A DNA stretch of 64,000 nucleotides from Terfezia claveryi (lineage: Eukaryota > Ascomycota > Pezizomycetes > Pezizales > Pezizaceae). The position numbers and the translations under genes are program-made. The stretch covers positions 361,181 through 425,180 of the forward strand of contig WHUX01000032.1 of assembly GCA_015179025.1 (NCBI GenBank), read 5' to 3'. Numbering within the stretch: position 1 is the stretch's first letter; every line of letters begins with the position of its first letter. The notes below the pieces were generated by a model that had not been told where the DNA came from, ran no database searches, and was given only the letters and a program-made list of their open reading frames with translations. Below are positions 1-64,000 of the stretch, piece after piece.

Positions 1-557
1 GTTGAAACGACCGCTCCTGATCTCCATAATCACAGATGGGTGTGTAAGTACATTCCATCAAAACAACTCATATCCAGTTTAGAGCGTGCGGATTTTCTGA
101 CTTTTCTGAATTTCCCGTCAAATAGCCATATGGCGAAGGTACAGATGAGCTCTATAAGGCCATAATTGAGTGTAAAACCAAGTTGAAGGGGAAGGGAATA
201 GATGAAAAAGGTCGTTCCAATTTTCTTACTCTTTTTGCCTCATGGATAATATTGACATGTATGTAGTGGTCAAGTTTCAAATCAGTCAAATCGGGGATGA
301 TGAAGCTGCTGATGCGTTTTTGGGTCGCCTGGCAAACGACCCCGGAATTAAGGATTACATTTATGTCACCTCTGGTACGTAGCTCTCACAGCTCTAAGGG
401 GTCGGTTATTGGCAGAGAGTTTTCACCTTAACGAGTGACGAAATTTACTTGAACATGGTTTATAGGGAGACTGGACGAAGAATTCAATAAGCTTTATGAA
501 AATGAGGATGGACTAGAAATTTGGGTACCTTGCCCCCTATCGTTCCAACTATATTAA
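1..557 (+). CDS. von Willebrand factor A-domain protein, 3' end (partial)
   Basis: Four exons can be joined in frame: 1-43, 126-210, 267-374 and 466-557, ending in TAA. The introns (82, 56 and 91 bp) start GTAAGT, GTCGTT and GTACGT and end ATAG or GTAG. The predicted peptide runs LLISIITDGCPYGEG, then a basic helix, then VVKFQISQIGDDEAADAFL and LDEEFNKLYENEDGLEIWV. The pattern of a hydrophobic strand ending in ITDG, a helix, then a strand with QIGDD and a helix ending FLGRL is the C-terminal half of a vWA fold as found in many fungal proteins. The MIDAS N-terminal motif lies outside the window. The second intron's GTCGTT donor is the weakest point. The partner and role are unknown. Confidence 0.6.
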
Positions 558-960
558 TGTGGTGCTAATAAACTCGATTGATTAGTTTTACAAAACACTC
601 ATGGGTCCTGTCCTGCAACAACCATAGCAACTGTATTGGTGAAGAGATTCTCCTGTAGTACATATTGTGATTTCAATTGTCTGGGTGTGTAGGGGTTGTT
701 GAGTTGAAATACGATAATTATGTCGTTGTCAGAGCGAATTGTTGTTTTATTGTTGGTACTGTATGCGCATAGCGCTTACATACATGATTTGTCGGCTGAG
801 GGCCAAAGCGCATAATAATTTCTACTCGGATAATAAGTGGGTACAACCAGGTAGAAGACCCAAACTTCTCCCCAATTACCCTCAACCAGACACGATATCT
901 TCATCATCACCGTATTCGTCCGAACGTATTTGGTTTTGTTCGGGTTCGTGGTAATCGTTT

Positions 961-1180
961 GGATCGTACCCATTGATTAACTCTGGAGTTCCAGGTTCCG
1001 CTCGCAAGTCTCGAACCAAGCCTCAGCCTTCTATTGATATTCCGGATTTCGAACTGGCTCCACCAACAGCCCCAGAGAAGACCTCCTCAAGAGAATCGGA
1101 ATCCAGATTATCAATAGAAGACAGATGCGAACTTGCGAGCGGAACCTAGAACTCTAGAGTTAGCCAATGGGTTTGATCCG
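961..1180. mobile_element. Fold-back (MITE-like) inverted repeat
   Basis: Two arms, about 961-1009 and 1131-1180, are inverted complements. The best part, 978-1009 against 1131-1162, matches at 30 of 32 positions (arm core GGTTCCGCTCGCAAGT). The match continues inward: CTTCTATTGATA at about 1029 pairs with TATCAATAGAAG near 1112-1123. The whole 220 bp could fold into one long hairpin. No coding capacity is present and the target duplication cannot be fixed. It could be a non-autonomous DNA transposon or a decayed inverted duplication. Confidence 0.55.
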
Positions 1181-1378
1181 ATCATTCACATACTATATTG
1201 AGGGTATTTGCTTTCCGTTCGGTTATGAAATCAATTTGTCGCTTTCCATCCGAGATTGCTTTTCCTTTCAATTCTCTTGTGTCCAATTTCCCACAGGAAT
1301 GTTTTCCCATTTATAGCACCACTTCTTTCAATTATTTGTATTTTGGCTGGCTGTTACGATTCATCGGGAGGTAGGGTA

Positions 1379-1747
1379 TTAAGTGGATGGGTCCGGCTTT
1401 GTGAGACAGGGTTGTGTATCCATTCGATTGCAGAAAGTTATGAAATCTTGCAGGCCATGTTTAAATCGTTCGCGAATTTTATGTTCCGATGGTCCATACT
1501 CTGCGACTGATCGAAATCCATATACAGTACTTGCGTCAGAGTTGAGTCCAACTACAGTTCGCACGTTGAATATGCTCGAAATTCCGTACGATAGTATCGT
1601 TTCACAGTGCAATTTTGCTTCTCCCGAAAGATAGAAATACAGCCAAGTTGATTTTTTCGGACTCGGGTCTGCTTGCTGAACTGTTTTGAAGCAGCCATTC
1701 GTACATATGATAGGATGACCGCTTGAGTTTGTTGGAATATCTTCCAT
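1379..1747 (-). CDS. Small hypothetical protein, 122 aa
   Basis: An ATG-started open frame of 122 codons without an obvious intron. The peptide begins MEDIPTNSSGHPIICTNG and has a mixed, protein-like composition (YFYLSGEAKLHCETILSYG; HKIRERFKHGLQDFITFCN), unlike the hydrophobic or low-complexity chance frames around it. I do not recognise a family. A longer frame on the same strand (1552-2094) lacks a convincing composition and overlaps it. It may be an exon of a larger gene or a chance frame. Confidence 0.3.
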   Translation of the reverse strand: MEDIPTNSSGHPIICTNGCFKTVQQADPSPKKSTWLYFYLSGEAKLHCETILSYGISSIFNVRTVVGLNSDASTVYGFRSVAEYGPSEHKIRERFKHGLQDFITFCNRMDTQPCLTKPDPST

Positions 1748-3492
1748 TCTATTGCTCGTTTCTTGGGCTGCTTGATTCGCTTGTTTTTAAAGGGAATTAA
1801 TAATGTAAGAATTTCTATTGCATTGTTAAGTCCAAAAGTGCTTGAGTGATGGTGTCGTCTGGTGCTGGGTCCGTCATGATTGGTGCATCTAGGATGGACA
1901 AAAATGTATAGAGATAAAGTAGAGAAAGTCAAAAAGGGGTCTAAGATCCGTAGATATAGCGGGTCTATGAACATGAGTTGCTCAATGGAACTGTGCCGCC
2001 GCCTAAGCAGCAAATTGTTTGTTTCTTGTTGGGCAATGATTACGGCACGTGATGGCCAGCCAACTAGAACAAGACTAGGCTGAATACAGCTCAAAGGTAC
2101 TTCTTTGGGTAGTAGCTGGTTGGCATGATGAGAAACTTTTAAATAGGTTGGGGTTTAACTTGAAGTTCTAAAAGCGGTAAAATGGGAATGGTGCTCCTTG
2201 CCTGTAGGTCTTCGTATTGCATATTTGAGTTACCTACAGGATTATGATAGGTCATGTATACTGGACATGGACACTCACTGATTTATCAATATAACTACAG
2301 CCTGTCTTACAGATCTAAGTACCGAGATCAATGTTCTTTTCAAGACCATTTGTAAGTACTCAGTGAATGCCGACTGATATCTAGGACTCAGTTCAGAATC
2401 TGCGGTGGAAGACTGACTGTATGTATCATTACCGGAACTCGACCTACCATTGCATTGGTTTACCACATACATAGAAGCATGAAAAAGGTTAGGGGAAATG
2501 GTAGGTGACTTTTGGTATAATCATCCGGTGGGAGGTACCAGAGACCCAAATTCCATAAATCTCTGCCCCATCCCTGTATAAAACATATTGAATTGCGGAA
2601 GAATCCAACTCCAGGCCTCAGCAATTTGTATCACACCCCAAACAGCTGGAATCCCATATTAGATTCAACCACCACTGGGTCCATCGAATGGACTCAAATC
2701 TGATTGGAATTATACGTGCATGCTATTTTCCCTATTCAAAGACGGCAAGCGTGCCAGATGGCTATGTGAATTGCTACTGGCGCTATCCATAAAAAAATAT
2801 ATGGCTGTATAGAGGAGGTTTTGAGAGGAAAATATATAGTGGCAGAAGAGTGCTTGGAGGCCTGAATTATTGCTTTTCCTTTTGTACTAAAAGTTCAAGC
2901 AACTAGTTTCTAAAATATATTGCCTATAGAAGTAGACTGACTGTTCACTGCCTCGGAGCCATTTTTTTTTTTTTTTTTTTTTTTTTTGGCGGAGGAAGGA
3001 GGCTAGGTGAGGCATTTTTCTCTATCAGAGAGGACCTCAATGAAGCGCCTAATAGCTCCCTGGAATGTATATATGGAGCAATATCTTATTATGCATGTAT
3101 CAAATTGAAAATCTGGCAAAACTGAGTGAGATTATCCATTAGGATTGTTCACCTTCAGAAGGGGCTAATAGGCTATATCGTAGGGATAGGTTTTTCCCCT
3201 AGGAAGATTGGGGTAAAACTCTCAAATGCCTGTCTATCTCTGCATGAAGAGGAATCTTTAAAAAGCTCATTTGCATGTTAATCAGATGAATATTGAGTTG
3301 GTTACCCTGAAGTGACTTGGGAGGAGAACAAGCAAATAGATTCTAGAACATCTCTGTATGGGGACGACGTCTAGACTCAGACTGCAGGAGTTTTGTAGAG
3401 ATTCCTGTATTGTGGACAAACTTTTAAGCTACTGGCCTTTGGGCCTTTGACGGGTATTCTAGGCCATACCTCACCCCGGAGAATGTTGGCTC
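1748..3492. other. Non-coding stretch with poly-T tract
   Basis: No supportable gene. It contains an uninterrupted run of 26 T at 2962-2987 followed by GGCGGAGGAAGG, which could be the A-tail of a minus-strand retro-insertion, although no LINE 3' sequence follows it. The rest is AT-rich, with short frames only. Confidence 0.5.
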
Positions 3493-4343
3493 TACTGAGA
3501 TGTAAAGGTAGACCTATCTCAGCGATTCCAGGATTAACTAAGATAATCACCACATAGACTGTTCTCATGCTCGGATGGACCTGTAGCTTTGCAAGTGAGG
3601 CTTAAGGGATATAAAAGGAGGAAACTCAAATAGAATGCAACTAGCTTTTTCTATACCCCCAAAAACGCAGTCTTGGACGTACATTATTCACACTATAGCC
3701 TCCGGTCTTATTGTAGTTACCACCGTGAGGTAATGCTGACATTGGTGGAAGTTTGGCGAGGCTCTCGAAACTGGTCGCGTATAGCAATCCAGAGGTCGTT
3801 TAAGAGACCTTGCAGCTCATTCTTCTCGGTTTTTTCGTCTGAGCCTGTCGCTGGATTGACTCAAGGGGAAATATCCCATTCCAGGCGACTGTTTGAGGGG
3901 TCAAACCAACTTTGAGTCCTAAACGAACAATATGTGAGTATTTGCATCGTGAAGCTCAATAACATATCGCTGCACCTCTGGATGAAGCATGCGGGAAAGA
4001 GTACCATTTTCAATCAAGATCTACCTACTATAATCAAATGAGACTCCCCTCCTCTGAATCGATGCTCACCGGCTTGAGCAGTGCAACCAAACATGGAGTC
4101 TGCGTAATTCAACCTCGACAGTACCTAGATAGGAGACTGTGGCTATGATCTGTTGAATGTAGACGTTTGTAATTGATTACAGATGTTTATGCATGTGGGG
4201 CAACGGAGGCCATGTCGGGATTGCATCATTCTCAAGATCATGGAATCTTCATCTACCATTCCACCAATGCTGGAATATCGAGGACTGTAAGAGCTATACG
4301 TCATGTGCTTGATTGATTCAACCTGACGAGCCTCTTTGAAGAG

Positions 4344-4365
4344 TAGACTCTGGTTGGCACAACAA
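4344..4365 (+). mobile_element. TAGTCTGG-type micro-insertion (22 bp)
   Basis: The insert begins TAGACTCTGGTTGGCACAA and is flanked by TTTGAAGAG at 4335-4343 and 4366-4374. R1 copy 3 reads straight through the equivalent site (CCTCTGAAGAG, then a short link, then the shared GAAAGATCTCAG) without an insert. This is a filled/empty comparison with a 9-bp target duplication. Confidence 0.75.
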
Positions 4366-5050
4366 TTTGAAGAGCTCTTCCGTAGGAAAGATTTCAGGGT
4401 TGGATTACTTCAGAACAAGCCACGTGCGGCCTGGAAAGAGAGAAGAAAGCAAGGAGAGACGGCCTTTAAGAGGAGGCGTCGTGTCAAGCAGACTCATTTA
4501 GAGACTCGGGCCGAAGCTGCTTGGTTTGCGGGACTAGGTACATCTTGAGTGCGTGAAGAACAAAACAAAGTATTCTAGCTAACAGTGACTTCTAGTATGG
4601 TACTCTCGAGCGGAGACTACTATGTACTGGTACACATCAACGATCAGTCACCAAAGTCATGTCCTCACCATTGAAGTTCTCTTAGACCCTTCACTCTCAG
4701 TAAGTAAAAGTGAAGGGAGCCTGCACACCAACGTCAAGGTGGAACTTCATCGTGCAGGTCCCACCTCGCACGCAACCCTCCCTTCAAGCCCGGGGGGGCT
4801 ACTACGGACCTACAAGGGCTACGTCCCTAAGGCCAGGGGCTTGAAGGGAGGTCGGGTCATCAGTGGTAGGACAGGTGAGGCCCCCTGTCCGAAGCGGTGA
4901 GGAGAGAAGAGAAGAGGGAGGAAGAAGGGTTTATATAGGATTTTGGGCCTGCGCCAAGGATTTCCTAGCATTGCTGAAGAGCGGGCTTGGCAAAGAATTG
5001 CCCAGAGGTTTATCTTATCAGGAGACCTATCTGTTGGCAGCGGGCTTAAG

Positions 5051-5061
5051 GTAGTCTGGTT
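5051..5061 (+). mobile_element. TAGTCTGG-type micro-insertion (11 bp)
   Basis: The insert GTAGTCTGGTT is flanked by GGCTTAAG at 5043-5050 and 5062-5069. R1 copies 2 and 3 have the uninterrupted GCGGGCATGAGGGTTA and GCGGACTTGAGGGTTA here. Confidence 0.65.
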
Positions 5062-5112
5062 GGCTTAAGATAATCGAGAGGCGCGAGACGACCTATCTGT
5101 GACTGTGAAGAT

Positions 5113-6184
5113 ATCCAGCATGCGACGGGGTAATGCAACACTCGGAGACTTGGTATATGTATCTTAGTGGATTTTCATGGGAATTGGGAAGAGGGGAACT
5201 GAAGCTCAAAGTCAATGCCAAGACCCGATATATGATATTTCCTAATATGGAGATATTATGAGGTGAGTAACTTAGTCTCGATCGGACCCTCTTGAAAATG
5301 GAACATGACGCAGTCTCAAGGCATTATGTTCTTGACAAGACTTGCCGCAGGATTTATGCCTTGGACCATGATGAATAACAGAGGTAAGCATGGATATTTG
5401 TAGGAGTTTCAGGGCAATCATCTCTGGGAAAGGTCAATCAAACGAAGTCACAATGGAGTAATCAGTAGCTCTGATAATTCTCCATTACGGGTATCGGTTT
5501 GAGCTATTGGGTGTAGGGTCTGGGCTTCCGCTGGTAAATAGTGAACAACCAGTGCTCCTGGCTGTGGGACAGTTAATCGGTGCCAAAGTAATATTGCGGA
5601 ATAGTTCTCTCATAAGTAAATTAGGGCTTTTGGATATCATAGAATGCTTTGGAATTAATACAATACAATCAAGAAGCCAACAAGATTTGGATCAGCATTA
5701 TCACATTGAGCAAGCTACCACTACCAAATGACCGGAAACAGTAAAGCTGGTCACTTAGTACGGCCAGAGACAAATTGGGAATGGTTATAGTAGAGATTCT
5801 GATAGCAAGATATTGGCTAGCTTGTCTATAGTTACAAATTAATCCCAAATATATGTTAGGATATATAATAATCAATTTGGGGGAAAGGGGGGGGGGGCGC
5901 CATGGGATAAATATTTGAGGGTTTATCACTTAGTACGTCACCTGATCTGTCATCCATGTGGTGGTCCCATTACTTCCCTTCCAGTGGTTATAATCCTTCA
6001 TAATCACCCCTCACCTCTTCAGGGACCTCTCGGAGGTCTTTGGTTCGTGCTTTTTCGATTCCGTCCACCCTGGGCTCTCGTTAGTCTGGTTCGCACATCT
6101 CTCGTAAAGGCCAAACTCGTCCGAAATGCCATCTGACCTACAACCCTGTGGTGATCCGCATCCCGGTGATGAATGATAATTGCT
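5113..6184. other. Spacer between R1 copies 1 and 2
   Basis: About 1.07 kb of unique sequence between the two direct R1 copies. It has no recognisable gag, pol or transposase, and no clear tRNA primer site next to copy 1. A poly-G run lies at about 5887-5897. If R1 is an LTR, this would be a very short or decayed interior; equally it may be ordinary DNA between two independent insertions. Confidence 0.5.
6082..6098 (+). mobile_element. TAGTCTGG-type micro-insertion (17 bp)
   Basis: TAGTCTGGTTCGCACAT is flanked by CTCTCGT at 6075-6081 and 6099-6105, a perfect 7-bp duplication. Confidence 0.7.
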
Positions 6185-8007
6185 TTACTGGAACGTAAAG
6201 GTAGACCTATCCAGGGATTTCCGGAGATTAGCTAAGATCATCACCGCATAGACTGTTTCATCCTCAGGTGGATCTGTACCTTTGCAAGTGAGGCTTAAGG
6301 GATGTAAAAGGAGACACCCCAAATAGAATACAACTAGATTTTTCTATTCCCTACTAAAACACGTGACTTGAACATACATAATTCACACTATAGCCCCTGG
6401 TCTTATTGTAGTTACCACCGTAGGTAGCGGAATGGGTTGCGTATAGCGAGCCATCTGGATGCGAAACAAGGATGTAATTGTTTCCCAGATGTCATTTAAG
6501 AGACTTTGCAACTCACTTGCCCCGTTTTCTTCGTCTGAGCCAGTCGTTGGATTGACCCAAGTCGAATCTCCCATTCCAGAAGACTTTTTTTTTAGAAAAA
6601 ATCCAAAAAAAAATCTCATACTCCTATTCGATCTCAGGAGGGGGACCACGAGGGGCCACCCGGAAACCCAGGTGGATCAAGTTAATCTGCCAGGTCCATC
6701 GCTAGAAATAATAAACTCGATTCCAGAAGACTATCTGAGGGGTGATCCATAACTTTAAGACCTAAACGAACAATATGTGAGTATTTGCGTGGTGAAGCTC
6801 AATAACATTATCACTGCATCTCTGGGATTAAGCATGCGGGAAAGAGTACCTTTTTCAAGACGTTTCCTGTATCTCCTCAAGATTCAGCTACTATAAGCAA
6901 GTGAGTCTCTCCTGCCCTGAACCGATGCGCAACGGCTTGAGCAGTGCAACTAAAAATGGAGTTTGCTTAATTTATCCTCGACACTGCCTAGATAGGGGTC
7001 CGTGGCCATTCTGTTGAATTTAGATGCTCGTAAAGTTGATTCAAGATGTCTATATTATGAGGCAACGGAGGCCATTGTCGGGATTGCATCATTCTCAAGA
7101 TCAGGGATTATGATCTATACATTCGGGGAAGAAGCCACTGTTGCATATGCCGAGCGACAACCTCACCCCCCAATCTCACACACTGGCAGTAGGAAAGATC
7201 TCAGGATTGGATTATTTCAGAACAAGCCGCGGGCGGTCTGGAGAGAAAGGGGAAGAGTGCAAGAAGAGACTGCCTTTGAGAGGAGGCGTCGTGTCAACCA
7301 GACTTATTTATAGAGTTGGGAAGAGGCTACTTGGTTTGCGGTTACCTGAATGTGTGAAGAACAAACATACTATTTGACTTCTATATAGTATGGCTGGCAC
7401 CCTCGAGCGGAGACTATGCACTGGTACACATCAACAATCAATCACCAAAGTCATGTTCTCACCATTGAAGTTCTCTTAGACCCTTCACTTTCAGCAAGTA
7501 AAAGTGAAGGGAGCCTGCACACCAACGTCAAGGTGGAACTTCATCGTGCAGGTCCCACCTCGCACGCACCCTCCCTTCAAGCCCGGGGGCCTACTACGGA
7601 CCTACAAGGGCTACGTCCCTACCTACGGCCAGGGGCTTGAAGGGAGGTCGGGTCATCAGTGGTAGGACAGGTGAGGCCCCCTGTCCGAAGCGGTGAGGAG
7701 AGAAGAGAAGAGGGGGGAAGAAGGGTTTATATAGGATTTTGGAGCCTGCGCCAAGTATTTCCTGCATTTCTGAAGAGCGGGCTTGGCAGAGAATTGTACA
7801 GAGGGATATCAGGAGACCTATCTGTTAGGAGTGGGCTTGGCAGAGAATTGTACAAAGGGTTATCAGGAGACCTATCTTTGGGAGCGGGCATGAGGGTTAC
7901 TGTATCAGGAGGCACGAGACGACCTATCTGTGGCTGAGTACATATCAGGCTCCCGATACCAGGCTAGACACCAAGTAAACATACGAAAGTCTTCCGGGCA
8001 AGTGGGA
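6185..8007 (+). repeat. R1 dispersed repeat, copy 2
   Basis: Aligns with copy 1 from the shared GTAAAGGTAGACCTATC to the shared CACGAGACGACCTATCTGTG, then continues to about 8007 in common with copy 3 (CTTCCGGGCAAGTGGG). It has the same TATA-like box (about 7726). A GC-rich fold-back at about 7562-7651 consists of CTCCCTTCAAGCCC and its complement GGGCTTGAAGGGAG. A 134-bp LINE tail (6586-6719) and its target duplication interrupt it; copy 1 keeps the uninterrupted site near 3868. The 7790-7880 part has two tandem units of about 55 bp (GAGCGGGCTTGGCAGAGAATT). Confidence 0.7.
6586..6719 (-). mobile_element. LINE 3' tail, 134 bp, with 13-bp target duplication
   Basis: ATTCCAGAAGACT at 6573-6585 is repeated at 6720-6732. 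The insert starts with a T-run (A-tail of a minus-strand element), then carries the family's conserved 3' end (CTCCTATTCG, GCCACCCGGAAACCC, AAGTTAATCTGCCAGGTCC). R1 copy 1 has only one CATTCCAGGCGACT at the matching place (about 3871), so the pre-insertion site is visible. Confidence 0.85.
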
Positions 8008-8533
8008 CTTGCATGGAATTCGTCATCGAGATGTTCGTCTTGTCGGACCATCTAATAGGAGGAGGTTGTGCTATTGGCATTGAAGGGCACCACCAGAACT
8101 GTGTAGCTTATGTTACCCTTCCACAGTCAGTTATATCATCAACTCGTTTCACTCTATTGTTTTGCAGTATACCTAAGTTAAATCCTAGAGGTAGATTAGG
8201 AGTGGTGTGAGAAGGTGTGGGAGGCCCTACAGTGAGAGGATAAGAACGTGGTTTTTACGGGGCTTTGGGTTCCTCTACAGATACATATTCCTCCCTATAT
8301 GTAGGTTTTTTATTTCGTTTTGGGGTGAGACGGCAGGGCCCGGCTTTGGGTTGGAAGATCTACCAGGCTCGCCCCAGGGATGCGGTCTCTGGTCTAGGTT
8401 ACAATAACCTGAATATTAGTCTGGCTTGTGAAAAGGAAAGTTAAAGCCTACATAATTACACCTCACTAGAATATTCTCTACGCCTTCCCAACGACCTTCC
8501 CTTTCTTATCCACAAGGTAATATACCCTCTCTC

Positions 8534-8560
8534 TAGTCTGGTTGGCACAAGCCCCTCCTC
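8534..8560 (+). mobile_element. TAGTCTGG-type micro-insertion (27 bp)
   Basis: The insert begins TAGTCTGGTTGGCACAAG and continues CCCCTCCTC. It is flanked by ACCCTCTCTC at 8524-8533 and 8561-8570, a perfect 10-bp duplication, though the target is low-complexity. Confidence 0.65.
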
Positions 8561-8570
8561 ACCCTCTCTC

Positions 8571-10069
8571 TTTTCGCCTCCCTGAAACCTTCACTCCACT
8601 AACTAGACCACCTTCGCCACGGTAAACTCACCTCCACCCCCTCTTAATCTCAACCCCTCCACTTTCACAGGTTAACAAACTCTCCAGCACAACCTAGCAG
8701 TGTTACATTGGCATTGTATGTAATCTGGTTGGGCATTTGATATTTAACACAAAAATGCAAACATAAAGAGGTGGAAATCATTCGCTGGTAATGTGGTTGT
8801 TCGATGGAAGCCCTTCACATATCACGTTTGCCTTAGGGTTTGATGGCATAAGCAACAACTATCAGGTACCCATCAAAGGTAGCCTGGTTGGGATTTCTGA
8901 CCAATTCTCACTGATAATCTTTTGTTTACCTTTACTTGAACTTCAAGGGGTCTGAAAGTTAACTAAAACCTGCAACCATTGGTAATTCAGAGTTTCAACC
9001 ATTCGTAGCATCATTATCCGAACACATACAGATAAAGGAGAAGAGGATAAACGAAGACGAGAATCTGTTTAAAGCCATATACAAAGTAAGAGGTTTGGAG
9101 AAACGCATACTTATATCACAGCGGTAAAAGGTATCGAACTATTCTCCTAATCCACTACTAAGCTGGTGCTGGTATGGACAGTACATTGGAAGACATACTT
9201 ATGCACACGAGGCACGAGGATGGGAATTTGACTTAGGATAATCGCAAGACTGTATATAGATCCAGAGCTAGGTAATCGAACTATTTCACTTCCATGACCC
9301 AGAATTCATTGCTTACTTTAGGAATTTACATTAATCATATGAATTGACCACAGAGTGAGCGCTCAACGCGTATCCACGTGCAACAAGACGCCTGCCAGAG
9401 TACGTTGGCCCTTTGTTGTCATGGAAATGGGGAAACATGCACATACGGAAATACCATTATTGTGCAGGGGCAAGAGTTGTCGTAGTCTGGTTGGGACTGG
9501 GTTGGACGTGCAAGGCATGAATTCCCAGCCTTGGTGGAGCATACCACACACCACCTGTTGGGGGTACAATCAGAAAATATTGGAGGGAGAATTGAATCCC
9601 TTTGCTCTTCAGCTACAGCTAACCCCCCCCCCCCCCCCCTTCAAAATTGTAATTGTTCAGGCCCTTGAAGACAATTCCTGGACTGCAGGGTGGATCTCAC
9701 CGGTTCCTCCCCACATGCCGGTGGCCACCTACACCAAGGTTCCAACAAAATGAGAGAGTTGGAGGCGATTGAAAGTGTATTGTTTGAATGGCTATCATAA
9801 TATCGATAAAGCTATCGATAACATGCATGAATTGGATACCTTGTTTTCATGAGATCCCCGTGGGTAGCTATTCTCCTTGCAACCAATTCAACCCCCCAGT
9901 CGACATCTGAAAATTGCCTGTGAACATGTGGAATCTTACTCCGGCTAAATAAACAACACACATCGCCGACTGGTTAAATTTAGCGGTTCGACTTGGATTA
10001 CCATTTTCGGTCAGTATTGTTATCTCCAACCAAGCAACGCTGATCACTACACATGTACATGTGACCAAA
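8571..10069. other. Anonymous stretch with motif relics and poly-C
   Basis: No gene I can support. A 132-codon frame at 9355-9753 crosses a C17 run (about 9624-9640) and has no family resemblance. Further TAGTCTGG-like relics (TAATCTGGTTGG at 8722, TAGCCTGGTTGG at 8881, TAGTCTGGTTGG at 9482) lie here without clean flanking duplications. Confidence 0.45.
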
Positions 10070-10919
10070 TCAGCTATGATCAGCTACCAAAAAACAACTG
10101 CAACCGAGTGTCAAGGATCCAACTTCTGAAGGGGGTGCCGTTCTAGAAGGTTGCTGGAAGGCTTCCAGAAGCCTTTCCGTCTCACCCTGGTTGCTGACGG
10201 CGTCGTCTGGACAAGGATATTTGGACGGCCCCGGCTCGGCATTACATGTAAGGTGGTACAATCTTACGGGCTCAACATCTTCAGTGAATGCCTTAGCCAC
10301 GTCCAGAAAGGTGCCGTACGTATACGCACGAGAGTTCAATTGCACCGCGCACTGGTAGAGGGGTAGCTGTGAGCTAAAGCTTCACAAGGAAGCTGCCAGG
10401 TGCAGGGTTCATGTGTGAATCCTGGATAAGGCCCCACCTGAAGCCCCCTTGGGACATCGTTATACATTTTGCCCTCCGGCTACGATGTCGAAAGAACATT
10501 TTTAATTGTTTCCTTTCATTCTGGGGCGTTATTATGGCAACCCAGGGACCAGTTGTGGAGGCGGAGTGTGCAGGCAGAACCAACGCCTACCTACCTCTTC
10601 CCAGGGCGGCCAAGAGGGTTCAATTCGTTGGATAAAGTGTTGTTGCAAAAGTCGTGCGAATTCAACTCACTCCCTTTCACATGCGAGATAGCAAACACTG
10701 ACTTGTCCCAGCATTTGCATTGGCGCCGGTACACAAGCAGCCCTGTAGGAACCGGGATCTCAATCTGATGCCGCGTTCTAGAAGGCTGCGGTGTAATGCA
10801 TGATCCAGGATCTGGAACTGGCAGCATGCACCACATGCACCCTGTAGTACGTCTGTTGTACGCCAACTGCACTGCAATGCCAAAGTATGTTCCAAAGATA
10901 ACGTTTTGGTGTCAGTCAA
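10070..10919 (-). other. Possible multi-exon gene region, unresolved
   Basis: Three minus-strand open stretches (about 10872-10591, 10583-10374, 10345-10070) have protein-like composition. The first is Cys-rich (GCMWCMLPVPDPGSC; QCKCWDKSVF; DFCNN) and ends at a plausible donor AG|GTAGGT near 10590. None starts with a secure ATG, and I could not find one splice path joining them in frame. It could be a small secreted Cys-rich protein or chance frames. No family recognised. Confidence 0.25.
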
Positions 10920-12438
10920 TTGGATAAAATGAATTCGGCTATTGGCGGATCCAATTGATTAAGTTATCGAATTACCATTACAGACCCAATTCGTTAGTCT
11001 GGCAGGAGACTGGTGCCGGCCAAACTACCAGGATTTGGTTTATCAAGGAATTATTGATTGATTCGGAGGTACCCGACGCAAAGAGGTCGCGATCCTATAT
11101 TATTCGGTAGAGTTGGTAACCGATCAGTTTATCTCGCATGTCCCCAGGAAGCGTTGGCTAAGTTAAATCAGGCGTGGGGAATGCATGTTATAATGACGCA
11201 GGCAGGGTAGCTTTCGCCGACTGCGCTATGGAAAATGCCAACAGGGGTTGCAAGCAATCAACATCACCAGAGATACGGAATCGATGTTAGCAAGGCTACA
11301 GACAAGTTTGTAAGAGAGGAAGAATAGGATTACATCCCACAAGCGAAAATGCTCATAACTAGGAACCTCTCACAAAGCTGACCAAAATCTTGGGGTGCGA
11401 GAATAGAAAGTTATTGTCGGAACTCCATTACTAGGCAGTAAATGCAATCAGCAGTCATGGCAATTTCCAGATTTCGAGTTCGTCTTGATTATGGAACATA
11501 TGTACCAGTATGTTTCTTTCAAAGACCGTGGGCTATTCTTAAGTTTCATTCACGCCAGCTTACCCTCAAGTAACAAAGCCCACATCCCATATTTTGTCAG
11601 CAGAACATCGGCGTTTGGAATGCAAATTATGGCCCTGCCCCTGCTGGCCTTTCCCCTCAGCACAAGGAGCTATACGCCGCCCTCTGACTTTGTAAACGTG
11701 CGAACCTGAGAGGGTATTGCGGGTTGCGAAGCCAAGGTCGGCAACTTCATGCGTATCATGGGTTCCGCAGGCATGACAGATTCCTGAGAGATTGTGGATG
11801 GTGACATTCCCTAACTATTGCTTTACCTAATACTTAATTGTGAGAAAGAGATCCGGCATTATCCAAGTAAGGGTCCATACCAATCAGACACATTTCCCCT
11901 GTTTTCCGGTTTAACGAACCCAAACAAGACGAACATAGCCCAAATACGATACAGGTGACTTTGCACTAGCACCCAAGCAAATCCTGCGTGCTCATTCTTC
12001 AGGCTTCAGGTGAGATACAGTTAGCACATACTGAACACAAAGACCAAGATATAATTAGAATCCTAAATATCAATGCATTTTTCGTACGGAATCCTTGTTC
12101 ATGGATAAACAGCTTACTGACTTGGTATACGGTAGGACGGGGCAGCACGACCCGATTTCCTCCGCAGCACTCCGCAGCAGTGGGAGCTCTCTTGGATGTA
12201 CAGCATCCCAAGGCACCCTGTTTGGACTTTTTTAGCAAGAAGGCTTTGAACCGGTGAGAAAACTGTTCACAGGGCGAGCATACGTGCTATGTTGGCAATT
12301 CCCCGACGATCTCTATACAGCACGATCCGGGTGCTGCTCCTCCGTATCTGCGCCGCTTTTCCTGACTGAGGCACTCTAAAGTTGCCTAGAATTCTAGACA
12401 ACGAAACACAACCGGATTGGTGAAGTAACTCCATTACA
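10920..12438. other. Anonymous stretch
   Basis: Short frames on both strands (for example 11485-11709 plus, 11999-12238 minus) without domain features, splice logic or repeats. I see nothing supportable. Confidence 0.4.
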
Positions 12439-13062
12439 GTGTACTCCTGTTCACGCACTGTTTTCTACTGCTTGCGTTATTTTTATCAACTTGCTTCACA
12501 CGGGGTGGGAGGATACCTCAGAGAAATGTCACTTTTATTCGCTGAAAGGTCAGCACCGACCGAGTGGAACTCGGTTAGAATCCCAGCTGTCGATCTCCCA
12601 GTTGATATGTGTGGCCTAGTTGCCCCGTACGAAATAGGACAGTCCAAAAACGACAAATGCTACATAAGTAGTTGATTCTTTCGCTTTCCAGTGTTGACGC
12701 TCGGCATCTCAACGCAATATCGCCGGGCAGTTACCTTTCAGGTGGCATTTGGAGTGAGTATTGACTCACATTTGGTGGTGATATTGAACAAGGGTGGATG
12801 GACTATGCACTCACAGACGATGCAGCGAGTACAAAACTCGCCCATTCATTTCACTCCGGTAACGCCGTCGGTGCAATATGCACCCATAGACCGTCGATCT
12901 TCCACTCTGAAGGCTGCGCTGCTAGAAAAGCCACTTTCTCGTCAATCTTTCCATTATTGGAAGCGCAGATCCACGGCCGTTAAAGACATCGTCACAATTT
13001 CACATCTAACTCCATCCTCAGCTGAAGAGCTCAATACAATGTTGATCGGCGATGCATGCTGA
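12439..13062 (+). other. Possible two-exon hypothetical gene
   Basis: An open stretch 12439-12675 (ATG start) is followed after a TTTCGCTTTCCAG acceptor at about 12691 by another, 12691-13062. Peptides include LPVDMCGLVAPYEIGQSKND and FGVSIDSHLVVILNKGGWT. The gap between them is short for an intron and phase was not confirmed. I do not recognise a family. Confidence 0.2.
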
Positions 13063-13800
13063 TAAATGGATGGTCCGATTGAAGTGCATATACCCTTTAG
13101 AGATGTCATTTGCCGAGTCAATTTACTGCAGAATAAAAAGCAAGGAATAGTTTTCGGTGACATGACGCTGTCAATAGATCGGCAGAAATATTTCACTGCC
13201 TTTACAATTACAATCATCACGAGCACTCAAAGTAAACCAAACAGGCCGCCGATCCCACTGCCCCGTCGATCGCTCCTTTTCCTCTGCAGCAGTTCACTGG
13301 CGAAAGATTGCCTACCCCGCTACCCCGAAATCTGGCCAATTAGGTGGCTTTGGGGCTTTCAGACTCTTCCTCCTTCCCGAGCCGAGTCGCCCGGCTGTCA
13401 GCCCTATCAAGCTTGAGTAGGCATGCGGAAGATGATGCTTGATGCTTGTGGGAGATCATAGCCCTATGTCCGCCATACTCACTGAGTCGGCGTCCAACAA
13501 ACAATCACCAATACCGCTCCCACCACTCCCACACCAACGACGGCCAACATCACCTTCCCACTAGCCAACCATCCGCGGCACCACGAGAATCTTTTATCTC
13601 CAGATCCATCCAGCACCCCCGCGGCAAGAAGCCACCAAAACCGGTTATTTAACAGTTCGGCAGACCAACCACAGATCCCCAATATCCTCTCGAATCACAT
13701 CCGATCCCGCTACAGAGTGGGGTGGGGATTGTGGGTACACGTGCCCCGCGGCCGCGGCGCGGAAGCCTCCCTATAAAACAAGCATAGTAATGCACAAAGC
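13063..13800. other. Anonymous stretch
   Basis: GC-richer than its surroundings, with Pro/Ser/His-rich frames on both strands (13066-13416, 13446-13652) that look like compositional artefacts. No gene supported. Confidence 0.35.
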
Positions 13801-13915
13801 CTATTTGTGTGTGTGTGGGGGGGGGGGGAGGGGAACGGGTGAAATGTGCGTGTGCGCGTGTGTGTGGTGTGGGGGGGGGGACGGGTGAAATGTGTGTGTG
13901 CGTGTCCGTTGTCAG
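13801..13915. repeat. GT/G microsatellite
   Basis: Runs of (GT)n alternate with poly-G and two copies of ACGGGTGAAATGTG. The complementary strand reads as His/Thr/Pro-rich frames, which are artefacts of the repeat. Confidence 0.85.
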
Positions 13916-16900
13916 TGTGCATGTGCCGGAACTGCAAGGTTGAACGTTGATTGATAATACTCTGTTCCAAAGCTTTGCGTATGAGTATTCTATTGTCTCT
14001 ACAAATTCGAAAAAATTACTATATAGAACGGCATCATATATATTTGCTATTACATAGACCCTACCTATTGGACACAGGCCAACTGGACATACATGCCAGT
14101 GTCCAATAATGTCCAACTGCTGCCCGTCCCCTCGACTAATTGGTGTGGGGTGGTCTCTCTTCCTCCGGCTGGTCCCGGGGACTCATGAGTCGTTGGCCAA
14201 TTCCGACGGCGACGACTCAGAGGTGCAGACGCAGGAGGGGAAGAGTAAACATAGCAACAGCAACGCACACTTCGACACAGGGCGATGCACACACATCATC
14301 CGGAGATTCACAGTAAAAACAACTAGATTGAATTTCATTTGCTATAGCTTATGATAATAATAGGTACTGAATAATTCGGAAAGATATTGCGCGCCACAGC
14401 GGCTCCCAAAAAAAAAGCAACAGTTTAGATCGTGAATGATAACTAGGAATCTCACAAATAAATCAAACACGCAAGGGATAGAAATGAATACCAGATCGCG
14501 CAGCGCGTTGCAGCTCCCATGGCCAAATTTCAAATCTGCAGCAGGACCTGCAATGCAGCCCTAAAATCCGCCCACCCCACCAAGGCGCGCGTACCACCAA
14601 ATGAAAAAAAAAATTATGAGAACGTTTGGAAACCCGTCAACATGACAGAAGCTGTCCCTCAGACAAGTTCCGCAAGTAATGCTGTCCCGAGTTTTCCTTT
14701 TCCATGTTTTTCTTCACCCACCACAGACTCCGGAAAAAAAAAATGACAAAAGAAAAAGGTAAATAGAATAGAGTAAAACAGCATAGAGTTAATCTTAACC
14801 GGGTTCGCCTCATCAGTTGCTCAAGACGAAACAGGAAAATATCAAAAATAGAAACTGGGGAAACATGGTGGAATTGGAATGTCTTAGGCCCCACATGGGG
14901 TAAAGCAATGCAACCCCCACGTTCCCGCAAAAAAACTAACGTCCGAACCGTTTTCGCATACCCTGGCTTGAGTCATAGTGACTCCCAAATCACGACTCTA
15001 GTCATCATTTACTTTCCCCGGGTATTGCGTCGCACCATTAAGAAGAAAGAATGAAAAGCAGAAAAATAGAAACAAACGGAAAGGTGAAAAAGAAGACACA
15101 GGACCAAGCCTGCTCAGTAAACCGTAGCGCGCCATGTTCGAACGCTTGACCAGTCATGCTTGCATAACTGACTCCGAACCCCGGCCAACAACTGAAACCG
15201 CTGTAGAAAACCTCCGCAGCGATACTTGACTGGAAGTGGCCGCGTAATTCCTCATCGCAAGCCTGCGTGACCTCCTCTGTATTATGTGTTTTTGGTTTTT
15301 CCGAATTGTTTTTCGGGCGAAACGAGGAAAAAGAAAATGCGCAGTGTTGCCATGTGATGTTGAAAGGGCACTTGGTCATGCATCAGGCTGTTGCTTCATA
15401 ACTCACCACCACTCCCATCCCCAATCACCATACACAGGTGATGTTGAACGTTGAAAATTCGCAATGAGGGGGAAATCGCCGAAGTCGTTCAATCCGCAAA
15501 GGTCTTTTCGGTGACCATGGGAGCCATCTGGAGGACTCCGTCGCGCGTCCGGGGGGGTAGGGGCTGAAATTCCGTAATAACACAAGAAAGTTCTGTGCTG
15601 GTGGAGTGGGAACGAATCGAGATTCTCGGGGATCATGCGGAAGAAAGGTCCATATCGATACCTTTTCCGGTCGATGTGGGGAAAATCGGTGACTCGGCTG
15701 AAAGAGAGAATATTTGCAACTCCACTATCTGTCGTTCATCACTTGTAATTCTAGAACCTAGTCAGTCTCTCGTTTCTATCGCCACTCGGGTTCAATGTTG
15801 CCTACATAGAGGGGCCACATGCCCTCAGGAACATCCGGAAGATCAGGAGTTGGTAGCCTTGGAGGTGTTGGCCTCGATGGAGGTGAAGACGCAGGCATTT
15901 TATTCGAGTTGGGGGTAAACAACAGGGCGAGAATGACTTGTTGCATGTGTTGAGTGCGCTAGGATAGCAGCAGTAAGAACTTTTGCGTATTCTCAGTTGG
16001 CAGAATGAGTAGATATGAGAAACAGTGGTGGGGCTTGCTGTTCTGGTGTATCGTGGTCTCGAGAAAGCTGACGGTAACTATGGTTTGAATTCGGATTGTT
16101 TGCGGCCGACAACTGTGATTTATATGAGTCGGGACTGTGAGGGCGGAGTACGTGTAAAGGTCCAAGGGCTGATTGAGGAGCCAACAGAGGAGGGCTAGAA
16201 GGGTTAAGTCTGAGCCGGAACCCAGACTATGACTCTTCACCGCCCACAACCGTTACAGTTGGATTCCGAGTAATAGGCTGCTGCGACCAAGGGTTTGGTA
16301 TTTACATCTCCCCATGCATACACTTGCACAACACCCTCCCTGCCCTGATGATCGGCAAAGCCCCTGCGGGCGTTTTCCCCGTGGCCACAGCTGTAGCAAG
16401 TGATTCGGATATCCTAAGCCTAGCTTACACATACATGTTCCCCAGGTCTGGGTGACAAGGGATGCATTGTAAGGCAGGAAGAACAATTCCCTCTTGTTCG
16501 GCAGCCACAGTAGTTGGCGCAGGCTGCAACTATCTGAAGAAGCATATTCTTCAGTATCCAAAATTTACATTTGGGACTAGCTGCTCCTCTTAACCCCGAC
16601 GTTTCAGAATTGATCTAAACTCCCCCCCCCATTCAAGGCAACGGCTGCGCCGAATATTGCGGCCGTGGAGTGATTGTTAACTGAGGCTTCGCATGCATGT
16701 CATGATCCCTGCCGCGCCTGTCCTGTGAGATGAGACAAACAGCTCCAGTTCTGGGGTAACGTAAATACATACCATACCATTAAACTCCCTCAAAATGCGG
16801 CCAGATGATTCCAGACACTTCTCCCACCCAGAGACTGACAGAGTATTCATGTTTTAATCGCACCTATCAAATCAGTCGTTCCTAATCCCCGATATGTTGT

Positions 16901-17334
16901 TACTCATACCTTGACAGGGTACCGGTAGGCTTGGGGACAGGGACCACTCTTGGCGGCAATTAATATGAGAAAGAGCAGACGTAAACGCTCGACTCATACC
17001 ATCGTCGAACCTAACCAGTCAGAAAGGTGCCCACGAATCGTAAGATCCGAGATGGGGAATGGGATGTACTGTATAGTTGGCGGGCCTTGCTTTTGTCGGG
17101 ATAAATAATAGGTCCTGCACCTCTCCACGGCCAGGATGTTCGCCGCACGGTGGGGAGAATTTAATCCTTGCCTCCCGTAATTAACGCCGTCGGTGAGCGA
17201 CAGCGCAGGGCAGGGATTCACGTTCCCCGAACCACCCAAAACAAAGCCAATGCTTGTAAACAAATCCAGTGATGCGTAAATAGGGTAAATAATGACGCGA
17301 GCTCACGTTCTGACGTGCCCACCCAGCCACCCAG
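13916..17334. other. Gene-poor stretch with weak ORFs
   Basis: No convincing gene in 3.4 kb. The best frames are 15038-15379 minus (113 aa, ATG start, ends in a hydrophobic tail FFFTFPFVSIFLLFILSS), 15595-15918 plus and 16253-16561 minus (Cys-rich). None shows a family motif. Short A-runs lie near 14408, 14605 and 14736. The small frames may include species-specific proteins, but the sequence alone does not show it. Confidence 0.35.
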
Positions 17335-17583
17335 TCACCCAGTGATTTTTTTCTGAATACCAGACTTATCATTATTAGAACGGAGTACCCCCTCACCCTT
17401 AGGTAGGTACTGCTTCATTGCCAATTGCCACGAGCTCAGTACCTCGCGTTCAAGAATTTTTACCCGAGGACTCAATCCACCACACTCCGACGAGATTGTT
17501 GGAATTGAACGAGTCATATAATTGCGGTAATAAGTCTTCGTCAGTGAATCGAGGCAGCTCGTCAAACGCAATGGAGCAACCAT
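17335..17583 (-). CDS. Small basic hypothetical protein, 82 aa
   Basis: ATG at 17583 within CCATGG, 82 codons, TGA stop. The N-terminus MVAPLRLTSCLDSLTKTYY is basic and hydroxylated without acidic residues at first, like a mitochondrial presequence. It is followed by LSPRVKILEREVLSSWQL, an amphipathic helix, and a polar tail. It reads like a real small protein, but I recognise no family and there is no conserved neighbour. Confidence 0.35.
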   Translation of the reverse strand: MVAPLRLTSCLDSLTKTYYRNYMTRSIPTISSECGGLSPRVKILEREVLSSWQLAMKQYLPKGEGVLRSNNDKSGIQKKITG

Positions 17584-19881
17584 GGTAAACAATTACTTCT
17601 GTCCGGATCTGGATCACAAATTAGCTCGTCTCCACAGCAACAGTCTCTGAAGGAAATTTGTCGTAGTCACACCTTCCTGCTCAGCTGCTCCGCTGCATTG
17701 CTAGATCGAAGGTTGATGTAAAACTACAGGGAGAATGAGTTCATATGCAGCGGAAGAGATTGATTGTATCTCAGTTATCTTATCTATACAGACGGTACTT
17801 TTGTGTGGTTTAAAACAGGAGCGCAGACAATACCAGAGAGCAGCGACAGCAGACAATCATGACGGCAGACAACGATAGCGGACAACAACGATACCAGACA
17901 CAGAGCTGACAATAGTGACAACAGACAAAGAATAGCTGCGAACAAAGAAGGCGTGCAGAACAAGGTAAAGTATGCAGAACAAAGGCTTAAATTGATCTTC
18001 CGATCGACAAGCATATTCCGATCAACAAGCATATTCTTTCAACAAAGGTACCATCTAGTTGCACACGGCTCTGCAAATGCAAATGCCCCTGCGAATGCGG
18101 ATTTCTGACTTTCCTCTTTAGGCAGCAATGACGTCAGCGGTATCCGTATAAGTTGTAGGAGTGGTACTAGGGAGGAACGAACCCCCGAACGATTTCCACC
18201 TGACAGCATAATCACTGAATACAGAGCTTAATTAGGTACTGTTAGGGTTCTGGAGAACAACTATGACGCTCTTTCGATTGTGTCTTTCTGGGAGGTCTGT
18301 TTAATCTATTGGTGCTCAGGCAGCAAAGGCCCTTGGTAACACAAGTGATGTCAGCATACGTAACCACACATTTACCGGGCTGAAATCTAATTGGCTTTAA
18401 ACTGCCTACCCAGGTGAGCTATTGCCCACCGTCACAATGTTTCTTCGACCCGTGAGCTGAGAAAGTTATTTTAGAGCCTTATCAAATTGAAATGACACAA
18501 TGAGGAAGTTCCCCGCTGCAATCCGGGACCCTGCATTTGTGTGCACACATCTGTCATTTTGCTTTCAATAATTCATTCGTGGGGTAGTTCCACATTCAAC
18601 CCCCACGAACAGGCGGCCCGCCCACCTTTCACCATCCCTTTATCAATTATATCGATCGTACGACTTTGGAAAAACGGGAATAGGCCAAACACACCTGAGC
18701 AGGCATGTCCCGCAAACCGAAAACGTTTCAAAATCGCTTTGTATTCTCCAGGCAGTTGCTGCCCAGGTGACTGCGAGAAGTTGACTCGATCAGTATCGTC
18801 AATCCTCACTTCACTCCAGTGATGTCGAGCCGGAAAAACTAGCAACCAAGAGCCCTTGTCTAAAATTTGATGCTTGCTCTTTGTAACAGCGGCCGTACTA
18901 CTTGAATCTAGCTTGACAGTCCGCGTTCGGATTTTGACCTACTGCCCTGTGGAGGCTTCAACCCTTGTCGAGGACTCTTGCGTTCCCGAATAACGCACTG
19001 ATTGCAGGGTATATTTTTGACCCTGCGACCGCCAAAAAAGGGTATAACCCAATCACGCCGCAACCAGGCTCCTCCTAAGACCGAAGATAGTCCAGAAGAG
19101 CTGCTATTGAAGCTGACCCTTTCAGGGCATCTTCCCTCCACCTATTGACGTCGAAGCTGCAGACCTGAAATCCTCAAAATCTCCCTTCCCCTTGCCCGAC
19201 CATGCATCATCAGCTACCCCAACCAGCTGACGGAGTATCGTAAGATTCTTCTGTGCATTGGCACAGCATTGTTACCCGCTCAACACCATAGGCAGCCTAA
19301 AACACTCTGACGATAATCATAAAGCCTAAAAATACGTATCCCTATTAGCCAATATGCAGATTCAAGAATTCCAGAAGGAGTCTTTATCATTACCACCACT
19401 TTCTCTGCGATATATATGATATATATGACATACCCCAGTTCCATTTTGGTTTGCTCGCCCTGTTTTTGACTGCTATTCTCCGGGGCGAAAGCTATGAAGG
19501 TATCCTATAGGGATGATGACCATGGTTGTTTGGGGTGCGGTTTTCTATGCTGGCCTGGGTTCTTTTACTTAATACCCAGGTCGGCGACCCAGACTACGCT
19601 TAAAATAGACTAGCCAGCTTCCTGTTTTAGTAATATCCCCACATTTGCCAAGCTTACCATATATGACGAGTCATTTATTGCCAAGCTTGTCATAGTCATG
19701 TCGTGGGTTCACGCCGGGCAATAATTTAATTTTCGCAACGTTAACACAACAACAATCCCCAGCTGCGGCAAAAGTATTATACATGGTGATACACTAGGTA
19801 CTCTCTCGCTAGCGCTGATCTTTTCTAAGCCACAAAATCGATAACTCCCGTCTTCTGTCCCTTCATAGGTGCAGCGACCCC
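17584..19881. other. Anonymous stretch with short imperfect repeat
   Basis: 17815-17950 has an imperfect repeat built on GCAGACAA / CGATA(C/G)CAGA units. The frames 18541-18822 plus and 18573-18845 minus overlap and neither is convincing. A TATATATGATATATATGA tract lies near 19413. No gene supported. Confidence 0.4.
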
Positions 19882-22189
19882 CTAAGGTAATCGATCCTTA
19901 TCCCTCCTTTTCTTCCTACTGCCACTAACAGCTGTCGAACTTCCTGAACTTCCGGAACTGGCCGGGGAACTGTCCTCATGCTGATCCATTAATTCGACAA
20001 TACCCTCATTCAAGCCTGGAAAGCTCCACCTAGTCCCTGTATTCTCTTGCGGAGCAAAAATGGTTTTGGCAATGCCACCAATAAAAGTCTCATACGCCTT
20101 CTCCAACTCTGGATCACTGCTAAATGTTAAGCTTTCTTCATTTGACAGGGGCCATTCCAGTGATCCATGATCACCAATTAGTGGCAACGGGGTAACTATA
20201 TTCCACTCCTCGTCTCCAGTTTGGTCTTTCGAATGGATTTCCGACCCAGAACCTGCTTTTCCATCGTAATCATCAGAAGTCGAGTCGCCGGATGAAGAAA
20301 GGCTGACAGACGGAGACTCCCACCCATTCCCGGGTTGGTTTTCAGCTTCCGTTTCCACCTTATAATCATATTCCCCCAGATCTCCGATCAACAGCGTCGA
20401 CTCAATTACTTGATCTTGCACCTCATCATAAGTTTCGCCCTGCGCACCGTCGACACTTACGTAGCGTCCTGTCTCCATGATCACTCTCTCTATCTCACCC
20501 ACACCCGTCTTGGAGGAGCTATCAAGCCTGTACATTTGGGCTTTCCCCGTGCAGTCAAATGCCCAGACCGTCATGCTCGGACCTGAATTCACTGCCACAT
20601 CAACCAATCCGGGGACATATGCCACATGACACCCCATAATTTCGATCTGCTTCTCCGGTGTCAGGTGACTAAGAAACTTTCCGGTGTACTTGAGCTTTGC
20701 ACCACTAGTGCCTTGACTGTATAGTTCTGTTGGTATGGTATAGAATACTAACCAATCTTGATAACCCACAGCAATCCGGACTCCATACCGAAGGTCTTGT
20801 CCAGCGGCGTACACTCTGGGACGAGGAGGAAATGTCATATGAGCTGTGTATTCCCCTTTTTGGCCTATACTGGTTGTACTCGCGTCGTCAAGCAAATCTC
20901 CTTCAATTCTCACCCAACTTGATTCCTGAGAATTTCGTGGAAAACTTGGGAGACGCCCATGGTTGGCGTATGACGAGGCAACATAGACCCCAGCTCGGGG
21001 CGATGGGGGTGTTGGAGGATTTCGAGGTGGAATAAGCTTTATCCTGCGGAGTAATTTTGTTGGTCCACCCACCTGTCGCACCAATAAGTAACAGCATAAA
21101 CAAGAAATGAGCCTTTGCCTTGACTTACAGGCGCATCCCCCCCCACGTAAACATAACCATCCTCAGGGTCCGTAAATATCACATTCACGCCATTCACTGG
21201 AACAGCCATATAATGGTCACTTTGAGCTGCACCAAACAGTCCCGGTTCCCATGCCCCCCAGTACACAAATGTTCCAGCTTGCAAGCCAAATCTCCTTCCA
21301 AGGGGAGATGCCTCCTCCGGGTGCACCGCACTGGATATCAGCCTCAATTTCTTCATCGAATCAACTCCCCTTCTCGGGGGAAGGAAGTATAAGAAGTCCG
21401 AAGGCGCAGAGAGAGGAAACCATCGGCTCAGGTCTTGTCCAGTAAGTGCATCAACCCAATGTAGCTCTATACCCCCTTGGCAGCCAAACGCTACGCACGC
21501 CCTCTGAGGGGATATAGCAACCGAGCGTGGCGGATCGTCATCAGAGCAAATATTCTTGTAAGTATTTCTTCTCCTTGGTGATACCACAGCACGATTCCGG
21601 GAACCAATATCCGCAACAATTCCCATTCGACCATCAACCAAAATGGCCACCGCATATCTCCCCCTAGAAGTATCCATAGACACAGCTAACACCCTGTAGG
21701 GGCTTATCACGCTGGCAACGTAGTTCATTCTAGTATCGTGAAGCTTGTAGATGTAGACGATGCAACTCTCTGATAACAAGACGTAGGAACCGCAGACCGA
21801 GACGGTGAAGTGCACAGTCGGAGTACAGCTAGTCGACGATATCTCTGAGAACTCAAATGTCGAGGTATGTATTAAGCCACATGTACCATCTTGAGTAGCT
21901 CCGAGTAGACACTCCCGAGAGAATCTCATCGAAAGGTAGGGTGCAGATGTCGAAGTGATGATGCTTGGATCAGAAAAACCCAGAGTAATTAAATGGTTCC
22001 GGAGGAGCCTTTGATTGAATGACGACTGATACCTGATCACCATCAGCTTTGAGAATTTTCCAGGTCGGGAGAAGAAGTAAAACCCACCACCCCTTGCAGG
22101 TCCTTCTGGCAATAGAGAAGCTCAACGGATCCATAAAGGAGAAAATGTGTTGTAGAAGCTCTACAGGGAGTCGATATATTGACGGTAAG
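19882..22189 (-). CDS. F-box protein with WD/propeller-like repeats
   Basis: Three coding segments join in phase: 22189-22088 (F-box), 22032-21129 and 21072-19882 (TAG stop). The 55-bp intron runs GTGGGT..CAG and the 56-bp one GTAAGT..CAG. The first segment gives LPVELLQHIFSFMDPLSF then ARRTCKGW, a clear F-box that would bind Skp1 in an SCF ubiquitin ligase. The middle has hydrophobic strand repeats and the family-typical RSVAISPQRACVAFGCQGG, ELHWVDALTGQDLSRWF and PSDFLYFLPPRRG. It continues across the splice (GGDAP|VGGPTKLLRR) to YGVRIAVGYQDWLVFYTIP, and ends in an acidic Ser-rich tail with a basic RKKRRDKDR end. This matches a conserved Pezizomycotina F-box/WD-like family as I remember it. 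The 5' end is unresolved: no ATG lies in frame before the F-box, so an upstream exon (22222-22728) is likely. Confidence 0.75.
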
Positions 22190-22221
22190 CTTAGAGGACG
22201 TAGTCTTACAGTGTGAGTATA

Positions 22222-22728
22222 CTATTCTCGACACGCCAGTCGAAACGCGAGGAGTGACTTCTTGTCTAGATGCTTGACAATGCCTTCATACGCATGTTCT
22301 GGTAAGCTTGCCCATAGGTGTTGATATGCTATTTGGTGTGGTTCCAAAATCTCCGCATGCTTTCCTTTGCACCTCGGTACTCCACAGGGACATCCAAGTT
22401 CTCTGAGCCACCTGACATTATGCTTCTGGGGATGAGCCACCGCCAGGTCGAAACCTGGGCCTGATTTGTGTTCAATATCACTGAGATAATGTCTCTGCAC
22501 ACTATCGGTATGATCCAGTAGAAAACCTCGATCTTCATCTGGGAGGCCTGGTGGCATATCCTCTGCGGTTTGTTCCGGTGCCATATTTGGCTGCATCTGG
22601 GGTGTACAAGATGAACGTATATAAGCCGTGGAAGCAGAGGTGCCAACAGGTCCTGTATGCGGTGCGGTATGACAGCAGCTGTAGTGAACTCTTCTAGAGA
22701 GCAAGACATGATTGGGGAGCTTGACCAT
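22222..22728 (-). CDS. F-box-like N-terminal ORF, first exon or truncated paralogue
   Basis: ATG-started frame of 168 codons. It has a His/Cys patch (GCPCGVPRCKGKHAEI) and ends in LPEHAYEGIVKHLDKKSLLAFRLACRE before TAG. That end resembles an F-box by itself. The frame is the same as that of the real F-box 35 bp downstream, with only the TAG between them. Two readings are possible. (a) It is exon 1 of the downstream gene: donor HA|GTATGA near 22294 to acceptor CTCTAAG at 22190 keeps phase and removes the F-box-like tail and the stop. (b) It is a truncated F-box paralogue in tandem. Composition favours coding in either case. Confidence 0.5.
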   Translation of the reverse strand: MVKLPNHVLLSRRVHYSCCHTAPHTGPVGTSASTAYIRSSCTPQMQPNMAPEQTAEDMPPGLPDEDRGFLLDHTDSVQRHYLSDIEHKSGPGFDLAVAHPQKHNVRWLRELGCPCGVPRCKGKHAEILEPHQIAYQHLWASLPEHAYEGIVKHLDKKSLLAFRLACRE

Positions 22729-23930
22729 TTCGCTATGGTATTTTTGTTCGGTCTGTCAGTCTCAAATATGGAGCCGTCCGAACATTGACTGTGGGCTCTT
22801 GAGATACTCCTACCGGGCTGTTTGGAGGCAGGAGAATGTCTTGCCTAGTAGCATGGAGTGTAGGCCTTGGGTGCCAGTGCCACAGAGAGGTGTTGGGGGG
22901 GGGGGGGAGAGCGGGGAGCAGCAGATGTGATCTCAGCCTTGGGTCGTGCAATAACCGGCGGTTGAAGTTACTTGCCTGGTTGAATATTGCATTCCTACTT
23001 GCTTTAGTGGCCGTATTCTTGACCAGACTAGGCTTGAATGGGAGTGCGAGGTGGGACGGCCCGATTAGGCATATTGGCCACACACCTTGGCGTTTGTGCG
23101 CAGTCCAGCTGGAGTCTCGATCAGACCCTCATAGAGGGTTTGTATCATTGTATGTGAATATCCGCCAGACCAGTGAATACCAAGGATCCCCTTCCCCACG
23201 TCTATGGCCACGAAACCAAAGCTTTTTACCCCTATAGCTGGTATTACATTTAATGGCTGTAAAGTTGTAAGTTACTAGATGTCCCAGCCTCAAACACTGA
23301 TAGTTTGCAAGCGTGAATAGCTCTGCCTTTACTACATCGATGTGAAAGGCTGGTTCAAGGGAAGTGGCGACCTCAACCTACCCTGGGCCAAATCACATCG
23401 CTGCGCATAATCAGGTACGCAGTTTCCCCCTAGTGGAGGCGGGATCCCATCCCATATGTATGTGTAAATCCGAAGGTTTTACGAACTACTGGGGGAAATC
23501 TTTTTTTGAAAGAAGCATGCTGAACGAGCTATTTACACAGCGTGCATTAGACAACAAACTCATGCAAATTGAGCATCATAGTGGTGATGGTTGGGGCGCC
23601 CGAGAAGCCCCCTCGGAAATTGCAGCCACACAAGTTTTTTAACTTTATTACCGGGGGAGACTGCCAATAGCGATGACTGGGTTGTTCAGTCTTTACAGAT
23701 ACTTTTTTCTCTACCCCGCGACACTGTTTGTTGAATATGGAGGCCTCAACATTTCCAACTAACTACCTTTTTGCCGAGGTGTGTTATCCCCAGCGCCAGT
23801 GCCCGGCCGGAAATTCTCTCGCTGTTATCAACTGTAGTAACAGAATTGCGGACTGCTACCTGTATATTGTAACAGTAAGTTGAATTTGAAGAGCTCATGA
23901 ATAATGGGGAAGCTAGTACCACCTGGAGTT
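22729..23930. other. Anonymous stretch
   Basis: Poly-G at about 22896-22907. A motif relic GACCAGACTAGG at about 23022 has short flanking CTTGA copies. Frames 22836-23237 and 23364-23642 have no features. No gene supported. Confidence 0.4.
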
Positions 23931-24197
23931 TTTCTTAATTTTATTTATTTATTTATAAATGCTCATTACTCCTATTTGGTCCCTGTAAGGAGACCTTGAG
24001 GAGCCACCCAGAAATCCGGGTGGATTCAGGGACAAGGCAAGTTAATCTGCCAGGTCCGACACTAAACACCACAATATGACACATAACATGTAACGAATCT
24101 CAAGCACACCTAAGGGCAACAAATAAGAGGTCGAATTATAACAAATAGGAACTCAAATGACACGGAGCCCCTGTGCTGTCATTAACCGGCTAGATGC
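23931..24197 (-). mobile_element. LINE 3' tail, 267 bp, with 14-bp target duplication
   Basis: TACCACCTGGAGTT at 23917-23930 is repeated at 24198-24211. The insert begins with a T-rich tail, then TTACTCCTATTTGGTCCCTG, the GCCACCCAGAAATCCGG hairpin and AAGTTAATCTGCCAGGTCCG, and ends in the more internal 3'-UTR part (GCTGTCATTAACCGGCTAG). This is a 5'-truncated copy without coding sequence. Confidence 0.85.
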
Positions 24198-24211
24198 TAC
24201 CACCTGGAGTT

Positions 24212-25059
24212 GGCATAAGGTCCTGGCTGGCAGCTTGCTGTTGACGGCAATGGCGGTCACGACTTACCATGGTGATTTTGGTGCAAACGCTGCATGGATT
24301 ATGGTTTATATATAGGTGACTGGTAGTGGAGATCAAGGAAGAGGTCTAGGACATAACTGGTGATTTGGGGGGAGGGTATTATATTCCAGTGGCCATTTCC
24401 TGTCTGAGATGGAGAAGGGATTGCATAACGCACCTCACGGTAGGGATGGATTAGCTGTAGTAGGACGGTTATAGTCACTAGCGTTGGTGATAATTGAGAA
24501 TTGAAATCATGAGCACTTACTTAATTCATGCACAATTCCCTTCCACTTTTCCCTTCCACTTGTATTCCTCGAATTTGTGAATGTTCAGGGTAACTCCTAG
24601 CTCGGCTATCCCAATTGCCCTAAGCGGTAGATGTTTGCACCAGCAATTCCGCCCTCTGACCAGGAGTTTGGGGGAACGCGGACCATCGGTAGTAGATAGC
24701 CTAAGATAGGACAGTCGAGTCTCCATGTAAATGAATCCGAGGCGGTGGGGGGAGAAGAGAATGATGGAAATGGGCTATTGCATATATGGTGCTTCCAGCT
24801 CAGAAATTTAACAAGGGGTAGGGTTTATGGCCCATGTCAGCAACTGGTACTAGGAGATATAATGCTTTGCAGTATGTAATAGTAGCTACATATATGGTTT
24901 CAAATCACCTAATTTCAACTTGTGGAAGATGGTGGCAAAATTTGTACATGCGCTTCCTTCTTCGTGCCAGGGAAAAAACTTCTTTGCTATGCCACGAAAT
25001 TCCGTGTGTAGCGGGCAATAAAATAGTCTCCTCCCTATCCCCACACTAAGCATCCCAGC
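24212..25059. other. Anonymous stretch
   Basis: Short frames only (24526-24726 minus, 24834-25049 plus), with no motif, domain or repeat. Probably the downstream flank of the lectin-like gene. Confidence 0.4.
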
Positions 25060-26398
25060 TTAGTCCTGCTCCCCTTTCATCCCCAAGTCCAAATCGACCC
25101 CATTCCACTCCAAATTCCCCTCCCAATCCCCCCTCGGCCACACGGGGGTAACCCTCTTCTCGACCATCCACTCCTCGATCTCACTCCACGCCTTCTTCCC
25201 CACCACCACTGCGCTCTCCCTCCCACTACTCACCATCCTCCCGTCCTGGTATAAAAAGAAGACTCTCAACCCATCTACCCAGTCATCATCGACCGTTACT
25301 CCTGAAACTACAGCGAGGCTTGTTAATGGCCCGCATTCACCCAGAATGTCAAACTCGAGATCGGTGTCTTCGGAGGATCGGGAGAGTTTGCCGATGAGGT
25401 TATCTTGGAGTTGGGTGTAGACGTTGATGGAGGTTAGGGTGTCGTGGGTGTGCATGCGATGGTTGAGGGTGGCGAGGGGCGCGCGGTGGGGGAGGTGGAT
25501 TTCGGAGGTGCGTCGGGCTGCAGAAAGTAGAATACCGGCGCTTATCAGTAAGTGTTTCTATACTTAGAGGTAGGTTATGATAGCAAGGAAAATGAAAAAT
25601 AGACGTACTGTCAACGGTAGTCTCCTTAGGCGTAATAACCACTACACAAGGATGCAGAGTTTTATCCTGATAATAGATATTCACGAGCTCCTCGTCTCCC
25701 GCAACCGTTGCCGCAAGCCTAGTTCCAGGCGTCGCAGAGGCATGGAGTGTGGACCCTTTGACCCAGAGGTCATTCTTGTTCTTGCAGACTTCGACAATCG
25801 AATTGTCTTTTGGAGTCTAGAATCATGGGTCAGTGTATTAATTGTCGGAGAATCTTACATTTCAGTTCCCCCCCCCCAACCTGTTATAGCTAAGGAGCAC
25901 TTACCTGATAATACAGCCTGAATTTTCCCCCAAAATACACAACCGCCAAATCACTGTAATGCGCCGCCACTATCCGCTGCGCACCCAATTGCAAGTCCCC
26001 TAGATACCACATCCCTCCATTGTGTCCCACCGTCCAGCACAGCTCGCGGATAATCGAGTCCTCATCAAGGTAATACAAGCGAACCTACCACCAATTTCCA
26101 CTCGTCAGCTCCTCTCCCAAACGTCTGCATAAATTATCCTTGCCGTTCACGAAAGAAAACCCACTTCGCTCCCCTCATCATAACTACAGGCCGCCAGCGG
26201 AGTAAACATCCTCGGCACCCTCGCCCCATCCAACCTCTTCGGTATTACAACCTCATTGCAAACATAGACCCTGTCATCCTCCGTCGAAAGCTCATAAAGA
26301 CCCCCGGTTTCCCCTTGGAAGTAGATTTTAATCCTAGCGCCAGTGTTTACTGCAGCGAGGGCGGTGTGAGGCAAAACGTTAACTGCAGCCTGGCTCAT
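25060..26398 (-). CDS. Fucose-specific lectin-like protein (AAL family), 359 aa
   Basis: Four exons in phase: 26398-26165, 26084-25905, 25816-25609 and 25517-25060 (1080 nt with TAA). Introns of 80, 88 and 91 bp begin GTGGGT, GTAAGT and GTACGT. The product is cytosolic by appearance (MSQAAVNVLP, no signal peptide). It is built of about six repeated blades: ARIKIYFQGETGGLYEL, VRLYYLDEDSIIREL with CW..MWYLGDL, FRLYYQTPKDNSIVEV with LWVKGSTL, VNIYYQDKTLHP, INVYTQLQDNLIGKL and LRVFFLYQDGRMV. The (V/L)R(L/V)YYQ..(S/D)IRE pattern and the length match the six-bladed fungal fucose lectins typified by Aleuria aurantia lectin (about 312 aa). The Arg/Glu/Trp sugar-binding set is clearest in blade 2 and decays in later blades, so few sites may bind. 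The start is the first ATG in frame; upstream codons lack one. Confidence 0.8.
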
Positions 26399-27086
26399 GA
26401 TTGAGGGTGCGTGATAGAAATCGTTCAAAATGCCGACGGGTATGAGAAATCAACAAGAGCCAGCTCCGATGGAAAGTTATTTCGAGAATTTCGAGATATA
26501 TAATCCTGCATGCCTCATTCATTACCTTGCGGGATTTGCAAGGTGGGCTGTCGTCATGCCATCCCTATATGTTATAAATAGCCGGCATAGCAACTGCTGC
26601 AGGTCACGTGACACGGCAGAAAAGAAGCAAAAATGCGTTTAGCGGATTCCGATATGTGCCGATAATCAAGATCGTTGCTGTGATTGGCATGAAAGCGAAA
26701 CATTCGTGTGGGGTACTCTGGTTATATCATCAGTACATGTGCACGAGGCTGACCATCTGGTTCGAGTGATCAACTTGCATCGTCTCTTGCATGAGTGGTG
26801 CACCCTTACTTCGGGTCCCCGAGCGATTTAATTTAATTTATTATTCTGGTGACACAGTAAGTACATACTTATTGAACCCAGATTCCCCCAAATGACGCAC
26901 AGGTGTTTAAAACAAATCATTACTCCAACGCAGTAAACATAACAGTACTTCGATTGTGGGTGTCAAGCGTTTCTTCCCCTCTAGAAATCACCACTTCAAA
27001 AAATTATACGACAAAGAGGTAGAAGTAAAAGCTAAGTGTCGCATCTACTCACTCCCACGCCGTTTTCCCTCCCAGCATCAACAAAC
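26399..27086. other. Intergenic region
   Basis: Upstream of the lectin-like gene and downstream of the membrane protein gene. It has a TTTAATTTAATTTATT tract near 26830 and CACGTG/GTCACGTGAC around 26605. No gene seen. Confidence 0.4.
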
Positions 27087-28760
27087 TTAAATGATTGGCG
27101 CGGAGATATCAAACTCCCTCTCAGACAGAGGAATATCTGTTGCCCTGCCCTTCCCCTTGTCCATACTTTTCCCTTTCAGCATTCCCTTCTGCTTATTCAA
27201 GCTCGATACCCACCCACCCCATCCCCCTGCACTACTCCCAGCTGTCAAAGGACTTTCAGTCGGCTTTTTTCTATCCTCCCCTGATGCACTGGCACCAGCC
27301 TTCGTTCCCCAGTTCAGTCCAGTATATAGTTCTCTCTTCCTCATCTCTTTCCATCTTTGCACCTTTTCCTCCTGTGTAAGCCCCGAGGCATCGGGGTCGA
27401 GATCTTTGTCTATGTGTGGTCCAAGCTGATGGAGTTTAATCCATTCCAGAGAGGCCTTCGAGGCGTGTGCAGGATATTGTCCTGTTTGGGCCTTGGGAAG
27501 TGTTGTATTATACAGAGCTCTGATCTCAGGAGGGCTGAGGATATCTTCCAATGTACCATTCTCAATTGTATAGTCCAGATCAGACCAGTGGACAACGGCA
27601 CTGGGACGGCTTGAGGGTCCTGGTTCGGGTTTAGGCTTCGAGGCACTTGGGGCAACTTTCGTTTGAGAGCATTTCCCATGTGCAGCTGAGATTCCTTGGG
27701 TGTGAAGATCCTCGAGCCCAGGCCCTTCGAAGGCACCCCAAGACAACAACACTGTCCCCTTCCTAGCTAGTATGTATTCCCACTTGTAATCGCCCTGTGA
27801 CATTGAAAGCCAGAAGACAACCACCCTCTCCCTGAAAGCCCAAATGGTTCCCCAACACGCCACAACACAGATACTGAGTGGGAACATTGACGTGATTATG
27901 TTGCTCGGGTTACAGTAGTCTGCCACCCGTGGGTTGTATCCAAGATGTCTGCCCACATCGTAACAGTTGAGCAGTAGTATGAGTAGTACTGTGAACGGCA
28001 GGAGGGAGAGGAACAACAAAGCTAAAGTGAGCAACGTGGGATAGCGGTTACGGTATAGATAGGCCCGGTACAACGAGTTCTCATCCCAGTCATCAGGTTC
28101 TGGTATATGGACAGTATGTCTCCTTGGTGAAACTAGATATGGCCAAAACTGATTGTAAGACTTGACAGTGTCCTTCAAGGCTCTCTTGGGGAATATTGGT
28201 GTGTGGTAAAAAGGATGAGATTCTCTCCGGGTTCGCAATGGGGGCCTCTGATCTGTCGGACTTGGTATCGTGCCTGGAATAGGCTGTCCTGGCTGCAGCG
28301 TTATGGCTGTGGTTTGTAGCGTGGGAATTTGGAGACAAGGTAGATTACGTGCTGAAATTATGGCGCGGGAAGGGCCCCTCGCTGGGGTTGTGGCTCGAGA
28401 AGTTGTGGGCGACGGTTCCAGTGGAGTGGTCACCTGAAACTTAGGCAACCACTCAACGTCACACGGTAACTCAATGGTAGCCGAGTCCGTTGGTGTAGCG
28501 AAAGGACCCATGTTAGGAGTCGGTCTGGCTCGGACTGGAGGCAACGTGGAGACAGAATCCTGAGAGCTTGCTGGAAACTGTGCACTTGCTCGCCTCACTT
28601 GCTCGGCCATAGGTGGCTGAACGTACATCCTGGTCTTTCTGTGACGAGTTGTGACAGGATAGGATGGGGGGACCTGCGGACCTGTATGGTGAATGGTAAG
28701 CCCGAAAGTGAACAATAAACATTACCAACGGCAGGGCAAGGAGAAAATACTGTTTTCCAT
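27087..28760 (-). CDS. Two-helix membrane protein of unknown function, 534 aa
   Basis: The main exon is 28681-27087, with a likely first exon 28760-28751 (ATGGAAAACA) joined by a 69-bp intron GTATTT..ACAG. This restores an ATG in frame; an internal Met at MYVQPPMAEQ is the alternative. The N-terminal 180 residues are Pro/Thr/Ser-rich and disordered. Two membrane segments follow, LLTLALLFLSLLPFTVLLIL and MFPLSICVVACWGTIWAF, separated by a loop with NCYDVGRHLGYNPRV. After YKWEYILARKGTVLLSWG comes a soluble tail with LTQEEKVQRWKEMRKRE and a basic Gly/Lys-rich end. I do not recognise the family. Confidence 0.65.
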
Positions 28761-31605
28761 TCAATGAACACTCAAACTCGTCACTGATAGAAGGACCTTA
28801 GGCTTCTGTGTTTTGATTGTATTGCTGTACGTATCCGTGCGTTTCAGTGAATGTATCGAAGATGAAACGTGTGGTGGATATACCTAGATTTGTATACGTG
28901 CCTAATAGTACCTGTACTTTGAGTCGACTGCTCCAGTCACGGCAATCTTGGCAACTTCCAAAAGACTGCGGCCTCGGTAACTAATCGTGATACATAGTCG
29001 TATGTAGTCTGGTTGGCACAGTTGGGATTTAAAAGCTGGCAACATCACAAGTAAATATCGCTGGATGAGGATCTAGAATACATTTTGCTCTCCAATATTC
29101 TCTATCCCAAGCCTGAACGTTGAAAAAGGGCACGGGAATCTGTGCCATAGGGGCAACACAGTTGCAATCCAATTCTTGTGTGAGTGCGTTGCTTCAGAGA
29201 GGAGAGATTCACACTCATTTGATTCAAATTTAGTCTCCCGCCACGAGAGCCAACATGGCGATTGCAAATTCCAAAGACATGCAAATACAGCATCGTATGA
29301 TTCGAAAAACATCTACACGGTTAGCCGTGTGGGAAGGTGGATAGCACCGCGCTAGAACAGAGCGAATTTATATACAGTAGGGGTGAAGAGCTCGGGTACT
29401 GAATTGGTCTGAAACATACTGAAGAGTTCTAGGGGGCATGGGCTATCAAGAGTCCTTAACATGGGGAATGTATGTGGGCTCAGTCTCACCAAGGTCGATA
29501 TTGTGGAGGTTAAGAAACGTTTATTCGAGAAGAATATCGTCAGTTTTGGTAGCCATCATATGTGCTTGTGTTACCAAAACCAATTAAAAAGGTACATTCA
29601 GAATAAATACGCACCTACGGCTTCGACTTCGTCATAATCCTAGTTCTATAAACTTTGCCAAAGCAAACATGGTAGATTTACTTCCATTGTCGAAGAAAAC
29701 TACGAATGGGTATCAAGCACTTGGACAACCAGGATTTGCCGGCAATATAACTGCTTAAGATGTTCCTTAGCCAGGATGGCGGACGGCACTGGATGAGGCG
29801 TTTATTTTTACCCGAAATCCGGGGTATCTCGTCTAACATTGCCCCGAGGTGAAATTCTACAGGGATATGGAACGCATTGTGGAATATCACAAGAAAGCTA
29901 ATCAGGAATGGGGCCAAATATATTTTAGTTAAACAACGCTCTGAGGACCTCGACAAGGAGTACCCTCATAACACTGTATTTTCGGAAATGTGGCACCCTA
30001 GCACAACTGAAACATGGAAAATTTTGGTAAACTATTCTTTGCCGTGGGTACGTCAGCCAGAGAAAAGCGAATATAGTATAAACAACCCGCGGAGCTAGGC
30101 ATTAGTTATTGGCAACAACGTACGGCTTGGAGGTATATGCTGAAATTGAATAAATTCTAATAAAGACTTCCGTCTTTGAATGCATCCAAAAGGAAAGTTT
30201 GGCATCTAAATATCGACAGTTTATGGGTTGGGGGACCGTCCCAGAATGAGGCATAAAAATTCAAAATTCATCCCGGATTCATTGCTAATCTCAGATCCGC
30301 AGATACAACGGTGTCAACCCAAGCAAATCAAAGTACGCTCAATACCAAGCATCCAGGAGACTATTTTCAATAGCGCCAACGGTACAGGAAATGTTGTCCT
30401 CTTCCTCGGGTTCCATAACAATCACGGATCGTTCACCCATCTTGGAAACCTCAAGGTTGAGTTGGATTTCGCAACTGGAACCGAGTCAAAAGATTATGAA
30501 TTATTTTTAGTTTTGGGGACAGAAGTACAGTAAGTTCGAGCGGAGAATTATGGGAAGAGATCAAGGTATAAGTATTCCAGCACGCCTTGGGAAACCCTCG
30601 CCCACGCACGAGATCATATCCTTCCTCCAGTTCGCAAAAACAAGCATCCACATAACTATAGCGAGGCCTTTCTTATTATATACGCTTAGGCCGGGAATTC
30701 CCACCCACAAGGGTGATGTGGAACGTATTTTCCGAGCTCGGGGGTCTTGAAGTAATTAATCCGCTGTGTGGGGAAATCCAGTCAGAAGGAATCCAGTTCA
30801 ATAAGAAATGTTCGACTGTAGCTAAGCCTGCGCTCGGGGCCCACGGCCTCTGATCAGGCTCAGCTTACGTAGGATGGAAACCAGCTCACTTAGAGGCAAT
30901 CTGGCTCAGACTTCATATTCAGCTCGAAACAGAAAATAAAGTTTATATCTTGGTTGATAATGCAAGTATTCTACGAAAGCAGGACTTCTATATCATAATC
31001 TCAGCGTGTGGCTCCACATACATCGAGAACCTCCTTTGATGATGAAATTAAGCTCCTGTTTGCATATAAACCCCAGGTTGTCGCGACTTCACATCAGCAC
31101 CTTTGAGGTAGACGAAAGTTCTAAGACCTTAAGCTAAGCTATATTCAGCACCTTCGAAGGGAAGGTTCGGATATCTAGTACACTAAGCCATAACTGACTA
31201 CTTAAGTAGCAAGTGAATTACAGTGCCGGATTCATTCCTCATCCTGTATTACTACCTCAGGTTCTTCCTCCGAATTCATTGCAGCCATTGATTCTGATAT
31301 CACTTCTGAGGGACTTAGGAATCCCAAAAAGGAGTCAACAAGATGTTCCTGACCTCGGAACCTTGAATATCAATTCGAATACAACGCAGAATAGCTACGG
31401 ATTCTCCCATGAATTGAACAAATTCAACTATCAAGTTCCCAAAGCCTCTGGCTCATAGGCCGGTGCTGGAAGAAGTAGAGAGAGAAGGTATCTGTGGGCT
31501 ATGTCACTGGTAAAGAATCTCTCTAGGTAGTAGCGGCGTGGTTTACTCGCTGATAATCCCATCTAGAAAGATTAATCTTCTTAGCTGAAACTAGCATCAA
31601 ATCAT
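28761..31605. other. Decayed, mainly repeat-derived stretch
   Basis: A TAGTCTGG-type relic at about 29004 has no clean duplication. Plus-strand open stretches at 30228-30533 (ending VELDFATGTESKDYELFLV at an ACA|GTAAGT donor) and 30550-30750 look partly coding. Around 30890-30980 the translation LEAIWLRLHIQLETENK then VYILVDNASILR resembles the E..D pattern of a retrotransposon RNase H, but it is broken and short. No intact gene. Confidence 0.3.
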
Positions 31606-31706
31606 CTTTTTTTTTTTAAAAAGGGGAAAAAAAACGCATTACTCCTATTCGGTCCCTGTAAGGGGACTTGAGGAGCCACCCGGAAACCCGGGTGGATTCA
31701 GAACAA
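31606..31706 (-). mobile_element. LINE 3' tail, 101 bp, with 10-bp target duplication
   Basis: ATCAAATCAT at 31596-31605 is repeated at 31707-31716. The insert has a T-run, then TTACTCCTATTCGGTCCCTG and GCCACCCGGAAACCCGGGTG, and stops at GGATTCAGAACAA. Confidence 0.85.
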
Positions 31707-32433
31707 ATCAAATCATACTAATAATAAGAAGAAGGGGGGAAAGACAAGAAGAAGAATCACGTCTACAAAAGCCTATCCTCCAATCTTTAGGTACTGACCA
31801 CGAGGATAGTACTGAGATATTGCAGTGTACACAAATATGTTGATCTCTTTAAACTGGGCATTAATTGTCGGTAGATAAATTTGCTGTTATTGGGTATCTT
31901 GTAGCTATTTATCTATAAGCACATTGCTATGGATTCACTATCGGCGTCAGTATCCCCCAGTGCATGCTATTTGGACGTCGAGTACATTTTCTAGGATATA
32001 GAGTAACCTTACCAGTGAGGGATGTCAGCGTAAAAGTAGTACCCATATCTATAACGGTATACTTAAGAGCAGAGAGAATTCTATGCTTGCAAAATGAATC
32101 AGGCTTCACGCGTGTATATATAAGAGCGTAGCAGGATATTTCATCGTGTTTCCCCAGATTTTTCTTTCATTTTCGATACCTCAATCCATGATTAGACTTA
32201 AAAAAGTCTCAGTGTTAAGTGTTCGAACTCTTTAGGTACTTGAAGTCTATAGGCTTGCGTTCGACACATGTCCTTAACCGAAGTCCCGGGGAAGAGGTTT
32301 TAAACCGGGGGGTTTCCCCTTCCGTTTTCGCTTGCCTACTGGAATTAAACACATTTGGTTCCTGGTCTCACACAAATTCAATCACCAGCCAATCCCCGGT
32401 GAAGACGTGCTGTCTCTCCTCACCCTCACCCCT

Positions 32434-33790
32434 ATGATACCTCCGACTGTTACGCCTACTACAGGCTCCACCACTCTCAGCCCTTACTCAATCAACTTAG
32501 CCGTGACGACCTCCGAGCAAGATTCTTCCCCTCTTCCTCCAACTCCGCCGCATCAGCCCGGCATTGACCCAGCGTCTTTGAAGGGAATCCTCAACGTAAG
32601 GGAACCTCTCCTGATTATCCCAACCGATCTACCCAGCGTTGGTGGCTGCTTCGGAATCTCCCCGCTTCATATGTGCCATGAAGCCCCCTGTTTTAATGTT
32701 TACAAAGATTTAAAATCCCACATGCTCCACGAAGCAGTCCTTGTTGACGCTTACAAGGATATGAAACCCCAAGAGGGAGTAAAAGTCCCCGACGATATAA
32801 TAACTCACTGTGAATCCGAATTCCTCCAGGAATCCCAAGAGAAACCCGAATCTCCCTCAAACACTGCACTTACCCTACCCGCACACAATACCTTTCCCCG
32901 GTCCATCGCCTCCATCGAATCCTTCCCCAATCCCCTCCCCGGGAACTTGACATCCTGTCCTCCCGTCGAGCTCATCTTTGCTAGAGGGACGGGTGAGTCC
33001 TCCGGCCTTGGACGAATCGGGATAGCACTCTATACCGAGCTAATGAAGGAATATCCGGATATGACTGCATACGGCGTATTTTACGACGCAAGTGCGTATA
33101 AAGGCAAGCTTATTAGTGGTGGAAAGTTGGAAGAAGGGGGTAAGGATATTGAGGGGAGGGTGGGGATGTGGGTTAAATTGGAGGTAGAGCGGGGACAGTG
33201 TAAAGAAACAAGGATTGTCCTCGGCGGTTTTAGCCTAGGTGTGTTTACTCTTGCAAATCTTTTTTTGAACTTGAAGACGTAGAGAGAAGCTGATGGAGTG
33301 ATAGGTGCGGCAGTGTTGCAGAAAACAAAACTGAGCCCTGAGGAACAGGAAAGGGTGGATGCAGTTGTTATTTTTGGTGAGTCCTCTTCATGCTCCTCCC
33401 TCTGTCCATAATTCTCCCCTCAGTCCATAATTCTCCTCCCTCAGTCCAAAAAACCCGTTGCTCCTACTAAATTTAGCTTTTCTTCATTCTCACACATATC
33501 CCTTGCTAAACTCAGCTGATCTAAGCTGGTCGTCCAAAATTTCTTCCCCGAATGTTGGCTAACTGAGATCTTTACCCGAAGGATATCCGTGGAAACTCCG
33601 TCCCCACAAGCGTGCACAGTATCCGCTTGATTCAGAAAAGGTTTGGACAAAATGTATACACCAGGACCCTGTATGTAATGTTGAGAGCATTTTAACCGAT
33701 GGGACGTTTGTTGCGCATAAGGGGTATGTGGAGTATGTGGAGGAAGCAGTGGAATTTATTCGGAAGAAGGTGCAGAAAGTAGGGAATTAG
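32434..33790 (+). CDS. Cutinase-like serine esterase, about 369 aa
   Basis: Three exons in phase: 32434-33240, 33283-33376 and 33582-33790 (TAG). The first intron is only 42 bp (GTGTTT..GTAG) and contains the stop that would otherwise end the frame. The second (205 bp, GTGAGT..AAG) has a CTAAC branch point. The C-terminal 200 residues follow the cutinase/CE5 order: SCPPVELIFARGTGE, then the nucleophile elbow GGFSLG, VVIFGG, CIHQDPVC with the catalytic Asp, and FVAHKGY with the catalytic His. Paired Cys are in place. Oddities: the usual GYSQG elbow reads GFSLG, so the oxyanion Gln is Leu. There is also a 160-residue Pro/Thr-rich N-terminal extension and no visible signal peptide, so an upstream exon may exist. 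The start is the first in-frame ATG before the Pro/Thr-rich region. Confidence 0.65.
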
Positions 33791-34054
33791 AAGAAAGAGA
33801 TAAAAGCGGGGACTTCAGCATGCAGATGGGATTTTGGCTCAAGTCAGGGCTGGCTTCTAGATTTACCTTTGGGATTTATATCTTGGCTGATGTATTGACG
33901 TATGTGTTCTATTACCTTTTTCTTATAGAGTAAAGTTCGAGGACAAAGGGACAATACTTATGCCTTTTAGGGAATTTGTCTTATTTGGATCGAGAGTGCA
34001 ACCTGACTAGGATCGAGACTACTTATTTGGCAAAGTTTGGATCCTACTTTACCT

Positions 34055-34083
34055 TAGTCTGGTTGGCACAACCCCCCCGGAAC
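34055..34083 (+). mobile_element. TAGTCTGG-type micro-insertion (29 bp)
   Basis: Begins TAGTCTGGTTGGCACAAC, then a C-run and GGAAC. Flanked by CTTTACCT at 34047-34054 and 34084-34091, a perfect 8-bp duplication. It is the longest simple insert seen. Confidence 0.75.
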
Positions 34084-34407
34084 CTTTACCTACTGGTTGT
34101 GCATAAGGTACCTGTGCCAACGAGTAGATCTACACAAGGTACTACATACAGCAGTCTGTTTACAAATCCTAAACCTCATTAGTTAGCTTTGGTCCGTGCT
34201 CTATCATTCCTGACTGACAGTTTTTCATTCTTGAGCCGGAGTGCAAACTTCAAGGTTATCAGAGAAGTACTTGGTTCCCGAGACTGTTCGATATATGTGG
34301 TCTTCCCTGAGCACGTATGATAATAATATCAATAACATAAATAGCAAGCAGTCTTTATGTTAATAAACGGTTCTTATTTATAGTTGAAATTAGCCTCTTA
34401 ACCAAAA

Positions 34408-34502
34408 GTCTCCGTAGCTCAGTGGTAGTAGCGAGAGATTGCAGCTGATGTGTTCGCACACCAACTATCTCTAGGTCAGGCGTTCGAACCGCCTCGGGGA
34501 CT
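34408..34502 (+). tRNA. tRNA-Cys (GCA), with intron
   Basis: Acceptor arms GTCTCCG and CGGGGAC pair over 7 bp (one G-U) with discriminator T. The D arm is GCTCAGTGGTAGTAGC. The anticodon stem AGAGA/TCTCT closes a loop TT-GCA-G. An intron of about 22 nt (starting CTGATG, ending CAACT) follows position 37, the standard nuclear tRNA intron site. The T arm is AGGCG-TTCGAAC-CGCCT. The A box (TAGCTCAGTGGTAG) and B box (GTTCGAACC) for RNA polymerase III are intact, and a T-run (ATTTTTTGC) follows the 3' end as terminator. Cys identity rests on the GCA anticodon and U73. Confidence 0.93.
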
Positions 34503-34701
34503 AAATTTTTTGCAATTTTTCTTATTACATATGTAAGTATAAGTTCTAGGTATGCCATAAGTTCATTGTCCGATGCAAAGCAAACCACGCGACCTCGAGT
34601 CCACCTCAATTTTTGAATATCTCAACAACTAACCAATAACTACGGAGTAATAGAAATTCATTAGCATGCTCTCTAGACGATATAAAAAAACAATAAAATT
34701 A
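34503..34701. terminator. RNA polymerase III terminator and AT-rich flank
   Basis: A run of six T follows the tRNA at about 34506-34511, with a second short run after it. The rest is AT-rich DNA leading into the Tc1 remnant. Confidence 0.5.
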
Positions 34702-35621
34702 TTACTTGGTAGACCATGCCTTCACCCGACGGGGCATAGATCGAGCCAGATTTTCAAGGATAGCAGGGTCCAACAGCTCCCAGCAATGATGTTTAGCATC
34801 AGCTAGTGTCGGCTTAATAGTATTAGTATCCGGGTTTCCCGACATGTAAATGAATTCTGGGTAGTACTGCTCAACCAGACTAGCTTTGATCAGGGGTGTA
34901 GGGTAGCCATTCCAGACTTGATAGCCTGTACTGATAAACCATTGCTTCACAGGGCCATAGGTATGTATTTATCTAGTTATTCTGATGGAACTCCGGTAAA
35001 TAATTCTGCAAAATCTTTAGGTAGACCTGTCCAATGACGAACCCCCCACTCCCCCCCCTTCCCTTTTCGCCTCTGGGTCTCTTACCATTTCCACCACCAT
35101 ATAACCCTTCTCTGCAACGGCAAAACAAGCCCATACCGTCTGGGTAACTGTTCCAGACTTTCTTTTGGGAGCGATGCAATCCTTGTTCCATTGTTCTCCT
35201 GGTGTGTTTGCTCCAGAATATTTTTAAACAGGACATTCATCACTCTGATTGACCTTAAGCCATAATTTCTCCGTCCAGTCCTTATGTGCAACAGCCCAAG
35301 CAAGCCTCTTTAACTGCAATCTAGGGCACCAGAAGTAATCTCTAAGCTGCTCGCCATCTTTGGTGTCTGCCTCTCTGTAGGGTTCTCCGGGACAAACCCC
35401 CCCAATACAGTATTGATAGACAACTCTCCCAATGTCTGACGCCTTTCTGACAAAGTAGCTCGTACAACTGCTCTATCTGTCCTTATAGAAAGTCTCTCGT
35501 GGCCTCCTAGCTCGTGCGGACTTGTATTTACTTTGATGTGTGGCTGTAACGATGGACTGGATTGTTGGTTTTGGGGAACCCCGGTAGCACTGACAATTTG
35601 ACCTAGCTTTCTCCTTAACAT
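34702..35621 (-). pseudogene. Tc1/mariner transposase, broken
   Basis: The minus strand carries pieces of a Tc1-type transposase in three frames. From N to C these are a start region with RATLSERRQTLGELS, then LKRLAWAVAHKDWTEKLW with QSDE (normally WSDE, the first catalytic Asp), then VTQTVWACFAVAEKGYMVVV, and an end LDPAILENLARSMPRRVKA typical of the family's last helix. Stops and frameshifts separate them, and the central QDN and DLNPIE region is not found. It is non-functional. Terminal inverted repeats were not located. Confidence 0.65.
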
Positions 35622-37335
35622 GAGTTAGCTACTGGCATTTAAGGTGTGAGGACGGAGGTATTAGCTCTACTTGCAATTCCTATAATAGTTATCTATGAAC
35701 AAGCTTAGTCCTAGCTTTTGGGCTCTGCGATACTAAGTACCCCGTGCCATAGACCAACATTACTGATATACCTACGGATGTATCCAGCCCGCTGTGACGG
35801 GTGAACTTCTAGAAAATTTTTGTAACTATGCAGTCCTCATACGCTCAAGGAACTGCGGAGAGGAAGACGTCTGCATGAGAGTCCGGCGCCTCATTCGTTT
35901 GCCAATTCTAAACGTTGTGGATTATCTAGATAATCCATTCCCATAATATACTGAGGGGTTACATTGCCGCATAACACTCTGTCCCATCTAGTTTTTCTTC
36001 GTACTCCTAGGCATCTGATATTGGTGTATTGGTAAATATGGATATTGGTTCGCAATAACGATACCTGTGAACATTAACAGTTTTTCCAGGCTCATCCTCT
36101 TGACCATATTCTTAGATGTGTTCTCAGCGCAACCCGCATTATCCAAACCTACTTTCTTCCAAAGTGTGCCCTGGTCTGTATCAACCTATGCCATGTTCCG
36201 CTTTTGAGAACATTCTGGCCTGAACGTAGGTTAGACCTGAGGGTTGAGATTGGCGATTTTGTCCATCATTCAGTTGAGCCTCCTGGTTCAGAGTCACCCT
36301 TCCAATTATATATAGAGCTCCCTGGGATAAGTGGTGGGTTCTGTAGTGAAGGAATTGAAGATAGCATCGTAGCATGTAATTCATCTCTTTATCCTGGGGC
36401 ACTATAGCTCCTGAATCCTCATGATACAACACCAAACCCGAAACCGACTTTCTGTCTTTTGGGAGAAGTAGTCTGGTTCGCACGGGAGAAGCTCCAAACG
36501 CGCTCTCAGGTCGAGTTATAGATAGTCGCGCCGCCGCCTTATTATTCACCCTATTCTGGATCAAATCTCCTCCCTAAATTTTCTCAATATCAGTCCCAAG
36601 CTTTCTCGAAGTGTATCCACATTGGGTATTCTTGCAAACATATTTCACCTCGCCATCCAGAACGTCATATTTTTCTTGTTCCGACACTCCCATCGATATC
36701 GTTTGCCATCCTAGAAGTAGTTGTCAAGATTAAGATACAAGCCCAAAGTAATTTGTTTCCACCAGGATAAGCTCCTAATCCTCCCACCTCCGTGTGCATA
36801 ACAATGAACTCTGCAAAAAAAGCAGTCCAACGACTCATCAACCTAGTGGCACGGCGATTGCACACAAATCCACCTTATATCCCCTCCCATCTCTCTCCCC
36901 TGTCCCTTCCTTTCTGTCTTCCTCCCTAGTCAAAATTCACCCATGCAAATCCCACACAAACAACACATCTCGAAATAGTCAAACGAATAAGTCAAACGTC
37001 AAAAATCAACCATTTCAAACGTCCACAAAAGCCCAAGAACAAATTAACTGTTGATATCTGATTTCAAAAATGGGTGAGAGCATACTTAGCTATATCATCT
37101 TCTCATTTGAGCTACTGAGTGGTGGAGATGGGTTTGACAAGAGCAAACCGCCCTGACATCAAACCACCTCAAACTTCACACCCCACACATTTCCTCGTTT
37201 TTTTTCCCCTCATTGTATTCTCATTAGAAACCTTTTTCCTTCAACCTTCTGGTTTTTATTTTCTTACCAGTCAAATACTCCTTTCAGCAATAATGCTTCT
37301 CTTGCGTTCATTCATAACTAACAAACATCTTCTAG
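35622..37335. other. Anonymous stretch with one micro-insertion
   Basis: A minus-strand frame 36181-36564 (127 aa) and an overlapping plus-strand frame 36204-36407 have no recognisable domain. The minus-strand frame runs through the micro-insertion at 36469. 37150-37320 is pyrimidine-rich and probably belongs to an intron upstream of the next gene (CATAACTAACAAACATCTTCTAG acts as branch and acceptor). Confidence 0.35.
36469..36483 (+). mobile_element. TAGTCTGG-type micro-insertion (15 bp)
   Basis: TAGTCTGGTTCGCAC is flanked by GGGAGAAG at 36461-36468 and 36484-36491, a perfect 8-bp duplication. Confidence 0.8.
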
Positions 37336-37934
37336 CGAACCAAATTTAAATCAATTTCATTGATTCACAGTCGACAATTATATGTCCGAATTCAAAGGTG
37401 GGAGTGAACATACCTTGTCGTATGCTCAAATTTGAGCTGGTACGGGCGGCGACGGGGAAGCTTATCATGAACCAAATCTCAAATACCCCACATTCCCTTA
37501 CACTTTCCTTCCCGTTTCCTTTTATTTCACTCATCTTCATAGTTTTTGCCCTTCCATGATAAAAGAAACCGCTATTGCGTTCTCTCATAACTAACTAACT
37601 TGGGTCAGACTACAAATACCAACTACCTACAGTAAAACTGTTTTCAACGGAGCCGCCCCACTCCTTGATGAACAAGGAAAAATTTATATTATAATCAACT
37701 ATCCATCCTCTTCACTACGAAATGGTTTAAGCTACATCGGGGTAAGTGATGTGATTCAAGAGGGGAAAGCGAAGGAGCTTGACCAGCTTTCCGGATCCAC
37801 ACTTCACCCCAATCCTGCCTGCAGTGATGCAAAGTAAGCCTCCTTCGTAGAAAACATGTCCAAGCGCAGTTCAGGTTGTAATTGGCTAACATCTCTTTTC
37901 AAGTTCAGACACTCTGGTGGATAAAAGGGGCTAG
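37336..37934 (+). CDS. Unknown spliced gene, 3' part
   Basis: Three exons join in phase: 37336-37397, 37609-37833 and 37904-37934 (TAG). The 211-bp intron starts GTGGGA and ends with a CTAACTAACTTGGGTCAG branch/acceptor. The 70-bp one runs GTAAGC..GGCTAACATCTCTTTTCAAG. The peptide includes SISLIHSRQLYVRIQRLQIP, then TVFNGAAPLLDEQGK and IYIIINYPSSSLRNGLSYIG, and ends in a polar tail (HPNPACSDANSDTLVDKRG). An upstream acceptor (TCTTCTAG at 37335) shows that the 5' part is missing from the model. A related intron-like sequence (CAAGTAAGCCTCTTTC..AGCTAACCTCTCTGAAG) recurs at 38018-38099. No family recognised. Confidence 0.45.
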
Positions 37935-38626
37935 AATCAGGACGACTACTCATCGTGTGAACGACAAGGCTCTCCGCAAAGCGTTGCGGTGACTGCCTTG
38001 AATTCGAGCATGGGATCAAGTAAGCCTCTTTCTATTTTGGGAACATTCTGCTACTGGTGTACGTACTTCAGATTGTAATAATAGCTAACCTCTCTGAAGC
38101 TCAAACCAAGCGCGCAGACTCGAGGTTACGCGGCATAAGAAAGGCCGAGTTGCGGTGTTGCCTGGCTAATGAATACGGGTACCTTTGTTGGGGTAATATA
38201 TACGGATCTAGAACTACAGACCCACATGAACTTTACATGTATTAAGGTTCCGCACATGTGCTTCTTACGATGTTCCATATGGACTCAACAGTATGCATGT
38301 GAGCCTTCAGATGTACGTCCATACATGTATATATACCTTGTGTATTTCCCACTTTACTGTGGATTGCATCGATTCAGTTCAATACAAACTATCTATTCCT
38401 TCGTCTCTTCACTGTGTTCGCACGGCTTCACATTGATATTCGTTCATTCCTTCACTGGAATCACAGCTCGCCGCTCACCTAATTCTTATACACAGTACAT
38501 AGTTATATGATACAATGAACATAGATATTTGGTTGGCTGTACAGATGATCCTCGTTATAGCCATACCCTCCGGACTGGGGGAAGTATGCTTGTAACCAAT
38601 ATATGCTTATAGAAAGAGAAAATTTG
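37935..38626. other. Intergenic region
   Basis: Includes the second intron-like sequence at 38018-38099, which suggests a partial duplication or further exons not resolved. 38169-38510 is an open frame of Cys/Tyr/Phe-rich, chance-like composition. Confidence 0.35.
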
Positions 38627-39540
38627 TTAACTATGCAATAAAACTAGCGGGGGGTAGGAAAGCCTGTGGAATGACCCAAGAAATATTAGGCATGTATACA
38701 AATAACAAAGAGACATCAGGGAGAGGAAGAGGGGGCTCCAGAAGGACCTCAAAAAATCGGTAATCCTGCGCTGGACGTGCTGACGCCTGCATTCAACCTC
38801 AAGTATTTCAATCATTTTTCTCTCACGCTTGAGCACATCTTGTAGCTCAGTGGTATTTAGCTGTGGGGTCACCCTGAAGTGAGAAGAGAAGCAATTCTTC
38901 AATTTAATGATAAAGCTGCATGAGGTGTTACCAGACGGAGCTTCGTCAATCATTAGAGTCTCAGTTATTGACCTATTCATGGAATCAAGCCGTGTTTTGA
39001 ACCCCAGGGTGAAGGGACAATGTAAAAGAACTGGAGATTTGGTGTATCTCAAGGTGGGCTGCGTCGGCTCCTCATTCTGCGCCGGATTTCTGCCAGCTGC
39101 GTTATCGCTTCAGAGTAGGGTAACTGACCTCCGGTCCGGTCACGGCTGCCTAGTTAGGAAGTACTCTGGTTGAACAACCCCTGTTAGTGGTACTACTTCT
39201 TAACAGAACTCGATGGCCTATGAACGACTACTCTTTCTCTACCATAGGAAGCGTAATCTAAAGTCAGACTATATCTCTCCCATTTCTCCAGGCTTAGAAT
39301 TCTCTTCCGGCCTTTAACAAGTTCCTTGAACTTATATGTACGAAATTTCACGAAATATTCAGCTCGAAAGGCAAGCTCTCTAGAAGGGCAATCTATTACA
39401 AACACAACAGATCGAATACTACTCTTTCCAACATCTACCAACGCGGAATCTATACAGGTGTAAAGTAACTGCTGCTTTGCAAGAGCGTCACGGACCTTAC
39501 ATTCTGGGAGACTCTGATCTTCGAAGATGTGTTGTTGCAA
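38627..39540 (-). CDS. Unknown membrane-anchored protein, 5' end unresolved
   Basis: Two exons join in phase: 39540-39197 and 39107-38627 (825 nt with stop), across an 89-bp intron GTAGTA..TCTGAAG with a CTAAC branch. The first part has RSVVFVIDCPSRELAFRAEY and RKRILSLEKWERYSLTLDY. The second has a coiled-coil-like TTELQDVLKRERKMIEILE and ends in a hydrophobic segment SPLFLSLMSLCYLYTCLIFL, a likely C-terminal membrane anchor. No ATG starts the open frame, so a first exon near 39600 (MDAAESVEVVWASPPQPEP in another frame) is possible but phase did not fit. A TACTCTGGTTGAAC relic lies inside the intron. No family recognised. Confidence 0.55.
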
Positions 39541-39679
39541 CTGGCTCTGGCTGTGGTGGAGATGCCCAGACTACCTCTACACTTTCTGCTGCATCCATGC
39601 CTGTGATCGTTGGAGGTCTCGCCAGCAAGCCAAGAAGCGGAGCAAGAGACTGCAACTGGAGACTAGTAGGAGCCGTAGG

Positions 39680-42600
39680 ATGGGAACACAAGTGTTGGAG
39701 ATGGATACGATACCGACATCTAGGCCGAAAAAAGCAGAAGAAGAGGGAAGATTTGCTGGATACTGGCGGGTTTCTCCAGGCACAAGGATACCAAATTGCC
39801 AATGGATGGACGAGATTATTCAAATGGCGATGAATACCCTACCAGATAACTTCCCCGAGTTTTTGAAAAATGGGGTGTGTGAGCTGCTGATCGATCGAAA
39901 TGACGGTTCTATTACGAGCATTCCATGTACAAGAGGGCAACCGGGAGTTCATGTGACGGATAGACCACTTTCACGTCGAAGGTTTAACATCAATACTGGA
40001 TTAGCAATCGATGGCCCAGAGCAAGAGCCCCAACAGAAAAAGCCGTCCTGGGTCTTTTCGTGGGAAAACGGCCATCTCATGGAACCAGATGACTACTTTC
40101 ACTGCCGTGTTTTCTGGTATTACACCGCGAATGGTCATATGCTTGAACGAGGTTATCCTAATGAACTCGATGGTCCACCTCCAAGACGCACTCGAATCCC
40201 CTTCATTGCGATTGTTCAAGAGGTGCGTGTTGATGGGTTCGAACCAACTGATACGCGGTTCCCAAGATTGCGGAGGTTTGATATCACACTGGATTTGAAT
40301 GCTATAGACCAAGCTAGAATGAGATAGGGTTTCATACAGCCCCCATATCACAAACGAATCCTGAAGCAGATAAGGAAAGAATTGGGTCTCAGCAAGTTTG
40401 GATATGTCTGTAAAACAGATGGAGCCGGAGTTGACGAGTCCGACAATGAACTAGTTAATGAGAGTCTTGATGGAACACGGCATTTTAGATTGGACCCTCC
40501 AAAACGGGACACTGAGCTATATCCAGATTCCTGGTTGCGAGGCGAGGGTATTGACAGGGGCTACATAGTTAATCATTTTCGAGAGGAGGCTGATGGGACC
40601 CAAGGCGCCCCCAAGCTTCTGCCATCTGCTCCGAAGCTGGCTGCAGCCTCCGAGGATATAGCTAGGGCCAGTTTAGCTGGGAGACCTATATGTGGGATCC
40701 TTCCCCCTATTGGGCAAGTGTCACCGAATATGCAAAGTGATGCAGGTCCAGAAAATGCCCCCCCAAAGCATGGGCCTATCACGCAGCTAGCTGGATCAAC
40801 GCCTGCAGTAGCATGGTACAAGAAGAATGTTGAGTGTCACCGGCTCACTACTTCTGCGACCGCACAGGGTGCTAGTTTACGGAATCCATCCCACACGACT
40901 GAATTGAAGGCTGCCAACACAAATAATTCGGCCCAGATCCGTCCTCGTCTATGGAATCCGCGATATCTCATTGCGAATGCGCGTGTTGGCACTCCCTCAA
41001 CTCCGGCTGATAGGAATTCCTCCACAATAGCACCCACTGGCGTATCGAATCCAGTACAAGAAACTTCCTCAATATCACAGGGCTCATGCGCCTTGATCAC
41101 TGAGTCTGAAGGTTCAGTGCAAGGGTCTCCTCCTGTGGCCTCTAGTGTGCGAAATGCAAGCTCCCCCACAACACAGGCCTTGCAGGGAATTTTCACCGAG
41201 GTACGCGAAAGAGACAGAATGCCTTTCATTGGCAGGGTCGAAATTCAAGCACATGGTATACCAGGAGGTATTCAGAAGATTTTAGATTTAGGAAAACACC
41301 AGACAATTAGCTGTGATAAAAAGGGGTTGAAACAGATTTGGTTGAAGATTATGATGGAAATTGCTGCAGTCAAAGTTAGGGAAGATGTGTTGGCAGAGAG
41401 ATGGTTAGAAGGCATGGTAACGGGGTCAAATACGGTAACGGGGTCAAATACGGTAACGGCGTCGAGTGTAGGAAACGCACCTATGGGCTCTGTCCAGAGA
41501 GATGAGATCTCACCCTGTTATCCCACTACCGATGCAGTCAGCCGACCACTCGCATACATAAAACACTGTCGAGATCCGGTGGAACAAGTAGAAGATAACA
41601 TGCATACCCCGTTAAAGCAGTTTGATGTTGTGGGGGATGAAACAGCGAGCCCGGGTGAGGACAGTGGGGATTTGTGGGCTGAGTACATTGATAATAGGAC
41701 CTCCAAACAACAACAATGGATTCAAAGTCGAAAGATCGAAGATGAAACTGAACTAGGGTCTACGTATATGGAGAATCCTACACCAAGAGATAACATGGAA
41801 GCAAAGGACGAGCGCGTTGACAATGAGGACTTGGGCAATGCCGAGGAAGTTCCCACTGGGAACGAGAACTTGCACTATGGTGTTCAAGATTTAGAGGGGA
41901 TTGAGGAAAAGCGTGGCCTCCAAGATGATAGGTTGTATTGGGATGATGGGAGGTATGAAAAGGATACAGAAAAGAAAGAGAATGATTCTGCCCCATGTGC
42001 CCAAGAAGAGGGAAAGACCTGGGGTTTATGTCTTCGGGGTGGTGCTGGACCTGGTGACGCAGTGTTTGATGAAGATGATAGTGAGCGGGAAACGCTGCGA
42101 CTATTATGGGTTGAAATTGCGGCTGCATTGGGACAGAGAAGGCTCACACGATTGGCCATTCATGAAACAGAAACAATGTCCATGGCAGATGGTTGGGAGC
42201 GTTCTCCGAGGGAGCACTACCCGACCCCGCTCACTTCACCTGCTAGACCCTCCACAGCCTTAGACCTGGCCTCTGCTCAACTTCCACCCTCAGCCCGGGA
42301 ATTTGTCAATTCCCCTCGGAGGCCAGTGCGAGGCTCATTAAACGTACTAGCACAGATGTTACAGCGGACTACCGCACTGGGAGTCGAGGAGGGAGAATTC
42401 GTTTCTACTGGGTCTACTTCAGTTGAGGAATCCCGACTCTCCAACGCAGGTGATCAACTTCAAGCATATTCAACGGCAACAGCGGCAGGAGGTGCTGGCG
42501 GTGGAAGTCAGTCAAGTGCAAGAGGCGCCGATGTCCCTAGTCTGCTAACAAATATTGTTAATTTACACCACTCCAGGAGCCGATTGCCTATACTCGGGCA

Positions 42601-43593
42601 ACCACATATTGCCCTCTTAGATGCAGTTGTCGCGGATGAATCACAAGCACTAAGTCTTGGTGACAGCCATGACAATTCTTCCGCAAACGGCAGGGTATCT
42701 CCGCAAAACTTGAGGTGGCTTAGAACGAACATTCCCATTCCTGAAACTCCCCAGGGGTCCATGCTCTCTGAATTCGAGAATCCAGTGGACACGGGTCAGG
42801 TTGATGAGGATCCAGAAGAGTTGGCCCGGAGGCAACAAGCTGGGAATAGTGGGGATATACAGTCTATGGACGTGATTTTGCACAATGCTGAAAGGGTGGT
42901 CCACGAAGTCACATCCTCATACTATCAGGAGCCTGGTGCGGGAAGGGACGTGAGGGGATGGTTAGACCGATGTCAACTGGAACACAGGCGCCGGGTAGAA
43001 TGGGAAGTGTCGCTCCTTCGTCTAAGACCTAGAGGTTTAACGACAGAAGAATATCAACAAATGTTGTGCGACAGAGCTGAACATTGGGATCGCCTATACA
43101 ATCTAATATCCATCGGTCCTCGACCTCATCCGTCACTGACACCAATTGTTGAGGATATTGATGAAGAGGAGGGGGAAGTATTGCACACTGATGTGGAGGC
43201 AGCAACGTCACGCATGTTGGTGCCGAATCCCCTAGAGCATGGACTTCCCCGAAGAGAAACGATCGATAGGGCAGTTGAGGGGCCTGAGGACGAAATTGGA
43301 GGTCCCGATCTACCCATGACCAGCCATCGGTAGGTGCTAGCCATATCGACTCTAAATAATATTATGTCCTAACCTGTGTTTCAAGTAGCGATTGGGCTAC
43401 AGTAGGAGAGGTAGATGCTGTGGGCAGCCAAGGGGAAGAGCAAGGATCGGAGAGTAGGGAATCGGAGAATGAGGAATCGAATGATGGGTATGAGGAACTC
43501 CCAGATATTGGGAACGAAGCGGAGGAATGGCAAATGGATTGGACAGATGTTACGGATCAATCCAATCTAAGTGGCCAGTGGAAGTTTCGATGA
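39680..43593 (+). CDS. Long unknown protein, about 1285 codons, with one in-frame TAG
   Basis: The frame is open from 39680 (ATG) to 43329 except for a single TAG at 40325-40327. It is joined by a 56-bp intron 43330-43385 (GTAGGT, branch CCTAACC, TTTCAAG) to a last acidic exon ending TGA at 43591-43593. The part before the TAG (about 215 codons) includes VFSWENGHLMEPDDYFHCRV and RIPFIAIVQEVRVDGFEP. Just after it comes QPPYHKRILKQIRKELGLS, which reads as a natural continuation. The remaining thousand residues are Ser/Glu/Pro-rich and mostly disordered. They include a short tandem repeat GSNTVT (41415-41460) and a C-terminal Arg/Glu-helix region (GWLDRCQLEHRRRVEWEVSL). The TAG may be a mutation, a readthrough site, or lie in an intron (donor GAG|GTGCGT at about 40221, acceptor CATACAG at 40342, phase 0). 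No family recognised. Confidence 0.6.
41415..41460 (+). repeat. 18-bp tandem repeat in coding sequence
   Basis: About two and a half copies of an 18-bp unit (GGTAACGGGGTCAAATAC), coding TGSNTV. It keeps the frame. Confidence 0.8.
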
Positions 43594-44345
43594 GGGTTGA
43601 TATACGAAAGTATAATCAGTGGAGGTTTTTCCACCATGAAGGCTTTGAAAGAATCTTGGGGGGAGGTGGGTTGATCCCTGGGAGGCGTTCAATGAATATT
43701 ATTCATATTGCTTTTGAATTCCGGTAGGGTCATCTAGGTCTTGTTGTTCGCAGTCGTTTAAGATAATTCTAGTAAAGAACTGCTTCATGGGCGGGTAAAT
43801 TCCAGTGCTTAATAGGATCGTTGTTGTGTTTGACCAACCATAGAAGGAAGGCGGGACGACAGGTCTTGGCGTGGGTTGACTTTTTTCTTTTCATAAACTC
43901 ATTACTCAGATGATGGTCTAATCAAAAGTGTGATGCATTATCATACTATGAGCTAGCAAATGGTCGTTTAGGACGCAAATAGTGAGCCTTCCGCTTATCT
44001 ACTTCTAAGGGATCGTCACATTCATTCAAATTTAAACCAACATTCGATGTTTAATTTTTCCCAGTTAGAGGATATTTCTAATGCTATTGCTGTACACAAG
44101 TAACAGTAAGTAAAGTTTTGTACTTATAATTATTCTTCATAATACTAGTTTGATATAGTAGGTACTATAGGCTTTAAGATTGAGGCAGAACGAGTTAATT
44201 GAGGCTGGCTGGATCTGTTTGATAACCAGACTATGTTTTAATGTGGCTTGGTTGGTTTAATTGAGACTAGACGGGTCTAATTGAGGCCGGGTGGGTTTTA
44301 TTTAGCCTCGTATTAACCAGTCTGTTGTCTTTGGGGGGAGTTGCG

Positions 44346-44361
44346 TGCCAACCAGACTAGA
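44346..44361 (-). mobile_element. CCAGACTA-type micro-insertion (16 bp)
   Basis: TGCCAACCAGACTAGA (complement of TAGTCTGGTTGGCA) is flanked by GAGTTGCG at 44338-44345 and 44362-44369. Confidence 0.75.
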
Positions 44362-44410
44362 GAGTTGCGAGGTCAAAAATATGATCTGAATACGGGGCAA
44401 GGTTTTATTT

Positions 44411-44420
44411 CAACCAGACT
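44411..44420 (-). mobile_element. CCAGACTA-type micro-insertion (10-11 bp)
   Basis: CAACCAGACT(A) is flanked by AGGTTTTATTT at 44400-44410 and 44421-44431. The duplication is 10-11 bp, depending on which side the shared A is counted. Confidence 0.75.
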
Positions 44421-45059
44421 AGGTTTTATTTAGCTTTGGCGGGTCTGATTTAGGTTTTCATATGTTCAATAGGTATCGGTTTGTCATTAGTTGTATTTGC
44501 CTTAAATTTTGTTCTGATTCCGGCTGGTCCTTGCTCTTATATTCTGAGTTAATATAAGGTGGTTTCGAGAAACTCACGTAAACCTATATAAGCTTGTTCC
44601 CAAGAGCCCGTATCGGGTGATTCCGAGCAAGTCATATAAGCTCATAAAGCCTTTTTCCAATAGTCCGTAACATATGATCACAAGAAACTCATCGCCTTCA
44701 ATCGGAGCTTGCTCTAAACTATCTTCACAGTTATCTATATAAACTACCATTTCTTTCGATTCCCACTTCTGCTGTCTCCCATGATTGCATTGCATAGTCT
44801 TTACACTGTCTGCTTGGCACAGGCCCCTCCGTAGGGAGGTCCTCTTTATGTTCAACTTCTATTATAAAACAAAAAGAATCCCCTCAATTTAATTAAGTAA
44901 TGCAGGATTATGGAGTTGAACGATTTGTTGGCGCTAACGCCACGGTGAACGGTTTGGCGCAATTGCGGATAGCGCCCCATTGACAAATCGATATGGGCTA
45001 GAACCGGACCATGATGAGCCACCCCGCGTGGATTCGGACAAGCTGCAACTACGAGGAGT

Positions 45060-45613
45060 GCACCCCTATCTATGTAGTAGTGACCCCTCCGTGGCACGAG
45101 ACTACAACCAGACTACCCCTCCATACCCCTCCATACCTCCATATACTCTGGTTGGCACAAGCTAGTCTGGTTGGCACAAGCCCCTCGTAGAGGCCCTCCA
45201 TACGCCCTATCGGACAGTCAGAGACTAGTAGGTTCCCCTGTGCCAACCAGACTAGGTCCCCTACCTTTGATCGAGTCTTATCTGGTTGGCACAAATCAGA
45301 CTACTCGTAGAGAACAACTAGTCTGGCGGGGGGCTTGTGCCAACCAGACTACAACTAGTCTGGTTAGAACAACAACCTCCTTTGCCTTAGTCTGGTTGCC
45401 TTTGCCTATCACCCTTGTGCCAACCAGGCTAGTCTCTGCTTTAGCGATGCGAATGGCTAGTGTCTTGGCATGAGACTACAACCAGGCTACCTATCACTAG
45501 CCTCGTAGTAACCAGTCTGTTGTCTCTTGGGATTTGCGACGTCACGAAACCTGGGTACGAGGTAGTGCAAGCCAGACTAGGTACGAGGCTAACCTATCAC
45601 CCCCTCCTGTGGA
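45060..45613. repeat. Cluster of nested TAGTCTGG motifs
   Basis: At least ten copies of TAGTCTGGTTGGCACAAG or its complement lie in both orientations within about 550 bp. Examples are about 45145, 45164, 45242, 45280 (partial), 45337, 45355, 45393 (partial), 45416 and 45561. Head-to-head pairs occur (AACCAGACTACAACTAGTCTGGTT at about 45341-45364). Several copies continue with GCCCCTCGTAGAGG or its complement. No coding sequence; frames through it are artefacts. Confidence 0.75.
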
Positions 45614-45627
45614 GGGTATTGCAACCA

Positions 45628-48063
45628 TTTTTTTTTTTTTTTAAAATACTCAGTACTTCTATGCAGCCTCGTTAGGGAGACTATGAGGAGCCACGCGGAA
45701 GCCCAGTGGATTCAAGGGAGAGGCAAGTTAATCTGCCAGACCCACGCAAACGATACTAGTTACATAGACCTGGGCGAGGCCCCGTGCTATCATGAACGGA
45801 CTATCCGATGACTCGAAAGCCTGACTAAGCCTCACCTCCAAATAAAGAACTTGTGAAAGGTGAACTGAAATAAAAAGTACTAAAGGACTGCAGATCCTGC
45901 GGAAAGACGATGGAACAAAATAGATGGCATTTTGAACAAAGGGGACTCGTAAGTATATGGTGATGGTGTACTCAGTGAGCTTGAATCTCCGCTCTTTAAG
46001 TAAGCGCACGGAATAGTAGCCCGAAAAAGGCCTCTGTGGCCTCGAATGCCTCCTCTCCCTCTCCCCTCCATACCAGCTTGTCGAGCTCTTCCCAGCTATT
46101 TTTCCCCTCTAGAAGGTTCCTCCGGGGCTGGTCAAAGCGTGGGCACTCGAATACGATGTGTTCTCCAGTTTCGGATGGATGTCCGCATGTGCACTCAGCT
46201 GACTCTGCTTTGCCGATGTGTTGAAGCTAACTCTTTTGTGGGCCTCTGTTTGTTCATAGCCAGGTGTAGGCCGATAGGGCGTGGCGGTTCCATTCTACCC
46301 TTCTAGCACCGTATCCTGCTTTTGTCCTTGCTTCCTTATGTGTAGCGTTGGAGGAAGCACGGAGACCCCCTTCTGTTATTGTCTGCCTTCGGCCTATGAA
46401 TTCTCCTAGGTGGGATTGGAGAGCCGCGGTCCGGTCTGCTATTTCATTGCCTGGGATGCCCAAATGGCCCCTGACCCATGATAACTGGAGGTCCCTGTGT
46501 GGATTACTGATAATGAGGGAGTTTATTTCTTTCTCAATACCGGATCTGGGGGGTGAGCCTGAGCTCATGTTGCGAACAGCCTGGATTGCTGCCTGGGAGT
46601 CCGATAGAATCGCCAGCATAACTGAATCCTCTTTACCTAGGGTAAGTTGCATAGCAAATAGCTCGCTGTCTGCTACTGTTGCCTGAACTCCTAAGAATCC
46701 GCCGTAAGTTTTCGCACTGCCACCTGTCCGGTCCATGCTGTATATCCTGCTTGCTGTGACACCTTTCCGTCCTGTGCCATCCATGTAGCAGGTTCTCCAA
46801 CCTTCTTCTAGGATTGATCCTATGCCGGCTGCCCAGGGGCCTATGTATTTAGAGGATTCGGATTGGGGGTCAATGATTTCTCTGTAAATCACTGGGAAAG
46901 GAGTTGTATCTTCTCTATCCCCCCATGATATTTCTTCTAAGTCTGCCCCGTTTAGGAAGAAAGCCTCCGATATGGCAGTTCTTGTGTGGTGTAGGTTATT
47001 GCCGTGTTGCCATAAGGTGTCCTCCTGTATGTAGGCTATTGTCTACTTGTCCCCCGTCCTGTGCGCTTCATGTCGTTTACTTGCGTTTTGCAATGGTTGA
47101 TCCTTGCTTTATCATGAAAGTCCAGTCTAGATTCCTTACTCGTGTCCCATTGAAGTTCGTTTTGTTGTGCTGTATCTTTGAGGATAGTGGTAACTTCTCG
47201 GACTAGCTGGTTGTGTCTTCTGGTACTCAAGCTACTTATAATCAATGGGTTGATATTGTCCACATATGAATAGAGCTGAATACTGGAGAGAAGGGGTAGT
47301 GTTGTGTTTCTTGTCCTTCTTCTTAAGCTGCTTCTCGTTACCAGCTTGGTATACTCATCACATTTTTCCGAAATTGTATTGAGAGTGTGGCCTATGTAGA
47401 TGAGCCAGATGACTGGGGATAAAGGACTACCTTGAGGAGCCCCCTGGTCCATGTGCCCTTGACCTCTTATGAGATTGTCCCACTGGATTAGGAATGATCG
47501 TAGTCGGAGGAACTTGTCTACAAAGTGTATTATTCTTTCAGGGATGCTGGCTTCTTATAGAATCTGGATGAGTTTATTAGTCCTCACATTATTGAAGGCT
47601 GAGACTATATCCTTTCCCAGTAATGTAGCTTTTCTTTTCCCTTGTATTGCTCTTTCTGCTGAGGAGACTGTGAGCATCATTGCGTCGGTTGCCGACCTTC
47701 CTTTCTGTGAGCCATATTGGAGAGGGTAGAAGAGCTTTGTCTGGAGTTGTAGCTCATCTGCTATCAGCTTTTCTGGTAGTTTGCTAATTGTGTTGGATAA
47801 GACGATAGGTCTCCATCCTTTGACTTGGGTGTGGTCTCTTCCCGGTTTAGGTATCATAACCATAGAGAGGTTTCTCCATGATGTAGGCACTAAAGCTCCT
47901 CCTTTTGCAACTCTTGCCATGTCGTTATAAGGGCTGTGCCTAGCTCAGTGTCCTTGATGAGCTTGATTAGTCGATAAGAGATTCTGTCTGGTCCTGGAGC
48001 CGAGCTATTCGATGTCTTTGCTAGAGCTCGGATTATTTTGTGGATCGTTATAGGCTCTGCTAA
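45628..48063 (-). mobile_element. Tad-like LINE, 5'-truncated and inactivated, with 15-bp target duplication
   Basis: The 2436-bp insert is bounded by AGGGTATTGCAACCA (45613-45627) and AGGGTGTTGCAACCA (48063-48077), one mismatch. The A-tail is the T-run at 45628. The minus strand encodes reverse transcriptase pieces: NSSAPGPDRISYRLIK, MVMIPKPGRDHTQVKGWRPI, LQYGSQKGRSATDAM, LGKDIVSAFNNV and GAPQGSPLSPVIWLIY. These lie in three frames (48114-47890, 47920-47555, 47452-47036). RNase H (46892-46254) is open and keeps YMDGTG, DSELFAM, LSDSQAA and GHLGIPGNEIAD. The catalytic YADD box reads YVDN, a missing second Asp. ORF1 and the endonuclease are absent. RT followed by RNase H is the Tad-type order of fungal non-LTR elements. 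Confidence 0.85.
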
Positions 48064-48530
48064 GGGTGTTGCAACCAGACTACTATCACCAACTACTAGT
48101 CCCATGCCAACCAACCCAAGGGTCTTGGCATGAGACTAACCAACTACCAGGCCCATTCTCAGATGAACTTCACTGACTAAGCATGGGAAAACCTCCTTAG
48201 GACAAACCCATGCTCCTTCGCTGTTAGGAAATCTTTTTGAGGAAGGCAGGATTCGAACCTACGAACGCAATTGCATTCACCAGGATGGTTCATGCTCCTT
48301 GGCTATTGGGAAGCCAGGGTTGACTTGTGTAGAGCGTAGAGGTCTACTGAGCACCCAGCAGTAGAGTACACCGAGGTACTGTACACACGCCTTGCTGGCA
48401 GGAATACAGGGACTAATACATTCCGTGCGAGATCTCTTTGTCAGGCCGTCTACGAGAGGTGGGAGCCTGCCGGACTAACAAACCGTTTCATTCATCTATT
48501 TTGCGTGAGACTTCCCCAACAAGCTGTTTC
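48064..48530. other. Right flank of the LINE and motif cluster
   Basis: The motif cluster resumes directly after the LINE (GCAACCAGACTACTATCACC, CATGCCAACCAACCC, CTTGGCATGAGAC). Two related segments (CATGCTCCTTCGCTGTTAGG, CATGCTCCTTGGCTATTGGG) lie at about 48209 and 48292. No gene. Confidence 0.5.
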
Positions 48531-48544
48531 TATTTGACATTATG

Positions 48545-48585
48545 GGGCTGCATAGGAGTACCAAGTATTTAAAAAAAATAAAATA
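48545..48585 (+). mobile_element. LINE micro-tail, 41 bp, with 14-bp target duplication
   Basis: TATTTGACATTATG at 48531-48544 is repeated exactly at 48586-48599. The insert is only the last bases of the LINE family (GGGCTGCATAGGAGTACCAA, GTATTT) plus an A-rich tail. Confidence 0.9.
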
Positions 48586-48607
48586 TATTTGACATTATGT
48601 CCTTCAG

Positions 48608-48626
48608 ACGTGTGCCAACCAGACTA
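48608..48626 (-). mobile_element. CCAGACTA-type micro-insertion (19 bp)
   Basis: ACGTGTGCCAACCAGACTA is flanked by ATTATGTCCTTCAG (48594-48607) and ATTATGTCCTACAG (48627-48640), 13 of 14 matching. The left copy overlaps the right duplication of the neighbouring LINE micro-tail, so this insertion came after it. Confidence 0.85.
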
Positions 48627-48670
48627 ATTATGTCCTACAGCCTCATTTTGGCCTCTTATATTCCCTGTAG

Positions 48671-48680
48671 AACCAGACTA
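48671..48680 (-). mobile_element. CCAGACTA-type micro-insertion (10 bp)
   Basis: AACCAGACTA is flanked by TGTAG at 48666-48670 and 48681-48685. The duplication is short, so this site alone would be weak. Confidence 0.5.
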
Positions 48681-48705
48681 TGTAGTCATATCTACTCTGT
48701 ACAGA

Positions 48706-48768
48706 GTCGCCGGGCAGGCAGATTAACTTGTGAATCCACCCGGGCTTCCGGGTGGATCATCATCGCCG
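48706..48768 (+). mobile_element. LINE 3'-UTR fragment
   Basis: Has GGCAGATTAACTTGTGAATC and the CACCCGGGCTTCCGGGTGG hairpin of the LINE 3' end, but not the A-tail. It is therefore broken on both sides. Confidence 0.65.
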
Positions 48769-49429
48769 TATGTATTAAAACAATCCTGTTTTTTCCCAGT
48801 TGAATTGTATCACTGGCTCTCCCACTTTGGTGCTGTTTTGAGCCGCCCGCAGTGCCACCTCGGCGGCCTGGGGGAGAGAGGTTTCCCTTCACTCCTTTAC
48901 CCATTCCTATTCTCAGAATACCCATCCCATCCATTGCCATCACCGGAGGTCCTGCTTCTTCAAGATCTATATCGGTTCTGGTTTCTTCGGCTAGCGCTAA
49001 GCTCCCCAAACCAAGCAATCAAAGCGGGGTGTTCGCTAGTTAGTTGGCAGGTGAATTAACATTTCCCTTATCTTTTGGTTTCCGAGAAATGGGGCTGTTT
49101 GATTGGGATGGGGAGTAAATTGTGTTCGTCCATACCAAGTACACAGCCTCGTATCCTGCTATTGTTCTGCACAGGGCGGTTTATTGATCACCTCTTATCT
49201 GTTCCTAGTCTGGTTATCTGTTCCTGTTGATAGGCGGCGACAAGATGGTTGGTACCCCGGCCGGCACCCCTCTTATCTGTTCCTGTTGATGGCGGCGACA
49301 AGAGGGTTGGTACCCTAGTGTGCGGCGGCGTAATATAAATTCCAGTAGTTTCCCTTCCTTCTTGTCTTCTTTTCTTCTGAACCCCACATTTCGTCGATAT
49401 ACTGTTCCTTCTGTGTCAAGAAATCCGCT
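48769..49429. other. Anonymous stretch with 60-bp duplication
   Basis: 49193-49315 holds two copies of CTCTTATCTGTTCCTGTTGA..GGCGGCGACAAGA.GGTTGGTACCC. The first carries an 8-bp micro-insertion and the second does not. No gene seen. Confidence 0.5.
49206..49213 (+). mobile_element. TAGTCTGG micro-insertion (8 bp)
   Basis: TAGTCTGG sits between TTATCTGTTCC copies (49195-49205 and 49214-49224). The tandem duplicate at about 49273 reads CTCTTATCTGTTCCTGTTGA without it, giving a local empty site. Confidence 0.8.
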
Positions 49430-50045
49430 TCACTTCTATCTTCTTGATTCAGAGAGAACAACTCAGAAAAGACATCTACGATCCGTGAGGAACGTAAGCT
49501 TTCCTTCTGCTTATCGACTCCCCTTCTGTGCCTTTACGGCACTTACATCTACACTTTCCCACTTCACTTCTATTTTCTTGATTCAGAGAGAACAACTCAG
49601 AAAAGACATCTACGATCCGTGAGGAACGTAAGCTTTCCTTCTGCCTATCGGCTCCCCTTGCCTTTACGGCACTTACATCTACAATTTTCCACTTCACTTC
49701 TATCTTCTTGATTCAGAGAGAACAACTCAAAAAAGACATCTACGATCCGTGAGGAACGTAAGCTTTCCTTCTGCCTATCGACTCCCCTTCTGTGCCTTTA
49801 CGGCACTTACATCTACAATTTTTCACTTCACTTCTATCTTCTTGATTCAGAAGGAACAACTCGGAAAAGACATCTACGATCCGTGAGGAACGTAAGCTTC
49901 CTTCTGCCTATCGACTCGCCTCCTGTGCCTCTACAGCACTTACATCTACACGTTTCCACTTCACTTCTATCTTCTTGATTCAGTGAGGAACTCAGAAAAT
50001 ACATTTACGAGCCGTGATAAACGTAGGCCTCCTTCTGCCTATCCA
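49430..50045. repeat. 133-bp tandem repeat, five units
   Basis: TTCTTGATTCAGAGAG-type landmarks recur at about 49441, 49575, 49704, 49839 and 49972 (spacing 129-135). Each unit has ACATCTACGATCCGTGAGGA and a small hairpin GTGCCTTTACGGCAC. The last unit is the most divergent. It ends about 290 bp before the start of the next gene. Confidence 0.85.
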
Positions 50046-50336
50046 CTTGATTATGTTCATGCATATTGACTGATTAGTGGAGATATATATAGCCGATATA
50101 TTCCGAACCCTTAAGCCCCAAAAGGGCCTTTTCAGCAACTTTACATTCATAAACTTCACGGTATGTTTTTCTCATTAATGGTAGTACCTATTGTATCCCT
50201 ACCACACTGGCGTGTCCCATTGATTGACTTTCGATCATGGAACTAAGTACTGTATTTGAGGCCTCTTGCTTTCGCATTTAGAGATAGTCAAGCGGTCCAC
50301 TTGAAGTGGGAAAATTCACTAATACGTGCATCTTAG

Positions 50337-51974
50337 ATGCTTCTCTTCACGCTTCTGCCAGTTGTCGCCACTATTATCGGCGTTTTATTCTCAACCTGTA
50401 GCCCGCCCGGGCTGAAGTCAGCTTTTATTCCGGTGGTGTTAGTGCTCGCCCCACCGATAATTGTTCATTATAATAAGGACATCATCCTGCAATGGGGGTT
50501 TGAGGAGGTTGAAGAGAAACAGTGGACCGGAACACGTGCACTGAGTCTTCTTTCCCCTCCCGAACATGAAATCTGGGAGGAGCCTCCATGCGTGTACAGC
50601 CCAGCGGAAGACATGGCGGAAGTCTTGTCCGGAGAATCAGCTCTCGAAGACCTGGCGGAGCTCTTGTACGGAGACATGGCGGAGGACTTGTACGAAGATA
50701 TAGCTTTCGAAGACATAGCAGTTAGAGGCACCGCCTACACACCAACTATACCGGTGACAACACCTACCAAAGCCTCTGTCACACTCACCACCACGCTTAC
50801 TACCACGCTTACCACCACGCTTACCACCAGAGTCACTGTGAGCACCACCACCACCACCATCATGACCACTATCGCCGCACCACCGTCCATTTACACTCGA
50901 AACATCATTGTTCCACGAGCCGCCAGATCCCTAATAGTCATCATTCGTGAAAATTTTGGGCGCTGGTTTGGAACTACCGTTATTAGAATTCCCCTGCTCT
51001 GGTGTATCAGAGCGATATTCTGGATGATCCTGTTGTTGTCGTGGAACTCGATTGACGCTGTTGGAGAATATTTGATAGTCTGGGTGAGGAATCGGCCGTA
51101 CCGTTACTCCCACCGCAGCACACGCAGCGTGGACCCTTTGTTTGCCCTTCAGGCGCTGTACACGTTTGCAATCTTTGTTTGCTCGTGGAAACTAACTATG
51201 GATTTTACACGACGAGGCGGGGATGTCGTGATTTTCGAAGCCTTCACGCCGTATGTGATAGAGGCTGCGAAATGGGTATTTTGGGCATACAACTTGGTTG
51301 AGTATATTTTCTTTTGCCAGGGAATGACTCTCGGCATGTTATCATATTTCAGCCCCTGGGCGTTTGCATATTGTCCTCCACACTGGGCCCTTATTGCGAA
51401 AGCGCACTTCGATATGGATCCGGGCCAAACGATTTTCAGCCAGATCTCGCTTACATTTCCACTCGCAATAGGCTACAGTAGCTACTTAAGTTTCGTCGTG
51501 GGTGGACTCGGTAAATCACCTGCGTACGGCTGGTCATGGAAATGGCAACCAGGTTACAGAGGAGCGTGGTTACTAGGTTGGGTCAAATGTTTGTGTCCCT
51601 TAACTGCAGCGTAATAATTACTTTGCGTGGAGTACAATGCTGATTCTGCTATAGTAATGTCGTTCATGGTTCTGACCACTGCAATTCTTATCAAATCGGC
51701 CAACCTTGACAAGCGAAGGATGCGGGTGCGCACTGGGTACGGTGGAGATTTACCAGACTTGATACCGACCAGGTCTTGGGTTTCCTTTGTGGCCTACTGC
51801 GTCAAAGTCCTGTTTTCCATGATCGACAGGCGTAAGGTCATTAGTAGGGCATGGGTGTCCCTGAGTGGCACTTTATGTCATTTGTGGCCCGCCCGAGCAA
51901 GAAACGCTGCCTTGCAAGCCATCCAGCAGAATGAAGGGCCTTTGCCTAGCTCAGGTGCTCATCCAGAAGCCTAG
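50337..51974 (+). CDS. Multi-pass membrane protein of unknown function, about 519 aa
   Basis: ATG at 50337. Exons 50337-51576 and 51655-51974 join across a 78-bp intron (GTTGGG..GCTGATTCTGCTATAG). The join makes a continuous hydrophobic segment AWLLVMSFMVLTTAILIKS. The N-terminus is a membrane segment (LLFTLLPVVATIIGVLF) with a second close behind (AFIPVVLVLAPPIIVHY). Then come an acidic repeat (GDMAEDLYEDIAFEDIAVRG) and a Thr-rich stretch (TTTLTTTLTTTLTT). At least four more hydrophobic segments follow, such as IPLLWCIRAIFWMILLLSW and FAIFVCSWKLTM. The TAG at 51972-51974 is followed in the same frame by 44 more codons rich in Glu/Asp/Gly, ending TAG at 52107-52109. I do not recognise the family. 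Confidence 0.65.
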
Positions 51975-52109
51975 AAGCTTCAGGAAGAGGAAAAGGAGGG
52001 TGAGGAGGAACACCAGGATAGCTCGGGGGATGGAGAGGACGGGAATCTTCTTGGCGAGGAAAGTGAGGAGGGGACCGGTGAAGATGAAGAGGAGGAGGGA
52101 GGAAACTAG
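51975..52109 (+). other. Acidic in-frame extension after the membrane protein's stop
   Basis: Directly after TAG the same frame reads KLQEEEKEGEEEHQDSSGDG and continues acidic (GTGEDEEEEGGN) to the next TAG. The composition suggests a former C-terminal tail. No clear donor/acceptor pair with a normal intron length removes the TAG, so a nonsense change or readthrough are the remaining options. Confidence 0.35.
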
Positions 52110-54525
52110 GAAATAATGGCTGAGCCATGTTGATGCCCTCACCACTACCAATGTCGAAAACACCCACTTTAAGTCCACCTTCATCAACTTGGAACTGGTT
52201 CTACACCATATCAGCTACTCTCCGACAGCCGGACAAACACGGGGGGGAATGAGCCCTTGGGTTCTACTCCTCTGAGCAGTTTGACTGGTGAGAAGACACT
52301 TTCTATCTCCTGTAGTTTTGGTGACTTCGAACCTGGATGTCCGCTGGCCCTGGGGGCTACGATATTTGGGCTTGGTCAGCAAATCCAATGCTGCGGAGTG
52401 GAGGCAGGCAACTTGATCTGACACAGGGAGAGGTTCGAGACTGATCACCTCAAACTTCCTTTGGGGAATGTCATGGTGTCGGTTTGTGTCGACTCAGTTG
52501 GAGAGGAAGATTGGTATGGGAGACGTGCATTAATAGACAGACCGGCATGCAAACGCTGATTTCTCTGCTTTTTGTGGGGAGATTGGTGACTATTTGCTGC
52601 GGTGTCTCGTAGGGAGCTCTTTGTACGTATACCCGCCTCTGATCTCACTGGGTGGGCGCTGGAGGTTAAGTGTGGCTTCGGCTGCATGGGGCTGCAAGGG
52701 GTGTCTCTGCGTGCCGTCTCGGTCAAATACTAGTGACGAGGTGAATGATGGTGTGAATGGGTGAGTGATAGAGGTATTGGGAATTGGTTGTGAGTGTCAA
52801 CTAGGTGACGCTGCTTTCCGTGTAATAGCTGAGTTCCTTGGATTGCTTTGCTATTTTTTAACTTGATTTTGCGCGTTTTTTTTCCTCCTACGGGACATTT
52901 TTCCACAAAAAGAAGTTTAAAAAAAAAAAAAAAAAAAGAAAACAGAAAACAATCACCAAAAAAATAGAAAACAGAAAAACAATCACCAAAAAAATAGAAA
53001 ACATAAAACAATCACCAAAAAAAACTCTTCTTATTTTTTAGTTATCTTCTTTTTGTTAAATCTCGCTCTGTTCATTTTTTTTGTTTTGGAGTATTGCTCT
53101 TTGCTGTCTGTTTGTCTATTTCTTGCTCGTGGTTTCGCAATTTGCGTTTAGGTTAGCTGAGTTGAAATAATTCTAGTATACAATTGCAATTTATCCTTTT
53201 TTGACAAGTCCCGAAAATCGTGAATTTTGCGTTAGGAAAAGGTATAATTGGACCTTTTCGCATAAAAATTGAACACATTATAGAGAGGGTCGAGTAATTA
53301 GGCCGTGGAAGAACAAGTGTAATGCGGATTAACAGCTTTAGTTTCTATTTGCATTTGCCTCTGTATATCTAGCATCTTCGTGCATGTAATCTCTTGCCTA
53401 CTTACATAGGTCTACAGATTTGGTATCTTCAATTTCGAATATTCGGGAACTTCCCATGTCCCTTTTCTGCCGGCAATTAAGAAACCAGGGTTTGGACGTT
53501 GATACGAGTACAAAAAACCACTACGGTTTTTCTGGGATTTCATGGGTTTGCATACTTTGGTGCTTGTATTTGTTTATTATTGGTTACCTAAAGAATGTCC
53601 TTTGAACGTCGACTATGATCATGAGGATGGGTAAATAATCAGTTCTACCTAATTTGTAGTGTTTAGGCTTCTGTATACAGGGCGGGTTCTGCCACCTGGA
53701 TGTATAATCTCAAGCTCATGAATCGTCGAGTATAGCTATATGATACACTAATACATGATGGAATTAAACAAGTGAAAGGAAATATATGGAGTTGGCGGAG
53801 CAATATGGCTTTCTGCCGGGGTGCATATATATACTCTACGATCCCTCATAGCCAGCCGAAAATCGAAGTGCGTGGAGAATCCATAACCTATGATAACTAC
53901 TGTCAGTGTACTAAGTAGCTATGTTTTCGACGGTTTCGAGCTCAATATACAGCCCAATATGCTCAAATTCTAGGATTATGTTATAGTGAGATGTATGGTA
54001 TTTATCGGAATAAAACACGGAGAGGCGCCAAAGGTGCATTACTGCTCGAATGATCCAGGGAGAAATGCTGGGATGACGGAGGTTTAGCCATAGGAGATGG
54101 GAAGTATAAGGCCTTTGATTGGCAGAATTTATTGTTTCCACTTAGTACTTGTGGTCTACTTGTAGCATGAATGCAATTGATTACAATATGCGGCTATAGA
54201 AGGCCGGTCTGAAAGAGTGGTATTAGCGGCACGGTACCCTTGTGTACCAAAACCAGGCCCAGACCAAGAACACCGTAGATTTCAAGAATGTATATAGGAA
54301 CGAGAGACAAGATAAACATTTTCGGTACCTGAACATAGCATTTCAATCTGTCTTGATTATCATATGCCAACATTCGCCTAATTAGGATACTAAGCTAGGC
54401 AACCTCAATTTAGAGCTTCCGTAAATGATACGTAGGGTCGTGACGTCCTGCATGCGTGCAGTCCAACCAATAGGCGAATAGCCGCTCAAAACTAATATGC
54501 GTGTGGCCTTGTCTTCCAAGTTTTT
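52110..54525. other. Gene-poor stretch with A-rich tandem repeat
   Basis: 52915-53030 is A-rich with three units of about 28 bp (GAAAACA.AAAACAATCACCAAAAAAA). Minus-strand frames 52445-52726 and 52215-52448 overlap and have protein-like composition (LDLLTKPKYRSPQGQRTS), but lack an ATG and a working splice. 53400-53900 has short frames only. No gene supported. Confidence 0.35.
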
Positions 54526-55345
54526 CTTTTTTTTCTTTTTTCTTCTAAAAACTCATTACTCCTATTCGGTCCCAGTAAGGAGGCCATGATGAATTCAGGG
54601 ACAAGGCATGTTAATTTGCCAGGTCCGATGCTAAGTACATAAAGTGGGATCGAGGTCCCATACTGTCATTGTCCAATGAGCCAGAGGTGCCTGACTGAGC
54701 CTCGACCCGGAAATAAAACCTGTAAATCGGAGGATAAGGACACTTCGTAATTATAGGCCTGGACACGAGCCGGTTTGTAAAATTGAAAAATAAACCAAAA
54801 TCCCGAACCGAAGGAACATTAAAATTCCGAACGACCTATCGTAAAAGGGAACTCGTCCAAGCAAAGCTAACTAGACCATCCGCAAGTATTAGGTGAGCTC
54901 ATGATGGATGCAATTAAAGAAGGCCTCCGTGGCCTCAAAGGATTCATGCCCCCTCCTTCCTCCACTCCGGCTTGTGCAGCTCTTCCCAGCTGCGCTTGCT
55001 CCCCAGGAGGCTGGCTCTCAAGCGTCTAAATCGTTCACAATCGAAGGTATGTAATGTGCTGTCCGTTCTCCACCGGGTGTTCACATCCGCAAGCCCTGGA
55101 TTCTGCTTGCCGATGTGGCACCTCCAGCTTTTGAGGACTTCGATCTGTCCGCATCCAGGCATAAGCTTAGAGTGCCTATCGTCCCATTCGCACCTTCTTG
55201 CCCCGAATCCCTCTTCATCCCCTTACTGGGACTGAATAAGAGTAACAAGTATTTTAAAAAATAAAAAAAAAATTGCCCCGAATCCCGCCTTGGTCCCGGC
55301 CTCCTTTCGGATGGCTTTGCAAGCCGCTTGTAGGCCCCTTGGGTT
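54526..55345 (-). mobile_element. LINE 3' fragment with RNase H remnant
   Basis: T-rich tail at 54526, then TTACTCCTATTCGGTCCCAG and TGTTAATTTGCCAGGTCCG. The minus strand encodes the end of RNase H and the following Cys/His region (ACKAIRKEAGTKAGFGA, then RHIGKQNP-like and RSWEELHKPEWRKEGA) with frameshifts. A second LINE tail (55212-55272) is nested inside it. Flanking duplication not identified. Confidence 0.7.
55212..55272 (+). mobile_element. Nested LINE micro-tail, 61 bp, with 14-bp target duplication
   Basis: TTGCCCCGAATCCC at 55198-55211 is repeated at 55273-55286. The insert ends GAGTAACAAGTATTTT plus an A-rich tail, the family's 3' terminus, in opposite orientation to the host LINE. 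Confidence 0.85.
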
Positions 55346-55429
55346 ACTGATACACAACCAAATGGGGTGGTGCTCGACTAACGAGGATTGGCTTTTAGAC
55401 AAATATGGGGGTATGAATGTTAGATGCTG

Positions 55430-55692
55430 TTCCACCAGGTGCAAAGGTCATTGGCACCAAGTGGATGGGTATTGAAACTAAAAGATGAAAAAGTACCGGG
55501 GTACTTCAAGAGGTTTAAAGCCGCCCCAACAGTAAGAGGGTTCACACAACGAGCCGGCATCGACTACCTCGTTGCCTATGCTCCTGTTTGTAGAGAAAAA
55601 AGTTTCTGATTCTGATCTGTCTATCGCTGACTAGACGTATGGGCACTTAAGCAATCCGATATTGAAGGTGCTCTTCTGAACGGCCCTCTGTA
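55430..55692 (+). pseudogene. Copia-type reverse transcriptase remnant
   Basis: Translates to SGWVLKLKDEKVPGYFKRFK, VRGFTQRAGIDYLVAYAPV and, after a frameshift and stop, ALKQSDIEGALLNGPL. These match in order the start of copia RT (KWVFK.K, ARLVA.GFTQ..G.DY...(F/Y)APV, L.Q.DV..AFLNG.L). The rest of RT is gone; R1 copy 3 begins about 120 bp later. Only about 80 codons remain. Confidence 0.7.
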
Positions 55693-55815
55693 AGATATTG
55701 TATGTCAGAGACCTGCGTGCTATAGGCAATTGGGCATGGAAGCAGTAACTTATTACTGTGCCAGTGGGGCACTGTGGACAACTGGTATTGCTTATGGCGT
55801 TGTGCTTCGTTGTTT

Positions 55816-57016
55816 GCCCACTTGCCCGGAAGCGAATGCGTTATCATTCGTATGTGTCGGGAGCCTGCTATGTCCTCAGCCACAGATAGGTCGTCTCGCG
55901 CCTCCTGATAACCCTCAAGTCCGCTCCTAACCTCTGTACAATTCTCTGACAAGTCCGCTCCTAACAGATAGGTCTCCTGATATCCCTCTGTACAATTCTC
56001 TGCCAAGCCCGCTCTTCAGCAATCAGGAAATCCTTGGCGCCAGCTCCAAAATCGTATATAAACCCTTCTTCCCTCCTCCTCTCTTCTCTCCTCACCGCTT
56101 CGGACAGGGGGCCTCACCTGTCCTACCACTGATGACCCCGACCTCCCTTCAAGCCCCTGGCAGTAGGGACGTAGCCCATGTAGGTCCGTAGTAGGTCCCC
56201 GGGCTTGAAGGGAGGGTTGTGTGCGAGGTGGGACCTGCACGATGAAGTTCCACCTTGACGTTGGTGTGCAGGCTCCCTTCACTTTCACTTGCTGGAAGTG
56301 AAGGGTCTAAGAGAACTTCAATGGTGGGGACTAGTTCTGGTTGGCACGGCGAGGACTTGACTTGGTGTTTGATCGTTGTGTACCCCAGTGCAAAGTAGCC
56401 TCCGCTCGACAGTGCCAGCCTGATCGAGACTATGCCAGCCAGACTGTACTAGAAGTCAGTGTTAGTTAGAATAGTTTGTTTGCTCTTTCACTGCAAACCA
56501 AGTAGCCTCGGCTCCAGTCTCTAAATTGTCTGGTTGCTCTCTCTACCCCTCGCAGCTCGCCTTTCTCTCCAGACCGCACGCGGCTTGTTCCGAAGTTATC
56601 CAGCCCTGAGATCTTTCATACGGAATAACTCTTCAGAGGTCGACAACAAACAAGCACGTGACCTTTTCTTTTTTTTTTTCAGTTTTCAGCATCGGTGAAA
56701 TGGATAGATCAATATTCCACGATCTTGAGAATGATGCAATCCCGACAATGGCCTCCGTTGCCCCAAAGTATAAGAGCTACATAAACACCTTCAATCAACT
56801 TTACGAATGTCTAGCTTGAATGGTCATAGCCACGGTCTACTATCTAGATACTCTGTACTGTCGAGGATTAACTACCCAGACCCCGTAGGCTGCTCAAGCT
56901 AGTGCGCACCAATTCAGGGGAGGGGAGTCTCACTTGATTATTGTACATAGCTGGGTCTTGAGGAGATACAGGAAGGCCTTGAAAATGCTACGCTTTCCCG
57001 TATGCTTCATCCCAGA
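55816..57016 (-). repeat. R1 dispersed repeat, copy 3 (inverted, partial)
   Basis: Inverted match to copy 2 from about 6830 to 8007, including the TATA-like box (about 56055), the CTTCAAGCCC fold-back and the TTCACTTTTACTTGC segment. It stops near 57015, where copy 2 continues, so it is truncated. It serves as the empty-site reference for two insertions in copy 1 and carries its own micro-insertion at 56332. Confidence 0.7.
56332..56352 (+). mobile_element. TAGTTCTGG-type micro-insertion (about 21 bp)
   Basis: TAGTTCTGGTTGGCACGGC plus two bases is flanked by GGAC at 56328-56331 and 56353-56356 (six bases with two mismatches if extended). R1 copies 1 and 2 have CATGTCCTCACC / CATGTTCTCACC here without an insert, seen on the other strand. 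The duplication is short but the empty site is clear. Confidence 0.65.
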
Positions 57017-57489
57017 AGTGTAATGAATCCCATTACGGTTCCCTGACATTGCATACAAGAGCTCCGGGTTCGGGGTTAACTGCAGCGTAACGGTCTGGCA
57101 AGACAAATGCGGATGTCGGTCTCAATGAACGTAGCAATACCTACGCACTTCACCTGCGGAGGCTTAAGGAGCAAAGGCAAATACTACCTATAGCGGAGTC
57201 ATGATTCTACTGTTGGCACAAAGATTGGCAGTAACTGGGTCGGGTCCAGTATAAGTTATGGAAAGCGAATGACGCCGTGAGTATGTCCCATAGCGAAACT
57301 GAGAACTGATGAGGGAGGCCATGGTGAAGTTGGGGCTTCGGTATTCCTCCTGCTCAAGGTGCAAAGTACAATACTACACAGTCCGGCGGATAAGCAGATA
57401 GTAACCCCGATGTGGGTTGGCTGATTTCAACAATGGCGTACCACTCACCACAACACTACACATGAACTGCGATCTAGCCATTGCCAGGC
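57017..57489. other. Anonymous stretch
   Basis: No open frame of note and no repeat recognised between R1 copy 3 and the tandem repeat. Confidence 0.4.
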
Positions 57490-58625
57490 CTGCGACAAGT
57501 GCACGCGTAACTAACCTATCTCACAGGTTCTTCAGCAATGTCCACCCTGCGATACGTCCAATGTGATACGTCCAATATCGACGCAGCGATGCCTCCAATA
57601 TGTGCACGCGTGGGTGACCTATCTGCAAGTTCAGGTGATATAGGCGAGAGCATTGATATGTGGACGCGTAACTAACCCTTCTCACAGGCTTCTGGAGACC
57701 GAGCAAGTTCAGGTGATATAGGTGAGACCTCCGATATGTGCACGCATAACTAACCCATCTCACCTCCAGTTGGCATGGGTCAGGGGTCATCTGGGCATCC
57801 CCGGGAATGAAAAAGCAGATCGGATCGCGAACCTCCAATCTCACCTAGGGGAGTTCACATGCCAGAGGCGTACAGTAACGGAAGGGGGTCTCCGTGCGTC
57901 TTCCAAAGCCACACGCAAAGAAGCGAGGACGGAAATTGGATTCGGGATCAGGAGAGTGGAATGGGACCGGCATGCACTATCAGCCTACACGTGGCTACGG
58001 ACAAACAGAGGTCCACAAAAGAGCTGGCTCCATGACATCGGCAAAGCGGAGTCAGCAGAGTGCGTATGCGGACACCCCTCCGATTGTCTTCGATTGCCCA
58101 CGCTTTGACGGGCCCCGGAGGCCTTCTTCAGGTTGCTATTCCGTGAGCTCACATAGAGGGGAAGCCGTCGGCGTCGGGAGATGTCATTGCCGTCGGGAGT
58201 TGGCTAGCGCAGTAGTCTATTTCTTTTCACGAGTCCCCTTTGTCTTAGTCCTAGTTAATTTATTTCAGTCCACCTCGTTTCCTTAAGTCTTACAGTTCGT
58301 CAGTTTAAGGGTCGAGGCTCAGTCAGGCCTCCGGGTCATCGGCTACCCCGTTAATGACAGCATGGGGCCTCGTCTGTACTTATTCCGCGCGGGTCTGGCA
58401 GATTAACTTGCCCACCCTTGAATCCACCGGGTTTCCGTGTGGCTCCTCATGGCCCCCCGGGGCAGCATAGGAGTATTAAGTATTTAAAAAAAAAAAAAAA
58501 AAACCATCTCACAGCCTTCTGAATCCATGGAAGCGACCGAGCAAGTTCAGGTCATATAGGTGAGAGCATTGTCAGACCTCCGACAAGTGCACACATAACT
58601 AACCTATCTCACAGGGTTCATCAGC
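57490..58625. repeat. Imperfect tandem repeat of about 100 bp, split by a LINE
   Basis: Units share GTGCACGC(A/G)TAACTAACC, ATCTCACAG(G/C), and GCAAGTTCAGGTGATATAGG with GAGAGCATTG. Copies are visible at about 57497, 57600, 57650, 57735 and 58540-58620. The LINE at 57764-58503 splits one unit exactly after CCATCTCAC. Confidence 0.7.
57764..58503 (+). mobile_element. Tad-like LINE 3' end, 740 bp, with 9-bp target duplication
   Basis: CCATCTCAC at 57755-57763 is repeated at 58504-58512. The plus strand encodes the RNase H end LAWVRGHLGIPGNEKADRIA and GLRASSKATRKEARTEIGFG, then RVEWDRHALSAYTWL and the Cys motif AECVCGHPSD. A frameshift follows before IVFDCPRFDGP. The 3'-UTR (TCAGGCCTCCGGGTCATCGG, GGCAGATTAACTTGCCC) and an A18 tail complete it. 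Confidence 0.85.
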
Positions 58626-59254
58626 GGTTTCCATGGCTCCGATGTCTACTGTGGTTGGTGGATCTACGTTAGTGGGAGGGAATATGGGCAGGGGTTGCCA
58701 CGCGATATGCGGAGGTGGACGGAGGTTCTAGCGCTGCCTCCGATGGGTTAAGCTTTTATGTACATAAACATTTCACAATGCTATTGACGTTTACTTACAA
58801 TGCTTCTTTGCAGCGGACGTAACAGCCTTCCATTGTAGGGAAGCTAAAGATCCATCCGTTCCGGACTGAACAACTAAGGCAACGTCAGAGAAGCAAGCCA
58901 CCCAGAAGGGCTGGGGTTGAACGCGCTCATACTATGCCTGGGCGTCTGGGAGACACCAGAGATACCAGGCGCCATATGCTGAAGGGAGGTCATCCGGACG
59001 CCATATACTGAAGGGAGGTCATCAGGACGCCATGAGATGCCAGGGGTGGGATGACATGGCACAGGATGACATGGGATGCCAGAGGCACGATAGGTAAGAT
59101 TTGGGCGACCTCAGATGACAGTGGACGCCACGGGAGATATTGGCAGGAATAGGGGCGTCCGGACGCCATATAAATCGTTCCTGATGGGTATAGGATAAGC
59201 AGTGCCAGAACAGATGCCATAGAAACTGGTCACGAAATTAGGACAAGTCTTTTG
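58626..59254. other. Non-coding stretch with short tandem repeat
   Basis: 58965-59035 contains units of about 30 bp (GGACGCCATATACTGAAGGG, AGGTCAT). 59037-59110 has ATGACATGG/GGATGAC echoes. No gene seen. Confidence 0.5.
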
Positions 59255-60140
59255 GTGTGAGCCTCTGTATTCGGTCCCAGTAAAGAGCTACCCGAAACGT
59301 GGGTGGATTCAGGACAAGGCAAGTTTAATCTGCTAGGTCCGGCACCTATATACCGCAATGTAATACAGACTCAAGTGCTCGAAAGGCAGATAACGATAAA
59401 GCAATAACTCGAAATGAATAACTCAACTGACGCGGAGGCACCATGCTATCATTAACCAGCTAGATGCCAGATGACCCTGCGAGGCCTGATTGAAGTCTGC
59501 GCCTTAGGTATCCAACCGAAAAAAAACATAATATGAACTCAAGAGCCAATTCACTACCTAGTGAAACACCGTAAGCAGAAGAATCTTGAACGCGAGAGAC
59601 CCGAAGCCACCAAGCTGTCATTAACCAGCTAAATGCCAGAAGACCCCGAAAGACCTGACTGGAACCAGGTCACTGAACAAAGCCCGAACTACCAATACTA
59701 AACAATCGGAATGCCGAATCAGATAACGAAACAAATAGGAGTCGAAATGACTCGAAAAATAGTCTCAACGGCCACCTTCTCAGCCAGTCGTCTATATAGG
59801 AAGCTAAAGAAGGCTTCTACTGCGTCCCAGTCATCCCCATCCTCCTCTTGAATCCATATGAGATGATCGAGGTCCTCGCAATCCTTGATGCTGCCGATGT
59901 GTCGACCAGCCTGATTGTGGTGTCCGCACTGGCAGGCGCTTAAGTCAGACTTGACTATTCTGTGAAGCCAGTACTTGTGGGGTCCTTTGTCATGTCGGTT
60001 CTCAGCCATGTGTATGCTGAGAGTACATATCGATTCCATTCTGGTCTCCACATGCCGAACCCTTTGGAAGTGCGTGCTCCGCTCCTAATTGGCTTTGAGC
60101 ACTGTCTGATCCCACCTTCTGTTACCAGCGACGACACCAT
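59255..60140 (-). mobile_element. LINE 3' fragment with RNase H end
   Basis: The minus strand encodes TEGGIRQCSKPIRSGARTSK, GFGMWRPEWNRYVLSAYTWL and, shifted, KYWLHRIVKSDLSACQCGHH with CEDLDHLIW. This is the RNase H end and Cys/His motif of the same family, more diverged than 57764-58503. The 3' end lies at about 59262 (TATTCGGTCCCAGTAAAG); no A-tail is visible. Confidence 0.7.
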
Positions 60141-60269
60141 CTTTCCACCCCTTCTTTCTTCTTATAGCAGCCAGCAAATACCTATGATTTTGGTCCTCTT
60201 GTTGTCTTTTTCAATCCAACGGCGCATCATACCTGGCTTGTATTCTGTTGGAGCCGCATGAAATACGAT

Positions 60270-60339
60270 GGCTGGTCCTATTCGATCCCAATAAGGGGAC
60301 CATAAGGAGCCACCCAGAAACCCGGGTGGATTCAGGGAT
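60270..60339 (-). mobile_element. LINE 3' tail interrupted by the next element
   Basis: Runs CCTATTCGATCCCAATAAGG to GGGTGGATTCAGGGA, where family members continue with CAAGGCAAG. The break coincides with the start of the GGGACGTCCC region, so the next element may have inserted here. Confidence 0.65.
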
Positions 60340-60480
60340 GTTCTGTCCCATAGAGCGGTGCGTCCCGCCCACGTGTGGGACGTCCCATACGCCTGTGGGA
60401 CGCTAAAGCTGGGTGGGACGTCCCACCCAGCTTTGGCACTAGTGACCGTCCCATCCAGCGGTGGAATAATTTTCTAGCAT
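60340..60480. repeat. GGGACGTCCC palindromes
   Basis: Starts TGTTCTGTCCCATAGAGCGG and has repeated GTGGGACGTCCCA palindromes. 60405-60434 is a perfect 30-bp palindrome with arm AAAGCTGGGTGGGAC. Such sub-terminal palindromes can be binding sites for an element's own recombinase; the link to the integrase gene is inference. Confidence 0.65.
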
Positions 60481-60535
60481 AATTATTGCAAGCCGGACAA
60501 AATTATTGCATACAGAACTATCTATCTATGTAAGA

Positions 60536-60613
60536 GAAACAACCAACCGAAACAACCAAGTGAAACAACCAAGCGAAATAACCAAGCAAAATAACCAAGC
60601 AAAATAACCAGAC
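60536..60613. repeat. CAACCAA-type short tandem repeat
   Basis: About six units of 11-13 bp (AAACAACCAAGCG / AAATAACCAAGCA) immediately 3' of the integrase gene. Confidence 0.7.
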
Positions 60614-60692
60614 ATATATACATAAGATACAAATAAATAAAACAAGCAGTAGTATGATCTAAAAAAAAAACAGATAAATAAAAGAACAGAAA

Positions 60693-63034
60693 TCAAGTTC
60701 TCCGGACTACTATACTATCTATTAAATTATCCCCACCAGCTGAATTAGAGACCGAAGCAGTAAGTCGGGAGGAACGACGAGTCATGGAGGTAGAGCCTGA
60801 AGGTGCAAGTGTAGAGCGTGAGACTACAGTGCGAGTATTACGCTCCTCAAGGGCAGCGAGGTTTAGACATGCCCCAGCCTGATCACCCAAGCGGTCCTTG
60901 CCCCGGTGGCAATAGTTAGTGCATCTAGAGCCAGATTTGAAGCACTTGCACCGTTTGGTTTGACAGGTAGAGCTGTTGCTGCAAGTACAGTATAGAAGCA
61001 CCTCTGTTATTTGAGAGGCTAGAGTAGCAGCGCGCCGGAGAGTGATTACTGATGAATTACTTGTGAGATCCAAAGTTGTAGCTGGAGAAAGCATAAGTAG
61101 AAGAAAATCAAGCTGACAATAGGGATAAGGCACTTACCCACAAGCTCAGGAACCCGGTTGAGTTCACCGGTTGGATATAATCGATCCAAGATACCATACT
61201 CTGTCTGTAGTTGATATCTACCAGAGTGTGGCTGGCCTATAACTCGAGCATATAGTCTAGGATGGTCTAGAGTACCCCGGTCTTCTGTAGGAATGCGCAG
61301 GGAAACAACTGTATTGGGCTCAAAGGACTCAATAATAAATCGTTTATTATAACGATTGGCCATTTGATCCCGAGTCTTTTGGGCAATAGACAGTATTGAT
61401 TCCTCTGCTTCCGTGAGGAGAATAGTAGGAGGCACAGCAGCAGTAGCCTCCAGAGTCGCTATAGCAGTAGCCTCTAGAGTTGCTACAGCAGTAGCCTCTG
61501 GAGTCACTATAGCAGTAGCCTCTGGAGTCACTATAGCAGTAGCCTCTGGAGTCGCTACAGCAGTAGCCTCTGGAGTCGCTACAGCAGTAGCTTCTGGAGT
61601 CGCTGCAGTAGTCTCCAACAACGCTGGATCAATTGAGAGTAAGCAGCTCTGGGGGGGGGTTGCTATGCTCGGGAGTGTTGTGCTTAAGGGTATTATGCTC
61701 GAGAGTCCTGTGCTCGGAAGTGCTGTGCTCGGGAGTGCTGTGCTCGGGGGTGCTGTGCTTGGGGGTACTGTGCTCGTGGGTTCTGTGCTTGGGGGTGCTG
61801 TGCTCGGAGGTGCTGTGCTCGAGAGTACTATGCTCGGGGGTACTGTACTCGGAGGTGCTGTGCTCAGAGGTGATAGCTAGAAAAAATATCAGTAAAATCT
61901 CTAGTTTATACACATGGTATCAAATCCCAGTTCCTACTTGAAAAACCTCATCGAAAACCTCATCCTCAATATCATCCAGCTGTGCATTAGGATCCACTGT
62001 AACTCGGTCCTCCCATCGAGGCTTCCGGTTATAAAATATCTCATAGGGCATTTTGCCACCTAACGATGAGTGGCTTTGTCTGTTCATACCAAGAGCAATA
62101 TCCGGCAGTGCATCACTCCAGCCCTGGCTATCATGGTCTGCAAGCCAACAACGTAACTTGGTCTTCATGACTCCATTTGCCTGTTCAACCAGCCCCTGTG
62201 TCTGTGGATGTCGTGGCCTACCATTGATTATTTTGACCCCATATTTCCTCAATAAATCTAAGAGAATGCTCTTGAACTCAGCTCCATTATCACACTGCAG
62301 AATGTAAGGAACTCCAACAATCCCTATCCATTGAGCAATACACTTAGTAACTCCAGCTGCTGTTTTATCGAGAAGAGGATAAAGAAAGCTATATTTGGAA
62401 AAGTGGTCTTTAATATGTAAGATCCAATGGTTCCCATTATGAGGTGTGGCTCTCATATCGACTAGGTCGATCTGAACTCGCTCTAATGTATAATGCGACT
62501 CAATAGGCTCTAAAGGAGCCCGGGAATTCGAAGGCCGACTCCGAATACATGTAGTGCAGTATTTTAGTAGCCAAAAAACCTCTTGCCTAGAGATTCCATA
62601 AAATTTCTCCTGAACAAGCTGGAAGGTTTTTTTGATCCCTGGATGATGACAACGGAGATGGCAGTCCAAAATTGATTGATATACTTCTTCTAGTCTAACA
62701 ACTTGCCTATAATACTAGAATTAGCTCTTGAACTCATTGATAATGCTATAAAGATTTACCGCTGTGGATGTTTATCAACTGCCTTGCGCCATAATTTCCC
62801 ATCTACTAACTCATAATTGTCAAGTGCATCACCTCTGGAATTTGACCATTTCTGCCTCTCACGTTTATCTGTCATAGACTCAGGAGCTTTAGTATTGGGA
62901 TCTAGGGAGGTCAGAATAGATATATAATCATCATATTTGTTGCTGGGGAAACGAGCACGGTTGAGGTTTTCATCGGACTGCATCCAAGCCTGGAATGCTT
63001 CCTCGGTACCATCAGGAAAAATAGAGGTAGACAT
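60693..63034 (-). CDS. DD35E integrase with GPY/F-like and CXC domains, 723 aa
   Basis: Four exons in phase: 63034-62760, 62706-61938, 61876-61138 and 61081-60693 (2172 nt with stop). Introns are 53, 61 and 56 bp. A true ATG starts it. Order: N-terminal region; zinc-binding His (CHLRCHH, about 107-113) with CTTC (142-145); integrase core with D172 (VQIDLVDM), D231 (QCDNGAEF) and E266 (GLVEQANG), exactly D-35-E. Then come a (STAPP)n linker and an (ATPEATAV)n linker made of tandem repeats. Next is a GPY/F-like chromatin/DNA-binding module (VIGQPHSGRYQLQTEYGILD), and finally a tesmin-like CXC cluster (CTCSNSSTCQTKRCKCF with RCTNYCHRG). There is no gag, protease or reverse transcriptase. This fits a Ginger/GIN-like integrase, the transposase of a cut-and-paste element or a host-captured integrase. 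The catalytic triad is intact and no stop interrupts the model. Confidence 0.85.
61410..61625 (-). repeat. Tandem repeat coding (ATPEATAV)n linker
   Basis: About seven units of 24-30 bp, plus-strand landmark GTAGCCTCTGGAGTCGCTA. They are in frame within exon 3 of the integrase gene and code Ala/Thr/Pro/Glu repeats. Confidence 0.85.
61690..61876 (-). repeat. 15-bp tandem repeat coding (STAPP)n linker
   Basis: About twelve units of 15 bp (plus strand GGTGCTGTGCTCGGG and variants), in frame in exon 3 directly after the intron that follows the integrase core. Confidence 0.85.
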
Positions 63035-63134
63035 AACAGGTAGGTAGGGGTAAGACAGACTGGGGATCTAAGGAAAGAAGTTGTCGATATCTAGACTTCT
63101 TATAAAGCTTTTCTTAGTAGAGGCAATACGTATG

Positions 63135-63285
63135 ATTGGGGAATGCGCTGGATGCCCTAGCCAGCAATGCGCATAGTTGGAGAATGCGCTGGACGCCCTA
63201 GCCAGCATTACGCATAATTGGGGAATGCGGAATGCGCTGGACGCCCTCGCCTAATGAGGGAATGAGCTGGATGCCCTAGCAACAC
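63135..63285. repeat. Tandem repeat of about 40 bp
   Basis: About four degenerate units with GGGGAATGCGCTGGA and GCCCTAGCCAGCA, upstream of the integrase gene and next to the satellite. Confidence 0.8.
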
Positions 63286-64000
63286 ATGAATTCATATATA
63301 TACGAAAACACATGAATTCATACATATAGAGAGACTCGAACCGAAAACACATGAATTCATATATATAGAGAGACTCGAAAACACATGAATTCATACATAT
63401 AGAGAGACCCGAAAACACATGAATTCATACATATAGAGAGACTCGAAAACACACCCGAAAACACATGAATTCATACATATAGAGAGACTCGAAAACACAT
63501 GAATTCATACATATAGAGAGACCCGAAAACACATGAATTCATACATATAGAGAGACCCGAAAACACACCCGAAAACACATGAATTCATACATATAGAGAG
63601 ACCCGAAAACACATGAATTCATACATATAGAGAGACCCGAAAACACATGAATTCATATATATAGAGAGACTCGAAAACACATGAATTCATACATATAGAG
63701 AGACTCGAAAACCACATGAATTCATACATATAGAGACCGACCCCGAAAACACATGAATTCATACATATAGAGAGACCCGAAAACACATGAATTCATACAT
63801 ATAGAGAGACTCGAAAACACACCCGAAAACACATGAATTCATACATATAGAGAGACTCGAAAACACATGAATTCATACATATAGAGAGACCCGAAAACAC
63901 ATGAATTCATACATATAGAGAGACTCGAAAACAATGAATTCATACATATAGAGAGACCCGAAAACACATGAATTCATACATATAGAGAGACCGAAAACCA
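63286..64000. repeat. 34-bp satellite, runs off the window
   Basis: About 20 units, each with the palindrome ATGAATTCAT followed by ACATATAGAGAGAC and (C/T)CGAAAACAC. A 10-bp partial unit (ACACCCGAAA) is inserted at intervals, giving a higher-order pattern. C/T variation at AGAGAC(C/T)CG alternates between units. It begins about 250 bp upstream of the integrase ATG. Confidence 0.9.

What the first reader, a model, noticed from the sequence alone, without database searches (positions are those of the whole stretch)
4335..56356. Dispersed 8-29 bp insertions with a constant TAGTCTGG end and target-site duplications
At 12 sites a short sequence starting TAGTCTGG(TTGGCACAAG...) or its complement lies between direct repeats of 4-14 bp. 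Sites (insert; duplication): 4344 (TTTGAAGAG), 5051 (GGCTTAAG), 6082 (CTCTCGT), 8534 (ACCCTCTCTC), 34055 (CTTTACCT), 36469 (GGGAGAAG), 44346 (GAGTTGCG), 44411 (AGGTTTTATTT), 48608 (ATTATGTCCTWCAG), 48671 (TGTAG), 49206 (TTATCTGTTCC), 56332 (GGAC). One end is constant and the other varies in length, as in 5'-truncated retro-insertions anchored at a fixed 3' end (...AACCAGACTA). Known MITEs and SINEs are much longer and have two fixed ends or a tail. I know of no described element of this kind; novelty is inference.
Basis: partly seen in the sequence, partly recalled or inferred. Interest (0 to 1): 0.93.

Follow-up and report, generated by a model that had tools for sequence, protein, structure and literature searches.

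The report
Thousands of one-ended tiny transposon scars
This fungal genome is peppered with thousands of tiny insertions, mostly 8-36 letters long, that keep only one end of a mobile element between two copies of a nine-letter landing site; they are most likely leftovers of a cut-and-paste DNA transposon whose intact form was not found.

Summary
TAGTCTGG occurs 30 times in the window against 2.1 expected. Genome-wide, TAGTCTGGTTGGCAC occurs 2885 times and TAGTCTGGTT 7569 times, against 0 and 161 for the patterns read backwards. The flanking repeats are not 4-14 bp but essentially 9 bp: 11 of the 12 listed sites fit a 9-bp duplication with at most 2 mismatches. At five sites a related copy lacks the insert.

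Retro-insertion is not supported. The 9-bp targets of one-ended inserts are reverse-complement symmetric, centred on the duplication (p 0.0003 for clean sites with perfect duplications). That is expected when a DDE-type transposase joins both ends of an inverted-repeat DNA element. Rare two-ended forms (30-54-bp near-palindromes) exist; 23 of 43 examined carry the duplication. One-ended inserts peak at 10, 14-15 and 27-34 bp.

Best reading: scars of transposons with terminal repeats TAGTCTGGTTGGCAC..., inserted by both ends and then reduced to one end, probably by excision with a long staggered cut as in P elements (inferred). No intact parent was found; the three transposon families whose ends I could read end differently, and most families were not read.

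The parts
4335..4374 (+). insert of 22 bp at 4344-4365 (TAGACTCTGGTTGGCACAACAA, two extra bases in the constant end) between perfect 9-bp duplications
   Evidence: a related copy lacks it (alignment)
5043..5070 (+). 10-bp insert TAGTCTGGTT at 5052-5061, 9-bp duplication with 1 mismatch
6073..6105 (+). 15-bp insert TAGTCTGGTTCGCAC at 6082-6096, 9-bp duplication with 2 mismatches
8525..8570 (+). 28-bp insert (27 if the duplication is read as 10 bp), perfect 9-bp duplication
34046..34091 (+). 28-bp insert, 9-bp duplication with 1 mismatch
36460..36491 (+). 14-bp insert with 9-bp duplication (1 mismatch), or 15 bp (TAGTCTGGTTCGCAC) with a perfect 8-bp one
44336..44368 (-). 15-bp insert TAGTCTGGTTGGCAC at 44345-44359, 9-bp duplication with 1 mismatch
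44401..44430 (-). 12-bp insert, perfect 9-bp duplication (extends by chance)
45084..45124 (-). 23-bp insert TAGTCTGGTTGTAGTCTCGTGCC at 45093-45115, 1 mismatch; possibly two nested inserts
45315..45360 (-). 28-bp insert at 45324-45351, perfect duplication, in a cluster of overlapping inserts
45379..45407 (+). 11-bp insert TAGTCTGGTTG at 45388-45398, perfect 9-bp duplication CCTTTGCCT
45554..45588 (-). 17-bp insert at 45563-45579, perfect 9-bp duplication
48088..48147 (.). 42-bp two-ended imperfect palindrome of a sister family (TAGTCTCATGCCAAGACCC...) at 48097-48138, perfect 9-bp duplication ACCAACTAC
48594..48635 (-). 24-bp insert, perfect 9-bp duplication
49197..49224 (+). 10-bp insert TAGTCTGGTT, perfect 9-bp duplication
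56323..56356 (+). 16-bp insert TAGTTCTGGTTGGCAC (15-bp class with one extra base), 9-bp duplication with 2 mismatches
   Evidence: absent from both related copies

Best explanation
The inserts are remnants of cut-and-paste (class II) DNA transposons with terminal inverted repeats beginning TAGTCTGGTTGGCAC. Step 1, supported by the 9-bp duplications, their two-fold symmetric sequence preference and the empty sites: a DDE-type transposase joined two identical ends to target strands 9 bp apart. Step 2, shown as a pattern: in most copies all but 8-36 bp of one end is gone while both target copies remain. Step 3, inferred: this happened by excision with a long staggered cut, one strand at the element border and the other about 15 nt inside the inverted repeat, so each flank keeps a 3' tail of element sequence. 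Repair usually joins one tail to the recessed end of the other flank (one-ended scar of 15 bp, or 10 when trimmed), rarely keeps both tails (palindromic scar), and sometimes keeps a longer tail ending near a mini-hairpin (27-34 bp). The intact element is rare, absent, or not among the loci sampled.
For: Fixed 9-bp duplication. Reverse-complement symmetry of the target in one-ended inserts: all 102, p 0.0003; clean 85, p 0.0010; clean with perfect duplication 55, p 0.0003; short 46, p 0.014; two-ended 22, p 0.0013; shifted centres -0.086 to 0.036 against 0.0945. Related copies without the insert at five sites. Sharp 15-bp class: 17 of 92 at 15, 6 at 14, 1 at 16, 2 at 17, 0 at 18-22. Two-ended forms are made of two arms of the same inverted repeat, 15 + 15 bp in L036; 23 of 43 carry the duplication. 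P elements leave 17-nt 3' extensions (passages of PMC7776569 and PMC10983969).
Against: No intact parent was found. The long class (39 sites) shows symmetry only at p 0.087. 20 of 92 one-ended inserts measure 35-54 bp and are not explained by the three classes; I take many to be adjacent inserts. Two 40-49-bp two-ended sequences each occur identically at two places with different flanks (L095/L098, L105/L109), which fits mobile micro-elements better than independent scars. The only P-type search gave nothing and its control was silent; THAP domains are said to be absent from fungi (PMC7776569 passage). A MULE tested in yeast excised precisely in about 90% of cases (PMC5225508, passage).
Confidence: 0.5

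Rival explanations
1. Palindromic micro-transposons: the mobile unit is itself a hairpin-like element of about 30-54 bp (stem TAGTCTGGTTGGCAC plus AAGCCCCTC or AACACCCTC, loop of a few nt), moved in trans by a resident transposase; one-ended inserts are copies that lost part of the second arm.
For: 23 of 43 examined two-ended near-palindromes of 30-54 bp carry a duplication. Identical 49-bp and 40-bp units sit at different sites (L095/L098, L105/L109). 14 of 35 inserts of 23-36 bp end in a stem of at least 3 bp with a 3-7-nt loop, against 17% with shuffled tails, as if they ran from one arm through a loop into the second arm. The target symmetry fits equally.
Against: Only 46 places in the genome have two exact 15-mers facing each other within 0-30 bp against 2885 15-mers. 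The loss of one arm exactly to the duplication border, and the exact 15-bp class, are unexplained. Synapsis of two ends 50 bp apart is sterically doubtful (inference). L095 has only an 8-bp repeat with one mismatch.
Confidence: 0.27
2. Retro-insertion of a small RNA with fixed 3' end ...GUGCCAACCAGACUA by target-primed reverse transcription, truncated at the 5' end; palindromes would be twin priming or self-primed cDNA.
For: One constant and one variable end; hairpins near the far end; duplications.
Against: Duplication length is fixed at 9; target preference is palindromic; 15-bp class is exact; no Rfam match. Reverse transcriptases are plentiful but those scored look like LTR-element sized matches (inference), and none was linked to these ends.
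Confidence: 0.1
3. One-ended or aborted transposition: a transposase inserts short end fragments (cut-off inverted repeats) directly, without an excision step.
For: Explains one constant end, a fixed duplication and symmetric targets, and adjacent double events (L103).
Against: No known system of this kind in a eukaryote (recalled); does not explain why the second fragment is missing with a complete duplication.
Confidence: 0.1
4. Library or assembly artefact (for example tagmentation adaptor; Tn5 also duplicates 9 bp and prefers T3/A7, recalled, no call).
For: 9-bp duplications and a T3/A7 preference resemble bacterial Tn5 (recalled).
Against: Inserts are inherited and decayed: the same insert lies at the same place in both arms of the C773 element and in all four arms of L133 and L135, one of them mutated. 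Duplications and ends carry mutations and there are several subfamilies.
Confidence: 0.02

Closest known systems
P-element excision (17-nt staggered cleavage; PMC7776569, PMC10983969, passages seen)
   Same: Long staggered cut would leave end sequence as 3' tails on both flanks; fixed-length duplication; scars holding pieces of one or both inverted repeats (make-up of P scars recalled).
   Different: P duplicates 8 bp; no P-type transposase found (silent control); parent unknown.
Mutator-like elements (Muta1, PMC5225508; maize Mu, PMC2774946; passages seen)
   Same: 8-9-bp duplications; two-fold symmetric target consensus (Mu: SW::SWNNNNNWS::WS); MULEs are present in this genome (21 matches).
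   Different: The C773 MULE ends in GAGATAAC; Muta1 excision is mostly precise; here the preference is T at 3 and A at 7.
Excision footprints with filler DNA in rice (PMC4423477, passages seen)
   Same: Excision of DNA transposons leaves duplications plus short inserted stretches (average 13 bp).
   Different: In rice only 8 of 94 excisions were perfect, 43 deleted flanks and fillers are foreign DNA; here the filler is the transposon's own end and both duplications stay.
MITEs
   Same: Short, non-autonomous, inverted repeats in the two-ended forms, fixed duplication.
   Different: Most copies have one end only; two-ended forms are 30-54 bp.
Yeast mitochondrial GC clusters (PMC4478555, passages seen)
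   Same: Mobile palindromes of about 30-42 bp; a set shares one constant 13-nt end with variable remainder.
   Different: Mitochondrial; no 9-bp duplication described in the passages seen.

Membership tests
Class II TIR transposon (DDE) remnants | target duplication of fixed length | tested here: met
   9 bp
Class II TIR transposon (DDE) remnants | two-fold symmetric target | tested here: met
   long class alone p 0.087
Class II TIR transposon (DDE) remnants | terminal inverted repeats on both ends | tested here: inconclusive
   met in the rare two-ended forms, absent in the one-ended majority
Class II TIR transposon (DDE) remnants | autonomous element with transposase and these ends | tested here: inconclusive
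   none among the families whose ends were read; hAT and most MULE copies not read
LINE/SINE retro-insertion | variable-length duplication, asymmetric target | tested here: not met
LINE/SINE retro-insertion | longer parent or source RNA | tested here: inconclusive
   no match starting at the constant end longer than 34 bp in window + contig 1; no Rfam match; no transcript data
MITE | two inverted ends in typical copies | tested here: not met
   46 two-ended places (0-30 bp between) against 2885 15-mers
P element | P-type transposase | tested here: inconclusive
   PF21787 0 matches but the control was silent
P element | 8-bp duplication | tested here: not met
   9 bp predominates
Mutator-like | MULE transposase with these ends | tested here: inconclusive
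   21 MULE matches; C773 and L135 ends differ; others not read
Merlin | DDE_Tnp_IS1595 transposase | tested here: not met
   0 matches; control rang in 1 of 14 genomes
KDZ | KDZ transposase with these ends | tested here: not met
   two copies of one family end differently; the other KDZ matches were not read
hAT | 8-bp duplication | tested here: not met
   9 bp; at least 150 hAT matches exist, ends not read

The most novel reading that the evidence does not exclude
A nuclear genome has been colonised by the smallest known transposons: hairpin-forming DNA units of about 30-54 bp that a transposase acting in trans inserts with 9-bp target duplications, and that systematically decay to, or are inserted as, one-ended pieces of about 10, 15 or 30 bp, leaving more than seven thousand recognisable ends in 72.6 Mb.
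Probability: 0.25. Interest if true: 0.88.

Novelty: new variant of a known kind. Interest (0 to 1): 0.72.

Why it matters
If these are excision scars, the genome holds thousands of outcomes of one defined break, a fossil record of a transposon that may itself be gone, and they point to a fungal transposase with an unusually long staggered cut. If they are micro-elements, they set a new lower size limit for nuclear transposons. Either way, repeat annotation works with much longer units (recalled) and would probably miss them, although each adds 17-45 bp (insert plus 9).

Tried and rejected
Tried without finding a parent. (1) MULEs: C773 with 2.8-kb inverted arms ends GAGATAAC; the arms of L135 begin TGAGAAAAGC (BLAST arm border only, no duplication checked); these carry mini-inserts inside their arms and so look like hosts, not sources. 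L132 and L134 showed no such arms and I did not define their ends. (2) KDZ: 9 matches; two copies of one family (L136, L137) do not end in TAGTCTGG. (3) Merlin: 0. (4) P-type domain PF21787: 0, silent control. (5) Longer conserved end: TAGTCTGGTTGGCACAAGCCCCTCGTAGAGGGG occurs 4 times. (6) Two-ended forms of intermediate size: 18 places with 31-61 bp and 16 with 63-123 bp between facing 15-mers, against 46 at 0-30; in many the two ends belong to different subfamilies (by eye), i.e. neighbouring inserts. (7) Pairs of ends with matching 9-bp flanks up to 12 kb apart in 264 kb: 2 beyond 70 bp, with imperfect ends, which I take as chance. (8) viral contigs with a degenerate 24-letter pattern: 0. 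(9) Papers: TAGTCTGGTTGG is in 2 unrelated papers; searches listed nothing I recognised as this. The statement that it is undescribed rests on these nine searches of an open-access library only.

Considered and rejected: variable-length duplications, chance, adaptor artefact, target-primed retrotransposition.

Biases and dropped rows. The 40 loci and 20 were chosen by the exact 15-mer, so inserts under 15 bp are undercounted; in them 33 of 71 15-mers fit a 9-bp duplication with at most 1 mismatch. The 40 loci were chosen as two-ended. Of the 46 two-ended places 43 were read (C773:224804, C776:82636 and C782:101268 were not); 'carry the duplication' there means 9 bp with at most 1 mismatch or a perfect 8 bp; L075 and L101 have the same flanks, and L103 is two adjacent inserts. 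One search merged rows with the same duplication and insert. Its 102 one-ended rows include 10 of the sister ends TAGTCTC(G/A). 'Clean' dropped 17 rows outside 8-17 and 23-36 bp. One search dropped 2 of 37 inserts of 23-36 bp with a second end inside.
Full report
WHAT IS THERE. The window is position 361181-425180 of contig 246 of a 72.56-Mb assembly. Its 983-aa frame at 40382-43333 has two listed relatives, one of them a Tirmania nivea protein (59% identity), so the host is probably a fungus of the Pezizaceae (inference). TAGTCTGG occurs 30 times on both strands against 2.1 +/- 1.3 in shuffles. Genome-wide the 15-mer TAGTCTGGTTGGCAC occurs 1432 + 1453 times and the 10-mer TAGTCTGGTT 3752 + 3817 times; the patterns read backwards occur 0 and 161 times.

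TARGET DUPLICATION. The flanking repeats are 9 bp. Over 140 sites (window, 200 kb of contig 1, 40 chosen loci) perfect repeats of length 6 to 12 number 62, 56, 50, 43, 14, 6, 4. In the window 8 of 30 sites have a perfect 9-bp repeat, 13 at most one mismatch and 17 at most two; random positions give 0.46, 1.8 and 8.0%. In the window plus 200 kb, 28 of 52 TAGTCTGGTT sites fit with at most one mismatch and 37 with at most two; the rest have no recognisable duplication. Some sites read as 8 bp (L089, L100, L106 among two-ended forms), as reported for the MULE Muta1 (8 or 9 bp, PMC5225508, passages).

EMPTY SITES. The window holds three related copies of a repeat (about 4.0-5.1, 6.9-7.9 and, inverted, 55.8-57.0 kb). 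The insert at 56332 is missing from the other two. Joining the flanks of 51 sites in a script and comparing them with the fetched DNA confirmed 56332 and gave four more sites with an uninterrupted relative: contig 1 152134 (15-bp insert), contig 1 152612 (34 bp; relatives more diverged), C773:251583 (29 bp), and the insert in the C773 inverted arm. The single target copies in the relatives differ from the duplication by 0-2 bases, except at 152612. Of the other hits, the relative of 5052 is too diverged to judge, and those for 56432 and contig 1 128713 concern sites that may be chance. No other of the 51 sites had a relative among the fetched DNA.

ANATOMY. The left end is constant; the right end falls in classes. 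Of 92 one-ended inserts with TAGTCTGG there are 5 of 10 bp, 6 of 14, 17 of 15, 1 of 16, 2 of 17, none of 18-22, 5 of 23-25, 29 of 27-34, and 20 of 35-54, many of the last probably adjacent inserts. Loci chosen by the 15-mer are over-represented; in the sample not chosen by motif the lengths at most one mismatch off are 9-13 (9), 14-15 (7), 17 (1), 23-25 (3), 28 (4), 31-36 (6), of 30 (one two-ended form counts twice). Subfamilies differ after position 15 (AAGCC, AACAC, AACGA, AATCC, GACCC). Of 35 inserts of 23-36 bp, 14 have a stem of at least 3 bp at the far end, against 17% with shuffled tails; no one of 200 shuffles reached the observed mean. Two-ended forms are rare: 46 places have two exact 15-mers facing each other with 0-30 bp between. 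Of 43 read, 23 carry the duplication; they are 30-54-bp near-palindromes, for example L036 (15 + 15 bp) and L091 (51 bp); the other 20 do not. In L103 the order is duplication, 15-bp insert, duplication, reversed 24-bp insert, duplication; L085, L086 and L096 look similar (my reading). A sister family with end TAGTCTCATGCCAAGACCC has one-ended and two-ended forms, one at 48097-48138.

MECHANISM. In target-primed retro-insertion the two ends are made differently and no two-fold symmetry of the target is expected; in DDE transposition both ends are joined by the same chemistry and the target preference is palindromic (established knowledge). The targets of one-ended inserts are symmetric: 0.110 for all 102 (null -0.003 +/- 0.018, p 0.0003), 0.0945 for 85 clean sites (p 0.0010), 0.194 for the 55 clean sites with perfect duplication (p 0.0003), 0.081 for 46 short inserts (p 0.014), 0.052 for 39 long ones (p 0.087, not significant alone). 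Two-ended forms give 0.239 (n 22, p 0.0013). Eight shifted centres gave -0.086 to 0.036 for the clean set. A first test by permuting positions gave p 0.0035. So the one-ended copies appear to come from a two-ended reaction, with the second end lost later. Loss of an end with both duplications complete is what excision with a long staggered cut can leave. P elements cut 17 nt inside the end and leave a 3' extension (PMC7776569, PMC10983969, passages). By analogy a 15-nt stagger gives TSD-15 bp-TSD when one tail is kept and TSD-15+15-TSD when both are (L036). This step is inference. Muta1 excised precisely in about 90% of cases in yeast (PMC5225508, passage), so an ordinary MULE would not be expected to leave such scars.

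WHERE IS THE PARENT? Not found. In the window and contig-1 sample no match that starts at the constant end runs beyond 34 bp, and by eye the 60 loci show no shared longer interior. In 264 kb no inverted pair of ends with matching 9-bp flanks up to 12 kb apart stands out. Resident transposases and reverse transcriptases are many: RVT_1 150 scored of 2308 candidates, hAT 150 scored of 182, MULE 21, KDZ 9, Merlin 0, PF21787 0 with a silent control. The ends I could read (C773 MULE, L135 MULE arm borders, one KDZ family) are different. The three MULE loci with long inverted arms (C773, L133, L135) carry mini-inserts at matching places in both arms (in L133 and L135 the flanking repeat matches at 7 of 9 positions), so the inserts are old enough to have been copied and mutated.

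NOVELTY. Fixed-length duplications, inverted repeats and excision scars are known. What is unusual is a genome with more than seven thousand such ends, over half of them with a recognisable duplication in the sample, mostly one-ended, with a sharp 15-bp class, no visible parent, and 30-54-bp palindromes with their own duplications, two of which occur identically at two sites. Yeast mitochondrial GC clusters are comparably small and palindromic, and a set of them shares one constant 13-nt end (PMC4478555, passages), but they are mitochondrial. I rate it a new variant of a known kind; the micro-transposon reading would be more novel and is not excluded.

Noticed in passing
window 48097-48138; contig 1 141826-141835; L050; L058; L115: A sister family of tiny inserts with ends TAGTCTC(A/G)TGCC(A/C)AGACCC and 9-bp duplications, in one-ended (10, 11, 21, 29 bp) and two-ended (42 bp) form.
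   Followed up: partly
L070+L069+L071 (C773:251300-262300): A Mutator-like element with about 2.8-kb inverted arms of tandem repeats and a 575-aa frame; the arms (86-89% alike) carry the same mini-insert at the same place, i.e. the arms were copied or homogenised after the insertion.
   Followed up: partly
L135 both arms, L133 both arms: Four arms carry the same mini-insert; in one arm both flanking repeats show the same C-to-T change (ACATGACTT / GCGTGACTT), as if homogenised or mutated in parallel.
   Followed up: no
L103, L085, L086, L096: Adjacent double events using the same or overlapping 9-bp target, which suggests that existing inserts or their borders attract new ones.
   Followed up: partly
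window 44226-45579: Cluster of 11 of the 30 TAGTCTGG sites of the window in about 1.4 kb, with overlapping and nested inserts.
   Followed up: no
window 4000-5150, 6880-7960, 55850-56980 (inverted): Three diverged copies of one repeat; useful for empty-site comparison.
   Followed up: partly
window 23939-24065, 31612-31704, 45626-45751, 54529-54634, 58387-58501: Dispersed repeat of about 100-200 bp (..CTCATTACTCCTATTCGGTCCC..GAGCCACCCGGAAACCCGGGTGGATTCAGG..), also in contig 1.
   Followed up: no
window 63262-64000; 61404-61872; 49424-50047: Tandem arrays with units of 34 bp (with 46-bp variants), 24 and 15 bp, and about 130 bp.
   Followed up: no
window 45498-45591: 94 bp between perfect 9-bp repeats ACCTATCAC with inverted ends TAGCCTCGTA, holding a nested TAGTCTGG insert; a similar stretch lies at 44303 and in contig 1 near 73900.
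   Followed up: no
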